Shown: piece by piece, positions 1 through 64,000 of the stretch
Layout: each line of letters opens with the position of its first letter
Position numbering within the stretch: the first letter of the stretch is position 1
NCBI GenBank assembly: GCA_963920705.1
Contig: OY987233.1
Span: 3,400,001-3,464,000, forward strand
Direction of reading: 5' to 3'
DNA length: 64,000 bases
From: Odiellus spinosus
Taxonomy: Eukaryota > Arthropoda > Arachnida > Opiliones > Phalangiidae
Notes under the pieces: generated by a model
The model's database searches: none
Told to the model about the DNA's origin: nothing
What the model saw: only the letters and a program-made list of their open reading frames with translations
Position numbers and translations under genes: made by a program

Positions 1-561
1 TTCTCTGATCCTCCTTGATTATGTGAAGTGGCGTAGAGTGTACAATTTACGTCATTGGCGTATTCATGCACGTTTAAAGTAAAATTATCTACCTGGGGGG
101 TTGAAAAAGGCGGGAAAAAACGTAAACAGAACACCTTGCGTTTCAGCCCAAGCTTCCTACTTCCTCCGTTTTCTTTGGTAGAGTTTCCCTTTAATTTAAA
201 ATTTCCCCCTCTTTGGCAGCTGATGTTTATAGTCCCTCTTTAGTCAAAACCCCTGGACTCAGTCTTCTCGACTTCTTCCAACGTTTTGTTCTCTCTTTCT
301 TTCTCCGGAGCAAAATGTGCCTCAAAAAAGGAGAGCAAGAAAGCTCGTCCTTATTTCCGAACCATTATAAAATAAAGCGCGCCAAAAAATATTTGATAGG
401 TGATGCAGTTTGACCCCCAAAGTGGAAACATAAACTCTTTTCGCGGAAAGTTTGAATAAATCCTCATCCGTGGTTGGTTGTTTCCAAGGTTCGAAAAAAT
501 TATTTTTGTTTCGTTTATTCCAAGCGCCCGACCCCAGCAGTGCGCTGGGGTAGACTACAGC
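1..561. other. No gene seen
   Basis: Short open frames only, with no motif, splice structure or repeat recognised. Confidence 0.5.
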
Positions 562-853
562 CAAGAAGGATCAGATAAGGAGAGGAAAAGTGGGGCTGCG
601 TTGAGTTAGAGAGAGAAGAGCCAACCTCCCACTCGGGTGGAAAGGGGGGATAGGAAATTCTCGAGGTAAACTGTTGTCACGTGGTCGCTAGCTAGCGCGT
701 CTCATAAAGGATTCGTTTTACCCACGTGACAACAATTTACCACGAAGCATCTCTACCCCCGTCTGTCCCCCGTTCTCCCAGAGTGGGAGTTTAGGCCGAC
801 GCAGTAGGAGCCGCGCCGTTCCCACTTTTCCTCTCCTTATCTGATTCTTCTTG
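562..853. mobile_element. Palindromic MITE, family P, 7-bp duplication
   Basis: Inverted ends of about 33 bp start CAAGAAGGATCAGATAAGG at the left and, on the other strand, CAAGAAGAATCAGATAAGG at the right. The element is flanked by perfect 7-bp copies CTACAGC at 555-561 and 854-860. Interior pairs continue (GTTGTCACGTGG with CCACGTGACAAC). Length 292 bp, no coding capacity. The mobilising transposase is not in the window. Confidence 0.85.
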
Positions 854-860
854 CTACAGC

Positions 861-3424
861 CTATTTGAGATTATCATGGGGGCCTTCAAAAATTTAAATA
901 CGGGGATCCAATAAAAACAAAGACAGCCCCCTTTAAAAAAAATCAAATTAGTTTGGAAAGCATTCCGAAAGAAGGATTCATTAAATTTCTTTCTAATGAG
1001 CGTAGAAAAGAAGCCGAGACCATGCAGTACATAACCTTATCTTATACACCATAATATTACGGAAAATGTACAAAACGGGACAGTTGTCTTATTATCAAGA
1101 GTGGGGTGGGACGTAAGGGGAGGATGGGCAACGGGCGGAACACATGTAAAGGTACTTTTAAAAATGATAAAGAAAAAGAAAGGGTAGTAGAAAACTGCGC
1201 AATTGAGAGACATTTGTAAAGGACCCTTCTTAGATTAAGGGATGCCTCTCTGGCTCTCAGTCTTCCTATTTCTTCCATAGGTTAAAGCGTGAGGTGGTGA
1301 GCGGGCCATAAACGAACTAGGGACAGGGAGCCGAAAGTAAGGGGGAACAAAACTAGGTCCACCGCGTTGAAATGCCGAAAAATCGAGCGACCCGATTCCA
1401 ATATCGATTTAGGCACAACGCGAGCTTGGAGAAAAGGGGTAAAATAACAGGGGGGATAGGTATACGAGTCGAGAGAGTAGCGAGAGAGAGAAATGGAAGA
1501 GGGGGAGGAGGTTAATCTTTGGAAAACGCGCTGCTCGGTCGAGCTCTCGCGTTTCTCGGAGGACTCCCTACGGAAGGGGAACCCAGACAGAGCGTCCTAC
1601 AGCGTAATCGGACGTTGGCGGAAAAATTGAGATTTTTAGTCTACGAAAGAAGTTGGAAAGCGCGGGAAGGCCCTAAAAAATAGCTAAGCAGTAAGCAACC
1701 AAAGCGAGCGGGTAAGCCACCCTGCTAGCGTCGGTTTTATAAATGAACGGGTTGAAGAAAGAAGACCGCCGAATCTCGAATCCAAAGTCCCATTTATCGG
1801 CGGAATTGGCCAAGAACTTGAAGAAGACGTAGCCCGTTTCTATTTCGCTGCTATAATATGTCAAATCGGCCTAGCCTACGCTACTGCGACTAATATAAAG
1901 GTCTTGTTCCCTTTAATTTATTTTCTTTTGTTCTTCAACAACCAATTAACGTCGTTTATATATCATAGCTAGATAATATACGAAATATAATAGTTATAAT
2001 TAGTGTTAAATTGTTTTCGCGTTTTTGATTTTCGACAATTTTACCCGGGTGTGTCGTGACGATTTTGAAAAATAGGACTTTTTAATATTATTCCCATCTA
2101 TCAACAATATACTCGGAGTGTTTGAAAGGTTTACGATCTTCGTCTAACAAATTCGCGTTTGGAAACAGAAAACCCCTTTCCCGTCGAATTTTGGTGTCAT
2201 ACGGAAGCCATTTTTGGGGGATCTTTATTTTTTTTCCCCTGAAAAAGTTCTCTGGACGTTAACGGGTCAATTTTAGAACCGAAATATCTTTGTCGACTGA
2301 AGCATTGACAGAGGGCGCGAGGAACAGACTATTTTGGCGCGAACTTAAATAACGGCCACTTCCGAAAAAATACTCAATAAACATTTAAAAACGGACAAGA
2401 TTTTCGTTCAAATTTTCCGAGAGTTAAACCACAACGACGAAAGACTTTTTAAAGAAAGAGAAAACTTTTTCTACCAACAACGTTGCCGATGAAAGATCAC
2501 CAACATTCAAAAAAGTAAGTTTACGTTTTTTAATACGTTTCGTTTATTTTATCTCGTGTATTTACAAAATGGGGTTACCGCGCTGGTCCTGCTAAAAATA
2601 GCAAACTTTCTCAATTCCAAAAAAATATCCTATCATATAATTTAGGCTTAACACTTGTGCCTTGATTTGTCGTAGCAAACATGGTGGAATCCCCCAATTC
2701 AACATATAATAATGTTTTTAGTGTGAGAAAGTCCTCAATTCCAGGCTTAAAAATAAGATTTATTTTTTAAACTAGTCCTCTGGACCAGGGATCATTAGTG
2801 TCTTGAATGACCAAACTGGTCCGGTTATTATTAATATGGGATCAGTGAATCTCAGTTTTGTAATTTGAAACTGATTCAATCAATTAATAAGCAGGTTTAT
2901 GACTTATAAGCCTGCCCTTTACTATTCACTCAGAAAATAATTTCTCGAAATCCTATAATTCTAGAGGTTTAGGATGCTTTTTAAAAGAGGGACTGAGTAT
3001 AATTTGCGAGACTTTCATTCTTTCTATTTCGTTCAATTTTTCCCTTTCAAGTCGTTCGTCTTTAGGCTTTCTTTTATTTGGCGTAGAGCTCCAAAAAATC
3101 CCTGGTTCCCCTTTTATTATTCGTACCATCCGCGGCAGATCGATTCCGCGGTTAAAGCGGGCCTTGCAGCCAAGGCACTAGGCGTATAACCCCACTCCCT
3201 TTACCCTTCAATCCTTCTAGCACCGGACTCGACACAGTCAAACCCGAAAGAGTACGGCAGAGACTAGGGGGTGAGGAGAGGGTTGGCTAAAGGGTAACAC
3301 CCAATTAAATCATAAGAAAAAGCAGAATTCACTCATGATGTAGTTTTAGTACAGATAAAACACGTTTTATAGGAGCAAAACAACCAATCAAATATATTGT
3401 AATTCAAAATAGACCAACTCAAGT
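861..3424. other. Gene-free stretch
   Basis: Purine-rich GAGAGA patches at 1,475-1,510, a local inverted GCGGNNNNATCGATTCCGC near 3,132, and AT-rich DNA. Only short open frames on either strand. No gene or dispersed family recognised. Confidence 0.45.
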
Positions 3425-3735
3425 GACCCCGTCGCGTGGGAAAAAAATTGGTACTATTTTTCGCGCGCTTTCGTAAAATGAATTTAATCTAGATCGGCGC
3501 GCGCAGGAATTCGCGCGCTTTTCTCGATTCAAGAATAGAACTACAATTATGGGAATAATATAAATCGCGCGAAAATTGGGCACTCCCCTTTTCTGGAAAT
3601 TCAAATTTGTGTATTTCTGAGAAAACTATTGGATATTTTTGAGCGAAATTTTGTATAGATGCTTTTAAGACTCTAATACACCCAATTTCGATAAGTTTGG
3701 ACGAAATTTATTTTGCCGTCTATTACCCTTTAAAG
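3425..3735. repeat. Dispersed repeat, family O, copy 1
   Basis: Matches 36,605-36,927 over its length in the same order: a TTTTTCGCG..TTTTCGTAAAA block, a GCGCGCTTTTCTCGA block, AACTACAATTATGG, then GAATATTTTTGAG(C/T)GAAATTTTGTATA and a CTTTAA end. A third, reversed copy lies near 20,760-21,000. Non-coding; class unknown. Confidence 0.6.
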
Positions 3736-4404
3736 AAGAGAGCGAATCAATGGAAAAGGGTGCAACACTGAGAGGGAGAAACGTAGCTAGCTGGGCCATT
3801 GCTAAGGGATCGTTTAGCGTACACTAGAACCTGATAGAAGAACTGGGCTGCGTATAACCGTTAGCGGGCACGCTACCCACACGGGCGTGGACCCAAAAAC
3901 TCCTCGTACCATTTATCCCGTACATAGAATCAAGCCTCTTCCTACCCTGAAAACTCTTTCATTTCTCTTTCTCTCTCTCAATGCTAAAATACAAAGAACA
4001 CTAAAGGGTAAATGGTGGACTGACTCAGTGAAAGAAGGACAGAGACAGAGGAAAAGCAACGGGAGAAAATAAAAGATAAACTTTTGAGGCCCGAGGCAAA
4101 AATAATCATCCCCAGTTTTCTCCCTTTCTTTACTCAATCGAAAGAGAGACTCGCTCTTATTATTAGATTTTTTTTTCTTCCTTGGGTGGGTCGACCATTA
4201 TCTTGGTACAACGATCTCTGGACACTTTATTCAAGTTTCAACTGAGCTTATTTTCTTTCCTGATAGAATTTCTCAAAAAAAAACTCCGAAATTTTCACTT
4301 TAATGTAGAAACTCAATCTGACTCGATTCGGTCCTGTTAAATTAATCTCGCGCCAAGCTCGCGAATTTAATCTAAAGAAACTTAAAAAATCGCGCGAAAG
4401 GCGA

Positions 4405-4680
4405 CCTTATCACCTGCCAAATCGCATGAGAATCAACTGTAGGTTCTATGCAATAGTGAAATCACGCGACCATTGTGATGACGTAGATTGTGGGGAATTT
4501 TTATTTTAAAAATTTCGAAAATGGACGATTTAAAATATGTATTTTTACTGTCGCTGTAATTTTGTTTTATGACATTTGTATATATATTTTGAATTTTTTT
4601 TTAACGATCTTTTCGAAAATGCTACTCAATTTCCATTTGGAGTTCATGAAAAATTGGTGACGGCCTCACTTTAATAATAA
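4405..4680 (+). repeat. Dispersed repeat, family I, copy 1
   Basis: Recognised by the ordered blocks GAGAATCAACTGTAG, CACGCGACCATTGTGATGA, GTATTTTTACTGTCGC and AACGATCTTTTCGAAAATG. Other copies: 19,427-19,765, 21,876-22,690, 33,570-33,875, 34,607-35,155 and 39,918-40,281. No open frame is shared among copies. Terminal structure not resolved. Confidence 0.65.
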
Positions 4681-5002
4681 TTATTTTGGGCTAAATATAA
4701 GCGACTAACAGGGATGCTTTAGGGGATTTGGCAGGTTTTTCGCTGTCATAATGCGCATCTTTTTTCTTTGTACGCGATAGTATAAATGCCCAAGAGGGGT
4801 TGTATTTTTTAGCTTCAAGGCCTGGTGGAAGGTTTTTTGGGAGATAGTGAAAAAGTCCAACTTCGGTTTGTTAAATACCTAAAGACTAAGTGGATTAATA
4901 CTTAATGTTAAACGTAATATAGATTAAAGTATCTATTGCAAATTACTCTTGAATAAAACAAATTACTAGGAGCTTGGAGTAATGAGATAGACAACTCAAC
5001 GA

Positions 5003-5338
5003 CTAACAGTTTTCACACTTTCTCAATCGATTTGTAACGGTAAAATCAAATCAATATTCAAATCGCCATAAATCGTTTTAAGCGTCACGTGTTCACGCAT
5101 TATCTTTATAAATCGATTTATTGTAGCTTCATCCATCGGTTGTTGAAACCGAATCGGTATGAAACTAGCTACGGTCGTACTATCATTTCTTAATCGATTT
5201 GAAACGGTAAAATCAAAACGGTACTCAAATCGCCAGGAATCGTTTTAAGCGCCACTCGTTCACGCATTATCTTTATAAATCGATTTATCGTAGCTTCATC
5301 TGTCGGTTGTTGAAACAGAATCGGTTTGAAACTGGTTA
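5003..5338 (+). mobile_element. Two partial family E copies in tandem
   Basis: The left part of family E occurs twice, head to tail (about 5,003-5,165 and 5,167-5,338). Each runs from the TTTCTCAATCGATTT-type start through TTTATAAATCGATTTAT to GGTTGTTGAAAC and ATGAAACT-like ends, with the right half missing. Confidence 0.7.
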
Positions 5339-5888
5339 TACAAATTTACAACTCTCTATTCATGACCAAACACTGAAAGTGTCGGCCACTCCTTAACTAA
5401 TTCCTCCAAGCTAGGAGAAATAAGTGGTGGTTTGGAAATTAGAATTTTTTTCGTCTTTCATTCTATCTCTTTCCATTTCGTGGATAGTTTCTTTTTATTA
5501 AACTCGGGGTTTTTTTTTTTTCGGTTCTGGAACAGCGAGTTTTTATTAAAATGAAGTCTTTTGTACGGAATATTTTGCCTCAAAAAGAGAATTCCACTGT
5601 CTCGTACGTGTAAAACGTTTATGGGGCATAATATAGAAGAGAATGGATCTTTTCGATTAAGAAGAAATGTCACTAGCATATATATATATATAATCGCATC
5701 CATTCTTAGGGGGAGACCAAGATAGCGTTTGCGTAATATAAAATACAGAAAAATGAAAACGCCTTTTTATGCTGCTTTTTATTTAACAAATTTCCAATTC
5801 TGAAAATTTTAAACTTTCTTCATATTTTAAATTGTGCAGTTATAATTCGCAAATCTGATTTTTAATGGAATCTTCTAGCTAAGAAATA
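5339..5888. other. AT-rich stretch, no gene
   Basis: Contains a short (TA)n run at about 5,677-5,692 and T-rich DNA. Nothing else seen. Confidence 0.45.
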
Positions 5889-6793
5889 AGTAATTTCCAC
5901 ATTATTTCGGTAGTAATTTCCACATTATTTCGGTAGTAATTTCCACATACTTTTGGTAGTAATTGCCACAAAATTTGGTAGTAAATGCCACATAATTTCG
6001 GTAGTAATTACTACATAATTTCGGTAGTAATTGCCACATAATTTCGGTAGTAATTGCCACATAATTTCGGTAGTAATTGCCACATAATTTCGGTAGGAAT
6101 TGCCACATAATTTCGATAGTAATTGCCCCATAATTTCGGAAGTAATTGCCACATAATTTCGGTAGTAATTGCCACATAATTTCGGTAGTAATTGCCACAT
6201 AATTTCGGTAGTAATTGCCACGTAATTTCGGTAGTAATTGCCACGTGATTTCGGTAGTAATTGCCACGTGATTTCGGTAGTAATTGCCACGTGATTTCGG
6301 TAGTAATTGCCACGTGATTTCGGTAGTAATTGCCACGTGATTTCGGTAGTAATTGCCACGTGATTTCGGTAGTAATTGCCACGTGATTTCGGTAGTAATT
6401 GCCTCGTGATTTCGGTAGTAATTTCCTCGTGATTTCGGTAGTAATTGCCACGTGATTTCGGTAGAAATTGACACGTGATTTCGGTAGTAATTGACACGTG
6501 ATTTCGGTAGTAATTGACACGTGATTTCGGTAGTAATTGACACGTGATTTCGGTAGTAATTGACACGTGATTTCGGTAGTAATTGACACGTGATTTCGGT
6601 AGTAATTGACACGTGAATTCGGTAGTAATTGACACGTGATTTCGGTAGTAATTGACACGTGATTTCGGTAGTAATTGACACGTGATTTCGGTAGTAATTG
6701 ACACGTGATTTCGGTAGTAATTGACACGTGATTTCGGTAGTAATTGACACGTGATTTCGGTAGTAATTGACACGTGATTTCGGTAGTAATTGC
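5889..6793. repeat. 23-bp tandem satellite, about 39 units
   Basis: Unit GGTAGTAATTGCCACGTGAT plus TTC. Three zones are visible: CCACATAATTTC units (to about 6,215), then GCCACGTGATTTC units (to about 6,465), then very uniform GACACGTGATTTC units. The later zones place an E-box palindrome CACGTG in every unit. Because 23 is not a multiple of 3 and no unit frame has a stop on the minus strand, all three minus frames stay open for up to 282 codons; this is an arithmetical effect, not a gene. A 3-step homogenisation from left to right is inferred. Confidence 0.97.
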
Positions 6794-7230
6794 TATAATA
6801 TTTCCTATAAATCGATGAAAAAATTCCTATAATTTCCTATAATATTTGTGGTCACCATTATAGTGCTATCCCTGATTTACGTAATCCCTTCCCTCGAAGG
6901 TAAACTCCCCATTTACCTTGATTTATTCTCCTAACATTTGCAAGTATCCAAACTCGAAGTCGATTCTATCTCCACATCCGTTTATTGAACCAAAAATCTC
7001 TAAAGACCTCCTAATTTACGTCACTGGGAAAACCAATTTACGTCACTCGGCGTTGGTAATCCATTTTTCAACCAAAAATAAATTTTATTTGATGAGAAAT
7101 GAGAATCTATGGAAAACCACTTGAAATAAAAATAAAATAAATAAGAAACACCAGAAGAGACCGACTAAGTAGGCTTAAAACGTACTGCAGCCAATCAGCA
7201 AAAATGTTTTCTATCTGAGACAAGCTAGGC
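6794..7230. other. No gene seen
   Basis: Unique AT-rich sequence with a short open frame only. Confidence 0.4.
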
Positions 7231-7554
7231 TTAAAGGGAAACTTGTAACTAAAAATGGAACAGCTTTTGAATTTTTTATAGACCTGCGTTTGATGTCCAA
7301 GGTCTTAGGCATCAAACTCCGGCCTATTCTTTTAATGTTAGGACATTACAAGCGTTATTAAAGGCTTCAATAATATGATTGGTCCGAATTTTTATTTACT
7401 TTTATTCAAATTTTACCAAACTTCAGAAATTAATTTAAACACAAAAACGTGCCTAAAAATTGTTTGAAAATTCTGGAATTCGTTTTTTGGCATCCGGTGA
7501 TTGCTAAAATAAATTGAAAAGCTGTTCCATTTTTAGATCCAAGTTTTCCTTTAA
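7231..7554. mobile_element. Family D MITE, left arm internally deleted
   Basis: Flanked by TTAA (7,231-7,234 and 7,551-7,554). The left end AGGGAAACTTGTAACTAAAA is kept for about 45 bp and then jumps to the centre (TTTGATGTCCAAGGTCTTAG). The right arm is complete to CCAAGTTTTCCT. Full-length family D copies are palindromes of about 450 bp. Confidence 0.85.
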
Positions 7555-7954
7555 GCCTAATTCGCAAAAACGTTCTTAAAACGGAAACCAATGGGTGGTT
7601 AGGGTGGAGAAGATTGAAGTATGTTCTGAGAATAGAGACAAGTTCGGGTTGGGTTCAACGAATGGTTAGCGCGACAAATATTTGCGATTCTCGGTATAAG
7701 AGGCTATTAAACGAGTGATAAGCGTATAGTCCCAAGATAGGCTTAGCCACCGGGAATAAAGACCAAAAGAAGTAGCAGCGATTGCTCAGCAAACATCACC
7801 GAGAAAAAAAAGAGAAGCTATGTCGAAATTGATTGATTAAGTGATCTCTTGGAGAAGTGGCACCAATTTTAACATTAATTACATCTAGGAGTAATCATTT
7901 TAAAGAGTTAAAAGTAGACAAATTGAAAAAAAAAAAAAAAAATACCGAGATTGT

Positions 7955-8195
7955 TTTTCCGTACGCGTGACGTCGGTTTTACTTTTCATTTCAATACGCT
8001 CCCATGGGATAAAAAAAGAAATCAGCTTAACCAATCAGGAAAGCTCTTCTATTTTAGATAAAAATGGTCCAAATTTGAAATTTCCAAAAGAATTCTATCA
8101 AATATACCAATTGAAATGAATTTAAAAGTTATTTTAAATTTCGGTTCACTTTTGTGGGAGCGCATTAAAACCGTATGTAAACCCCTCTCCCCTCG
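7955..8195. repeat. Dispersed inverted repeat, family Q
   Basis: Starts TCCGTACGCGTGACGTCGGT and ends with TGGGAGCGCATTAAAACCG; the segment CATTTCAATACGCTCCCA near the left is the inverse of the right end. A related segment with TACGCGTGACGTCGGTTAT lies at 59,705-59,870. Short, non-coding. Confidence 0.5.
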
Positions 8196-8297
8196 GGAAA
8201 TAGTTTGTCTGTGATAGTAGAGTTTACAAAGCGCAGTTTCATAGATTTTCCGAGTTACAATTCATATTAAATCTCTACGACAAGGGTTGTAAGCGAC

Positions 8298-8760
8298 CTG
8301 GAAATCCTGGTAAAGTCAGGGAATTTGGAAACTGGCCCATATACGTCTCGGAATTTGGAAATTGACCCAAAAGGTCAGGGAAAAGTCAGATAATTTGGAA
8401 ATTGACCCAAAAGGTCAGGGAAAAGTCAGATAATTTGGAAGTTGACCCAAAAGGTCAGGAAAAAGTCAGGGAATCTGGAAATTGCCCCCAAAAGGCCAGG
8501 GAAAAGTCAGATAATTTGGAAATTGACCCAAAAGGTCAGGGAAAAGTCAGATAATTTGGAAATTGACCCAAAAGGTCAGGGAAAAGTCAGGGAATCTGGA
8601 AATTGCCCCCAAAAGGCCAGGGAAAAGTCAGATAATTTGGAAATTGACCCAAAAGGTCAGGGAAAAATCAGGTAATCTGGAAATTGCCCCCAAAAGGCCA
8701 GGGAAAAGTCAGGGAATTTGGAAATTGTCGCAAAGGTCAGGAAATTTTAAAATGAGCCCA
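8298..8760 (+). repeat. 40-bp tandem repeat, family L core
   Basis: About ten units, each built from GGTCAGGGAAAAGTCAG and TAATTTGGAAATTGACCC, of 40 or 41 bp. Two unit types alternate (GACCCAAAAGGTCAGG and GCCCCCAAAAGGCCAGG), so the higher-order period is about 120 bp. Flanking sequence to about 9,045 (GGAAAACCTGGAAAAGTCAG) belongs to the same family. Open frames of 71-77 codons here are translated repeat. Confidence 0.95.
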
Positions 8761-9045
8761 AGTGGTCGCAAAAAATAAATATTTTAGTAGATGTCAAGAA
8801 ACTGTTTATGATTGGTTGATCAATTAATTGCAACGTGATTATTTTAAACTGAAAATATTTGGCTAAAGATTCAATTTGTTTCTCATATTCCGAGTAAAAT
8901 ATTCTGACCCTGATTGATTAACTATGTCAATTTAAAAGTGGGAATTACCAAAAGAATAAACTCGTGAAAAAAGATTAAAATTTACCAGGGAAATTATTTA
9001 GAAATGGTCGGGGAAAACCTGGAAAAGTCAGGGAAAATAACTTCC

Positions 9046-9842
9046 AAAATTTTATTACATTTTCCAAGTCCTAGTATTTCTTTCGAATATCCAGCAAGCC
9101 TAAAGAAACCCAGCTTAAAAATCTTGGCTAAAGGTGCAATGGGTTGGGCTTCTCTCTGAACTCCGAAGCATAGTGGTTGGAACACTTTTACAGACATCGC
9201 TTACCACGCGGCTGTTTTATCACTTGACTTACCTTGTGGTCACGATTGGGATACCCCGTAGTGTGAACGTAGCTAATTTGATTTTCAATTTAAATTTACT
9301 AACCTAAACTCGGTTTGAAATTTTATCCAAAAGAAAAAGTTCATTTTTCATTTCGTCTAAATTTAACACGATCACTATGTTATCTGGGACATAGAAGCGA
9401 GGAGCTAAGAGTGTCGGGGTCCTCGGGGAATAGTTTTTGGAACAGCAACGCGCTCTGGCGTCGTCACTGCGGATGTATGGGTGGGAGCGAAATCAACGAA
9501 TGACGGCTTTCGAGAAGGAGTCCTTGAATAGGAGGGGGGATTAAATGGGGGAAATAGAAGCCCAAAGTCCCAAATCCTATTAGACGAGTGTGCTACCAAC
9601 TTACCAAGAGTCTAACAGGGTGAGAGAAACGAATCTAAAAGGGGAGCTTTTCACCATGGATGAAAAGGATGATTCGTGTTCAATAGATTCAACACCTCTC
9701 TCTCTCTCGACGTACTCTTCACACTCTCATCTCGGTATCTGCAGCCTAATCCCACTACTAATTGCTATTAAAAAGGATCAGGCCGGCTTTATTCAAGTAT
9801 ATATCGTAAATGTAAGAAAAAAGACTTTAAAGGGAGAATGCA
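9046..9842. other. No convincing gene
   Basis: Open frames on both strands (9,405-9,599 minus, 9,590-9,871 plus) have slightly less AT-rich composition and a CTCTCT patch, but no recognisable domain and no splice framework linking them. Confidence 0.35.
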
Positions 9843-9849
9843 ACCTAAA

Positions 9850-10070
9850 AATGAAGCCGCGTTCATACTAGCCCTTGGAATCGATTTAAACCGTTTCAAA
9901 ACGTCGGGAATCAGTTTCGTACCGATTCGGTTTCAACAACCGATAGATGAAGCTACGATAAATCGATTTATAAAGAAAATGCGGGATCACGTGACGCTTA
10001 AAACGAGTCCTGGAGATTTTAATATATCTGTTTGATTTTACCAAAAGGCTAGTGTGACCGTAGCTATAGA
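9850..10070 (-). mobile_element. Family E element, internally deleted
   Basis: Begins GAAGCCGCGTTCATACTAG (right end of E in inverse orientation). It then skips from TTTCAAAACGT to the TCAGTTTCGTACCGATTCGG block and continues to AGTGTGACCGTAGCT at 10,062. About 70 bp of the usual 300 are missing. Confidence 0.85.
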
Positions 10071-11169
10071 ATAACGAAATAAATCGACTTAACCTTCTTA
10101 TTTGGTCACAAATGCCGAACATTGTCTACTGGGAGCCGCCTTTACCTCCCAACCAAGTAAATAAAGGTGACTTTCGTGACGTAGCTTCAAACCGTGTAGA
10201 GAATTTTTTCCTCCCACGAAAAGAGGGGGGGATGACACGCCCATCCGCAAAAAGTCTATTCTTGAATATTCTTTGTTTGAACTAAAAAAAATTCTGCCTG
10301 TCTTCCTTTAAACAAAAATATTTATCAGAACGATACACATAGACTGGGCTCGCTATTTTATTGTAGTTCAGACGTTTTTATGTAAGTTTATTTTCTCTGA
10401 AGCCTTACTTAGCTATAGTTATCTTAGCCATAGTAGGGCCTGTATTTCTTTGCGGATAAACTTGTATTCTAGCAGCCTATAGGTTTACATTATTACACAG
10501 TTGACGCCTTTTTTATGTCCACTTTTTTTCGTGTTTTTCCTTTTTTTTTTTTTTCTCTCTCTCGTTTCACCTTGGCGTTCTCGCTAAGGAGACTGTATTC
10601 GAGCGGTTTGGCTATATTAAAGAGCACAAATCATATTTAGCCAAGGCCCTTGTTGTATATTATATAAAATCCCTGTTACAAAAGAACCGCGTTAAAAAGA
10701 GAGAAAAAATTCCCACGTTTTGCTAGGTAGGTTGGTAAAGTATGAAACTCGTTCTTGAAAACGAACTAAAAATAGTATCTTATCACCTTTATTTATAGTT
10801 TAATTTCACGGTTTTTATAGCTACTCTTTAAGAATGTACCTTGAATATACGATTCCCTACGACAATAAAGTTTTTCTAGACCTGGTACAGAATTATTAAG
10901 TAGCTTCGGGTTGGTTTTATTCTTACATCCACCTCTTTACTTGCTGGCAGAAGCGCTATCATGGATGAATTATACACAGGGCACTTCTAAGGGTTGTAAT
11001 ATTATCACTTTAAGAAGCGGCAATCTGCTAATCCTTTAATTATCCGTTTAAAGCCGCCTTATGACGTCATTTACTTTATCTACGATAATATGATTTCTAT
11101 GTTAAAATTTGGATCAAAAATATAGTGAAGCCTTTGCTACGAAGTTGCAACAGTACCAAAAAAATGGGC
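10071..11169. other. Gene-free AT-rich stretch
   Basis: T-rich and CTCTCT patches near 10,540-10,565. No gene or repeat family recognised. Confidence 0.45.
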
Positions 11170-11956
11170 TTAAAGGGAGAATGAAAGGCCGAAACAACCT
11201 ATTTTTAATCGATTAAGAATACTAAAATAATGAGAAAAACAATAACTCACCAAAAATATTTCGTTATTTTATAATCAATTTCCAAATTTCCGATGCTAAG
11301 CCTAGGCTGCCTAGCTCGGTGAACCATGGATGTATAAAGAACTAACGTTCATGGATATTGCAATCAGAGAAAAACGCGTGAACAGAATGCGCCATGTTCA
11401 CTGGCGCCATCTAGTAACGATGTTTGTCGTTAGACAGGAAGTGTACCATTACGTCACATTTGAAATTGAAAAACTGCAGAACGTGCAGACGACAATTTGT
11501 AAACAGGAAATCCGTTTCGCAAAAAGTTCCCCACTTCCGCCGTCGCTAGCGGACGATATTATCCGAACTCGCGATCTACTGAAAATGCCTTACAGAAGGT
11601 ACGAGTGCAATATCCATGAACGTTAGTTCTTTATTCATCCATGGGTGAACTAGGCGAGCACCACCTGTATTTTTTTTAATATTCGCGGCTGTTCTTGTCG
11701 CCAATCAATAAATACGCGTACTCGCTCGTGATTGGCGACTAGATCAGACGGGAATATTAAAAAAAAATACGGCTCGTGCTCGCCTAGTTCGCCAAGCTAG
11801 GCAGCCAAGGCTTAGCATGTGCAAGTTTCGGAACTTTGGAAATTGATTATAAAATAACGAAATATTTTTGGTGAGTTATATTATTGTTTTTCTCATTATT
11901 TTAGCATTCTTAATCGATAAAAAATAGGTTGTTCTGGCCTTTCATTCTCCCTTTAA
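11170..11956. mobile_element. Family B MITE with nested 319-bp element
   Basis: TTAA at 11,170 and 11,953 flank ends AGGGAGAATGAAAGGCC and GGCCTTTCATTCTCCCT. Family B is a long palindrome of about 450-480 bp whose arms share AGCTCGGTGAACTAGGCGAG and GATTGGCGACTAGATCAGAC. This copy is longer because of the insertion at 11,325. Other copies: 28,392-28,845 and 59,976-60,458. Confidence 0.95.
11325..11643. mobile_element. Nested 319-bp palindromic element, 7-bp duplication
   Basis: Inserted in the left arm of the family B element. Inverted ends start CATGGATGTATAAAGAACT; on the reverse strand the right end reads CATGGATGAATAAAGAACT. Perfect 7-bp copies GGTGAAC lie at 11,318-11,324 and 11,644-11,650. 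Uninterrupted family B copies read GCTCGGTGAACTAGG, which is the empty site. A 98-codon open frame crosses it but is not accepted as a gene. Confidence 0.92.
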
Positions 11957-12563
11957 CAACTTCTGACTTAACGTTGCCAAAGAAAACTCAAGGTAATCTG
12001 ATTTTTAGAAAAACCAGTTGAGATTTTCTGAACGCTGCCAGTTCATATTGTAATATTTCGGCCTAGCTTCCGGCCTGACTTCCGGTTTTGACTCAAACGA
12101 GTAGAACCAGATGGTCTGCATGAGGTCAGAGTTAAGTTGTCTGGCTTTCCCTTTATTATCCTAAAAAAAAAACGTAGGAATGGTTTTTAAACGAATAAAA
12201 CAGGCAGTCTTGTTACGAACAAAGATCAACCCAATGTCTTTTACACGGATTTTAGACGGTTGAGAATAGTCCCTGAGTATAATTTGTCCATGGCGCTAGT
12301 AACCTAAAGCTAGAACTCACGTTCATTCCTGGCAGGTAAGCGAAAAACGTCTTTATAACGGTGGTGAAAAAACGCGGGAAAAAAAGCCCAAAAACTAGTC
12401 GCGCTCAATTGAGAAAGAAGATATCTTGATTCTCTTTTCTTTTTCGCTTTGAAAACTTTATTTGGGAGGAGATGAAATAAGTCTCGACACGATTTTTTTT
12501 AGCGTTGGGTTTATGCTTGAAATTAGTTTTGGCTTCGTAATTCATCTGAAGATTTAGTTGAGT

Positions 12564-12954
12564 CAAAAGTCCATCACTTTATTCCATAAAAGTAAATAAC
12601 GGCCGGTAGCTTAATACTATCAGCAAAGGTCCGGGTAAATGTATACCGGAAGATTCTGATTCGAGACACTCTAGCGGCCGCAGACGACGTGTAATAGTGA
12701 ACGGAAGAAGCGACACTCCGCGGAGAAATTCCGCCGAGTTGGGAGGGAAGACAATATAGACAAGCGCGGCTCACCTAAATTCCTTCCCTCTCTCCTGACT
12801 CAAAATATCGAGGAAGAGTCCAAATTACTCGAGCCAGACAGGGGTGATGATTTTTTTTGTCTATTTTTAAGTGACAGGGTATGACATATACCTGGACCTT
12901 TGCTGATAGTATTAAGCTACGGAGCGTTGTTTACTTGTAAGTGATAGACTTTTG
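12564..12954. mobile_element. Family C MITE, 7-bp duplication
   Basis: Reference description of family C: about 390 bp, inverted ends of about 70 bp starting CAAAAGTCTATCACTTTATT and containing CGCCCCGTAGCTTAATACTA, with a GC-rich middle (TGCGGCCGCTAGAGTGTCTC). This copy is flanked by GTTGAGT at 12,557-12,563 and 12,955-12,961. Other copies: 15,355; 17,104; 23,334; 27,114; 29,329; 39,006; 47,498; 57,099; 58,838. No transposase. Confidence 0.95.
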
Positions 12955-13534
12955 GTTGAGTCTTTGTGGTGAAAAGAGGGGTTGTTCTATGGGAGCATAA
13001 TGAAATTAAGAGTAAAACCAACGTCACAGCCTCGCGAAATTTGTGTTTCAATATCTGAAGTTTAAATTCTTGAGCTAGATGTTAACCCCACGACAAAATA
13101 ATGCAAAGTTTAATTCAGTGTAAAAAATATTTCACGTTTCCCATGAAAAAATCATAAACGATTTTTAACGTGAAATTATTCAATCGTAAACTGGATGTGT
13201 TCCCATTTTTATTTGCCGATCAGTAAATTCATTCTTTTGAGAAATCATCCAACCACACATCATTCCTTCCTCTTTCTGAATTTCGATCTGACCTGGAAAT
13301 ATACTTCCTTTTCTTCTACAGAGAAAAACTATTCTTGAACTAAATTCTTTCAAAATTGTTTCACTAAACATTAAAATTCTTTCTCGAGTTGACAGCTCGC
13401 TCAATGCTAAGCTTAATTTTAATTTAATTTAGTTCTTTATCTGAAGATAGAGGGACCCTAGATTTGCGCATAATTCCAACTCGAGATGGTATTGACTATA
13501 TCATAAGTAACATTAAATACAAATAAGTATGACA

Positions 13535-13842
13535 ATCAAAATATATAATTCTTTTCCGTCTGTCTGTTTGTCCGTAGGAAACGCTAAAATGTAGTGGCAA
13601 AGTTAGATGGACAATGTTAAAATTCATAGTTCTTATTTCAAAACACGCGACAAGTTTTTATTTCAAAACATTCGGCGAAACTCCCCGCGTGTTTTTGAAA
13701 TAAAGACGCCTTGCTTTTTGAAATAAGAACCCAAACTGAGTTTGCAATGAAGTTTAACACTTTGCGTGTACATTTTCGCGTTCCCCGCGGACAGACTTAT
13801 CAGACAGACGTACCGAAATAATTATATATTTTGATCAAACAA
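13535..13842. mobile_element. Palindromic element, family R
   Basis: Ends ATCAAAATATATAATTCTTT and AATTATATATTTTGAT are inverted, as are CCGTCTGTCTG and CAGACAGACG. Inside, TTATTTCAAAACACGCG pairs with CGCGTGTTTTTGAAATAA. A fragment with CCGACAGACAGTCAGACAG is at 26,118-26,165. Target duplication not resolved. Confidence 0.7.
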
Positions 13843-14249
13843 GTTCCCTTCCCCTCCAATTTCTCAGTATGAAAATTCTAACTGGTCCATAGTCTGACAT
13901 AGATATACCAAACACTGAAACAGTCCTTCATTCCAGTTCCTTTTTTGTCTCCAGGGCAAAGAAATGTAGGTCATAAGTACTTCGATATTTCAATTCGCGC
14001 GAAGTATAGTGTTGCTTCAATCTCTAGAAAATTGAATATAGAATATTCGGCATAATTTGGGTTTTAACGTTGTGAAATTTCTGCCTGGTTCTGACCATAA
14101 GGTAAAAAGGGATACTTAGATATTCGGAAAATAAGAATAAAGATGTTTCAAGAGTTTCACGGAGTTTTTCTACTTCTATTCCACATTGATTTAACAACCA
14201 CGTAGGAAGTTAAAGCTCTTTGATTTATTTATTTCTATCATAGACTAAA

Positions 14250-14547
14250 GCTACGGTCACACTAGCATTTCTTGATCGGTTTGAAACGGTAAAATCAAAC
14301 CGATATTCATATCGGCAGGAATCGCTTTAAGCGTCTCGCGTTCTCACTTAATCTTTATAAATCGATTTATCGTAGCTTCATATATCGGTTGTTGAAACCG
14401 AATCGGTATGAAACTGGTCCTCGAAGCGGTTTCGAGAAATCGAATCAAATCAATTCGAGAAAAGACGGTTTCATGTTCACACGACCCTAGCGAAACGTTT
14501 TGAAACGGTTTACATCGATTCCAAGGCCTAGTATGAACGCGGCTTTA
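14250..14547 (+). mobile_element. Family E element, near full length
   Basis: Reference copy of family E: about 298 bp, starting AAGCTACGGTCACACTAGCA and ending CCTAGTATGAACGCGGCTTT. The two ends are diverged inverted repeats (GCTACGGTCACACTAG against GCCGCGTTCATACTAG), both followed by an AATCGATTT block. The interior has TTTATAAATCGATTTATCG and GGTTGTTGAAACCGAATCGG. No coding capacity. Confidence 0.88.
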
Positions 14548-14664
14548 GAAAGGGTTTAACCATGGACACGTGACCTGCACCTATCTCCGCCTTCCACCGT
14601 AGTTTGTAGGATTTTTTTAACCAGTTAGGGATCTTGGTGGGGCTTCTAGCGGTCATCAAATCAA

Positions 14665-14905
14665 TTCAGGGTTGCAACGGGTCAAGAAAAAGTCAGGGAA
14701 TTTGAAAATGAACCAAAAAAGTCAGGGAAAACTCAGAATTTTAAGATATTTTAAAAAGTCAGGGAATTTAAAGATCTTTCAAGAAGCCAGGAAATTACAA
14801 TCATTATCCGCGGAAATGGTCAGGGAAAATCGTTGGAAAAGGTCAGGGAAAAACCTGGAAAAGTCAGGGAATTTGAATCTGAAATAACTGTGACAACCCT
14901 GCAAT
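14665..14905 (+). repeat. Dispersed repeat, family L, copy 2
   Basis: Bounded by CAGGGTTGCAACGGGTCA and GTGACAACCCTGCAA, which are inverted (GGGTTGC/ACAACCC). Contains GAAGCCAGGAAATTACAATC and GGAAAAGTCAGGGAATTTGA, both shared with 63,280-63,515. The 71-codon open frame is repeat translation. Confidence 0.8.
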
Positions 14906-15354
14906 TATCGTAGCTGCGCAGGCTCGTTAACGGTAGAGACGGTGAGAAGGAAGAGCGTACAACCGAAACTACTAATACCGCCTCTATCGGCAATAACAGT
15001 CACTAATGACGTAGGGAGAACGTCACGTGTCCAGGGTGAAACTTTTTCTTATTCTATGGTTTTATAGAAATAAAATCAACATAGTTTTGTTCGTATTGCA
15101 AAGTCAAGATTTAGTAAAACAGAATAAGGAAGATCATGAAAGAGGGTAGGGTTATCGCGTGGTTGGACAAAATAGTAAAACAAAATATTTATTTTTTCTC
15201 TACTCTCTTGAGGAGAGACTTGAAAAAAAAATAAATAAAAATAAGTAGAAGAGGCTCTAGAGGAAAAACTAAGAAAATACCAAAATCGATCTTTGAGAGT
15301 CTTCTTCTTGTACTAACTTTTTTATTTTGCTTCCTATTTTCATTTTGGTACCAC

Positions 15355-15739
15355 CAAAAGTCTATCACTTTATTCTATAAAAGTAAACAACGCCCCGTAG
15401 CTTAATACTATCAGCAAAAGGTCCAGTTTTACGTCATAGCCCATCACTTAAAAATAGCCAAAAAAGTCATCACCCCTGTCTGAATCGAGTGATTTGGATA
15501 TTTTGAGTCCGGAGAGAGAGACGCAATTTAGGCGGGCCGGGCTTGGCTATATTGTCTTCCCTCCCAACTCCGGTATTTCTCCGCAGAGTGTCGCTTCCTC
15601 CGTTCACTATTTACACGGCGACTGCGGCCGCTAGAGTGTCTCGAATCAGAATCTGCCGGTACATTTACCCGGAACTTTGCTGATTGTATTAAGCTACGTG
15701 GCGCTGTTTTCTTTTACGGAATGAAGTGATAGACTTTTG
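15355..15739. mobile_element. Family C MITE
   Basis: Both ends complete (CAAAAGTCTATC..GATAGACTTTTG). Flanking bases do not show a clean duplication. Confidence 0.93.
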
Positions 15740-16171
15740 ACTTTAGATAAAAATATTCATCTTTCTTACCATGGTTTCGGCGCCCAGATCAACCTGTAAA
15801 CCTATAAAACAGCTTTTGTTCCATTATTTAACCAATGCCCCTAGCAAAACTGTCGAATTATAGAATTTAGTTTAAAAATAGGTTATAATTAAATCAGTTC
15901 TTTATAGAGAAGTTTTTATTTCGCGGTACCAAAGCTTCGTGACCTAAAAAAAATCTTAAAAGTTCTTTTAGTTCAAATAGTATTTCTTCGACTTTTAAGG
16001 AATATAAAATTGGGTCAGCCGCCTTAAGGTCTAGACTGATTCCTCCATCGGGTTAATTTTAAGATGTTTAGTTTTAAAAGTTTTAATATTCATTTTACTC
16101 CTTGTTTATTACAAGACTTTTATCGTTTTATAAGTTTAACAATCTGAGAGTTGCTCAAAACCAGAAGCCGA

Positions 16172-16724
16172 TTAAAGGGAGAATGTAACCTTACAACAAG
16201 TGATTTTTATCGATTCCTTATCGTTTAAATTACAAACAAATATTAAACTAGAAATAAATTTAAAACTTACCCGAAAAATAGGCTTATACCCTCTTCAGAC
16301 GAGGCGTAATTAGCCGTGGTTTAATCAGATTTAACCGAGGCTTTTTCAGTTCAATAAACCTCGGTTAATTTTGAATAAACCATGGTTAAATCTGATTAAA
16401 CCGGCTAGTTACGCCTCGTCTGAAAAGGTATTAGCTGGATTCATGGAGATCACCTGATTTCCTCGCGTAGGGCTAATGACCAATCAAATGTTATTGGAAA
16501 GCTCGTGGAGATTTCTCTTTAACGACTGGCCTTATAGCTCATTGGTCGCTAGCTCTTAGGGTGATCTCCATGAATCCAGCTAAGCCTATTTTTCGGCTAA
16601 GTTTTAAATTTATTTCTAGTTTAATATTTATTAGCAATTTTGTTTTACTTTTGTATTAGGCCTATTTAAACGATAAGGAATCGATAAAAAATCACTCGTA
16701 TTTAGGGTTGAATTCTCTCTTTAA
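16172..16724. mobile_element. Family A MITE with nested hairpin
   Basis: Reference description of family A: palindromic element, usually about 370-420 bp, between TTAA sites, ends AGGGAGAATGCAACCTAA, followed by TTTAAATAGGCCTAATCC, then AAATTTAAAACTTACCCG and AATAGGCTTAGCTGGATTC, mirrored on the right. TTAA here at 16,172-16,175 and 16,721-16,724. The left terminal bases read AGGGAGAATGTAACCTTAC. A 144-bp insertion at 16,287-16,430 adds length. No transposase gene. Confidence 0.95.
16287..16430. mobile_element. Nested hairpin with TTA duplication (PIF/Harbinger-like)
   Basis: Sits in AATAGGCTTAGCTGG of family A. Ends TACCCTCTTCAGACGAGGCG and, on the reverse strand, TACCTTTTCAGACGAGGCG. TTA is duplicated at 16,284-16,286 and 16,431-16,433. 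A 3-bp TWA duplication is typical of PIF/Harbinger elements (family knowledge); the superfamily is inferred. The interior pairs GGTTTAATCAGATTTAACC with its inverse. Confidence 0.85.
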
Positions 16725-17103
16725 GAATGGAATACGGTACGAAAAACGCTGAGATAACAGCACCACATACCATATTAACCTCTGTACGTTCTTGCGTCAT
16801 AAATGGGTTCTTGTTAAAATCCATACAGGAATAAAAAATCCTTTTGTTTAGACAACGACGCGTCCCGGAACCATTTCGGCCGGTCCAGTACGATTTGGGT
16901 CGTTCCGTAATCAAGATGGCCTTATACAAAAGATATATCTTATATGATTGGAGATGCTGGGAAAGCTGGGTCAGCCGGGAATACTATTTATAGGATATTA
17001 CATTAACGCGCAGAGAAAAGGTTAGAGAGAAAGAGAGTGAGAGAGAGTTAAGGCTCGTTCAGACTGCATCTAGGAGTATTAACAATGGACAATTATCTAA
17101 GCA

Positions 17104-17446
17104 TATTTCATAAAAGTAAACAACGCCCCGTAGATTAATACTATCAGCAAAGGTCCGGGTAAATATACCGACAGATTCTGCAGGATTCGAGACACTCTAG
17201 CGGCCGCAGTCTCCGTGTAAATAGTGAACGGAGGAAGCGACACGCTGCGGAGAAATACAGGAGTTGTGAGGGAAGACAATATAGACAAGCGCGGCCCGCC
17301 TAAATTCCGTCCCTCTCTCCAGACTCATAATATCGAGGAAGAGTTCAAACCACTTGATTTGCTATGACGTAAAATTGGTTATTTGTTGATAATATTAAGC
17401 TATGGGGCGTTGTTTACTTTTTATGGAATAAAGTGATAGACTTTTG
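17104..17446. mobile_element. Family C MITE, left end lost
   Basis: Starts at ATTTCATAAAAGTAAACAAC without the CAAAAGTC terminus; the right end is complete to GATAGACTTTTG. Preceded by a GAGAGA-rich run at about 17,015-17,048. Confidence 0.9.
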
Positions 17447-17451
17447 ATCTT

Positions 17452-17605
17452 AGTGATAAAAATGAATAACAAAACCTGGCTTTAATAATCGTCCTAACGG
17501 AAAATAACTCGGTAAAAGTATGAACTATTTCTGCTACGTCTACACTGTTTGCCGTTAGAGTACGCTTATTAACACCAGGTTTGTTTATTCATCTTTATCG
17601 AAATA
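17452..17605. mobile_element. Palindromic element next to family C
   Basis: GATAAAAATGAATAACAAAACCTGG at the left is mirrored by CCAGGTTTGTTTATTCATCTTTATC at the right (written here in parts of the palindrome), with CTAACGG and CCGTTAG inside. Seen once. Target duplication not determined. Confidence 0.6.
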
Positions 17606-19426
17606 ACCTACGTGAACGTAATATTTCCGTATAGTCTGAACGCGACTTTTTGTCGAGGAGCTACGGGGAATGTTACAATGTTATTGAATAAGAGGATAGA
17701 AGGAAATGGTGTCCAAGGTCGCTCGCCCAATCCCGATAAAACGGCGTCGTTAGTTGAGCACGGTTTCCGACTTTTCGTCTGTACCTATAACCATTCTCTT
17801 TAGTATTTTAAACGCGTGTTATATAAGAAGTATATGTACATATTGTGTTCGTATATGTATGTTGTTTACGCAAAGTCCAAGCACCCACATTATACATAGG
17901 AGAAACAAAGAGTTTGCAAAGACTGTAGGCAGCTTAGATTAATAAGGAAGCTTAAAGGGAAAGGCAACCCAACTTTAAAAGTACTTCCATTGGAAAGAGC
18001 ATGCTTAAAAACCTACAAATCAAGACACATTATAGTGATTTAAGTCTTGGTTAATTTATAAATATCATTTTAAAACCGAAATTTACGTTCCTAGAAGAAC
18101 GCCATATTTGCTTCCCGGCATTTCGAGTTTTAAAAATAAGGATCCGCTTCAATGATTGGCCTTTAAGTCACCCAATAAAGATTCGCGAAACGAAGGCCAT
18201 TCGAGTCGGCTGCAGTCGGATCGTCGGTTCGTAACTTCGTAAGAAGACCCGTAATTTTGTGATTTCTAACTTTCTACGAAAACATGCCTAATTGCTTAAT
18301 TAATGAATGCAGTTTAGTTCTTACCTTCTAATTCTTCAAATCAACTTAAGACTCGGTTAATACCTAGTACTGACTACTACTAGCTCAGCTGGCCGACCGA
18401 CCTTCGGGTTAGTGTTCGCGCGCGGGATCCTTCGGAAGTAGCCTATGTTTCGGCCCGGCATATCTTATTTGACTCTAAAGAAATTGAGCGCGCTTATACC
18501 CACATATATTTTCAGCTAGAGTCAAGTGACTTTAGGTGAGAAATAAACCAATCGGCGAAGCCGATCCTCAGCAGGCATCGAAAGGGTATGAAAAAACTAA
18601 AATGGCGTTCACTAGAGATCACTTTTTGCTTAAAATAAACGTAAATATCTTAATATCTACTAACTATTAAATTTTTTGCGATATGATATTAGTCGTTTTA
18701 ATATACGCTCTATAATTTAAGACACACTTTTTTTTATCCCGGTCTGTACCTTTAACCTTCCTGGATAAATTACTCCCTTAAAATAATGCACGTGAGCAAC
18801 AACTGTAGAAGATTGGTTTATTATTGAACCCATGGGGTTAAGTGTACCTTAAACGCTCAATTTATTGCGCAAAATAAATGGTTGTCCAAAATCGATAATC
18901 ATAACATCGCTAAGCCTTGGCAAATTAAATTTAGGCTTAGTTTCGGCTACTTGTTTAGCCGTTAACCAATGGCAAATGTCTTGAGAATCTTGGACACCTT
19001 TTAAGGGGTGGTATATTTTTACTTCTCCGGTATTTAATATTAGCAATCGCTCGCCTTTCAGTAGGTAACCTCTGTACGGAATTACTATATAGGGTTAGGG
19101 AAGTACGGGTCGCCGGAGCTGACCGATTATTTTCGCCGGAAGCGAGCGGATATCGTGAGACCGTTTCTAAATGACCATATTGACCCTGGGCAATAAAGTC
19201 GGTTCCCCCACTATCGCGTGGACGCATTCTTTTCACTACCCCCCACCCACTACACTATTATTAGTGCATTTAACACCCTCATACCGCAGTGCCGTTTCCC
19301 CTAGCTGACATTATACTGACCTAGTACCGGTATCTTCGTTCTATGGCTAAAAAGTGACCATTTTGGCCTAGCAAGTTATCCCTTAAAGGGACTAAGAAAC
19401 CTATTTTCAAAATGACTGTCACTGAT
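17606..19426. other. 1.8 kb without recognised features
   Basis: Contains a possible element edge at 17,953 (TTAAAGGGAAAGGCAACC) and two overlapping minus-strand open frames at 18,849-19,236 whose products match nothing I know. No gene can be supported. Confidence 0.4.
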
Positions 19427-19765
19427 ATTTCATGAATTCCAAATGGAAATTGAGTATCATTTTCGTAAAGATCGTTAAAAAACGATTCTAAATATATATA
19501 CATATGTCATAGAACAAAATTACCGCGACAGTAAAAATACAAATTTTATAATCGCCATTTTAGAAATTTTTAAAAATTAAAATTCACATCAATATTACGT
19601 CATCACTATGGTCCCGTGATTTCGCTATTATCATATAGAGCCTACAGTTGATTCTCGGACGTTCTGACACCGGTGATAAGGTTGCTTTCGCGCGGTCTTT
19701 TTCGTAAAAGTACTTAATCCAGAAAAATAACGTCATATATCGGAAGAAAACGAAGGAATCTGTAC
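19427..19765 (-). repeat. Family I copy, minus orientation
   Basis: Contains GTAAAGATCGTTAAAAAACG, GCGACAGTAAAAATAC, TACGTCATCACTATGG and CTACAGTTGATTCTC in the reverse order to copy 1. Confidence 0.7.
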
Positions 19766-20277
19766 AAAAATCACTTGTTAGGTTGCATTCTCCCTTTAAA
19801 TGGAAAGGTACGCTTACCATAAATACACATTCAAAATTAATCGCTATAAATGAAGTTTAATCGTCTCTTTTGAAGGTTTTAGACATGCTCCGTCTGATCG
19901 TATAATACAAAACCCTTAAATAGTTAGCCAATGATAAAATCCAACTCATTCTGTCCTTAATATATGAATTATGGATTAAAATAGATAAATGGACAAAAAA
20001 AAAAACGATAGTATTTCATCAAAGACAATTCCTCCCTAAAAATAAATAATAGTATCTGAAATGATGACGCAAATGGAAAGGCCGATAGCGTGCTTATCGT
20101 ATCATTGCAGAGCCAATTGATGATTTATTCTCTGGGTTCGATTTCGGGGCCCAACCCAAAACCTTACTCTTGTGATACCATTGCTCGAATACAACAAAAG
20201 AAATGAAATTAAAGGGGGACTAGACTAGACTGACATATCCAGTACTTTAAATCGATTTGGACTGTTAAAATACACCT

Positions 20278-20725
20278 TAAATGGAAACTTGGAGCTAAAA
20301 ATGGATCAGCTTTTTATTTTATTTTCAGAATCACCGGATGCCAAAAAACGTATTCCAGAATTTTTAAATCAATTTTTAGACACCGTTTTGGTAAAATTTC
20401 TATAAAAGTAATTATAAATTCGGACCAATCATATTATTTCAGCCTTCAACATTGCTTGTAATGTCTTGTCTTAACATTAAAAGAATAGGCCGGCGTTTCA
20501 TACGTAATATGTTAAGACATTACAAGCGCTGTTGAAGGCTGAAATAATATGATTGGTCCGAATTTATATTTACTTTTATTCAAATACCAAACTCTAGGAA
20601 TTAATTTAAACACCAGAAACGTGTCTAAAAATTGATTTAAAAATACTGGAATACGTTTTTTGGCATCCGGTGATTCCGAAAATTAATTCAAAAGCTGTAC
20701 ATTTTTAGCTCAAATTTCCTTTTAA
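20278..20725. mobile_element. Family D MITE, complete palindrome
   Basis: Reference copy of family D. TTAA at 20,278-20,281 and 20,722-20,725. Ends resemble AGGGAAACTTGGAGCTAAAA (here the left reads ATGGAAACTTGGAGC). Arms carry ATAATATGATTGGTCCGAAT and ATTACAAGCGCTGTTGAAGG. The centre has GGCCGGCGTTTCATACG. Non-coding. Confidence 0.9.
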
Positions 20726-20759
20726 AAAAATATCAAGGATTTAAAAAGTATTCCAAAAT

Positions 20760-21000
20760 CAAGCATCTGAATAAATTTCATATAAACCTATTGAAATGGG
20801 GTCTAAAAATACCTATACAAAATTTCACTCAACAACATTCTACTGTTTTCTCGTAAAGTTGATTTGAAATAAACTTTTTTTAAGAGAAATGGAATTTCCA
20901 TATAAGGGGATTGGTTAATTTTGGCGCAATTTATAATTCCCGCCAAAATTGTAGATATCTTTCGAGAAAAGCGCGAAGAAGAAGCCGGAAACCGTGTTTT
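20760..21000 (-). repeat. Family O copy, minus orientation
   Basis: Reverse complement blocks of family O: CAAAATTTCACTCAACAA, TTTCTCGTAAAG and TTTCGAGAAAAGCGCGAA. Partial. Confidence 0.5.
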
Positions 21001-21875
21001 GTACGCATTTTTTCGAAATGTCTGACCCCATAAGCTAGAAATAACGGTATTAAGACAATCAAAGCCGAAGCTAAAGAAAAATCCATAATGGTATTGAACT
21101 ATTTGGCGAGATAGTTTTGGGGAAATCTAAGCGACGAACATGGAAACCCGATGAAAAAAAATCTACTTAAAATAAATAGGTCGAAGGAAAAATCTTAGCT
21201 TCCAAAAAAAAAGTTAGGCCTAGCTAGAATCGAGTCACCATACAGGCGGACTAAGGTCTGTATAAGATATATATATCGATAATAAGCCATTAGGAAAGCG
21301 CGGACCCCTGACAAACTATCCAGTCCACGAATGTAAAGGCTTATCTGGCGCGTACCTCTCAGGAATCTTAAACGGGCCTTGGAGAGCCGAGGCTTAGCGT
21401 CGTCAGCCCTGTCAAGTTAGCCTGTTTCTAGAATCTCTCAGCCCCTTCCTAAACACTTTCTTCTTCAAGCTTGAGAGGAACCAATCGATGGTTGGTGGGG
21501 CGAGCCGGGTGACGTCATCGTGGGAAAAGATGGCGCGAAAATAAGGAAAGTAATAAGGCCAAGAAGGAAGAGAGCTTGTAGGGGGAGAAGGTATAGTGTT
21601 TCTTGAGAAGCGGGTTATCGCGAACTATGTATTAAGGTTAGGGCTAAAATTATATACGAGATATTAAAGGGAAAGCGAAACCAAATACCAATTGAGAAAT
21701 TTGTAATTTAGTTCTCGGAATATTCATAAAATTATTTCTAATTGAATAGTTGGTATTATGAGATTTCACTTCTTCGTAACATTGGAAAAAAGCAACATAT
21801 ATAAAAACAGGTTCTATTAAACGTCTATTTTTCTTAAATAACTCCATAACGGTTTAAAACTTGAATATTATTATT
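21001..21875. other. No gene seen
   Basis: Mixed composition with a (TA)n run at about 21,267. Short open frames only. Confidence 0.4.
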
Positions 21876-22690
21876 TTACACCGACAGTAAAAATACATAT
21901 TTTTATAATTTTCGAAATTTTTAAAATAAAAATTCCCCCCAATTTTACGGTATATTCTCTTTCGACCGAATTCCCATATGAACGAAATCCCATTCGGCCG
22001 AATAGCTGCAATTTCTAGCCCATTGGGCTGGGAAAAAGGTTTCTTCCCATTCGACCGAATGGGCTAATAAATTCAAAAATTTAATTCAATCGAATAGAAG
22101 CATACGCATAATTATATATGTAATACGTTGAATGGAACTTTTGTTAAGCTAGGTTCTTCATACTTAAACGGTAGTAAAAAAAAGTACAATAATGCAGTTT
22201 TAAATATTTATTTGAAAGGTTAGGTTAGGTTAGGTTATACCTTGGAAATACCCCAAAAATTTCAAAAACCGCCAAAGGCGGGTTTTTCGGTCGAATGGGA
22301 TTGGGTTCGGTCGAATGGGAATTCGGTCGAAAGGACCCAAAGCAATTTTACGTCATCAGTATGGTCGGGTGATTTCGCTATTGTATATAGCCTAAAGTTG
22401 ATTTTCACGCGTTCTGGCACCAGTGATAAGGTCGCTTTCGCGCGGTATTTTTCGTAAAAGTACTTAATCCAGATTAAGTCAACTACCTTTCGTACGAAAA
22501 TTAAAATGAATTACGTTCCATAAATAAACCATGTCATATATCGAAATAAAAATGACCCATATTCTTTGACATTTTAATTTTAAAGTTTCTTTCGAACGCC
22601 TCAACCCAGAGGTATAAAATTTGGAATATGGTCTTTTAATAATATGATAAAACTAAAAATATAATCTATTGGTATTCGAAAATATGGTGA
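21876..22690 (-). repeat. Family I copy interrupted by foldback element J1
   Basis: The I blocks (CGACAGTAAAAATACATAT, then TTCGCTATTGTATATAGCC and GTAAAAGTACTTAATCCAGA) are separated by J1. The site corresponds to CAATNTTACGTCATCAC in other copies of I. Confidence 0.8.
21950..22342. mobile_element. Foldback element J1 with GGTTA core, 10-bp duplication
   Basis: Inverted arms CTTTCGACCGAATTCCCAT and ATGGGAATTCGGTCGAAAG with repeated CGGTCGAATGGG motifs. A perfect 10-bp duplication CAATTTTACG lies at 21,940-21,949 and 22,343-22,352; uninterrupted family I copies show the single site. The core holds four GGTTA pentamers at 22,218-22,237. Arms of short repeats plus a 9-10 bp duplication are reminiscent of MULE-related foldback elements (inference). 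Confidence 0.88.
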
Positions 22691-22970
22691 GAATCTCTCT
22701 TTAAGAAAATGCTTCATTTATCTTTCAACGCATTAAACAAAACGTGTCGAAAATACGTGATTAAAAACACTGACTTATATACGAAGCCTTTTCTTGTTTT
22801 CGTTTCGATTTGCTAATTAAAGAAGCGACAATTATTCTTTAAAAACTTTCTCGTTAAAATCAAAAACGTGCTTAAGCTAGAATTCGGGTTAGTTTGCAGT
22901 AAAAACGCGACTTGTTATGGAAATTTACGAATTCAAACTATTAAAGACCCTATCTGCTCTGGCTAACTAT

Positions 22971-23230
22971 TTAAAGGGAGAATGCAACCTAATAACAAGT
23001 GATTTTTGTATCGATTACTTGATGTTTAAATAGGCCTAATCCAACAGCAAAATCACAAACAAATATTAAACTAGAAATAAATTTAAAACTTACCCGGAAA
23101 ATAGGCTTAGCGGGATACAAGGAGATCACCTGAATTGCCTACGTGTAAGGTCTAGCGACCAATGAGCAAAGGCCCGTCGTTCACGTGAGATCTCCACGAG
23201 ACTTCGATTGGTCGCTATACCTTTTTCGCT
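22971..23230. mobile_element. Family A, left half
   Basis: TTAA at 22,971-22,974 and a complete left end. The copy runs to GATTGGTCGCTATACC near the hairpin centre and then stops; the right arm is absent. Confidence 0.88.
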
Positions 23231-23333
23231 TTTGTTGAATTCTGTTTTTTAACTGAAGGTACTGAAAAGAAATCGACTAAGAGATAAAATTTAGCATTGA
23301 AATAATGGTAAAAATCATACTTATATCTATAAC

Positions 23334-23722
23334 CAAAAGTCTATCCCTTTATACCGTAAAAATAAACAACGCCCCGTAGCTTACTCTATCAGTAAAGGTC
23401 CAGTTTTACGTCATAGCCCAATACTTAAAAATAGACAAAAAAGTCATCACCCCTCTCTGGTTCGAGTGATTTGGACTCTTCCTCGATATTTTGAGTCAGG
23501 AGAGAGGGACGGAATTTAGGCGGGCCGCGCTTAGCTATATTGTCTTCATTCCCAACTCCGGAATTTCTCCGCAGAGTGTCACTTCCTCCGTTCACTATTT
23601 ACACGTGACGACTGCGGCCGAATCCTGCAGAATCTGCCGGTACATTTCCCCGGACCTTTGCTGATAGTATTAAGCTACGGGGCGTTGCTTACTTTTATGG
23701 AGTATAAAGTGATAGACTTTTG
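23334..23722. mobile_element. Family C MITE, near-perfect 7-bp duplication
   Basis: Flanks CTATAAC (23,327-23,333) and CTATTAC (23,723-23,729) differ at one base. Confidence 0.93.
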
Positions 23723-24228
23723 CTATTACGTAACTTATGTCGCGTCTGATTTGATTCCATTTTGATATTTCACCATGGTTGAAGCTATAACCTTCTTAAC
23801 ACGAGAGTAAACAAATCTTCGAGATAACTGGGAGCAAGCTTAGCTTTGGTACGTGCTTTCAAATCAAGGTTGAATTGACGTTAGTTTTATCGATCGTGTT
23901 GAAAGACGTAGGGCCCGCGTTTGGAACTACGTAACCTAAATCCCAAATAGAACTCGTGCAAAATTTCCGCGATAAATTGTGGTTCATTTCATTATTTTCT
24001 ATATAAAGTTTATTTCCGAGATCCGTTAGTTCCGTTAATCACAAAGCGAGGACTATTTAATGGTTTGTTCTGAGGTTAACCAATATGTCTTGCTAGAAAT
24101 ATTTTTAATTATATTTCGTTTATTTTTAAAGGGATACTATAGACTATCTGGAAACAAGTTATTTTTAATGTTTATACACATAAAACATACCTAAAAACAT
24201 GATCAAAGTAGTAATTCGTGGTTACCTT
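23723..24228. other. No gene seen
   Basis: AT-rich sequence, nothing recognised. Confidence 0.4.
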
Positions 24229-24646
24229 TTAAAGGGAGAATGCAACCTAACAACAAGTGATTTTTTTATCGATTCCTTATCGTTTAAATAGACCTAATCC
24301 AATAGTAATAAAAATTAACAAACAAATATTAAACTTGAAATAAATTCAAAACTTACCATCAAAATAGGCTTAGATGGATTCATGGAGATATCCTGAACTC
24401 CCCGACCAATGACAGTGATCACGGAGATCATGCATTCCCCGTATGATGACCGTCATTGGTCGCTAGTAATTATATGGGGAGTTCAGGTTGATCTCCATGA
24501 ATCCAGCTAAGCCTATTTTCTGGGTAAGTTTTAAATTTATTTCTAGTTTATTATTTGTTTTTAATTATTTATATTACTGTTGGATTATGCCTATTTAAAC
24601 GATAAGGAATCCATAAAAAAAAATCACCTGTTTTTAGGTTGTTTAA
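24229..24646. mobile_element. Family A MITE
   Basis: TTAA at 24,229-24,232. Both arms present, but the right terminus is eroded to TTTTTAGGTTGTTTAA. The hairpin loop region contains GGGGAGTTCAGGTTGATCTC, the unoccupied equivalent of the site used by family B at 28,392. Confidence 0.92.
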
Positions 24647-25803
24647 GATTTGTATAAGCCGGGAAACTGGAGTAATTAGGGTCAAAACCAAATTTTATTT
24701 GAGGGGGCAGGATTATTTTTGATGCAACTTTGCCATCGGATGGCCCCCGTGGCTAAGGTCGCGAATAGAAATACTATTTCTGGTTTGTAAGAAAGTCGTA
24801 TTTACTTTATTACTTAAAGAAATAGATGGGAAAATACTAAAATTTCAACTGTTCGTCCCTATGAACAGACACTAATTACCAAATCACCAATTATAATATT
24901 TTAGGTTGGTTAGACTACTTGGTTCTCAGGGAGGTAATACTTTGGTTTTTTTTTGCTGCGGAAGAATTCATAAAGTTTTTTTTCGCTTGCTTGGGGGAAT
25001 AGTTGCTATCATAAAAGATGAGGAGCTTACTTAGGTAATGTTGCCGTTGACGTCACCAGCTACGTCATAGCTTGTAAAGCTCATATCGCTCGTGAGCACC
25101 GAGCATTTCTTAAGCTTATGTTTTCTATATCATGGTCGGGTCTCTCCCGAGTGACTTCTGAGCCCTTTAACCCTAACTGCCCCGTATAACCTTAACGTCA
25201 CGTGATTTCGTGACGTAGTTAGCAACATTCGAACAAAATGTCGCACCCACAAGTTCTTTTATAATCTTTCTTTTCGCTGCAGAGACTGTGTGCAGTGAAA
25301 ATCCGATTTATATTCTGATAATAAGATTAAAAGATTAAGATATTCTGCGTGTTTTTTGCCTATAAAATTTACCCTATAACAGTTTCATCCTATCGAGGAA
25401 AGTGAACTGTAGAAATGAAGACAAAAAAATATACATTTCTAACTTTGCCGCATTGTTAACGTTTGGATGCCGCAGTATACGTAACGAGAGATGTCTCCGG
25501 ACGTCCCTCAACGCCCACGCGTTTAAAAAAAGACTACCATTATCGGAGAAAATGTAAATATGCTAAGAGAGAAAAGAGATATGTCAGTGAAAAAAATCCG
25601 CTATCGATTTTCCAGAGTCGAAGGCCAATTTGCCATATTTTGAGTATGACGTATAAATTACCAAATCGTGCTAATTCTCGGCCCTCCCCTCTTTCTATAG
25701 TATATTTTAGGAGAGGAATATATAATTTTTAAAGGGAAAAATGAACCAGTTGCGTAATTTTTTTTAATATAATAATTCCTAGCATAAATAAACCAAATAA
25801 AAA
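24647..25803. other. 1.2 kb without recognised features
   Basis: Short open frames (for example 25,463-25,732) without domain or splice support. Confidence 0.4.
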
Positions 25804-26117
25804 TTGAAGGGAAACTTGGAGCTAAAATGGAACAGGACAAAAAACGTATTCCAGAATTTCCAAATAAATTTTTAGACATGTTTTTGGTGTTTAAATTAAT
25901 TTCTGAAGTTTGGTAAAAAAGGAAATGTAAATTCGGGCCAATCATATTATTTCAGCCTTCAACAGTGCTTGTAATGTCTTAACATTAAACGAATAGACCG
26001 ACGATTGATAACCAAGGTCTTAGGCATCGAACGCCGGCCTATACTTTTAATGTTAAGACATTACAAGCGCTGTTTGAAGGCTGAAATAATATGATTGGTC
26101 CGAATTTATATTTACAT
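25804..26117. mobile_element. Family D MITE, right end missing
   Basis: Left end AGGGAAACTTGGAGCTAAAA at 25,808 and a complete centre (TTGATAACCAAGGTCTTAGG). It breaks off in the right arm at ATTTATATTTACATTTT, where a family R fragment (CCGACCGACAGACAGTCAG) begins. Confidence 0.88.
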
Positions 26118-26516
26118 TTTCCCGACCGACAGACAGTCAGACAGAGATTATTTTATATTTTAAATAGCACTGTTCAGCAAATTATCACGAGACTCAAATC
26201 ACCTGCTTTATTTCAAACGTAGATTAAGCCTAACACAAGGCCTAATATAATTTTTCGTCTGGTAAGAGAAAGAGATAAAATGAGATTATTTTACGTTTTT
26301 CGCAATGTTTAACCGACAAAGAACTGTAACAAATTGTAATATATTAGTTTAACTAATTAATTTTAAATGACTAAACCCTTTCAAATACGGAAGAACGGGA
26401 ATTAAATCTATTTGGCACGGGAGATATGCATGAAAAAAGTGTTTTAATTATGGTAAAGGGGAAAAATTCGGTTAAAAACAAGAATCATGGAAGCGAGACG
26501 TCAACCAACACAAGCC

Positions 26517-26797
26517 GCGTTCATACTAGGCCTTGGAATCGATTTAAAACGTTTCAAAAGTTTCGTTAGAATGGGAAAACGTCTTTTCTCTAATCGATTT
26601 GATTCGATTTCTTGAAACTGCTTCGGGAACCAGTTTCGTACCGATTCGATTGCAACAACCGATAGATGAAGCTACGATAAATCGATTTATAAAGATAACG
26701 CGTGAACACCTCTTAAAACGATTCCTGGCGATTTGAATATCGGTTTGATTTTATCATTTCAAATCGATTAAGAAACGCTAGTGTGACCGTAGCTTTA
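26517..26797 (-). mobile_element. Family E element
   Basis: AGCCGCGTTCATACTAGGCC at the left, AGTGTGACCGTAGCTTTAG at the right; near full length, with small deletions. Confidence 0.88.
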
Positions 26798-27113
26798 GTG
26801 TACAGAAAACTAAAAACGCGTACATTATGTAGAGGATAAAAAGGATTATAGAAACGTAAATACACTCTGGTACAAGAGGCTTAACATTTTATATTTTTTC
26901 GAACTTACAAGTTAGTATTTATTTTTGGTCAATTCTTCTGGGACTCGAGTATGATCTTTACTCGTTAGATTTTGTCACGTCCCAAATGTCAAACGATAAA
27001 TTGCAACTTCGCTGTTTTAATACACTAATACGCAAAGTCCCAGATCGTTCTTCTGCCTACTGGTACTAGGCGTGCGTAACCGCCGTTCAGAGGGCCTTCG
27101 ATATAGAAATTAT

Positions 27114-27345
27114 CAAAAGTCTATCACTTTTATTCCATAAAAGTAAACAGCGCCTCGTAGCTTAATACTATCAGCAAAGGTTCAGTTTTACGTCATAACC
27201 CATCACTTAAAAATAGACAAAAAAGTCATCACCCCTGTCTAGCTCGAGTGATTTGGACTATTCCTCGATGTTTTGAGTCGGGAGAGATGGGACGGAATTT
27301 AGGCGGGCCGCGCTTGCCTATATTGTCTTCCCCCGACTCCTGAAT
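27114..27345. mobile_element. Family C left half, fused to family D
   Basis: Left terminus CAAAAGTCTATCACTTTTAT present. The copy ends at CTTCCCCCGACTCCTGAATT, near the middle of C, and continues directly into the right half of D. Confidence 0.88.
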
Positions 27346-27625
27346 TGAATTGGTGCCGGCATTTGATATCCAAGGTCTTAGGCGTCAAACGCCGGCATAT
27401 TTTTGTTTAATGTTAGGACATCACAAGCACTGTTAAAGGCTGAAATAATATGATTGGTCCGAATTTATATTTACTTATATTCAAATTTTACCAAACTTTA
27501 GAAATTAATTTAATCACCACAAACGTGTCTAAAATTTTGGAAAAAAAATTCGAATACATTTTTTGACATGATTACGAAAATAATTGCAAAAGCTGTTCCA
27601 TTTTTAGCTCCAAGTTTCCCTTTAA
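27346..27625. mobile_element. Family D right half
   Basis: Starts at the D hairpin centre (GCCGGCATTTGATATCCAAG) and ends CCAAGTTTCCC followed by TTAA at 27,622-27,625. Confidence 0.88.
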
Positions 27626-28129
27626 TTAATAAAATGTAAAGCTGCATACTTATATTTATTATAAATATTACTTATGGTACCTCGGATATAACGTAACCTT
27701 TTAAAAAGGTCAAAGAGGATTTTATTTCGCCTCGAAAAGAAAAAAAAAAAAAAACTAAATCCAGGTAAAATGTTCCCCTTCCACCAATAATAGCCTTTTA
27801 AGTCCTCTTGGCTTCGAGTTAAACTTGAGCGGGGCACGCGAAGCATTTTATTTATATATGAGAAGGTCCTATAAATTTTCAACAACTGCAATATTTTGAA
27901 TAAGTCCACCTTTGGGCCTTGGCATTATCTATTTCGCAAACCCCTCTTTAACAAGAATTTAATTTGTCCCCAGGTATCAAGAGAAAATTAAAAATATGAA
28001 AAATATAAGTTTAAAACATCCCCCATGGATTGTAAATATTCCCCGCTCTCTAAAAGGGTCTTAATTTTAAATGCTGTTTTGGATAAAACTCGTCTTTGGG
28101 AAATTTGTAAAGTGATTGAACCAACTCTC
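27626..28129. other. No gene seen
   Basis: Homopolymer A run near 27,738-27,753. No feature recognised. Confidence 0.4.
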
Positions 28130-29010
28130 TCCTGGGAGAAAGCAACCTGAAATCAAGTGATTTTTTTATCGATTCCTTATCGTTTAAATAGGCCTAATCC
28201 TAAAGTAAACAAAATTGACAAACAAATATTAAACTAGAAATAAATTTAAAACTTACCCGGAAAATAGGCTTAGCTGGATTCATGGAAATACCCTGAACTC
28301 GCGACCAATGACATTGATCACGGAGATCCCGCATTCATCATATAAGAGCCATGGATCAATGTCATTGGTCGCTAGTTTTTATACGGGGAGTTTAAAGGGA
28401 GAATGAACGGCCGAAACAACCTATTTTTAATCGATTAAGAATGCTAAAATGATGAGAAAAACAATAATATAACTCACCAAAAATATTTCATTATTTTATA
28501 ATCAATTTCCAAAGTTCCGATGCTAAGCCTAGGTTGCCTACTAGCTCGGTGAACTAGGCTAGTAAGACATGCCAATCACGAGCGAGTACGCGTATTTTAA
28601 AAATACGCGTACTCGCTCGTGATTGGCGACTAGATCAGACGGGAATATTAAAAAAAATACGGCTCGTGCTCGCCTAGTTCGCCGAGCTAGGCAGCCAAGG
28701 CTTAGCATCTGCAAGTTTCGGAACTTTGGAAATTGATTATAAAATAAAGAAATATTTTGGTGAGTTATTTTATTGTTATTCTCATTATTTTAGCATTTTT
28801 AATCTATTAAAAATAGGTTGTTTTGGCCTTTCATTCTCCCTTTAAGGTGATCTCCATGAATTCAACTAAGCCTACTTTGATGGTAAGTTTTAAATTTATT
28901 TCTAATTTAAAATTTGTTTGAAATTTTTTTTCATCGGTGGATTAGGCCTATTTAAACGATAAGAAATCGATAAAAAAATCACTTTATTTTAGGTTGCATT
29001 ATCCCTTTAA
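28130..29010. mobile_element. Family A MITE carrying nested family B
   Basis: Left end slightly altered (GGGAGAAAGCAACCTGAAAT); right end AGGTTGCATTATCCC followed by TTTAA. Between 28,392 and 28,845 a complete family B element is inserted in the hairpin centre. Confidence 0.93.
28392..28845. mobile_element. Nested family B MITE, TTAA target
   Basis: TTAA at 28,392-28,395 and 28,842-28,845. The interrupted A sequence reads GGGGAGT..GGTGATCTCC on the two sides, equivalent to GGGGAGTTCAGGTTGATCTC in the copy at 24,229. Contains the TACGCGTACTCGCTCGTGAT hairpin centre typical of B. Confidence 0.95.
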
Positions 29011-29328
29011 CTATATACTTATACCAAGGCCTAATTAGAAGAACCAGAGTTTTGAAATAGAGATGGGCAATGGGGTAAAAGCAGGGTACATAGATGCTAA
29101 AGCGTTAAACTTTTAAAAAGACGGGAAAATTTTCGGACAGTTGGGCGCAGACACCCATTACGTTGTTATTAATAGTTTGCCTTCCCCCTATTCTATTCTC
29201 TCTTTTTCTTCTTCTTTATACGCAGCATCCCAGTATAGTGAGCTTGATATCCTACCTATCGTAAAATACAAGGAGGATTATAATACAGAAATGAAATTGA
29301 CTAACGTTCATGGGAAGTTTAGGTTTAA

Positions 29329-29679
29329 CAAAAAGTCTATCACTTTTTCCCATGGAATTAAACAACGCTCCGTAGCTTAATGCTATCAGCAAAGGTCCGG
29401 GTAAATGTACCGGCAAATTCTGCAGGATTCGAGACACTCTAGCGGCCGCAGTTGCCGTGGAAATAATGAACGGAGGAAGCGACACTCTGCGGAGAAATAC
29501 CGGAGTTGGGAGGGAAGACAATATAGCCAAGCGCGGCCCGCCTAAATTCCGTCCCTCTTTCCCAACTAAAAATCACTCGAGCCACACCGGTGTGATGACT
29601 TTTTTGTCTATTTTAAATGATGGGCTATGACGTTTACGGGGCGTTGATTACTTTTATGGAATAAAGTGATAGACTTTTG
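29329..29679. mobile_element. Family C MITE, internally shortened
   Basis: Ends CAAAAAGTCTATCAC and GATAGACTTTTG. About 40 bp of the right inverted repeat is missing (GACGTTTACGGGGCGTTG). Confidence 0.92.
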
Positions 29680-30167
29680 ATTCTAGTAATCGAACGAAGA
29701 GTATCTGAGTTAAGTTAGCCTCGTATCATCCTTTAAATAATTAACTCATTTAATTCTTTAATTAAAACCCCTAATTTTTAGATAATTTAGTGTTTCCTTA
29801 ACATATTTTCTGAATTAACAGAGCTCTGACTTCGGTGTACCTTATTTTGAAGTTATTACAACTCCAGTCAAGAAACGAGGTCATGATAAATACTCCTTGC
29901 TTTCCTGCATCTCTCTCCGGAGACAAGAATCCCCGTACCGAAACTTCGTAGTTAATTTCAGCTTGGTTAGACAGTATGCGTTTAAGCCACGCGTACCTTT
30001 ATCGCTGTTTAATATTCACTCGATATAAACCCTTTGATAGCTTGTCCCTTATTGTCAATCAAAAGTGAAATATATTGTATACATGTATTTGGGTATAACA
30101 ATTCCAACATTCTCCATCATCCAGCCAAGGAAGATATATAACGGGAAGGCTGGTCAAACCTTATAAA
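29680..30167. other. No gene seen
   Basis: AT-rich sequence, nothing recognised. Confidence 0.4.
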
Positions 30168-30525
30168 AGGTTTAACGTTTAAGTAGGCCTAATCCATCAT
30201 TAAAAAAAAATTACAAACAAATATTAAACTATAAATACATTTAAAACTTACCCGAAAAATAGGCTTAGCTGGATTCATTGAGATCTTGAATTTCTTCGCA
30301 TTGAAGGGTCAGCAACCAGTCGAATGTTATTGGAAATCTCATGGAGTTCACGCCTTAAAGTCGTGCCTTTGCTCATTGGTCGTTGACTCATCATTGCGAA
30401 GAAATTCAGAATCTAAATGAATCCAGCTAAGCCTATTTTTCCGGGTAAGTATTAAATTTATTTATAGTTTAAGATGTGCTTGTAAATTTGTGTACTAGTA
30501 GATTAGGCCTATTTAAACAATAGAG
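30168..30525. mobile_element. Family A MITE, both termini lost
   Basis: Runs from TTAACGTTTAAGTAGGCCTA to TTAGGCCTATTTAAACAAT, so the inner arms remain and the AGGGAGAATG ends are gone. Confidence 0.85.
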
Positions 30526-30540
30526 TAAGAGTCACATAAA

Positions 30541-30757
30541 CTGCGTTCAACTTAGGCCTTGGAATCGATTTAAACCGTTTCAAAACGTTTCGCTGGAGTC
30601 GTGTGAACGGGAAACCGTCTTTTCTGGAATCGATTTGATTCGATGAAGTTACAGTCAATCGATCTATAAAGATAATGCGTGAACACTTGACGCTTAAAAC
30701 GATTCCTGGTGATTTGAATATCGATTTGATTTTACCATTTCAAATTCAAGTGTGACC
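30541..30757 (-). mobile_element. Family E element, internally deleted
   Basis: Starts TGCGTTCAACTTAGGCCTTG. The block between GATTCGATTTCTCG and AACAACCGATAG is missing. It ends AAGTGTGACC at the border of element K. Confidence 0.8.
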
Positions 30758-32242
30758 TTAGGGTAAATTAAAACGGATGTATCACTTTCTTGATTTTACG
30801 TTTTTCTGAATCTACGTTATCGAAAACCAAAGAAAAACATCAACTCTTATTTTTAAGCATCTCCTCAATATGATAGAAAAGGTTTTAAAGATCGGACTTC
30901 GTTGTCTGCTTAAAAAAAGGCATGGAGTCCCTGTGTTTCAATTTCCGAGTAAGCCATCCGACCAATAGGCGCCGTTTAGACCTTGTGACCCCAGAGAAAC
31001 CATAGATATCATATATATAATGAGGCAAAATACCTTTGATAGAGACCAAAACTGTTCCAAAACGATGTTTTCCTTAATTAAAAATACATTAATTCACCTA
31101 AATAAATATATTTAACTCGCAACCGGGACAGGTCAATTTGGTCTCGCCGATTTGGTCTAGCCGATTTGGTCTAGCCGATTTGGTCTAACCGCTTTGGTCT
31201 CGAGACAGTTTGGTCTTGCCTATTTGGTCTCGAGACCCTTCGGTCTTTGGGCAGTTTGGTCTTGCCGATTTGGTCTTGGAGCGGTTTGGTCTCGAGACAA
31301 ATTGGTCTCGAGACAAATTGGTCTCGAGACAAATTGGTCTCGAGACAATTTGGTCTCGAGACAATTTGGTCTCGAGACAATTTGGTCTCGAGACAATTTG
31401 GTCTCGAGACAATTTGGTCTCGAGACAATTTGGTCTCGAGACAATTTGGTCTCGAGACAATTTGGTCTCGAGACAATTTGGTCTCGAGACAGTTTGGTCT
31501 CGAGACAGTTTGGTCTCGAGACAGTTTGGGCTAGAACAAAGAATCCTAGCCTAGGTTAGGTTCGGTTAGGTTAGGTTAAGTTAGGTTAGGTTATACTGAA
31601 GCATTATTCCAATTATCATAAATGTTTTATTTCAATATTGATTATTACTATTGATTATTCCATCAAAAAGTTGTGAGACAAGTTAAAAAACGAATTAAAC
31701 AACAAACTGACCCGAGACCAAACTGTCTCGAGCCCAAACTGTCTCGAGACCGAATTGTCTCGAGACCAAAATGTCCAGAGACCAAAAAGTCGCTAGACCA
31801 AATGGTCCCAAGCCCAAAATATCCCGAGACCAAATCGGCGAGGCCAAACTGTCGCGAGACCGAACTGTCTCGAGACCGAATTGTCTCGAGGCCAAAATGT
31901 CCCGAGACCAAATCGGCGAGACCGAATAGGCGAGATCAAATCGGCGAGACCGAATCGGCGAGACCAAACTGTCGCGTACGGCTCGCAACGCCTGCTTAAG
32001 CGTCGTAAAAAATTATTTTTCATAAAAATGCTAAGCCTAAATTGAGCCTAAAATAAATTAAATTCAAACTCACGCGCGCGCGTTTGTAATATGGTAGCGT
32101 CCTAAATCGTGCGCTTCGGCGGCGCTCGCGTTTCTAGGAGGCTATGGTAATATAAACTATACTATACACGAGCACGCGGGATTTTGCGAGAGCGCCTATT
32201 GGTCGGATGTTTTTCTCGGAAATTGAAACACAGGGACTCCAT

Positions 32243-32275
<33 letters not shown>

Positions 32276-32427
32276 CAGACAACGAAGTCCGATCTTTAAA
32301 ACCTTTTCTATCATATTTAGGAGATGCTTAAAAATAAGAGTTGATATTATTCTTAGGTTTTCGATAACGTAGATTCAGAAAAACGTAAAATCAAAAAAGT
32401 GATATATCAGTTTTCATTTACCCTTTA
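30758..32427. mobile_element. Element K: 1.7-kb inverted-repeat element
   Basis: Arms of about 230 bp (30,758-30,990 and 32,190-32,427) are reverse complements: GGGTAAATTAAAACGG.. at the left against TTTTCATTTACCC at the right, and AAAGATCGGACTTCGTTGTC against GACAACGAAGTCCGATCTTT. The right end is followed by TTTAA; the left reads CTTAG, so a TTAA target is plausible but imperfect. The right arm has a run of 28 T (32,245-32,272) where the left has 7 A. The interior carries J2 and a CG-rich patch (32,070-32,135). No transposase frame. Confidence 0.8.
31124..31981. mobile_element. Foldback element J2 with 16-bp repeats and GGTTA core
   Basis: Left arm of about 20 units of TTTGGTCTCGAGACAA; right arm of inverse, more degenerate units (GAGACCAAACTGTCTC). 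Between them lies a core with GGTTA pentamers (31,554-31,593, two altered). Both outer ends read TTTGGTCTCGCCGATT on their own strands. CTCGCAAC is duplicated at 31,116-31,123 and 31,982-31,989. Up to six overlapping open frames here are repeat translation. Confidence 0.88.
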
Positions 32428-32938
32428 AGACTTTGGTAGTGTTGTGAAGGACAGTAACGCTCGAGTATAGGTTTCGATCACTGCTGACCTAGATATGTGT
32501 CGAAAGTTTCCCTCGTCGATCATGCGCAGTTGATTCTATACTAAAGCCGAAAAATAGAAACCGTCATGGCTACGACATGGTTTGGTTATCGTCGCTTTTG
32601 TCCCCCCTTATAAATCTTCCTTGATCCAGCTACGCGGACCTTATCCTATGTATTCGTGTTAGTCTGTTGGAGTCCGACTGTTCGGACTCAAACCCCAGTG
32701 TTGGAGATTAGAGCGAAGTTATTATAATAATCTCTCGCTCGCAGCTTTTGAGCTCTAACTGATATCCATAATTGAAAGGCAGTCCATATATCAAGATTGA
32801 ACGCCCAAGAGCTATTTAGCGGGAAAGACCAATAATAAATACATCAAATTTTCACCGAGCTTATACAGGAAATGATAGTCAGGTTTTGGCTCAATAGATA
32901 TGTTTCTGAATGAAGAATTTGGTCATTTAAAATGATTT
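32428..32938. other. No gene seen
   Basis: Unique sequence of near-average composition, no feature recognised. Confidence 0.4.
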
Positions 32939-33235
32939 AAGCTACGGTCCCACTATCATTTCTTAATCGATTTGAAACGGTAAAATCAAACCGATATTCA
33001 AATCGCCAGGAATCGTTTTAAGCGGTGTTCACGCTTTATCTTTATAAATCGATTTATCGTAGCTTCATATATCTGTTGTTGAAACCGAATTGGTACGAAA
33101 CTGGTTCCCGAAGCAGTTTCGAGAAATCGAATCAAATCGATTCGATAAAAGACGGTTTCCCGTTCACACGACTCTAGGGAATCGTTTTGAAACTGTTTAA
33201 ATCGATTCCAAGGCCTAGTATGAACTCGGCTTAAA
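32939..33235 (+). mobile_element. Family E element, near full length
   Basis: AAGCTACGGTCCCACTATCA to CCTAGTATGAACTCGGCTTA. Confidence 0.88.
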
Positions 33236-33569
33236 TGAAATTGATAGAAACGGATATCTAAATGAATTTGATAATAAGCTTCTCTTGGAAAAGCGAAAGC
33301 ATAAGCATGAAAACTTGATTGAAAAGGGGGTTTTATGCTTAATTTTTAATAAATATGGGATTAAGAAAATACGCAATTTTAACCTGTTTTTTTTATTGCG
33401 ACAGAAGTTTATTACTTTTATTACTTTCGTTTCAATTTCGACCTTCGAACGTGTATAAAAGGTACCGAAATTTCGAAAATTTATATGATTTCCAAAAGGT
33501 AAACATTTCCTTCTCGAAATGAGTTTGGTTTGAACTTCGTACCTAAAATAACGGAAGTTATTAATTTTT

Positions 33570-33875
33570 AAAGACTTTGCTTTATGGATTATATTTTTAG
33601 TTTTATCATACTATTAAAACGCCATATTCAAAATTTTATCCCTCTGGGTTGACGCGTTAGAAAGAAACTGCAAAATGATAATGTCAAAAATTTATAGGTT
33701 AATTTTTTTCCCGATATATGACGTAGTTTATTTCTGTAACGTAATTAATCTTAATTTTCGTACTAAAAGTAATTGACTTGATCTGAATTAAGTACTTTTA
33801 CGAAAAATAACGCGCGAGAATCAACTGTAGACTCTATGCAATAGCGAAATCACGCGACACTTATTTTATTCTAGT
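33570..33875 (+). repeat. Family I copy
   Basis: TATATTTTTAGTTTTATCAT, TTAAGTACTTTTACGAAAAA and GAATCAACTGTAGACTC in the plus orientation. Confidence 0.65.
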
Positions 33876-33935
33876 ATTAAATAGTGAAAAATATATATTT
33901 TATTGAGGGTTTAGTTTTTCAGTATCAAGGTCACT

Positions 33936-34235
33936 AAAGCCGCGTTCATACTAGGCATTGGAATCGATTTAAACCTTTTCAAAATGTTTTGCTGGAGTCG
34001 AGTGAATGGGAAACCGTCTTTTCTCGAATCGATTTGATTCGATTTCTCGAAACTGCTTCGGGAACCAGTTTCGTACCGATTCGGTTTCAACAACCGATAG
34101 ATGAAGCTACGATAAATCGATTTTTAATGATAAAGTGTGAACACGTGACGCTTAAAACGATTCCTGGCGATTTGGATATCAGTTTGATTTTACCGTTTCA
34201 AATCGATTAAGAAATGCTAGTGCGACCGTAGCTAA
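33936..34235 (-). mobile_element. Family E element, near full length
   Basis: AAAGCCGCGTTCATACTAGG to GCTAGTGCGACCGTAGCT. Confidence 0.88.
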
Positions 34236-34606
34236 AAACACCATGATTTCCGAATTAGCTTCTAACTGGGAGCTTAATTACTTCTCTGGAATAAGTAATC
34301 AACTTATTGTTGTAAGTAATAGTGGGAAAACTTCCTTTTAAATCGAAACTAACGCGCTAGTAAATCTGTCAGGGTATAAAGATTAAGGGGAATACGTTAC
34401 CCGTTAGTTTAATGCCAATCTTTGATCCGAAACGCTCCGGCACGAACAAAAGGAATTAATAGGGCATGGGGAACGGACTCCTCGCGTATATGTTAGAGCA
34501 GGAACTAGTCAATCAATATGGAAGAGCGTTGCATCTCTGCCATTTACGAACCGGGTGACTACCCAAAGGGTTCATTCGCCGGGGTTAAAGCTACTATAAT
34601 ATTAAA

Positions 34607-35155
34607 GTGAGGCTGTCACAAAATTAATGAACTCCAAATTGAAATTAAGTAGCATTTTCGGAAAGATCGTTAAAAAATGATTAAAAATATATATACATAT
34701 GTCATAGAACAAAGTTATAGCGACAGTAAAAATACATATTTTATGATCGACATTTTCGAAATTTTGCAATTAAAAAATCCCGCAAACCACGTCACACTAT
34801 GGTCGCGTGATGTCGCTATTGTATTATAGAGTCTACAGTTGATTCTCCCGCGTTCTGGCACCAGTAATAAAGTCGCTTTCGCGCGGTCTTTTACGTAAAA
34901 GTACTTAATCCAGATCAAGTCAACTACCTTTCGTATTAAAATTAAGATTAATTACGTTCTAGAAATAAACTACGAAATATATCGGGGAGAATAAATACTT
35001 TTATGTTTTTGATATTTAATTTTAAGTTTCTTTCAAATCAACTGTATCACGCGATCATAGTGATGACGTAGTATTCCGGGGAATTTTTATTTTAAAATTT
35101 CGAAAATTGCATTTTTAAATATGTATTTTTACTGTCGCGATAATATTTTCTATTT
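34607..35155. repeat. Two family I copies in inverted orientation
   Basis: A minus copy (34,607 to about 35,032) is followed by a shorter plus copy (about 35,033-35,155) with TCAACTGTATCACGCGATCA and TATTTTTACTGTCGCGATAA. Confidence 0.65.
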
Positions 35156-35334
35156 ATAATTATTTTTCTGCCAGGTAATTTTCAAATTTCACTGCAAAAT
35201 ATTCAACTGCTTTCCTTTAACTAGGATTATAAACTCAAGTTTTTAACCGAATATCATCACGTCAAATCTTTCTAGTAATTTTTTTTTCCAGTCTTTGCGG
35301 TTGATTTTATGTTAATCTTATTTGGTAACATGTT

Positions 35335-35512
35335 AGCTACGTTCACACTTGACTCTTTGAAACCGTTTCGAATGTTCAAATCGACTCTTCGAGATATTAA
35401 TTGTATTTTTTAATGAAAAATCTACACGGGTGACCCCAAAATTTTATAATTTGACCTTTCCAACACGGCTCAAAACGGTTTGAAAGTCTCTAGTGTGAAC
35501 GCCGCTTTCGTG
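35335..35512. mobile_element. Short element, family F
   Basis: Starts AGCTACGTTCACACTTGACT and ends TCTAGTGTGAACGCCGCTTT, diverged inverted ends of the E type. The interior has AAACCGTTTCGAATG and TTTGACCTTTCCAACACGG. Fragments: 43,108-43,173 and 44,185-44,257. Confidence 0.6.
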
Positions 35513-35748
35513 GAACAATTTTATAGATTAATTTAATCGTGATACAATCCCTTTTAACGTGAATTTTAATGTACTTTAAAACAGCAGCTTTATTTCGTTA
35601 TTTAGACATACTGCAGGGAAAATATTTTTACAGGGGCTCGTAGAAAATACATTAGATGATTTAAGCCTAAATGTTGGCTTCGCCAAAAACATGCTTGCGC
35701 GAGTAGTCGAACACTTTTACAGGCGCCATTGGAAATGCATTACATTTG

Positions 35749-35898
35749 CCGCTTTCTTACTAGGCCTTGGAATCAATTTAAACCGTTTCAAAACGTTTCG
35801 TAGTAGTGTGAAACCTTCTTTTTCTCGAATCGATTTGATTGGATTTCTCGAAACTGCTTCGGGAACCAGTTTCATACCGATAGGGTTTCAACAACACT
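35749..35898 (-). mobile_element. Family E fragment fused to family D
   Basis: CTTACTAGGCCTTGGAATCA to TAGGGTTTCAACAAC, then directly into the centre of D. Confidence 0.8.
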
Positions 35899-36120
35899 AA
35901 GACCTTGGCTATTCTTTTAATGTTAGGACATTACAAGCACTGTTGAAGGCTGAAATAATATGATTGGTCCGAATTTATATTTACTTTAATTCAAATTTTA
36001 TCAAACTTTAGAAAATGTGTCTAAAAATTGTTTGAAAATTGTGGAATACGTTTTTTGGCACGGTGATCCCGAAAATAAATTCAGAAGCTGTTCCAATTTT
36101 AGCTATAAGTTTCCCTTTAA
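35899..36120. mobile_element. Family D right half
   Basis: Begins at the hairpin centre (TAAGACCTTGGCTATTC) and ends TTTCCC followed by TTAA (36,117-36,120). Confidence 0.87.
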
Positions 36121-36604
36121 GTCGATAACCTCACACTTTCCCTTTATTTGCGCTAGTCTTTAAATAGAGCTTGAAAATTAGAGGTACGTCTTCGACTTCT
36201 CCTTCTAATCGTTTTAGGAACGCTGATAGAGAGGAGCCAATGGTCTCTTTCCGGCCCTTCCTTCTCTCCTTTTCCCATCACGTACTCGCTATCTTTCTCT
36301 TGCGTAATAATCAATGGGGGCGAATGATTGACGCTTTTCAAAACTATCACCGCGCGAAGTAACGACTATAACACCGAATTTTGGTAGCTAAAAATTGAGG
36401 TCATCAATTTTCGTTATTTTTCAGAGGTTTTTAAATAAAATTCTTGTTTTTTGACATAGGCCTATTAAGTATAAATTTGTTTTAACGAAGTGTTAGTTTT
36501 AAAAATTGATCTGCATTTGTTAATTATACTTTCATACATGGCTCAAAAAGACGGGCACTTTTTAAGAATGCGAAGCAACCTTTTTTATATAATATACAGT
36601 TTTA
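36121..36604. other. No gene seen
   Basis: Short overlapping open frames on both strands near 36,153-36,362, without recognisable domains. Confidence 0.35.
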
Positions 36605-36927
36605 TTATATTTAAAATACACCCACAGATGGCGCCGGCGCGCGGAAAAAAATCAAAAAGATTGCCATATTTTTCGCGGTTTTCGTAAAAAACGAGCGAGA
36701 TTTTGGCGCGAGAAAATTCGCGCTCTTTTCTCGAAAGATAGAAACTACAATTATGGCGGGAAATTTCTCTCTCTTGAAAACGAAAACAGGGTAAAAACGC
36801 AAATTTCAAATCATCTTTCCGAGAAAACGGTTGAATATTTTTGAGTGAAATTTTGTATATGCGCTTTTTATAGCATGCTACACTAATTTCAATAGATTGG
36901 ACGGAATTTATTCATCCGCGTGTTACT
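36605..36927. repeat. Family O copy 2
   Basis: Parallel to 3,425-3,735; ends at the CTTTAA into which element N inserted. Minus-strand open frames of 63-74 codons are not supported as genes. Confidence 0.6.
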
Positions 36928-36934
36928 CTTTAAC

Positions 36935-37250
36935 CAAGAATCCATTCAGGTTCCATAAGAATATGGGAGCATAGCTTTAGCCTCTGGTACCATCCTCCCA
37001 AACTTTGTAACAAAAGTTCGTCCGCAATTTTCGCAACATTTGTACGCTTAGATCTTTTTTCGGTCGGCTCCATTTTTATTACCCAAAATATTATGTCAAG
37101 GTCGTTAGTGGCGCGGGTTAATAATAGCTGTCAGGAGCGATTTACTTGAAAAATCGATTCGAAGCAGACGAACTTTTGCTACAAAGTTTGGGAGGATGGT
37201 TATTGAATCGCGGCCCTCCCATATTCTTATGGAACCTGAATGGATTCTTG
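36935..37250. mobile_element. Palindromic MITE, family N, 7-bp duplication
   Basis: Ends CAAGAATCCATTCAGGTTCC and GGAACCTGAATGGATTCTTG are exact inverses for 30 bp or more (including ATAAGAATATGGGAG). The inner pair is CCATCCTCCCAAACTTTGTA. CTTTAAC is duplicated at 36,928-36,934 and 37,251-37,257. Length 316 bp. Confidence 0.93.
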
Positions 37251-37554
37251 CTTTAACTTATTACATACTGTACTTGGTATGCACCCACAGCGCTATTTGC
37301 TGTTAGCCTGACCTTTTGAGTCTTATAAAAAAGCCAAAGTTATTAAAAACTTGTCACGTTTCAAATTTGGAAGCTGCGAATATAAATTATATTTAAATAA
37401 CAGGACGTAAGTTTAATTATTTGTTTTATAAGCTTTGTATAGTAGGCATAGTTCGCTATGATTTAAAATACCAATTTTTGTAAATATTAACTACTTTCTA
37501 TTCCATTAAGCACAAGGTCCTTGAATATTGTAATTTTAGAGGTCTAGCTTTTGG

Positions 37555-37962
37555 TTAAAGGGAGAATGCAACTAATAACAAGTAATTTCTTTATCGATTC
37601 CTTATAGTTTAAATAGGCTTAATCCACCAATAAAAAGATTACAAATCAAATATTGAACTAGAAATAAATTTAAAACTTACCCGGAAAATAGGCTTAGCGG
37701 GATTCATCCAGATATCCTGAATTGAGTCTGTGTAAGGTCTAGTGACCAATGAACGAAGACCCGTCGTTCACGCGAGATCTCCACGACACTTACAATCGCG
37801 TTCGATTTGTCGCTAGACCTTATACACGAGGAAATCAGGATCTAAGCCTATTTTCCGGGTAAGTTTTAAATTTATTTCTAGTTTAATATGTGTTTCGTTA
37901 ACTATTTAAACAATAAGGAATCGATAAAAAAATCACTCGTTGTTAGGTGCATTCTCTCTTAA
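37555..37962. mobile_element. Family A MITE
   Basis: TTAA at 37,555-37,558; right end reads GGTGCATTCTCTCTTAA. Centre carries AAGGTCTAGTGACCAATGA. Confidence 0.92.
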
Positions 37963-38035
37963 AGGTACATATTTACATTCATTTTATTCTATTGTTATAC
38001 CTGTCACCTGTATTGTAGCCTTTAAAGTAGACAGG

Positions 38036-38278
38036 TCCAAGTTGACCTTGGACGTCAAACACCGACCTATTCTTTTAATGTTAATACATTACAAGCGCTG
38101 TTGAAGGCTGAAATAATATGATTTGTCCAAATTAATCAAATTTTATCAAACTAATTATCAAGTTAATTGAAACACAGAAAATGTGTCTAAAAATTGTGAA
38201 ATAATACGTTTTTTAGCATCCGGTGATTCCGAAAATAAATTCAAAAGGTGTTCCATTTTTTCCTCATAGTTTCCGTTT
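38036..38278. mobile_element. Family D right half
   Basis: Starts at the centre (GACCTTGGACGTCAAACACC) and ends CATAGTTTCCG followed by TTTAA. The left arm is absent. Confidence 0.85.
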
Positions 38279-38678
38279 AAGATTTTTAAAGATCTTTACG
38301 AAAATGATACTATGCCTAGTGACAAATTGCTAGTTGGTGATAGGGTCACTTTATTTTTGGTTTTTTCTCTGCACTTCGATTGGAATCGGTTCTCCAGACA
38401 TCTTGGGAGACGACCGAGGCGAACTCCTGGTCTCTTTTAGCGCAAAACGCGGGGCATTGATTCTTTTGGGCCTAAAATTGGGCACGGCGTTGCGCGCGCC
38501 AATAGCGCCGAACTAACGAAAAAAAGATTTCAAGATAGGGGAACGCTATTCGGTACTCTGCGACTGCGGAGATTCTAGTAATCTTGTGGAGGAACTCGTT
38601 ATTAATTCAGAAAACCTGATGTTTTCTTGAAAAACTAAAACCTTTTACTGTTTAAAAACTGTAATAATTGAAATATAT
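38279..38678. other. No convincing gene
   Basis: A 60-codon plus frame at 38,334-38,516 has no recognisable domain. Confidence 0.35.
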
Positions 38679-39005
38679 TTAAAGGGAGAATGCAACCTAA
38701 CAACAAATGATTTTTATCGATTCCTTATCGTTTAAATAGGCCTAATCCACCAGTAATAAAAATTTACAAACAAATATTAAACTAGAAATAAATTTAAAAC
38801 TTACCCGAAAAATAGGCTTAGCTGGATTCATGGAGATCACTTGAATTTCTTCGCATTGATGGAATGTTTTTGAAATTCTCACCGCGTCTCGATGACCCCA
38901 TCAATGCGAATAAATTCCGGTGATCTCCATGAATCCAGCTAAGCCTATGTTCCGTTTTAAATTGATTTCTAGTTTAATATTTGTTTGTAATTTTTTTACT
39001 GTTGG
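38679..39005. mobile_element. Family A, right terminus replaced
   Basis: TTAA at 38,679-38,682. Both arms are present up to TTGTAATTTTTTTACTG, then the sequence switches into family C. Confidence 0.88.
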
Positions 39006-39176
39006 CTATATCGTCTTCCCCCCAACTCCTAAATTTCTCCGCAGAGTGTCGCTTCCTCCGTTCACGATTTACACGGCTACTGCGGCCGCTAGAGTGTCTC
39101 GGATCAGAATCTGTCGGTACATTTACCCGGACCTTTGCTGATAGTTACGGGGCGTTGTTTACTTTTATGGAATAAA
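39006..39176. mobile_element. Family C right half
   Basis: From CTATATCGTCTTCCCCCCAA through TGCGGCCGCTAGAGTGTCTC to TTTTATGGAATAAA; the terminal GATAGACTTTTG is missing. Confidence 0.85.
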
Positions 39177-39917
39177 TCGATCTTAAAATGGGTGGATATC
39201 AAACAGTCACGTGACGGCAGAGGTCTGATTAAACCTTTCTTTTTACTATAAACCTTGACCTCTGTGCCATTTTACAGAAATACGGAGAAATGAAATTTTT
39301 AATAATCGTAAGCGCGATATACGAACAAACTCTTTAACATCGAAAAAGTTGAGGTCAAGCCAAAATAAAAGAAAAAGGCTTGGAACTTTTACAAATTCTT
39401 TACCGACCATTTTGGGTCTTTGTTCCCGATCGTTCGTCGTCAAAGTCGAAAACTCGGAACAGAGAATTCCTCTTCGTTCGTTTCAGCCCCCTCTTAAGAA
39501 AATAGAATTTATTACTCCGCGTCAAGCGCCCCCTATAGGCAAACTTCTCTTCTGTTTTCTTCTAAGTTGTTCCGCCAACGTTTGAAAAGGAATTGAAAAG
39601 GGGTTAGAAATAGGTTCGACAATGTCTATTTTCATACAAAACTTCGTTTCTGACGGCTGTTATTTGGCCGGTAAAGATAGAGCCCAGTAAATTGATAGTG
39701 ATCGACCGTGGGTGAACAACGAACTTGCTATTTCTAGGACACACAAATAAGTGTCTTGACCAACTTAAAAATAATATATATAAAATGGACATGAGATCTA
39801 TTCACTTTGGAAGAAAAAAATTCTAAAAATGTAGCAATCGTATAGACCTCTTTATGGTAACGTTTTAAAGATTTTTAGAAATAGTTCAAATGTCGAGAAA
39901 GGTTGGAAATTAAGCCC
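39177..39917. other. No convincing gene
   Basis: Overlapping open frames on both strands at 39,246-39,585; no domain recognised. Confidence 0.35.
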
Positions 39918-40281
39918 CAATAGTGAACTTCAAATTGAAATTGAGTATCATTTTCGGAAAGATCGTTAAAAAACGATTCAAAATATATACATATGTCATA
40001 GAACAAAATTACAGCGACAGTAAAAATACGTATTTTATCATATCAATTTTCGAAATTTTTAAAATAATTCCCCGCAATCTACGTCATCACTATGGTCGCG
40101 TGATATCCTACAGTTGATTTTCGCGCCTTCTGACACCAGTGATAAGGTCGCTTTCACGCGGTCTTTTTCAACTACTATCCATACTACCTTTCGTATGAAA
40201 ATTAAGATTAATTACGTTCCAGAAATAAACTACGTCATATATTGGAAAAAAGTGCTATATATATTTTGACATTTTTATTTT
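39918..40281 (-). repeat. Family I copy
   Basis: TGAACTTCAAATTGAAATTG, CGGAAAGATCGTTAAAAAAC, then TACGTCATCACTATGGTCGC. Gives the single-copy form of the J1 target (CCGCAATCTACGTCATCAC). Confidence 0.7.
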
Positions 40282-40513
40282 GAAGGCAGAAATAATATTA
40301 GTCCGAATATATATTTACTTTTATCAGAAGCCGATGAAGGAAGGTTTTATCGGCTTCTGCTTTTATTCAAATTTTACAAAACTTTAGAAATTAATTTAAA
40401 CTTTAAAAACGTGTCTAGAAATTATTTTAAAATTCTGGAATACATTTTTGGCATGGTGATTCCGTAAATAAATTCAAACGTTGTTTCATTTTTAGCTCCA
40501 AGTTTCCCTTTAA
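40282..40513. mobile_element. Family D right part with a 35-bp insert
   Basis: From GAAGGCAGAAATAATATTAG to AGTTTCCC followed by TTAA (40,510-40,513). Split by the miniature element at 40,325. Confidence 0.88.
40325..40359. mobile_element. 35-bp miniature element, family S ends, 7-bp duplication
   Basis: CAGAAGCCGATGAAGG at the left; CGGCTTCTG closes the right, making a perfect 10-bp inverted end CAGAAGCCGA. Flanked by CTTTTAT at 40,318-40,324 and 40,360-40,366. Other D copies read TTTACTTTTATTCAAATTTT here, the empty site. The ends are those of the 312-bp element at 55,061. Confidence 0.88.
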
Positions 40514-40802
40514 GTATAAATAACTCTTCTCCATTGAACTCGACTGAGTAATTCGTAGCGAAACATATGGCGCTTAGTTCTTTGTTCGAAGCTAAATCAT
40601 ATTCAATCTCATTTTCTCTTCCACAATCATTGAGGAAACCAAATTACTTAATTCGCTATTACTGCAATACTCCGACACATTAATACGCTATTACGTTAAT
40701 CCTAGCTCTGACACACCACAGTTTCGGTAAATTTCAATTAGTCTAGATACAGCGACTAGGTCCGGTAAAAGCGTGGTGTGGCCAAAAAAATTGCCGATCG
40801 GG

Positions 40803-41232
40803 TTAAGCCTCGTTCATACATGGACCTAAAAGCGCTTCATTGCGCTTCGATTTCAAATCAACGTGAGAAATCAGTTCGTGTTGGTTCGGGAAGCAATTCG
40901 GTCAAGTTGCTTCGGTTCAAACCGCTTTGAAAATAATGAGAAGGGGAGACAAATTTGCTTACAAATCTTAAAAAAAACGCGATTAAAATTATTCTTTCTG
41001 TCAAAAATTATTAACCAACGAGTTACAAACACGATTTACTAATTAGTTTGAGATAATTATTTATAATTTTTAAATTTTGGGCATTTTTTAAAACGACACT
41101 AAGCCTTATCTTAGGTCGAACCGGGGCCAACGGCCGCGTACCCTTGTTGTCAGTGTGTGAACCAGGGAAAACCGACAACGCTTCGTACCGGTTTGGGAAC
41201 CGATTTTGCCCTCAAGTACGAACGAGGCTTAA
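40803..41232. mobile_element. Family G element, copy 1
   Basis: About 430 bp, ends TTAAGCCTCGTTCATACAT and AGTACGAACGAGGCTTAAG. Shares GTGAGAAATCAGTTCGTGTT, ATTATTAACCAACGAGTTAC and GTCGAACCGGGGC with 53,309-53,735. Non-coding. Confidence 0.85.
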
Positions 41233-41462
41233 GAAATTGGCGGATATAAGTTCGCGTGACCATCATAATTACAATATCCGGGAATGAAAGAAGAGTGGAA
41301 TACGCGTACCTATATTAAGGGCTTCTATATGGTACATGAGAGAAACAGACCTTTATAGGATCAATATAGTCAGTAAATCTGTTTTTGCGCTGTACATTTG
41401 GGTTCCTGTATCTGAAAGGAATGATAAGCATATCAAAATTCTATTGTGAAAATTACGTTTGT

Positions 41463-42052
41463 TTAAAGAGAAACTTGTCAGAGCTAAAAATGGAACAGCT
41501 TTTGAATTTATTTTCGGAATCACCATACCAAAACACGTATTCGAGAATGTTTTTGGTGTTTAAATTAATTTCTAAAGTTTAGTTAAATTTGAATAAATGT
41601 AAATATAAATTCCGACCAATCATATTATTTCAGCCTTCAACAGCGCTTGTAAAGTCCTAACATTAAAAGAATAGGCCTACCAATTAAGGTCTTTAGCCGG
41701 ATTCACACAGACCTATTTTGACGCGTTTCACGCTAGCGTGCTAAAGTTACTTCTATGAGCGCACGAACGTGAAACGCGTGAAAATAGGTCTGTGTGCATC
41801 CGGCTTTAGGCATGAAACGCTGGCCTATTCTTTTAATGTTGAGACAAGACATTACAAGCGCTGTTGAAGGCTGAAATAATATGATTGGCCCGAATTTAAA
41901 TTTACTTTTATAAAAATTATACGAAATTAATTGAAACATCAAAAACGTGTGTTTAAAATTTCTGAAAAAATTCTAGAATACGTTTTTTGGCAAAGTAATT
42001 CCGAAAATAAATTCAAAATATGTTCCATTTTTAGCTCCAAGTTTCCCTTTAA
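41463..42052. mobile_element. Family D MITE, complete, with nested hairpin
   Basis: TTAA at 41,463-41,466 and 42,049-42,052. Both arms complete; a 107-bp hairpin sits at the centre. Confidence 0.9.
41697..41803. mobile_element. Nested 107-bp hairpin in family D
   Basis: Ends CCGGATTCACACAGACCTAT and ATAGGTCTGTGTGCATCCGG; inner ACGCGTTTCACG pairs with CGTGAAACGCGT. CTTTAG flanks both sides (41,691-41,696 and 41,804-41,809), where other D copies have one CTTAG. The duplication is between 4 and 6 bp depending on where the ends are set. Confidence 0.85.
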
Positions 42053-42673
42053 CAAAAAATACCCTCTCCTAGTTAGGGAAATCATTCTAGAATGAAACCT
42101 ATGAACACATAAGAATTCCCATGAGTGTAACTTCAATTTTTTTTTCTTTTTTTGGCGGGAACCATTGACAACGCAATTGGGTGAAAAAACCTAGTAATTC
42201 AGCAGGCCCTATTGATTCTCAACAGGATAAGAAATCGATAATGTGTGGGAGTGATAGTAGCTATAGTAATAATAACTTATAAAGTAGAAAGATTACATTT
42301 CTTATTCTCAATTGCTCTTTTTTTTCTTCTCCGAAACCATAACTAGATCGCGAGCTAAATTATCCGATTGTTATCGTAGTTCTAAGATTTATATCACGGC
42401 TTAGAAAGTTTTCCCTGATCAATCGAAAATAATTGAAGTGGTTCTCGTGATATAGATAATCATCTCATTTCTAAGAGAACAATCAAATTTATAGCTTCCT
42501 TAAGGATTATTTTAAAAATGGTTTTTTATTCAGAATAATCACATTAATATAATTTAAAGAAGACTATAGCTGCTTTATATATGATATCCTATTTATGTAA
42601 TACCAAACGTTCATAGAAAAACAAAAGTGTGCAATGTAGGCCCTCCCGTGTAAAGAGACCTCAAAATTTTACG
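42053..42673. other. No gene seen
   Basis: AT-rich sequence, no feature recognised. Confidence 0.4.
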
Positions 42674-43173
42674 ATAGCTACAGTCACACTAGCATTTCTT
42701 AATCGATTTGAAACGGTAAAATCAAACCGATATTCAAATCGTTAGGAATCGTTTTAAGCGGTGTTCACGCGTTACCTTTATAAATCGATTTATCGTAGCT
42801 TCATCTATCGGTTGTTGAAACCGAATCGGTACGAAACTGGTTCCCGAAGCAGTTTAGAGAAATTGTATCAAATCGATTCGAGAAAAGACGGTTTCTCTTC
42901 TTACGACTCTAGCGAATCGTTTTGAAACGGTTTTAATCGATTCCAAGGCCTAGTATGAACGCGTCTTATTGGTTGTTGAAACTGGTTCCCGAAGCGGTTT
43001 TGAGAAATCTAATCTAATCGATTCGAGAAAAGACGGTTTCCCGTTCACGAGACTTCAGCGAATTGTTCTGAAACGGTTTAAATCGATTCCAAGTCCTAGT
43101 ATGAACGCGAATAATTTGACCTTTCTAAAACGGTTAAAAATGGTTTCAAAGTATCTAGTGTGAACACGACTTA
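42674..43173 (+). mobile_element. Family E full copy, E right part and F fragment
   Basis: Full copy 42,674-42,965 (AGCTACAGTCACACTAGCAT to AGTATGAACGCGTCTTA). A second right part at 42,967-43,107 starts at TTGGTTGTTGAAAC. Then comes an F fragment ending CTAGTGTGAACACGACTTAA. Confidence 0.85.
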
Positions 43174-43562
43174 AGTTATCCGTTCCTGATGGTAGGAAAT
43201 GTTTTTTGAGATAGGTCTTTGATATCGAACATAGTATGAACCTTATAGTGACTCAAAAACAAGTTTTCGTGTAACTAAAAACGACTGTATCCCCATATAA
43301 CCTCTGAAGTAGTCTCGGATGACGTTGATAATAAATATAGGTGTAAAGATTGGGGCTTTTCCGTTTGTAGACTTAGCCAACTTAATCTATAAGAGTGTCT
43401 TAAGGCGGCTAAACATACAGACATCGTGTTCTCTACTCGCGCGTGCATTAACCGTGTGTAGTACTATAAAACAGACGTAACCTGGACCATCCTATCCTAT
43501 AGCAGTTTGTTTCCCAAACAAAAAGGATATCAAACCCAAAGGAAATTATAGATCTTACATAA
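43174..43562. other. No gene seen
   Basis: No feature recognised. Confidence 0.4.
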
Positions 43563-43858
43563 GCTAGGGTCACACTAGCTTTTTTTAATCTATTTGAAAC
43601 GGTAAAATCAAAACGATATTCAAATCGCCTTGAATCCTTTTAAGCGTCATGCGTACACGCCTTATCTTTATAAATCGATTTATCGTAGCTTCTTCTATCG
43701 GTTGTTGAAACCGAATCGGTACGAAACTGGTTCCCGAAGCAGTTTCGAGAAATCGAATCAAATCGATTCGATAAAAGACGGTTTCCAGTTCACACAACTC
43801 TACCAAAACGTTTTGAAACGGTTTAAATCGATTCCAAGGCCTAGTATGAACCCAGCTA
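43563..43858 (+). mobile_element. Family E element, first of a tandem pair
   Basis: AGCTAGGGTCACACTAGC to CCTAGTATGAACCCAGCTAA, full length. Confidence 0.9.
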
Positions 43859-43859
43859 A

Positions 43860-44157
43860 TAAGCTACGGTCTCACTAACATTTCTTAATTGATTTGAAAC
43901 GGTAAAATCAAACCGATGTTAAAATTGCCAAGAATCGTTTTAAGCGTCACGCGTTATGCGTTATTTTTATAAATCGATTTGTCGTAGCTTCATCTATCGG
44001 TTGTTGAAACCGAATCGGTACGAAACTGGCTCCCGAAGCAGTTTCGAGAAATCGAATCAAATCGATTAGAGAAAAGACGGTTTCCCGTTCACACTACTCT
44101 AGCGAAATGTTTTGAAACGGTTTAAATCGATTCCAAGGCCTAGTATGAACGCGGCTT
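43860..44157 (+). mobile_element. Family E element, second of a tandem pair
   Basis: TAAGCTACGGTCTCACTAAC to AGTATGAACGCGGCTTTA, full length, same orientation and directly adjacent to the previous copy. An F-like end (GTGTGAACACGGCTTTAG) follows at 44,238-44,257. Confidence 0.9.
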
Positions 44158-44257
44158 TAGTGGCTAATGATATTGCCAATTGACACGAAAAATTTATATT
44201 TTGTCCTTTTCAAACCGTTTGACAACGGATTCAACTGCAGTGTGAACACGGCTTTAG

Positions 44258-44559
44258 ACACGTCGTCATCTTCATTCATGACCCGATTCTCGACTTTGTT
44301 TTCTTTAGCTAAAAATAGTTTTAAAATTTCCTTCATATAACCAAAATATTCGAACTTATATAGCTCAAAGATCCTAACGTTAGATTTCGGTCTTCTTATT
44401 GGACAAGAAATTTTCATTAAATTGATGATAGGAGTATTAAAAAAGAAAGAGAAAGAAAATCCAAGCAAAACAAAGGATATTGTCAATTAGGTTGCCTTAT
44501 TGCTTCGGGGAAAACTTTCAATTTAATTAATGATCATAGCAATGGCGAGCGATGAGTAT
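44258..44559. other. No convincing gene
   Basis: Most of a 109-codon minus frame (44,157-44,486) lies here, but its start half is low-complexity and its end runs into the E element; not accepted. Confidence 0.35.
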
Positions 44560-44980
44560 TTAAAGGGAGAATGCAACCTAACAACAAGTGATTATTTTTT
44601 TATCGATTCCTTATCGTTTAAATAGGCCTAATCCACCAGTAATAAAATGTACAAATAAATATTAAACTAGAAATAAATTTAAAACTTACCATCAAAATAG
44701 GCTTAGCAGGATTCATAGAGGTCCTAAATTTCTTCGCATTGTAGGGGTCAGCGACCAATAGGCAAAGGTCTATAGTTAAGGCGAGATCTCCGTGAGACTT
44801 CCAATAACATTCGATTGGTCGCTGAACCCACCAATCTGAAGAAATTTAGAATCTCCACGAATCCAGCTAAGCCTATTTTGTTGGTAAGTTTTAAATTAAT
44901 TTCTAGTTTAATATTTGTTTGTAATTTTTTTTCTGGTGGATTAGGCCTATTTAAAATTAAACTATAAAGAATCGATAATT
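44560..44980. mobile_element. Family A MITE
   Basis: TTAA at 44,560-44,563. Arms with ATCAAAATAGGCTTAGCAGG. Right terminus eroded after AAGAATCGATAA. Confidence 0.9.
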
Positions 44981-45346
44981 AATTTGTCTCTCGATCTTAT
45001 CCCATTTTAGACAAGCATCTTTCGTTAAATGAATGGCATCAAGGGATCAAGTAGTATAATTATAAAACACACAAAAACAAGAACCCTTGAGAGTTTTACC
45101 CTCATCTTCTTTCATTTTCGAGTACCCATCATCAGTTAATTTAATTAAGAAGATAGAGAGTTAGAAAACCACGGGAAGCTTTGGGATAAAATTTGTTGAA
45201 AGCTCTTCCGAGCCAGGAGGGATCGTACACTTAGTGTTGTCGTGTACTGGATTTTCATAATTTTCTAGATTATCACTAAGATTTTGAGATTTGGAATTGC
45301 TACAAGATTTAAAGATTAATATTTCGAGATTTATATAAGATTTTCC

Positions 45347-46132
45347 GGAATTATTAGATGGAGGATTTTTCGGAATTATTAGATGGAGGATTTTTCGGAA
45401 TTATTAGATGGAGGATTTTTCGGAATTATTTGATGGAGGATTTTTCGGAATTATTAGATGGAGGATTTTCCGGAATTATTAAATGGAGGATTTTTCGGAA
45501 TTATTAGATGGAGGATTTTTCGGAATTATTAGATGGAGGATTTTCCGGAATTATTAGATGGAGGATTTTTCGGACTTATTAGATGGAGGATTTTTCGGAA
45601 TTATTTCATAGATTTTCCGGAATTATTTCATAGATTTTCCGGAATTATTTCATAGATTTTCCGGAATTATTTCATAGGTTTTCCGGAATTATTTCATAGA
45701 TTTTCCGGAATTATTTCATAGATTTTCCGGAATTATTTCATAGATTTTCCGGAATTATTTCATAGATTTTCCGGAATTATTTCATAGATTTTCCGGAATT
45801 ATTTCATAGATTTTCCGGAATTATTTCATAGATTTTCCTGAATTATTTCATAGATTTTCCGGAATTATTTCATAGATTTTTTCGGAATTATTTCATAGAT
45901 TTTTCCGGAATTATTTCATAGATTTTTCCGGAATTATTTCATATATTTTCCGGAATTATTTCATAGATTTTCTCCGGAATTATTAGATGGAGAATTATCC
46001 GGAATTATTTGATGGAGAATTTTTCGGAATTATTTGATTAAGAATTTTTCCGGAATTTGATGGAGAATTTTTCCGGAATTATTTGATTAAGAATTTTTTC
46101 GGAATTTTATGGAGATTTTTCCGGAGTTTTAT
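45347..46132. repeat. Compound minisatellite, 25-bp and 22-bp units
   Basis: About ten units of GGAATTATTAGATGGAGGAT plus TTTTC (25 bp) to about 45,600; then about 17 units of GGAATTATTTCATAGATTTT plus CC (22 bp) to about 45,975; then degenerate units with GATGGAGAATTTTTCC. It resumes at 46,551-46,700 beyond element M. All units share the GGAATTATT start, so the 22-bp type probably arose from the 25-bp type. Confidence 0.96.
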
Positions 46133-46550
46133 CAGAGGTATATAATAACCTCCTTCGGGGGAAAGTATGAAAGCCCCTATACTACCAATGCTAAAAATCA
46201 CGAACAACAAGAGCCCGCTGCTGACTATCTAGGCCACTAGCTCGCGCTGGACTTCTCAATGTCGCTACTCTAGTAAATGGTCTTTGTATAAACAAGACGG
46301 CTCGATTTGTGTTTAGAACTTCCTGTCTCAGGAGTCAGGCTGTCTGTTGAAATGGAGTCGAAGGTTGACTTCAGCTCGCAAGTTCCGGAAGTGTGCGTAG
46401 GGAAAATTTAGTGAGGTTCAAAATGGTGTAACTATTTTTTGGGAGTAAAGCGGTGTGTCGATCCGCCGCGATTTACGCCGGGCACTTGTTGTTCGTCGAT
46501 TTTGCCTACCTTTCATACTTCCCTCCGAAGGGGGTTATTATATACCTCTG
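46133..46550. mobile_element. Family M MITE inside the minisatellite, 7-bp duplication
   Basis: Ends CAGAGGTATATAATAACCTC and, on the reverse strand, CAGAGGTATATAATAACCCC; inverted homology continues through CTTTCATACTTCCC and GAACAACAAG (about 85 bp). GTTTTAT is duplicated at 46,126-46,132 and 46,551-46,557. 418 bp. The CAGAGG start resembles hAT ends, but hAT duplications are normally 8 bp. Confidence 0.92.
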
Positions 46551-46700
46551 GTTTTATGGAGAATTTTTCCGGAATTTTATGGAGAATTTTTCCGGAAGTT
46601 TATGAAGAATTTTTCCGGAATTTGATGGAGAATATTTCCGGAATTTGATGGAGAATTTTTCCGGAATTTGATGGAGAATTTTTCCGGAATTATTAGATGG
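46551..46700. repeat. Minisatellite, continuation after element M
   Basis: Units of 25-27 bp with GATGGAGAATTTTTCCGGAA, in register with the array left of M. Confidence 0.93.
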
Positions 46701-47343
46701 AAAATTTCGGATTTTAAAATTTCAAACTAAGCTATTGATATTTTATACTGATATTTCTGAAATTTGGCCAAGATTTGTCGTGATTTCGTGATATGGGGAC
46801 GTTCTGGAAATCAAGCCAGGATTCCAAACAGTCACGTGGCTTTATAGAGTCTTCTAAACCTGTCTCTCTACTAGCCTCGCATGATTTTGAGGTTTGAAAC
46901 GAAGTGTACTGAATTGTGAAGATTGTTTGATCCCTTGAATCTTGAATAGAGAGTTTTGTAAAAAAAAAAACCCGAAGGCTCCTAAAGTTTGTCTTATACT
47001 CCACGTACCCTTTGCCTTCAACTGTCTCGTAATAATTAATGATTATTATGGTACGTAGTTCTAGGCCTACTTTCAAAATCCACCCTCGCGTGTATGCTTT
47101 GGACAGTTTTTCTAGGAAGAGGCGAGTAATAGAAGCTTAGACGGGTATAAAACGCCTGTAACGATATATACTGACAACCCTAGTGGTCGTCATGGTTACG
47201 GTCGAACCCCGTGGTCGCGAATAATTTTAAAGATATTACACGGAGAGGTTACGTTACGAATATGGCTATATTTAAAATTGTCAGTTCTAAATATAGATGA
47301 AAAAGTGCACTATCTAAATATTTTGGCCAAGTGGAATGTAATA
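46701..47343. other. No convincing gene
   Basis: A 114-codon minus frame at 46,732-47,076 shows no domain and partly reads degenerate repeat. Confidence 0.35.
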
Positions 47344-47407
47344 ATTAAAGGGAGAATGCAACCTAATAACAAGTGATTTTTTTATCGATTAAATAGGCCT
47401 AATTCAT
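47344..47407. mobile_element. Family A left terminus, fragment
   Basis: TTAA then AGGGAGAATGCAACCTAATA to AAATAGGCCTAATTCATT; the rest is absent. Confidence 0.85.
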
Positions 47408-47497
47408 TACGACGAAAAGGTTAGCCCAAAAAATCTTGATTGGAAACGTGGCTTACAGATTTTAATTTTAAGCCTTTATGTCAGATTTGTAATTCTC

Positions 47498-47890
47498 CAA
47501 AAGTCTATCACTTTATTCCATAAAAGTAAACAACGCGCCGTAGCTTAATGCTATCAGCAATTGACGGGGTAAACGTACTAGCCCATCACTTAAAAATAGC
47601 CAAAAAAGTCATCACCCCTGTCTGGCTCGAGTGATTTGGACTCTTCCTCGATATTTTGAGACGGGAGAGAGGGACGGAATTTTGGCGGGCCGCGCTTGCC
47701 TATATTGTCTTCCCCCAACTCTTGTATTTCTCCAAAGAGTGGGGCTTCCTCCGTTCACTATTTACAAGGCGACTGCGGCCGCTAGAGTGTCTCGAATCAG
47801 AATCTGCCGGTACATTTACCCGTATCTTTGCTGATAGTATTAATCTACGGGGCGTTGTTTACTTTTATGTAATAAAGTGATAGACTTTTG
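47498..47890. mobile_element. Family C MITE upstream of the exchanger gene
   Basis: Both ends complete, 462 bp before the start codon. Flanks AATTCTC and AATTCAT share only five bases. Confidence 0.93.
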
Positions 47891-48351
47891 AATTCATTCA
47901 TAACGAGATATGATGTCTGATCCTATTTAATAAGAGCGGGCCTATCTAACGATGCTTATATCTTTTGTGTTAATACAAATAGTAGCATTATAATTCTAAA
48001 ACTCGGTTCTTATCCATTTTACAGGCTCAGATAAGGAGCAAGAGACAACGATATTGAGGCGAGAATCTGAAAGAAACTCTTGTCTTCAATATATAATAGC
48101 CATCAGCGAAACATCGATTAAACCCGATTAAACACGAAACAGTCTCTTAATGTTTCGGATAATTCAATCTAAATCGGAAATTCAACCACCAAAGGAATCC
48201 GTACCAAGATGACCACGTGTTCTTCCATTAATAGAAACCTCTTACTGTAAATATTTGTAAAAAAAAGGGGGGTTAAACTCTTTATTCCCTCTTTCCTATT
48301 AATATTCACGAGACACCTAACAAACACGCACGCAAAAACCTTTAAAACAAA
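47891..48351 (+). promoter_or_regulatory. Upstream region and probable 5' UTR of Nckx gene
   Basis: Non-repetitive stretch between a family C element (ends 47,890) and the start codon. A sequence TTATCCATTTTACAG|GCTCAG with the AG at 48,023-48,024 would make a good 3' splice site, so the 5' UTR exon may start at 48,025 with the first promoter further upstream. No convincing TATA box or initiator can be fixed by eye. An in-frame TAA at 48,343 precedes the ATG. Confidence 0.35.
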
Positions 48352-48931
48352 ATGGAGGAAAAAGAATTATTCTACGAGAATGATCTTAACGCGGCAACTC
48401 ACCACAGTCGCGATAGAAGATCCAAGACACCGTTCTCTTCTTACGATCAACGACTAGGGACTCTTCTCTTACAAGGCGACGCCTTGGGGGCCGCTTGCCT
48501 CTGTTCTTGCCAACACCGTCGTCGTCACAGTTATTCTTCCGGAACAAACGCTGTCTTCGCGAACCACGGCGCGATCGGACAATGGATGGCTTCGCTATCC
48601 CGGCGTTTCCGCCTCGCGAAAAAATACGTCAAAGATTCCTTTTACAGGCCACGAGGACAATTACTTCAGGGTACCGGTAGCGAATTGATCAGGAAACGCC
48701 CACCTAGAAAGAAACGATGGCGCAACCCCGTGGCCGTCTTCACCGTCGGCCTTCTATTGGTCCTCTTCTACGCTGTTCTCAATTGGTTCAGCCTGTTGGG
48801 TGGATGTCCACGCTTCCCTTCTATATCTTCTTCCTCCCTAGTCGAATCTTACTCGTCACCCTACCGAGATACGCCACAACACGCGCAAAAGCAACCACAC
48901 TCGGACTACTTCCGCCTTCAGTCGGATTCCG
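48352..48931 (+). CDS. Nckx30C: Nckx exon 1: N-terminus and TM0
   Basis: First coding exon, residues 1-193 plus the first base of codon 194. The ATG is the first in frame after a TAA at 48,343 and has a strong context (A at -3, G at +4). The N-terminal 110 residues are polar, with a CLCSC motif at 49-53. A basic stretch (about 114-124, RKRPPRKKRWR) precedes one hydrophobic segment at about 126-149, the TM0/signal-anchor segment typical of NCKX proteins. A Ser-rich, presumably extracellular, stretch follows. The exon ends in front of GTAAGG (phase 1). Read-through in the same frame stops at 48,961-48,963, which supports splicing here. The N-terminus is poorly conserved in this family, so identity comes from the downstream exons. 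Confidence 0.85.
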
Positions 48932-49006
48932 GTAAGGTTTTCACGTCTTATCCTGAAGTTTGATTATTTAAAACTTTATAAGTAGCGCCGATTGTCAACA
49001 TTTTAG
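48932..49006 (+). other. Intron 1 (75 bp)
   Basis: GTAAGG at the donor, TCAACATTTTAG at the acceptor. It is short and free of repeats, unlike every later intron of this gene. Confidence 0.85.
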
Positions 49007-49402
49007 GTTTTGTCGCCACCTTCGAGGAGACGTCCGGTTTCCGTCGACTGCTCGCTTCAATAGATCTCTCTACAAACATCTCTACAAACGCCTCTACAAA
49101 CGCCTCTACAAAAAATCCAGATAAAAATAAAGCGAGTGGGCAGTTTCCGAAAGATTTTTTTAATGACGGTCAGCTCAAGCAAGGTGCGGTCGTGCTCCAC
49201 GTCCTTGGCATGGTTTACATGTTCGTCGCCTTGGCAATCGTTTGCGACGAATTCTTCGTACCCTCCTTGGACGTCATCGCCGAATTCACCGGCATATCCG
49301 AAGACGTCGCCGGTGCCACTTTTATGGCAGCGGGAGGGTCGGCACCGGAGTTATTCACCTCCGTAATCGGCGTGTTTATCTCCAACGACGACGTAGGCAT
49401 TG
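49007..49402 (+). CDS. Nckx30C: Nckx exon 2: extracellular loop, TM1, alpha-1 repeat
   Basis: Residues 194-325 with both edges in phase 1. The acceptor is CATTTTAG|GTTTTG and the donor ATTG|GTAAGT. The extracellular part carries three consecutive sequons (N217-I-S, N221-A-S, N225-A-S) made by near-identical four-residue repeats. TM1 is about 254-277. The alpha-1 repeat follows, with the family signature [17 protein letters not shown] at 296-312. Glu308 is in the position of the cation-coordinating acidic residue of the NCKX alpha-1 repeat (family knowledge). The exon closes with DDVGIG, which continues across the splice as [10 protein letters not shown], as in other family members. Confidence 0.95.
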
Positions 49403-49775
49403 GTAAGTAATCTGACATTAGCACCTTTTTTTTTTTTTTTTTTTTTTTTTTTTGGAACTAGGATCGCGAACGGTATCACATTTTACGCGTAAAATTAATG
49501 TTTAAGAGTAAGAAACTGCTTCGGGAACCAGTTTCATACCGATTCGGTTTCAACAACCTATAGATGAAGCTACAATAAATCGAAGAATATTGGTTGTATT
49601 GTCAAAAGCCTTGGGCTCGATTAAAACGTTTCAAAACGTTTCACTGGAGTCGTGTGAACGGGTCTTTTATCAAATCGATTTTAGCATTTCAAATCGATAA
49701 GAAATGCTTATTATGTCACGTGCCAGAGCGTGTCTGACCTTATGACTTAAAATGTTCCTTATATTTGTTCCACAG
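49403..49775 (+). other. Intron 2 with T28 run and E fragment
   Basis: GT-AG intron, 373 bp. It holds an uninterrupted run of 28 T at 49,426-49,453 and a minus-oriented, internally deleted fragment of family E at about 49,511-49,707. The acceptor is TTGTTCCACAG. Confidence 0.85.
49511..49707 (-). mobile_element. Family E fragment in intron 2
   Basis: GAAACTGCTTCGGGAACCAG to GCATTTCAAATCGATAAGAA, with blocks out of the usual order, so it is rearranged. Confidence 0.7.
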
Positions 49776-50092
49776 GGACGATTGTGGGTTCGGCCGTCTT
49801 CAACATCTTATTTGTCATTTCCATGTGCGCCATCTTCAGTAAGACCGTCCTGGAATTGACTTGGTGGCCGCTATTTCGCGACGTATCCTTCTATTCTGTC
49901 TCCTTGATTACCCTCATTCTCTGCTTCAGCGACAGCACTATCTACTGGTACGAAGCGTTGACGCTTCTCATGTGCTACTTCGCTTACGTCACCTTCATGA
50001 AATTCAACGAAAAAATTGAGAAACTAGTCAAAAAACTCATCAACCGGAACAAAGTCACGAGAGTCGGAAGCACCGACCAACTCATGCCGCAC
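49776..50092 (+). CDS. Nckx30C: Nckx exon 3: TM3-TM5 of first membrane cluster
   Basis: Residues 326-431. The acceptor TTGTTCCACAG precedes GGACG and completes codon 326 (phase 1 in, phase 0 out). It contains [20 protein letters not shown] (end of the alpha-1 repeat, TM3), then [12 protein letters not shown] and a hydrophobic segment (about 361-376, TM4), then [20 protein letters not shown] (382-401, TM5). A basic amphipathic tail [12 protein letters not shown] (405-416) leads into the cytoplasmic loop. These are among the best conserved strings of SLC24. The donor is CAC|GTAAGA. Confidence 0.95.
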
Positions 50093-50739
50093 GTAAGACA
50101 ACATTTCTAATCTTTCTTCCGAGTCCCTTTACTTGGGGAGAATGCAACCTAACAGCCAGTGATTTGTTTAGCGATTCCTTATCGTTTAAATAAGCCTAAT
50201 CCAACAGTAAAATAAATTTACAAATAAATATTAAACTAGAAATAAATTTAAAACTTAAAACAAAATAGGTTTAGGTTAATGGAGATATCATGAACTTCCT
50301 GTATAAGGACTAGGGACCAATGACATTAATCATGGAGATCCTGCATTTCCCCGTATAGGATCTCCATGAATCCTGCTAAGCATATTTTCCGGGTAAGTTT
50401 TAAAATTTCTAGTTAAAAAAATTATACTAGTTTTGAAGCTGTTCGGTTTCATCACTGGTGAGATTCCAAAGGTAAGTTGCTCCAAAAGTTGGGAGGAGAT
50501 TCCAAAGGCTGGGAGGAGATTAAAAAGAAAATTCGGGGCCAGGGGGGTTATAATGGGAGGGGTGTATACAATTCCAGTTATAACTACCAGGGCCTTTTGG
50601 AGTTAGGGAAAAAAATTGGAATAGTCTAAAGCCTCTCATTAGTTGAGCAAGTAATCAAAGTAAACAAAAGTGTTTAAAAGAATTCACCTACGGGAAGTAA
50701 TTTTATTTTATTTTGGCGGGGTTTTCTTCTCATTTTCAG
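50093..50739 (+). other. Intron 3 with a decayed family A element
   Basis: GT-AG intron, 647 bp. A degraded family A copy lies at about 50,135-50,415; its left end has lost the TTAA (GGGGAGAATGCAACCTAAC) and its right arm stops early. The rest is unique, with a G-rich patch near 50,485-50,565. Confidence 0.85.
50135..50415. mobile_element. Family A, decayed, in intron 3
   Basis: GGGGAGAATGCAACCTAACA at the left and TAAGCATATTTTCCGGGTAA at the right; terminus missing. Confidence 0.82.
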
Positions 50740-50985
50740 TTAGCTCGCCGTAGAATGAGCACCCCGATACTTCACGCCGGTAGCAAATTCCGGCACGGTC
50801 TCCTTCAGCTAATGATCCACACCATCGACCCCTTGCACGAAGGGAAGCTGGACGAAAAGGCCTCCCAACTGCACGCAATCGCTTCCCTTAGAGTCTTGCT
50901 GGACGCCACTAAGGCCAATGGAACAGTGGTCTCCCACCAGCACGTCCAAAGACACCTCCAGCAACACCTCAATAATGGGATAGAG
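50740..50985 (+). CDS. Nckx30C: Nckx exon 4: start of cytoplasmic loop
   Basis: Residues 432-513, exactly 82 codons, phase 0 at both ends. The acceptor is TTCTCATTTTCAG and the donor GAG|GTAAGA. The stretch PILHAGSKFRHGLLQLMIHT (440-459), followed by IDPLHEGKLDEKASQLHAIA, is the conserved loop segment that I recall from arthropod Nckx30C and related NCKX proteins; this is the main evidence for the subfamily. The end of the exon is His/Gln-rich (HQHVQRHLQQHL, about 497-508) and looks lineage-specific. Confidence 0.93.
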
Positions 50986-51440
50986 GTAAGAAAACAAAAA
51001 TATTTAATAAGGAAACTTGGAGCTTAAAATGGGTTTGAATTTATTTTCGGAATCAGCATGCCAAGATTAAAACGTATTCGATAATTTTTACACAATTTTT
51101 AGACCCGTTTTTGGTGTTTAAATAAATTTTTAAAGTTTCGGTAAAATTTGAATGAAAGTAAATATAAAATCGAACCAATCATATTATTTCTGCCTTCAAC
51201 TGTACTTGTAATGTCCTAACATTAATAGGCCAGCGTTTGATGGCCAAGGTGTTATAGGAATGAAACGCCGGCCTATTCTTTTATTGTTAAGACATTACAA
51301 GCGCTGTTGAAGGCGGAAATAATATGATTGGCTGGAATTCATATTGTTTTTATCATACCGTCGAAGATACCTATGAAACTGCAAATAATTTTCTTCGCTT
51401 ACATGTACAGTAATCTGTTTTTTGCAACGATACTTGTCAG
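50986..51440 (+). other. Intron 4, mostly a family D element
   Basis: GT-AG intron, 455 bp. About 51,009-51,340 is a family D palindrome with a recognisable left end (GGAAACTTGGAGCT) and centre, but no right terminal repeat. The element makes up most of the intron. Confidence 0.85.
51009..51340. mobile_element. Family D in intron 4
   Basis: Left end, both inner arms and centre (GTTTGATGGCCAAGGTGTTA) present; right terminus absent. Confidence 0.85.
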
Positions 51441-51800
51441 ATGACAGACGGGGAGACCCTGCGTACGACGGACGGTAGGTGCGCTGCTTGCGCCACCTGC
51501 CCTGCCTGCAGCGCCCAGTGCAATTGCCCTGGAGGAATCTTGCAAACGACATCCCTGGACCATATGCCGGCGCCCAATACCCTATTAGTTATGCCCGGTT
51601 CTCTTCCGGTCAGCGAGAAACCGTCTCCGATGACAGCCGGCCTGACGGTCAACGCCCAATCTAGAGAAGGATCGCGAACGACTGGTTTCCATTCTCCTTT
51701 CACCTCCCTTTCGCCATCAGCGGCTGGCGGACATCTTCCTCCTTCAGGGACGCCCAATGAAGTTGAAATGACCCGAGTGGATACGCTACCCAGTATACGG
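51441..51800 (+). CDS. Nckx30C: Nckx exon 5: loop exon with cysteine cluster
   Basis: Residues 514-633, exactly 120 codons, phase 0 at both ends, acceptor TACTTGTCAG, donor CGG|GTGAGA. The frame joins exon 4 without a stop and the base composition is markedly less AT-rich than the surrounding intron. Six cysteines lie in 16 residues (C527, C530, C533, C536, C540, C542: CAACATCPACSAQCNC). The rest is Ser/Pro/Thr-rich and probably disordered, with many possible phosphorylation sites. No homologue is recognised for this exon. It is placed in the gene because of its phase, its strand and its position between other loop exons. It could be alternatively spliced, since omission keeps the frame. Confidence 0.8.
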
Positions 51801-52256
51801 GTGAGATTATCGAACGAAAAACCATACTTTTTTTTAATAATATTATCATATAATAATATTTATAATCATCGTATAGGGTATTTTTTACCGCGATTATTTG
51901 ATGCAGGATGACCAGGGTCACTGAAATGTTAATTATAGATTACTGTTAGTTAAATCTATAAGAATGAGCCCTAATTAACCATTTTATTTGGTTATATGGG
52001 CTCGTAACAAACCTGAACTACCAGGGAATTTGAATTTCTCCCAAGGAAATCGAGGAAATATCAAGGAAAATCTTAAAATTTTGATTTAAATCAGGGAATT
52101 TAGATTTTTAACTTCGGATTTTCAGATTTTAAAAAGATTTTATGATATTATGATAAGTGAGAAATATTTTATGAATATATCAGAAGGTATTTAAAGATTT
52201 TGATGGGTGGACGAGTTGCAGATTATTTAGAAGTTTATCCGACCCCCAGGCTTTTA

Positions 52257-52530
52257 GCCGCGTTCATATTAGGCCTTGGAATCGATTTAAACCGTTTCAG
52301 AACGTTTCGCTTTAATCGTGTGAACGCGAAACCGTCTTTTCTCGAATCGATTCGATTTCTCGATACTGTTTCGGAAACTAGTTTCGTATCGATTTGGTTT
52401 CAACAACCGATAGATTAAGGTACGATAAATCGAACACCGCTTAAAAACGATTCCTGGCGATTTAAATATCGATTTGATTTAACCGTTTCAAATCTATTAA
52501 GAAATTCTAGTGTGACTGTAGCTTAAAATT
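52257..52530 (-). mobile_element. Family E in intron 5
   Basis: TAGCCGCGTTCATATTAGGC to TTCTAGTGTGACTGTAGCTT, with a short internal deletion. Confidence 0.87.
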
Positions 52531-53066
52531 TTACAATTCGATTATTCAAAAACGTTTCCCTAGTGTTAACGCTACCGTAACTATATACGTAACAAAATAT
52601 TCCGCGTTTCTGCGAATTATCAGCGGAGCTTCGAGCTTATTGACTGAAGGAAAAGGAAACTCAACCGTCTCTATACATTGTAAATTTCCCGCTTTTTTTT
52701 CTGCTAGTTCGCGAAGTCAACTTAACGAAAAGAAAGACTTAGAAACATTAGTAGATTAAGTGATATGAAGACAAAATAATGAAAATAAAAATAAAATAGT
52801 TTATCGTTTCAGTGACCCTAATAATAGGATTTACTTTCCCATCTTTTAAAAAATCCGACTGAGTTCGCGTTTTAAGCTTTAAAACAGAAATGACGTAATA
52901 AAAATCTGGTCCAATCACACGACAAAATGAAACATAAGCACTTTAGCACCCCCGAACTTAAGAAATCTTCCTCGTAGCTAAGCCTAACTAACAATAGTGG
53001 GAGAGAAACACAAAAACTGGCATTCAAAAGCGTCCTCTAATGACAAACGGTGCGAATTGGAATAGT

Positions 53067-53774
53067 AACTAAAGGCGCGTTCATACTATCCAACTAATTT
53101 TATTGAAACTCGACGTCTAGTCGGATGAAGAGTTGGCAGTACCCAACTTTTCAGTCCTACTATTTTGTTTAGCTACAAGAAGGAGTCGACTTAGTAGTTA
53201 TATTTAGAAATTGAAAATATTATGTTAATAACATGGCTTGTAATAAAAAAGTAACGTTATTTTGAAACAAGTCCTAAAAATCACGCCCTTTTCAGCGACA
53301 ACTATCTAGAGCCTCGTTCATACATAGACCGAAATGGGCTTCGTTGCGCTTCGGTTTCTATAACTGGTTATCAAACCAACGTGAGAAATCAGTTCGTGTT
53401 GGTTCGGTCAAGTCGCTTCGGTTCAATCCTCTTTGAAAATAACAAGGCGGGGAGACAAATTTGCTGATAAATCTTAAAATAACGCGATTAAAATGATAGT
53501 TTCTGTCAAAAATTATTAACCAACGAGTTACAAAAACGATTTACTAATTAGTTTGAGATTATTATTTAAAAATTTTAAATTCTAGGCATTATTAAAACGA
53601 CGCTAAGCTTTGGCTTAGGTCGAACCGGGGCGAACGGCCGCGAACCGTCTTGTCAGCGTTGTGAACCAGGGAAAACGAAAAACGCTTCGTACTGGTTTTG
53701 GAACCGATTTTGTCCTCAAGTATGAACGAGGCTTAAGATGACTAAAGTTGTATAATCTGAACGCGCCTTTAGTT
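53067..53774. mobile_element. Family H element carrying nested family G
   Basis: Outer ends TAACTAAAGGCGCGTTCATA at the left and GAACGCGCCTTTAGTTA at the right are inverted. The G element occupies 53,309-53,735. Confidence 0.75.
53309..53735. mobile_element. Family G element, copy 2, nested in H
   Basis: AGCCTCGTTCATACATAGAC to AGTATGAACGAGGCTTAA, collinear with 40,803-41,232. Confidence 0.85.
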
Positions 53775-55060
53775 ATTGTTTGCCGCTGTAAGACGCCCAT
53801 GAACGTCAAATTTTGTTCTTTCTCTCGATTGTAATAAAAAATATCCATTGTTAAAAGGCCTTGCTATCATAGGAAAGGTTTGGTTCGATTTCAAATTCGT
53901 ATTCAGGGCTTTTTTTTTTTTTTTTTTTCTTTCTTTCAAAACAAAAGTTTTGTACATCTATTTACACCCTATTCTATATTTCTATCATCTATTTCTATTC
54001 TTACATTCGTTGTTAATATTATTAACATCGTTTTTAATGAATTGTCACGCAATCACCGATGATAGTTAATGATAACTGAGATTAAAATGAAACTTGAGTT
54101 TTATTTAAAAAATAAGCGTGTTATAAATACGTTAGAGATTATTAAACAATTATTAGACACTTTTTTGGTGTTTAAAATAATTTGTGAAGGATAAATTTCA
54201 GCGTGGTTAAAAATAGGACCAATAGTATGTTGATTTAAAATCATTTCATAATGACGTCACTCTATGCAATTGATATACAAGTGTTTTTAAAGGCTGGATT
54301 GGTTCAATTTTTGTTCCTTCTGTGAATTAATTCTAACCAATCTTCAAAAATTAAATTAAATACCAAAATACAGTGAGTAATAATTGTAAAAAAGGTTTTG
54401 CTGATTCTAAAAACAAATCGGCTCATAACATAAGACGCTAACGTGTCTACTGAATTCAAAAAGTGTTTCATTTTAACTCTAATTCGAAGGCGACCGACTG
54501 AAATATTATTTTAAGATACTCTTTCGAGCTCGACCAATAAAACACGAGCACACTCACCCTTTGAAATCTACTTAATACTATTTACACCAGGATTATTTAG
54601 AATATAAATGTATTCTTAATAGTATTATTATAATTACCTGAAATCCGTGGTTTTTTTAATGGTAAATCTTATATTTCTTTTTGAGTATTGGAAATTCTGG
54701 TTGTAAGAAAACGATTTTAAAAGTGGTTTCACAAGAATTTTGCCCATTTTTCACGAGATTTGATGCTCAAAAGATAGAACAGAAATATTTAGGCCTACTT
54801 TTAGTACATTTTTAAAACACGTTTTCAGTCCTCGAAATGATATAACAAAACTATTTAAAATCAAAAGCTCCGTGAAATTTTGTTTCATTCTTTAAGGAAA
54901 ACCCCTAAACCCCTCCTTTTGTAATAGCGATGAATTTATATTATTCTTATTAATTTTTAAAGCTCAAGCAAAAGACCTCGTGATATTTTTGAATAATCAA
55001 GTATTTTCAAGCTAAAACGAACCTGATTGGTTGGTTGGTAGAGTACAATATATATGTTAG

Positions 55061-55372
55061 CAGAAGCCGAAAAAACCCTCCTTTGAAGTCTACTACTCTA
55101 ATGGGTAAAATTCCCAATTTTACGAGATCGGAGGGGTCCTACTTTATACCCCCCTGTCTACGGAAAATTGGAAATTCTCTCTCTCCACAAACGACGACGT
55201 TTTTTGGACGAACTCCAAGGCTGCTAGAGATATTTTCTGGACGAACTCCCGCTCCGAAAATATCTACCGTTAGGAGGCGTACGAATCGCCCTTTTTGAAA
55301 CTAACCCATACAGAGAGGGGTAGACAAGACCCGGGAGTAATAGACTTCAAAGGAGGGTTTCATCGGCTTCTG
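55061..55372. mobile_element. Palindromic MITE, family S, 7-bp duplication
   Basis: Ends CAGAAGCCGAAAAAACCCTC and, reversed, CAGAAGCCGATGAAACCCTC, continuing through CTTTGAAGTCTA. ATGTTAG is duplicated at 55,054-55,060 and 55,373-55,379. 312 bp; the 87-codon open frame across it is not a gene. Confidence 0.92.
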
Positions 55373-56043
55373 ATGTTAGTCATAGCCACTTCCAAGAAAA
55401 GCTGGACTACTGATTATTTCTATGATTTATTTGTTAACTTATTGCCTCATAGATTCTAGAAAAATTTAGGTATAATAAATCAAATTATTTTGCAAGATTC
55501 ATTAACATAAACGTAGTTTTACCTTGGGAATTTAAATATTAAGGCAATTAAAGCTGCGCATACTATAATTCACTAACTAATTTTATACTAATGATTCACA
55601 CCAGAATTTCCAAACGCAGAAGAAATTAAAAATTATAAATAGGCTTAGCATATCCTCCAGATATAGGTATAATTCCTCCTTGCTAACACTCTCTCTGAAT
55701 TTCAAAATTTCAATCTTACATTTAAGATAAATAATATTAATCGAGTTAATTTATCGAAGCTTAATTTTAAATTAAGTTAAAAGGAAATTTAACCAATTAA
55801 ATTAAGATTAAGATTAGTGGTAATGCATGCGATCGTGTTAAAAAAAGGTTAAATACGAATTAAAAAATGAAATCACAACTTTTATTTTAAGAATTAATAA
55901 TTTATTAATTAATGAAATTTTTTTCGTGTTTAAATTAATTTTAAATTTGGTTAAGATTAAATTTCATTGATGTGAAAAATTTGAAAAAATTTTATTTCTT
56001 TAATTGGTTTGAAAGAACTAACTTTAATTTAGTTAAAAAAAAA

Positions 56044-56310
56044 GGTTAAAAAATTACAAATCAATATTGAACTAGAAATCAAAGTTTACCCGAAAAATAG
56101 GCTTAGCTTGATTCATGGAGATCCTGAATTTCTTCGACAAAAAAGCAAATGCTTGTCGTTAAGGCGATCCAATAACATTTGATTGGTCGCTGACTCATAA
56201 ACGCGAAGAAATTCAAAATCTCCATGAAACTAGCTAAGCCTAAATTTATTTCTAGTTTAAAATTTGTTTATAAATCGATAAAAATAAATTAGGTTGCCTT
56301 CTCCATTTAA
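56044..56310. mobile_element. Family A, degraded
   Basis: TTACCCGAAAAATAGGCTTA and GCTAAGCCTAAATTTATTTC arms, right end TTAGGTTGCCTTCTCC; left terminus replaced by A-rich DNA. Confidence 0.8.
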
Positions 56311-57098
56311 ATAACTTAATCAAAACGATGAAAGATTAAACTAATATGATTAGTTAATTGTTCCTGTCACTGATATTTAAATCTAACCAAAATTTAGAAA
56401 CTATATTAAGCACTAAAATTAAATTCTTCAAAAATTCATAATTTGTTGATTCTGAAAGAATTTTTAAAGGTGATTTCATTTTTATCTTGTATTTTCCTTT
56501 AAATCTAATCGTCTTCTTTCACGCCTATGGCCGAGAAGCCTTATTTTAAAAATAAAAGGTCTTCGAAGCTTAACGCCAACTCTAACGTGTACATTTATGA
56601 CCACGCACAAAACCACAAAATCACGTGATTAAAAGCTTAAGCAACGTTTCTCAGAGGTTCAAAGAAACCTTTCTAAAAAAAGAAAAATAAACTACACAAC
56701 ACTTTGAATAATAAAATAAAAATTAATCCCATGAGTTTTATAAATAATCGTATATAATAAGATGCACTGAGTTCTGCTGTGATTTCGTAAACCAATGACC
56801 CGATTCTTGGAAACTATTAAAACACTGAGTATGATATTTTGCATGGCACGGGACCCAATCTCGAAACGAAAAAAATATATATATTTTAAAATGAAATCAA
56901 AATCCTCGTCATGCAGTCACGATTCAATTAGGTTTTTGGAGAGAAATAATTGAACCCAGTCTTTATGCGTTTATATTGTTGTTTCTAGGACTCCTAACAA
57001 CGAACACTTTATCTTAAAAACAGCGAGAACTGATGTTCAAAAGCTTCATCTATCGACAAATATAAAATAACCTTTGCTCCACTTTTGTTGAATTCTAG

Positions 57099-57490
57099 CA
57101 AAAGTCTATCACTTTATTCCATTAAAGTAAACAACGCCCCGTAGCTTAATACTATTAGCAAAGGTCAGGGTAAACGTTCTAGCACATCACTTAAAAATAG
57201 CCAAAAAAGTCATCACCCCTGTCAGGCTGGAGTGGTTTGACTCTTCCTCGATATTTTGAGTCGGGAGAAAGGTACGGAATTTAAGCAGGCCACGTTTGGC
57301 TATATTGTCTTCCCCCAACTCTGAAATTTCTCCGCAGAGTGTCGCTTCCTCCGTTCACTATTTACACGGCGACTGCGTCCGCTAGAGTGTCTCGAATCAG
57401 AATCTGCCGGTACATTTAACCAGATTTTTGCTGATGGTATTAAGCTACGGGGCGCTGTTTACTTTTATGGAATAAAGTGATAGACTTTTG
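57099..57490. mobile_element. Family C MITE in intron 5
   Basis: Both ends complete. Flanks ATTCTAG and GTAATGT do not match. Confidence 0.93.
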
Positions 57491-58532
57491 GTAATGTAAA
57501 GTAATTCCCCCATTAAATCTTTCTTAACACTAAGTAACTAAGCCTTGGTTAATTTTAAGACTACAACTCGTTTGGTTAGCGGCTACTTAGCCTGTATCAC
57601 TGTTTGTCGCTATAAGACGCTGATGAAAATCATTTTTTTGTGGTTCCCATCTCCTTATTGAGATAAGTGTTCATTGTATTATAGTCCTAGGTTGTTTAAC
57701 TAAATAATATTTAGCTAGCAAACTTGAATTAACATCTAACATATCAAAAATCAAATAAAATTCAATAGAAATTTCCATGAAAATAAAGTTTCCAATCGGG
57801 AATTCGCCATACGAAATTGCTTTCAATAATTGGATCATTTTTTAAATATTAAAGGGTTTTGCTAGCTAAGATCTCGAGGGATACTTCGAATCATGGACAT
57901 TCAAACCTGTATCTTTAATATATTTCTATACATGTATATGAAATGAACCTGAACGATTTTCGAAAAATATCATTCCACTACACTCGCTATGCCAAATTAT
58001 TTTATAGGGAAATGTATAAATCGTGAGCTTATACTAGTTTTCAAAAGGCCACTTTGACCAGTTAATTTATAAATATTTATTTATAAATAAAAGTTAACTA
58101 TAATAAAACGATCTTATTTAAACTATTACCGATAAAAGAACTCGCTTTTACACACGAATAACATCTTTCTGGTGGATTTTACGCTAAGCCTAATTTGGGA
58201 AAAAACTCATTTGAGAATAAAAAATGTTAGAGGCGCGCGCGCTTTTGGCGGGAACGTTGCTATGGTTACACTCTGATGGCGCGAGAATATTTAATTGGTT
58301 ACGAACTCGGTTTTAACGGTGATTGGTTTAAGAAAACGGGTTTTAGTAGAATGTCCGAGGTTCGAAAGATTCCTAGCAAGAGATAAATGTGTTTAGCGTT
58401 CCGTAAACAAACCCCACATAACCGTAATTACAAAATATAGAACACGCGAGGCCGTGAGATTTGAGTGTTTTTATTTTCAATGCGAGTACCCGAATGGAGT
58501 GAATCAATGTTTGGGTGAATGCTAAAAATTAG

Positions 58533-58748
58533 GAATCATTCCTGAGGGAACGACAATACGGTGACAGCGCGGACGATCTAAGAAGCCGAGTCCCCGCCAG
58601 TGATGGAAGTTCGTCGCCAATCTCGGCTGGCTCAACAGCGGCCCTACAAGGTGAAAAATCGGTGGCCTTCAGCAAAAAGGATTCCTTGGTCGTTTACGAC
58701 CTTAACAGTCAAAACACCTATCGCATGGAGAGAAGAAGCCCCGCCTGG
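58533..58748 (+). CDS. Nckx30C: Nckx candidate exon 6: distal loop
   Basis: Not delimited by an ATG, so found by reading the frame: acceptor AAAAATTAG|GAATC, donor CCTGG|GTAAAC, 216 nt, exactly 72 codons, phase 0 at both ends, matching the phase 0 end of exon 5. It encodes ESFLRERQYGDSADD at the start and YRMERRSPAW at the end (residues 634-705). Composition is coding-like (GC-rich, no stop) against AT-rich flanks. The terminal RRSPAW weakly recalls a RRPSW motif that I remember from the distal loop of fly Nckx30C. The polypyrimidine tract of the acceptor is poor. It could instead belong to an unrelated gene or be an alternative exon. Confidence 0.65.
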
Positions 58749-58837
58749 GTAAACTATATAACCAACACAACAAATAAATCCACGCGAAAAGATATATATC
58801 TCTATATTTCCTCTCCACTTTTCTAATACCCTTCAAC

Positions 58838-59198
58838 CAAAAGTCCATCACTTAATTATTCCATAAAAGTAAACAATCACCCGTAGCTTAATACTATCGG
58901 CAAAGGTCCAGGTAAATGTACATAAAACTAGCCAAAAAAAGTCCTCATCCCTCTCTGTCTCGAGTGATTTGAGATATTGCTTCCTCGATATTTTGAGTCG
59001 AGAGAGAGGGATCGTGCATAACTCCTAACTACGGAATTTCTCCAAAGAGGGGCGCTTCCGATTTCACTATTTACACGGTGACTGCGGCCGCTAGAGTGTC
59101 TCGAATCAGAATCTGCTGGTACAATTACCCGGACCTTTGCTGATAGTATTAAGCTACGGGCGTTGTTTACTTTTATGGAATAAACTGATAGACTTTTG
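58838..59198. mobile_element. Family C MITE, perfect 7-bp duplication
   Basis: CTTCAAC at 58,831-58,837 and 59,199-59,205. Lies 89 bp downstream of exon 6. Confidence 0.95.
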
Positions 59199-59214
59199 CT
59201 TCAACGCATTTACT

Positions 59215-59300
59215 ATCTCTCTATCTCTCTCTCTCTCTCTAATCAAAATTTTCCCCTCACTATTCTAGTAGTAGTGTAGTAGTAGTAGTAGAACGGTATT
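59215..59300. repeat. Simple repeats (TCTC)n and (AGT)n
   Basis: TCTCTCTCTCTCTCTCT near 59,220-59,240 and GTAGTAGTGTAGTAGTAGTA near 59,267-59,291. Confidence 0.9.
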
Positions 59301-59975
59301 ATCGCCGAAGCAACTCGCACGAAAGCTATCTCTATCTCTCTTCTTTTGTCCCCCAGGTTCCTTACCTATTTTCAATCTATAATATTCATATATTATAACG
59401 TCGTCTTTCTTGATTAAGATTGAATCGAAGCAATCTGTATAGAGATAGATCCGCCTACTACGTGTTTACAGTCGACCCCCCCCTCCCCCCAAGGAAACAT
59501 TGATCTCTTGATATCATACTATTTCCGATTTAGTTCTCAATATATATGGCCTATACGTTATAAATATATCTAGAAGTATGTTACGCTTCTTCTTCTAGAG
59601 AGATGTGTGTTCCACGAATTTGTAGAATTATTTATTTCAAGTAGACACGCGACATTACTCGATTCGTGTCAAATTTAATCTTAGGAAGTTGAAAGAGATT
59701 CGCTAGATTGTGTTTACGTACGCGTGACGTCGGTTATACTTGTTTATTTAAACGCGCCCCTGTAGAATAACGAAAGAAATGGCTTATCTAATGAGGAAAA
59801 ACCAAATTTTAATATTTTATCGCCATTTAAAAAAAAAAAACACCTCAAAACATTCCCCCCGTGCACATCAGCACCAAAACAATGAATATGAAACCTATTC
59901 TTATCCATGGTTTACTTATAAGCGTATTTGTTTTATAGAAGAGAATTCACATTGAGGCAATTTAAAAACTTTAAT

Positions 59976-60458
59976 TTAAAGGGAGAATGAAAGGCCAAAA
60001 CAACCTATTTTTAATCGATTAAGAATGCTAAAATAATGAGAAAAACAATAATATAACTCACCAAAAATATTTCGTTATTTTATAATCAATTTCCAAAGTT
60101 CCGAAACTTGCAAATGCTAAGCCTTGGCTGCCTAGCTCGGCGAACTAGGCGAGCACGAGCCGTATTTTTTTTTAATATTCCCGTCTGATCTAGTCGCCAA
60201 TCACGAGCGAGTACGCGTATTTTTAAAATACGCACACTCGCTCGTGATTGGCGACAAGAACAGCCGCGAATATTAAAAAAAAAAAAAAAAATACAGGTCG
60301 TGCTCGCCCAGTTCACTGAGCTAGGCAGCCTAGGTTTAGCATCGGAACTTTGGAAATTGATTATAAAATAAAGAAATATTTTTGGTGAGTTATATTATTA
60401 TTTTAGCATTCTTAATCGATTAAAAATAGGTTGTTTCGGCCGTTCATTCTTCCTTTAA
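59976..60458. mobile_element. Family B MITE, complete
   Basis: TTAA at 59,976-59,979 and 60,455-60,458; ends AGGGAGAATGAAAGGCC and GGCCGTTCATTCTTCCT. Arm-length hairpin with TTTTAATATTC runs of 9 T and 17 A. Confidence 0.95.
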
Positions 60459-61738
60459 AAGCTATAATCAAGAGCTTTCAATGAGACGCGAAGTTGATAA
60501 AGAGACGCTCCTGATTGTAAATTTTAAAGTTTTTAAGTTTCCTCCGTGTGAATTCTCTTTCATAAAACAATAATTTTCCTATTCCTAAACATTAAATTTT
60601 GTGCGTAAAACCAACACCCTTTACTATCGATTTAGGAACTTCTGATGACATATCAATACTATACCCTTTTAATTATAAGCCACTATGTTTGGTAATAACA
60701 ACCAGTTTCAATTATAATCCTTAACGAGAAAGATGACGTCAAAACATTTCATTATTAATATCAATATTTGAGCATTTACTCGATTATAAAGGGTCACGGA
60801 ATAATCTAACCTTTAGAAACATTCGTAAACCTCAAATAATGAAATTAATACGCTTAATCTCATATCGACAAAAAAAAACATTTAAATTCCCCATATAAAT
60901 ATTAAAAATAATTAACGCTCAAAATTTTTTCAATATCATTTGCGAATAAATTAAGGATATCAATTTTCCTCATTATTTTTGGTGTGTTATAGAGAAAGGT
61001 TTTTTGAAATATGTGTGGCTCGCCTAAATATCTCAATATTCGTAAAATAGGCATGTGAAACTCGTAACTCTAGAAATAACTGTGTAGTTTCTTTTTGCGC
61101 GGTAATTTAAAAAAACTTTTGAATACCGTACGATTTTTTGTGGTGGTGATTGGTTATGCGAATATATATGTGTGGGCATGCGCATTTCGTGGCCATGTTT
61201 TTTCTATGTGTTATTTTTTTGTAAACTTTTTCAGAAATATCTAAAATAATATTTTTATAAAATTTAGGCCTAATTTTGAAACTATAAAAAATATATAACC
61301 TAAACGAAGATATGAAATCTTCAAAAATTTCTTTTTTGGCTGCTATATTACGAGAGAATGTTAGTTTTTTTTAAATAAATATTTTAACAAGAAAATATAT
61401 TTATAAAAAAAAGCTTTAAAACAATTTTTTTGCCAAAATATCTATATTACTTCTACGCTTATTTGACCGCCCGAAAAACGAATCTATAACATTTTTTGAA
61501 CGAAATTTTTTACATATTTATATATTACTATATATATATTATACTAAGGCTTTTTTGACTTCCATACTTAAGGCTTCTCAAATTACATTTACAGATTCCC
61601 TGTTACTAACAATTCGAAAAATTCTCCATTTTTAAATCTTAATGTTAATAGACAAAGGCTTAATGAATGGATTACAATCAAAAGGGTTTTTATGCTGGTC
61701 TTACGTCATCTAATTGCTGGGCAGCAGTTGAAATAGAT

Positions 61739-62360
61739 TTACAGGCGTTGCTTGAATTAACATGGCTTATTCTAAGCCTAAATGTTGGCTTTTACCTGAA
61801 CATTTTTGTACAGCAGTTAAAGTAGTTCTACAGGCGCTTGTTGAATTAACATGGCTTATTCTCAGCCTAAATGTTGGCTTCTACCTGAAAATTGTTGCTT
61901 GGCAATTAAAGGGAGAATGCAACCTAATAACAAGTTTACAAAACAAATAAATTTAAAACTTACCAGGAAAATAGGCTTAGCGGGATTCGTGGAGATTCAG
62001 AATTGCCTCCGTGTAAGGTCTAGCGACCAATGAGCAAAGGCCCGTCATTCACGCGAGATCTTCACGAAACTTACAATCGCTTTCGATTGGCCGCTAGACC
62101 TTATACGTGAGGAAATCATGATCTCCATGAATCCAGCTAAGCCTATTTTCCGGGTAAGTTTTAAATTTGTTTCTAGTTTAATATTTCTTTCGTAAACTTT
62201 TTATTGGTGGATTAGGACTATTTAAACGATAAGGAATCGATAAAAATCCCTCGTTATTAGGTTGGATTCTCCATTTAAAGTAGTTCTACAGGCGCTGGTT
62301 GAATTAACATGGCTTATTCTAAGCCTAAATGTTGGCTTTTACCAGAACATTTTTGCTTTC
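61739..62360 (+). repeat. 89-bp direct repeat, three copies, split by family A
   Basis: Unit contains TACAGGCGCTTGTTGAATTA, ACATGGCTTATTCTAAGCCT and AAATGTTGGCTTTTACCTGA. Copies start at about 61,740, 61,829 and 62,287. The second is interrupted after GGCAATTAAA by the family A element. A related AAGCCTAAATGTTGGCTT..TTTACAGGCG segment is at 35,664-35,725. Confidence 0.88.
61906..62278. mobile_element. Family A MITE with demonstrable TTAA target
   Basis: TTAA at 61,906-61,909 and 62,275-62,278. The neighbouring repeat unit reads CAGTTAAAGTAGTTCTACAG, with a single TTAA, which is the unoccupied site. Confidence 0.95.
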
Positions 62361-63279
62361 TAATAACATATATTATTAGGCAGTGAGGTTAGAATCAAAT
62401 TAGGTTTATTTTTGCTTGGTTTAAGAGGCATTCTTATGGTGGAATCAATAGTTTGATAGTCAGGGAGATTCAAAAAACAATTGATGACATTTATTTCGGC
62501 TTTCCATAGAAATACTATGTTCAACTGTTGCCTTAGGCAAAAGCCTGTACTCGAATCTGTGAGAGCTTTTACCTATATAGGCGTGCTATAAAAAAAGACA
62601 TTATACTAGCATCGTTAAACCCTGGAAGGTAGCCGTATCTCAGAGCACCAGAGCGAAACGACTTTAGCATCGCTAGAACTTCGAAAGGGAGAATGAAATA
62701 CTCGATTTTTTTATCAATATTATTTTCTGGAAAATAGGACTAATAGTTAAGAAAATTATTTATAATTACTTTTGAACAAGATCAAGGAAAATAAATGGTT
62801 ATAATAAAAAGTTCTCATACATGTTTTTAACAATTGACATCAAGTTTCCGAATTTTACCTATTTGATGACGTCAATGCATTGTCGCTCGCCAAAAATCAA
62901 AAACTGTTACTCACATATAACATAATTTATATATATTGAAAATTTTAGTCAAGGTTTGTTTCGAAATAGATCATCCACCAATTTTTGTCAAAAAGCGATC
63001 TCTAGATCCTAATTTCGGGTTTATCTGTGAGCCGAGGCTTAAGACATTACCCTCTATAAAAACAGTTTAAGCTACTTGTATTAATCCATATTAGATGCAT
63101 GCCATTATTGTAAGTTTACTTTAGGTAGAAATTAACAAGAAACTTATCTTTCTAAGACTTAACTTGAAGTTATTTTTATAATTAAAATAATAACCAATGA
63201 ACTGAGCTTTTTACTAGCGACAGCCAGCGAGCCACCATTGCCGAAATTCTATGATTGGTTAAGTTTAAATTACAGGTTT

Positions 63280-63515
63280 GCCACAGGTCAGGGAATTTAA
63301 GGATCTTTGGAGTAGCCAGGAAATTACAATCATTATCTGCGGAAAAGATTTGAAGCTGACCGTGTCAGTTGTATAGATTAGAACAAAGGTACGCGTGCAA
63401 AAAGTTTGGCGAACGCGATTATATAAAAAATAAAAGGTTAAAAATTGGATAGTATTGGGAAAAACCTGGAAAAGTCAGGGAATTTGAATCTGAAAAAACT
63501 GTGGCCACCCAGAAT
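63280..63515 (+). repeat. Dispersed repeat, family L, copy 3
   Basis: GTAGCCAGGAAATTACAATC and ACCTGGAAAAGTCAGGGAAT as in copy 2, with a 120-bp unrelated segment between the two blocks. Flanks GCCACAGG and GTGGCCACC. Confidence 0.75.
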
Positions 63516-64000
63516 TAGATGGTGATAGACACCAAGTTAGTTTTTTCAGTTCATTTTACCAAGAAATTTAGATTTTGATCAATGAAATGTGGCTATCCAA
63601 TGCTTGACATGAAAACCTTAAATTTTAGTTTTGATTGATAAAATCGTGACGTCACAATATTGTAAATGTCGGTAAGATATTTCGGTTGATTTCTATTGAA
63701 AATAACTCTAATTATATTGATTTGTTCTTATATTAGTCTAATTCTTCCGATAAGATAAAAAAATCTGTTTATTTCATTCTTACTTCATAGAAATAAAATA
63801 CACTTATGGGAACCTAATTCTATTTCCCCCAGTACTTATTGAGATGTTTCTAAAGATGGAGGGTTTTTCGAATTGACCCCTAAAGTTTGGTATGAGAAAA
63901 TTGTGTCGCTTCATTAATAATGGGGAGATCGGGTTGGGTTGGGGTGAAAAGGTCGTGACCCCCAAAAAAAACGAGAACGTTAATCGAAAAATATTGATTT
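63516..64000. other. No gene seen
   Basis: AT-rich sequence, still within intron 6; nothing recognised. Confidence 0.4.

Follow-up and report, generated by a model that had tools for sequence, protein, structure and literature searches.

Short inverted-repeat elements with 7-bp target duplications in Odiellus spinosus, most probably non-autonomous members of the P superfamily

Elements in the window and their flanks

The window, a stretch of 64,000 nt from the genome of Odiellus spinosus (assembly GCA_963920705.1, contig OY987233.1, positions 3,400,001 to 3,464,000 of the forward strand), carries several families of MITEs (Table 1). An earlier note on this DNA listed eight elements with exact 7-bp repeats at their borders, all starting with CA and ending with TG. 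When the borders were read directly, all eight had these termini, inverted ends, and the adjoining exact direct repeats as claimed, and the imperfect duplication of a ninth element, at 23334, was confirmed as well. The elements at 12564, 23334, and 58838 belong to the same family (E3), which is represented in the window ten times, by copies or by fragments, exact duplications being kept only by those at 12564 and 58838. Since these three are one family and the unit at 40325-40359 carries the ends of the element at 55061-55372, the six kinds of ends distinguished in the note stand, but its list missed the composite E10, which makes seven. Apart from a tandem repeat, E10 is without a long frame.

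Table 1. Elements, copies, and fragments in the window, with their terminal inverted repeats (TIR) and target duplications (TSD)
Element	Position	TIR	TSD and remarks
E1 MITE	562-853	CAAGAAGG...	CTACAGC at 555-561 and 854-860
E2 MITE	11325-11643	CATGGATG...	GGTGAAC
E3 MITE	12564-12954	CAAAAGTC...	GTTGAGT
E3-family copy	15355-15739		exact TSD no longer present
E3-family copy	17104-17446		one end missing
E3-family copy	23334-23722		CTATAAC/CTATTAC, 6/7
E3-family partial copy	27114-27346		
E3-family copy	29331-29679		exact TSD no longer present
E10, 2.5-kb composite	30126-32623	CAAGGAAGAT	ATCCAGC, exact 7 bp
E4 MITE	36935-37250	CAAGAATCC...	CTTTAAC
E3-family fragment	39002-39176		
E5, 35-bp unit	40325-40359	two E7-type tips only	CTTTTAT, intact
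E6 MITE	46133-46550	CAGAGGTATAT...	GTTTTAT
E3-family copy	47498-47890		flanks AATTCTC/AATTCAT, 5/7
E7 MITE	55061-55372	CAGAAGCCGA...	ATGTTAG
E3-family copy	57099-57490		exact TSD no longer present
E3-family copy (E8)	58838-59198		CTTCAAC

The window was scanned for CA..TG pairs 28-3000 bp long with TIRs matching in at least 9 of 10 positions. Among the 592 pairs found, nine had an exact 7-bp duplication, namely the eight listed elements and E10; the chance expectation is 0.09 (rate 1.57e-4, obtained by matching left flanks to right flanks of other CA..TG pairs). Pairs with the 15 other start dinucleotides gave 6 exact 7-mers in 19,876. Sixteen 8-bp matches were found among the 592 pairs, every one of them the palindrome TCTCGAGA within a tandem repeat at 31.2-31.9 kb. 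Palindromic even-length candidates for duplications (6, 8, 10, and 12 bp) in long inverted repeats were set aside as products of the inverted repeats.

Genome copies, target motif, and P-type transposases

Duplications of 7 bp were also found outside the window for E1 and E6. They were exact in 14 of 17 E1 copies with both ends (the window copy counted; only 18 first-look candidates were scored) and exactly 7 bp long in 17 of 18 sampled E6 copies, which had zero-mismatch ends on one contig and are the best-preserved ones. Duplications of 8 bp do not account for the families. The palindromic 7-bp target proposed in the earlier note is supported, but its consensus, (C/G)TTNAA(C/T) or GTTNAAC-like, was too narrow: the 59 collected exact duplications give VTNNNAB, with T at position 2 in 48 and A at position 6 in 45, and [CG]TTNAA[CGT] fits just four of them. 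Allowing up to 3 mismatches, TIR ends number 5,933 for E4, 4,703 for E6, and 26,998 for the E7 type genome-wide (0, 4, and 0, respectively, in the control with reversed pattern).

Duplications of 6-7 bp are also described for Dada (PMC3706591), and a Dada-like superfamily would account for the length. However, the Dada elements described there insert at fixed sites in small-RNA genes, whereas the duplications here vary from site to site, and no Rfam family reached the gathering score in a search of the window. Moreover, Dada-U6 and Dada-U1 are presented in that paper as lacking TIRs, which are at least 33 bp long in five families here (E1, E2, E4, E6, and E7). Mobilisation by a Dada-like transposase is hardly conceivable.

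E1 is, by its alignment, an internal-deletion derivative of a P element of about 5.85 kb located at G000:C2:22247948 (L061), which is 81-85% identical to the window copy. The predicted product of L061 is a THAP/P-type transposase with a THAP domain (PF05485, 1.6e-10), an RNaseH_N domain (PF21787, 2.9e-24), and a GTP-binding insertion domain (PF21788, 1.6e-14); PF21789 scored 21.4 bits, under its cutoff of 24. When compared with PDB at E 0.001, its sole match was the Drosophila P transposase (9.8e-8). L061 has TIRs but no matching TSD, which is not readable because the left tip is altered. Divergent E1 copies (L014-L017) correspond to L061 positions 1354/1356-1504 fused to 7061-7193 with 1 bp between them, the outer ends of the alignment being uncertain by 2 bp.

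The same likeness could have arisen if another P element had inserted into an E1 copy, as an insertion could also leave E1-like sequence that is contiguous over the junction save 1 bp. Such an event is quite improbable, as the flanks at the 1504/7061 junction do not overlap and hence no 7-8 bp duplication is present there, and the search for a nested TIR/TSD pair inside L061 gave nothing convincing, only two poor 6-bp candidates with 3 mismatches. With E1 read as a deletion product of L061, the superfamily is P rather than the hAT-like or Dada-like group suggested earlier. A full-length transposase-encoding element with the same ends, as envisaged in the note, was found for E1 only; the ends and whole MITEs of E2, E3, E4, E6, E7, and E10 were compared with the retrieved P loci and matched no parent. 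In C2:23519388, a near relative, no ends were found at the two guessed places that were probed. A separate E1 MITE lies in L083, and L058 has a single E7-type end, with no P coding recognised by eye.

A profile search with the RNase H domain of P transposases (PF21787) gave 150 scored matches out of 386 candidates, with 1.9e-39 as the best value, and many diverged P transposases are present in the genome. Thirty loci scanned with 1.5-kb flanks revealed no P-type element ends, as these flanks were too short. Among 20 loci taken with wide flanks, seven have an exact 7-bp TSD (C2:30620728, C1:509855, C1:7168986, L086, L089, L092, and L093), two have 8 bp and are copies of one lineage, and eleven have none readable (the E1 parent, in which TIRs are present, and ten further loci). 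Elements that bear a P transposase and are flanked by 7-bp duplications thus exist in the same genome. The TIRs of the seven match at 25 or 26 of 26 positions (24/24 in one comparison), and their starts are CA in four, CG in two, and CT in one. Because one P lineage here gives 8-bp duplications, P membership by itself does not predict 7. Loci L020 and L021, E6-like at first impression, were rejected as such; their ends are CATAGATATATG and their TSD is 8 bp long.

Of the single transposase lineage of the earlier note, one superfamily with many non-autonomous families is retained, but a single transposase is unsupported, given the many diverged P transposases and a parent for E1 only. The families have no detectable shared sequence with each other, so we infer common mobilisation, and with it the P parentage of E2, E3, E4, E6, E7, and E10, from their duplications, target, and scar anatomy.

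Short two-tip units

Units composed of two TIR tips form a discrete short class for three types of ends: 54 units are 22-52 bp long (31 of E7 type, 9 of E4, and 14 of E6), versus two of 53-83 bp (1, 1, and 0, respectively). Of 40 units fetched with their flanks, 27 keep the exact 7-bp duplication (11/20 E7-type, 4/6 E4, and 12/14 E6), and 6/7 of it is present in five further E7-type, two E4, and two E6 units; one unit has 5/7, and three are without TSD, two of these being probably one duplicated site. A 40-bp TIR-TIR unit of E2 type with TSD CTTGAGC lies at L088:6658-6697. Both TIRs are kept to 11 to about 24 nt, and the tips often exceed 17 nt. For two E7-type subfamilies the units served as their own TIR references, so the per-side values of these subfamilies, some of the 24s included, are not independent; microhomology is also creditable to both sides. 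In E6 units, up to 30 nt were credited per side, but the stretch CCCCCTTCGGGGG in the TIR makes microhomology joints and leaves no clean per-side length. In a 51-bp E4 unit, which may fall outside the class, 29 unrelated nt are flanked by just 11 nt of TIR on each side.

The unit at 40325-40359, listed earlier as an inserted MITE, is more plausibly the footprint of an excision; with its two tips, intact TSD, and place in a discrete short class, it is probably an excision scar, and the short units in general would be of the same origin. Excision by hAT transposases leaves few or no TIR bases, contrary to the tips kept here. Ends of the CAG.. type, as in E6 and E7, occur in hAT as well, and a hAT-like lineage that, unusually, duplicates 7 bp and not the 8 bp of that superfamily could be imagined as the source. 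Such a lineage is very improbable, and the E1 parent, with its THAP/P-type transposase, contradicts it for that family.

The short units could also be extreme internal deletions, or tiny elements mobile as such, of 25-51 bp. They do have individual 7-bp duplications, and among the 14 E6 units an identical sequence of 45 bp recurs in four whose flanking DNA differs. This 45-mer, however, has a joint with 5-nt microhomology. Random deletions should not halt at about 50 bp, the units are rare compared with the thousands of MITE ends, and the 31 E7-type units comprise 24 distinct sequences, contrary to the spread of a few copies. P transposase requires subterminal sites, which the short units do not have. 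The deletion or tiny-element origin is thus unlikely, and excision scars are the preferred reading.

Taken together, the families are very probably non-autonomous P-superfamily MITEs mobilised by a THAP/P-type transposase, with 7-bp duplications at VTNNNAB sites and the unit at 40325-40359 as a probable excision scar. The inverted ends would be bound by a P-type transposase with a THAP domain, encoded at another place in the genome, which would also cut the element out. Insertion would take place at palindromic VTNNNAB sites, the two target strands being joined 7 bp apart, a geometry suggested by the duplications, so that gap repair would yield 7-bp duplications. The 5' strand would be cut inside the inverted repeat, as in the P element of the fly, so that after excision the tips of the repeats would remain behind at the donor site. 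There they would be fused by end joining into short TIR-TIR scars with both duplications, that at 40325-40359 among them. Tips longer than the 17 nt of the fly hint at a longer staggered cut. It is possible, although we hold it only tentatively, that in the 7-bp P lineages the 5'-strand cut lies some 22-26 nt into the repeat instead of 17 and that the genome keeps a readable record of excision. If true, an assembly would reveal where the cut falls, how the target is spaced (7 or 8), and how a germ line tends to join its ends.

Very abundant MITEs, with 26,998 ends of one type, are here tied to the P superfamily, one family directly and the others by inference. The coexistence of 7-bp and 8-bp P lineages in one genome makes the determinants of target spacing approachable by comparison of related proteins. 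The data also suggest that the scars of excision persist as a sharply bounded class that can be counted, which would offer a means of inferring from assemblies how the transposase cuts and how ends are joined in the germ line.

Relation to known P-type elements

CA..TG ends are printed for the Drosophila P element (PMC2895639) and for zebrafish Pdre2 (PMC10983969). Pdre2, an animal P-like element with THAP9 as transposase, starts with CA (CATACCTGTCAAC) like the elements here, but is described with an 8-bp TSD and a 13-bp TIR (PMC10983969). Excision products of the P element of Drosophila melanogaster have the order TSD, TIR tip, microhomology or inserted nucleotides, TIR tip, TSD (PMC2895639), and the joints resemble the short units in having both duplications, TIR tips, and microhomology or inserted nucleotides (PMC2895639, PMC7776569). 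As described, the fly element differs in its 8-bp TSD and 17-nt 3' extensions, as opposed to 7 bp and tips of up to about 22-24 nt here. The P MITEs of Anopheles gambiae include families whose 5' and 3' termini are those of resident P elements, as is the case for E1, but the reported ones have an 8-bp TSD and 5-310 copies per family (PMC1562414), whereas the TSD here is 7 bp and a single end type reaches 26,998 ends.

A P-superfamily element with 7-bp duplications was already known, namely Galileo of Drosophila (PMC4168063, PMC2775673). It is likened to the present families by features and not by sequence kinship, and the TIRs described for it are long and internally repetitive, in contrast to the short MITEs found here. 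Mostly 7-bp duplications and many non-autonomous copies are common to both, and the palindromic target of Galileo, GTANTAC, fits the VTNNNAB motif of the elements in O. spinosus (PMC4168063, PMC2775673).

Seven-bp duplications in the window and across the genome

The earlier note described eight elements with CA..TG ends and exact 7-bp border repeats, and all eight borders agree with that description when read directly. In a window scan at one chosen stringency, exact 7-bp duplications were present in 9 of 592 CA..TG inverted pairs, with 0.09 expected from mismatched flanks. The ninth exact pair, absent from the earlier list, is E10, with target duplication (TSD) ATCCAGC. The finding is real. 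No similarity between families was found at E 0.01 when E1, E2, E3 with E8, E4, E6, E7, and E10 were compared. E3, E8, and E9 are members of a single family, which is present in the window as ten copies or fragments, and the ends of E5 are those of E7.

Features of the window and of two fetched loci
Feature	Position	Remarks
E1	562-853	
E2	11325-11643	
Frame in E2	11315-11623	one frame open over 103 codons, without a match in Pfam at E 0.001
E3	12564-12954	
E4	36935-37250	
E5	40325-40359	
E6	46133-46550	
E7	55061-55372	
E8	58838-59198	
E9	23334-23722	
E10	30126-32623	2.5-kb composite, CAAGGAAGAT ends; TTTGGTCTCGAGACAA-like tandem repeat and TTAGG-like run inside
Recurring inverted-repeat elements	16245-16622, 23085-24532, 37672-37867, 44623-44949, 61955-62162	AAACTTACCCGG and TAGGCCTAATCCACCA arms; no 7-bp duplications appeared in the window inverted-repeat scan
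Long minisatellite	5902-6836	QLLPKSRVNYYRNHVSITTE repeats; three open frames, minus strand
Sodium/calcium exchanger exons	48982-49407, 49751-50107 (within 48982-50107)	two frames, PF01699
Left tip of E1 parent	L061:1337-1365	CAAGAAGGATCCTTCTTGGATCAGAC, palindromic tip ahead of TIR, without TSD partner
Tandem TIR-TIR units	L029:3077-3146	two of 31 bp, own end type, within a P element with 856-codon frame

The surrounding genome comprises 443 Mb in 286 contigs. In the E1 family, 17 copies with both ends were compared, counting the one in the window and two relatives with CAAGGAGG ends; the 7-bp duplication is exact in 14 and matches at 6 of 7, 5 of 7, and 1 of 7 in one each, and their 8-bp agreement is at best 5 of 8. 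Among 18 E6 copies (zero-mismatch end pairs from one contig), 17 are exact and one matches at 6 of 7. Mainly 8-bp duplications, named in the earlier note as the contrary outcome, are absent from these sampled copies. Terminal inverted repeat (TIR) ends with up to three mismatches number 26,998 for E7 (control 0), 5,933 for E4 (control 0), and 4,703 for E6 (control 4) genome-wide. A set of 59 exact duplications gives VTNNNAB as the preferred target, and 34 of them have T2 together with A6 vs. 6.0 expected.

P transposase loci and the parent of E1

Locus L061 (G000:C2:22247948) has both E1 ends, with about 5.85 kb between them. This interval encodes a frame with a THAP domain and, in a 786-residue frame, RNaseH_N and GTP-binding insertion domains; the RNaseH_C match is sub-threshold. 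Drosophila P transposase is the sole PDB match. Divergent E1 copies L014-L017 are two L061 ends fused at identical points, 1504 and 7061. The alternative of a P element nested inside an E1 copy is disfavoured, as L061 showed no duplication at the 1504/7061 joint and no convincing pair of TIRs further in. The left tip of L061, as the E1 parent, is altered, and its own TSD is therefore unreadable.

The genome search for the P-type RNase H domain gave 386 candidates and 150 scored matches. Twenty of these loci were examined with wide flanks: seven elements have TIRs and an exact 7-bp TSD, two copies of a single lineage have exact 8-bp TSDs (GTTATAAC, AATGGAAC), L061 has TIRs without a TSD match, and ten gave no clear reading. 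In the tree of 32 domain rows, the 7-bp elements split into two clades (100/100 and 100/99), the second including L061, and the union of these clades is weakly supported (83/83). The 8-bp pair is on a deep branch (100/100) with two rows without TSD reading. This lineage (L020 and L021, G000:C4:15758538 and C11:2136852) has CATAGATATATG ends and shares this genome with the 7-bp lineages.

Short TIR-TIR units

The window and fetched loci (355,971 bp) were scanned for 20-70 bp inverted units with 5-9 bp direct repeats. Six units from five loci, E5 included, have exactly 7-bp repeats; each starts with CA and joins TIR to TIR over 31-40 bp, the L088 unit also allowing a 9-bp repeat reading. Where the direct repeats are longer or shorter than 7 bp, the match is in most cases tandem repeat. 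Genome-wide exact-pattern searches at 22-52 bp vs. 53-83 bp gave 31 (25-43 bp) vs. 1 (57 bp) E7-type units, 9 (28-44 bp, plus a 51-bp unit whose interior is unrelated) vs. 1 (55 bp) E4 units, and 14 (28-50 bp) vs. 0 E6 units. Of the 31 E7-type units, 20 were fetched: the TSD is exact in 11, 6 of 7 in five, 5 of 7 in one, and absent in three, of which two resemble a single site that became duplicated. It is exact in four (one inside an AT repeat) and 6 of 7 in two of six fetched E4 units out of nine, and exact in 12 and 6 of 7 in two of all 14 E6 units. These units are likely excision footprints, judging from their structure.

Classification and comparison with known P elements

The elements are best filed as P-superfamily MITEs with 7-bp duplications, which is shown for E1 and which we infer for the remaining families, with likely excision footprints as the second part of this filing. 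According to excerpts of the cited papers, P elements with 7-bp duplications (PMC4168063) and P-derived MITEs (PMC1562414) are already published for Diptera. Among the papers listed by the literature searches, as judged from titles and abstract openings, none was seen to read the cut position from a class of fossil footprints.

Fly P transposase is described, in an excerpt of PMC7776569, as cutting 17 nt inside the TIR. In the short units, longer tips are frequent: the 24 distinct E7-type units, some of them with dependent references, exceed 17 nt on 13 of 48 sides, and the seven distinct E4 units do so on 8 of 14; the E6 units include a 48-bp perfect palindrome (24+24). A longer stagger is therefore plausible. 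End-joined fly P products, as excerpted from PMC2895639, have a TIR tip on each side of microhomology or inserted nt and a TSD outside each tip, an anatomy closely matched by the short units here. The Galileo target GTANTAC, from the excerpt of PMC4168063, is compatible with VTNNNAB.
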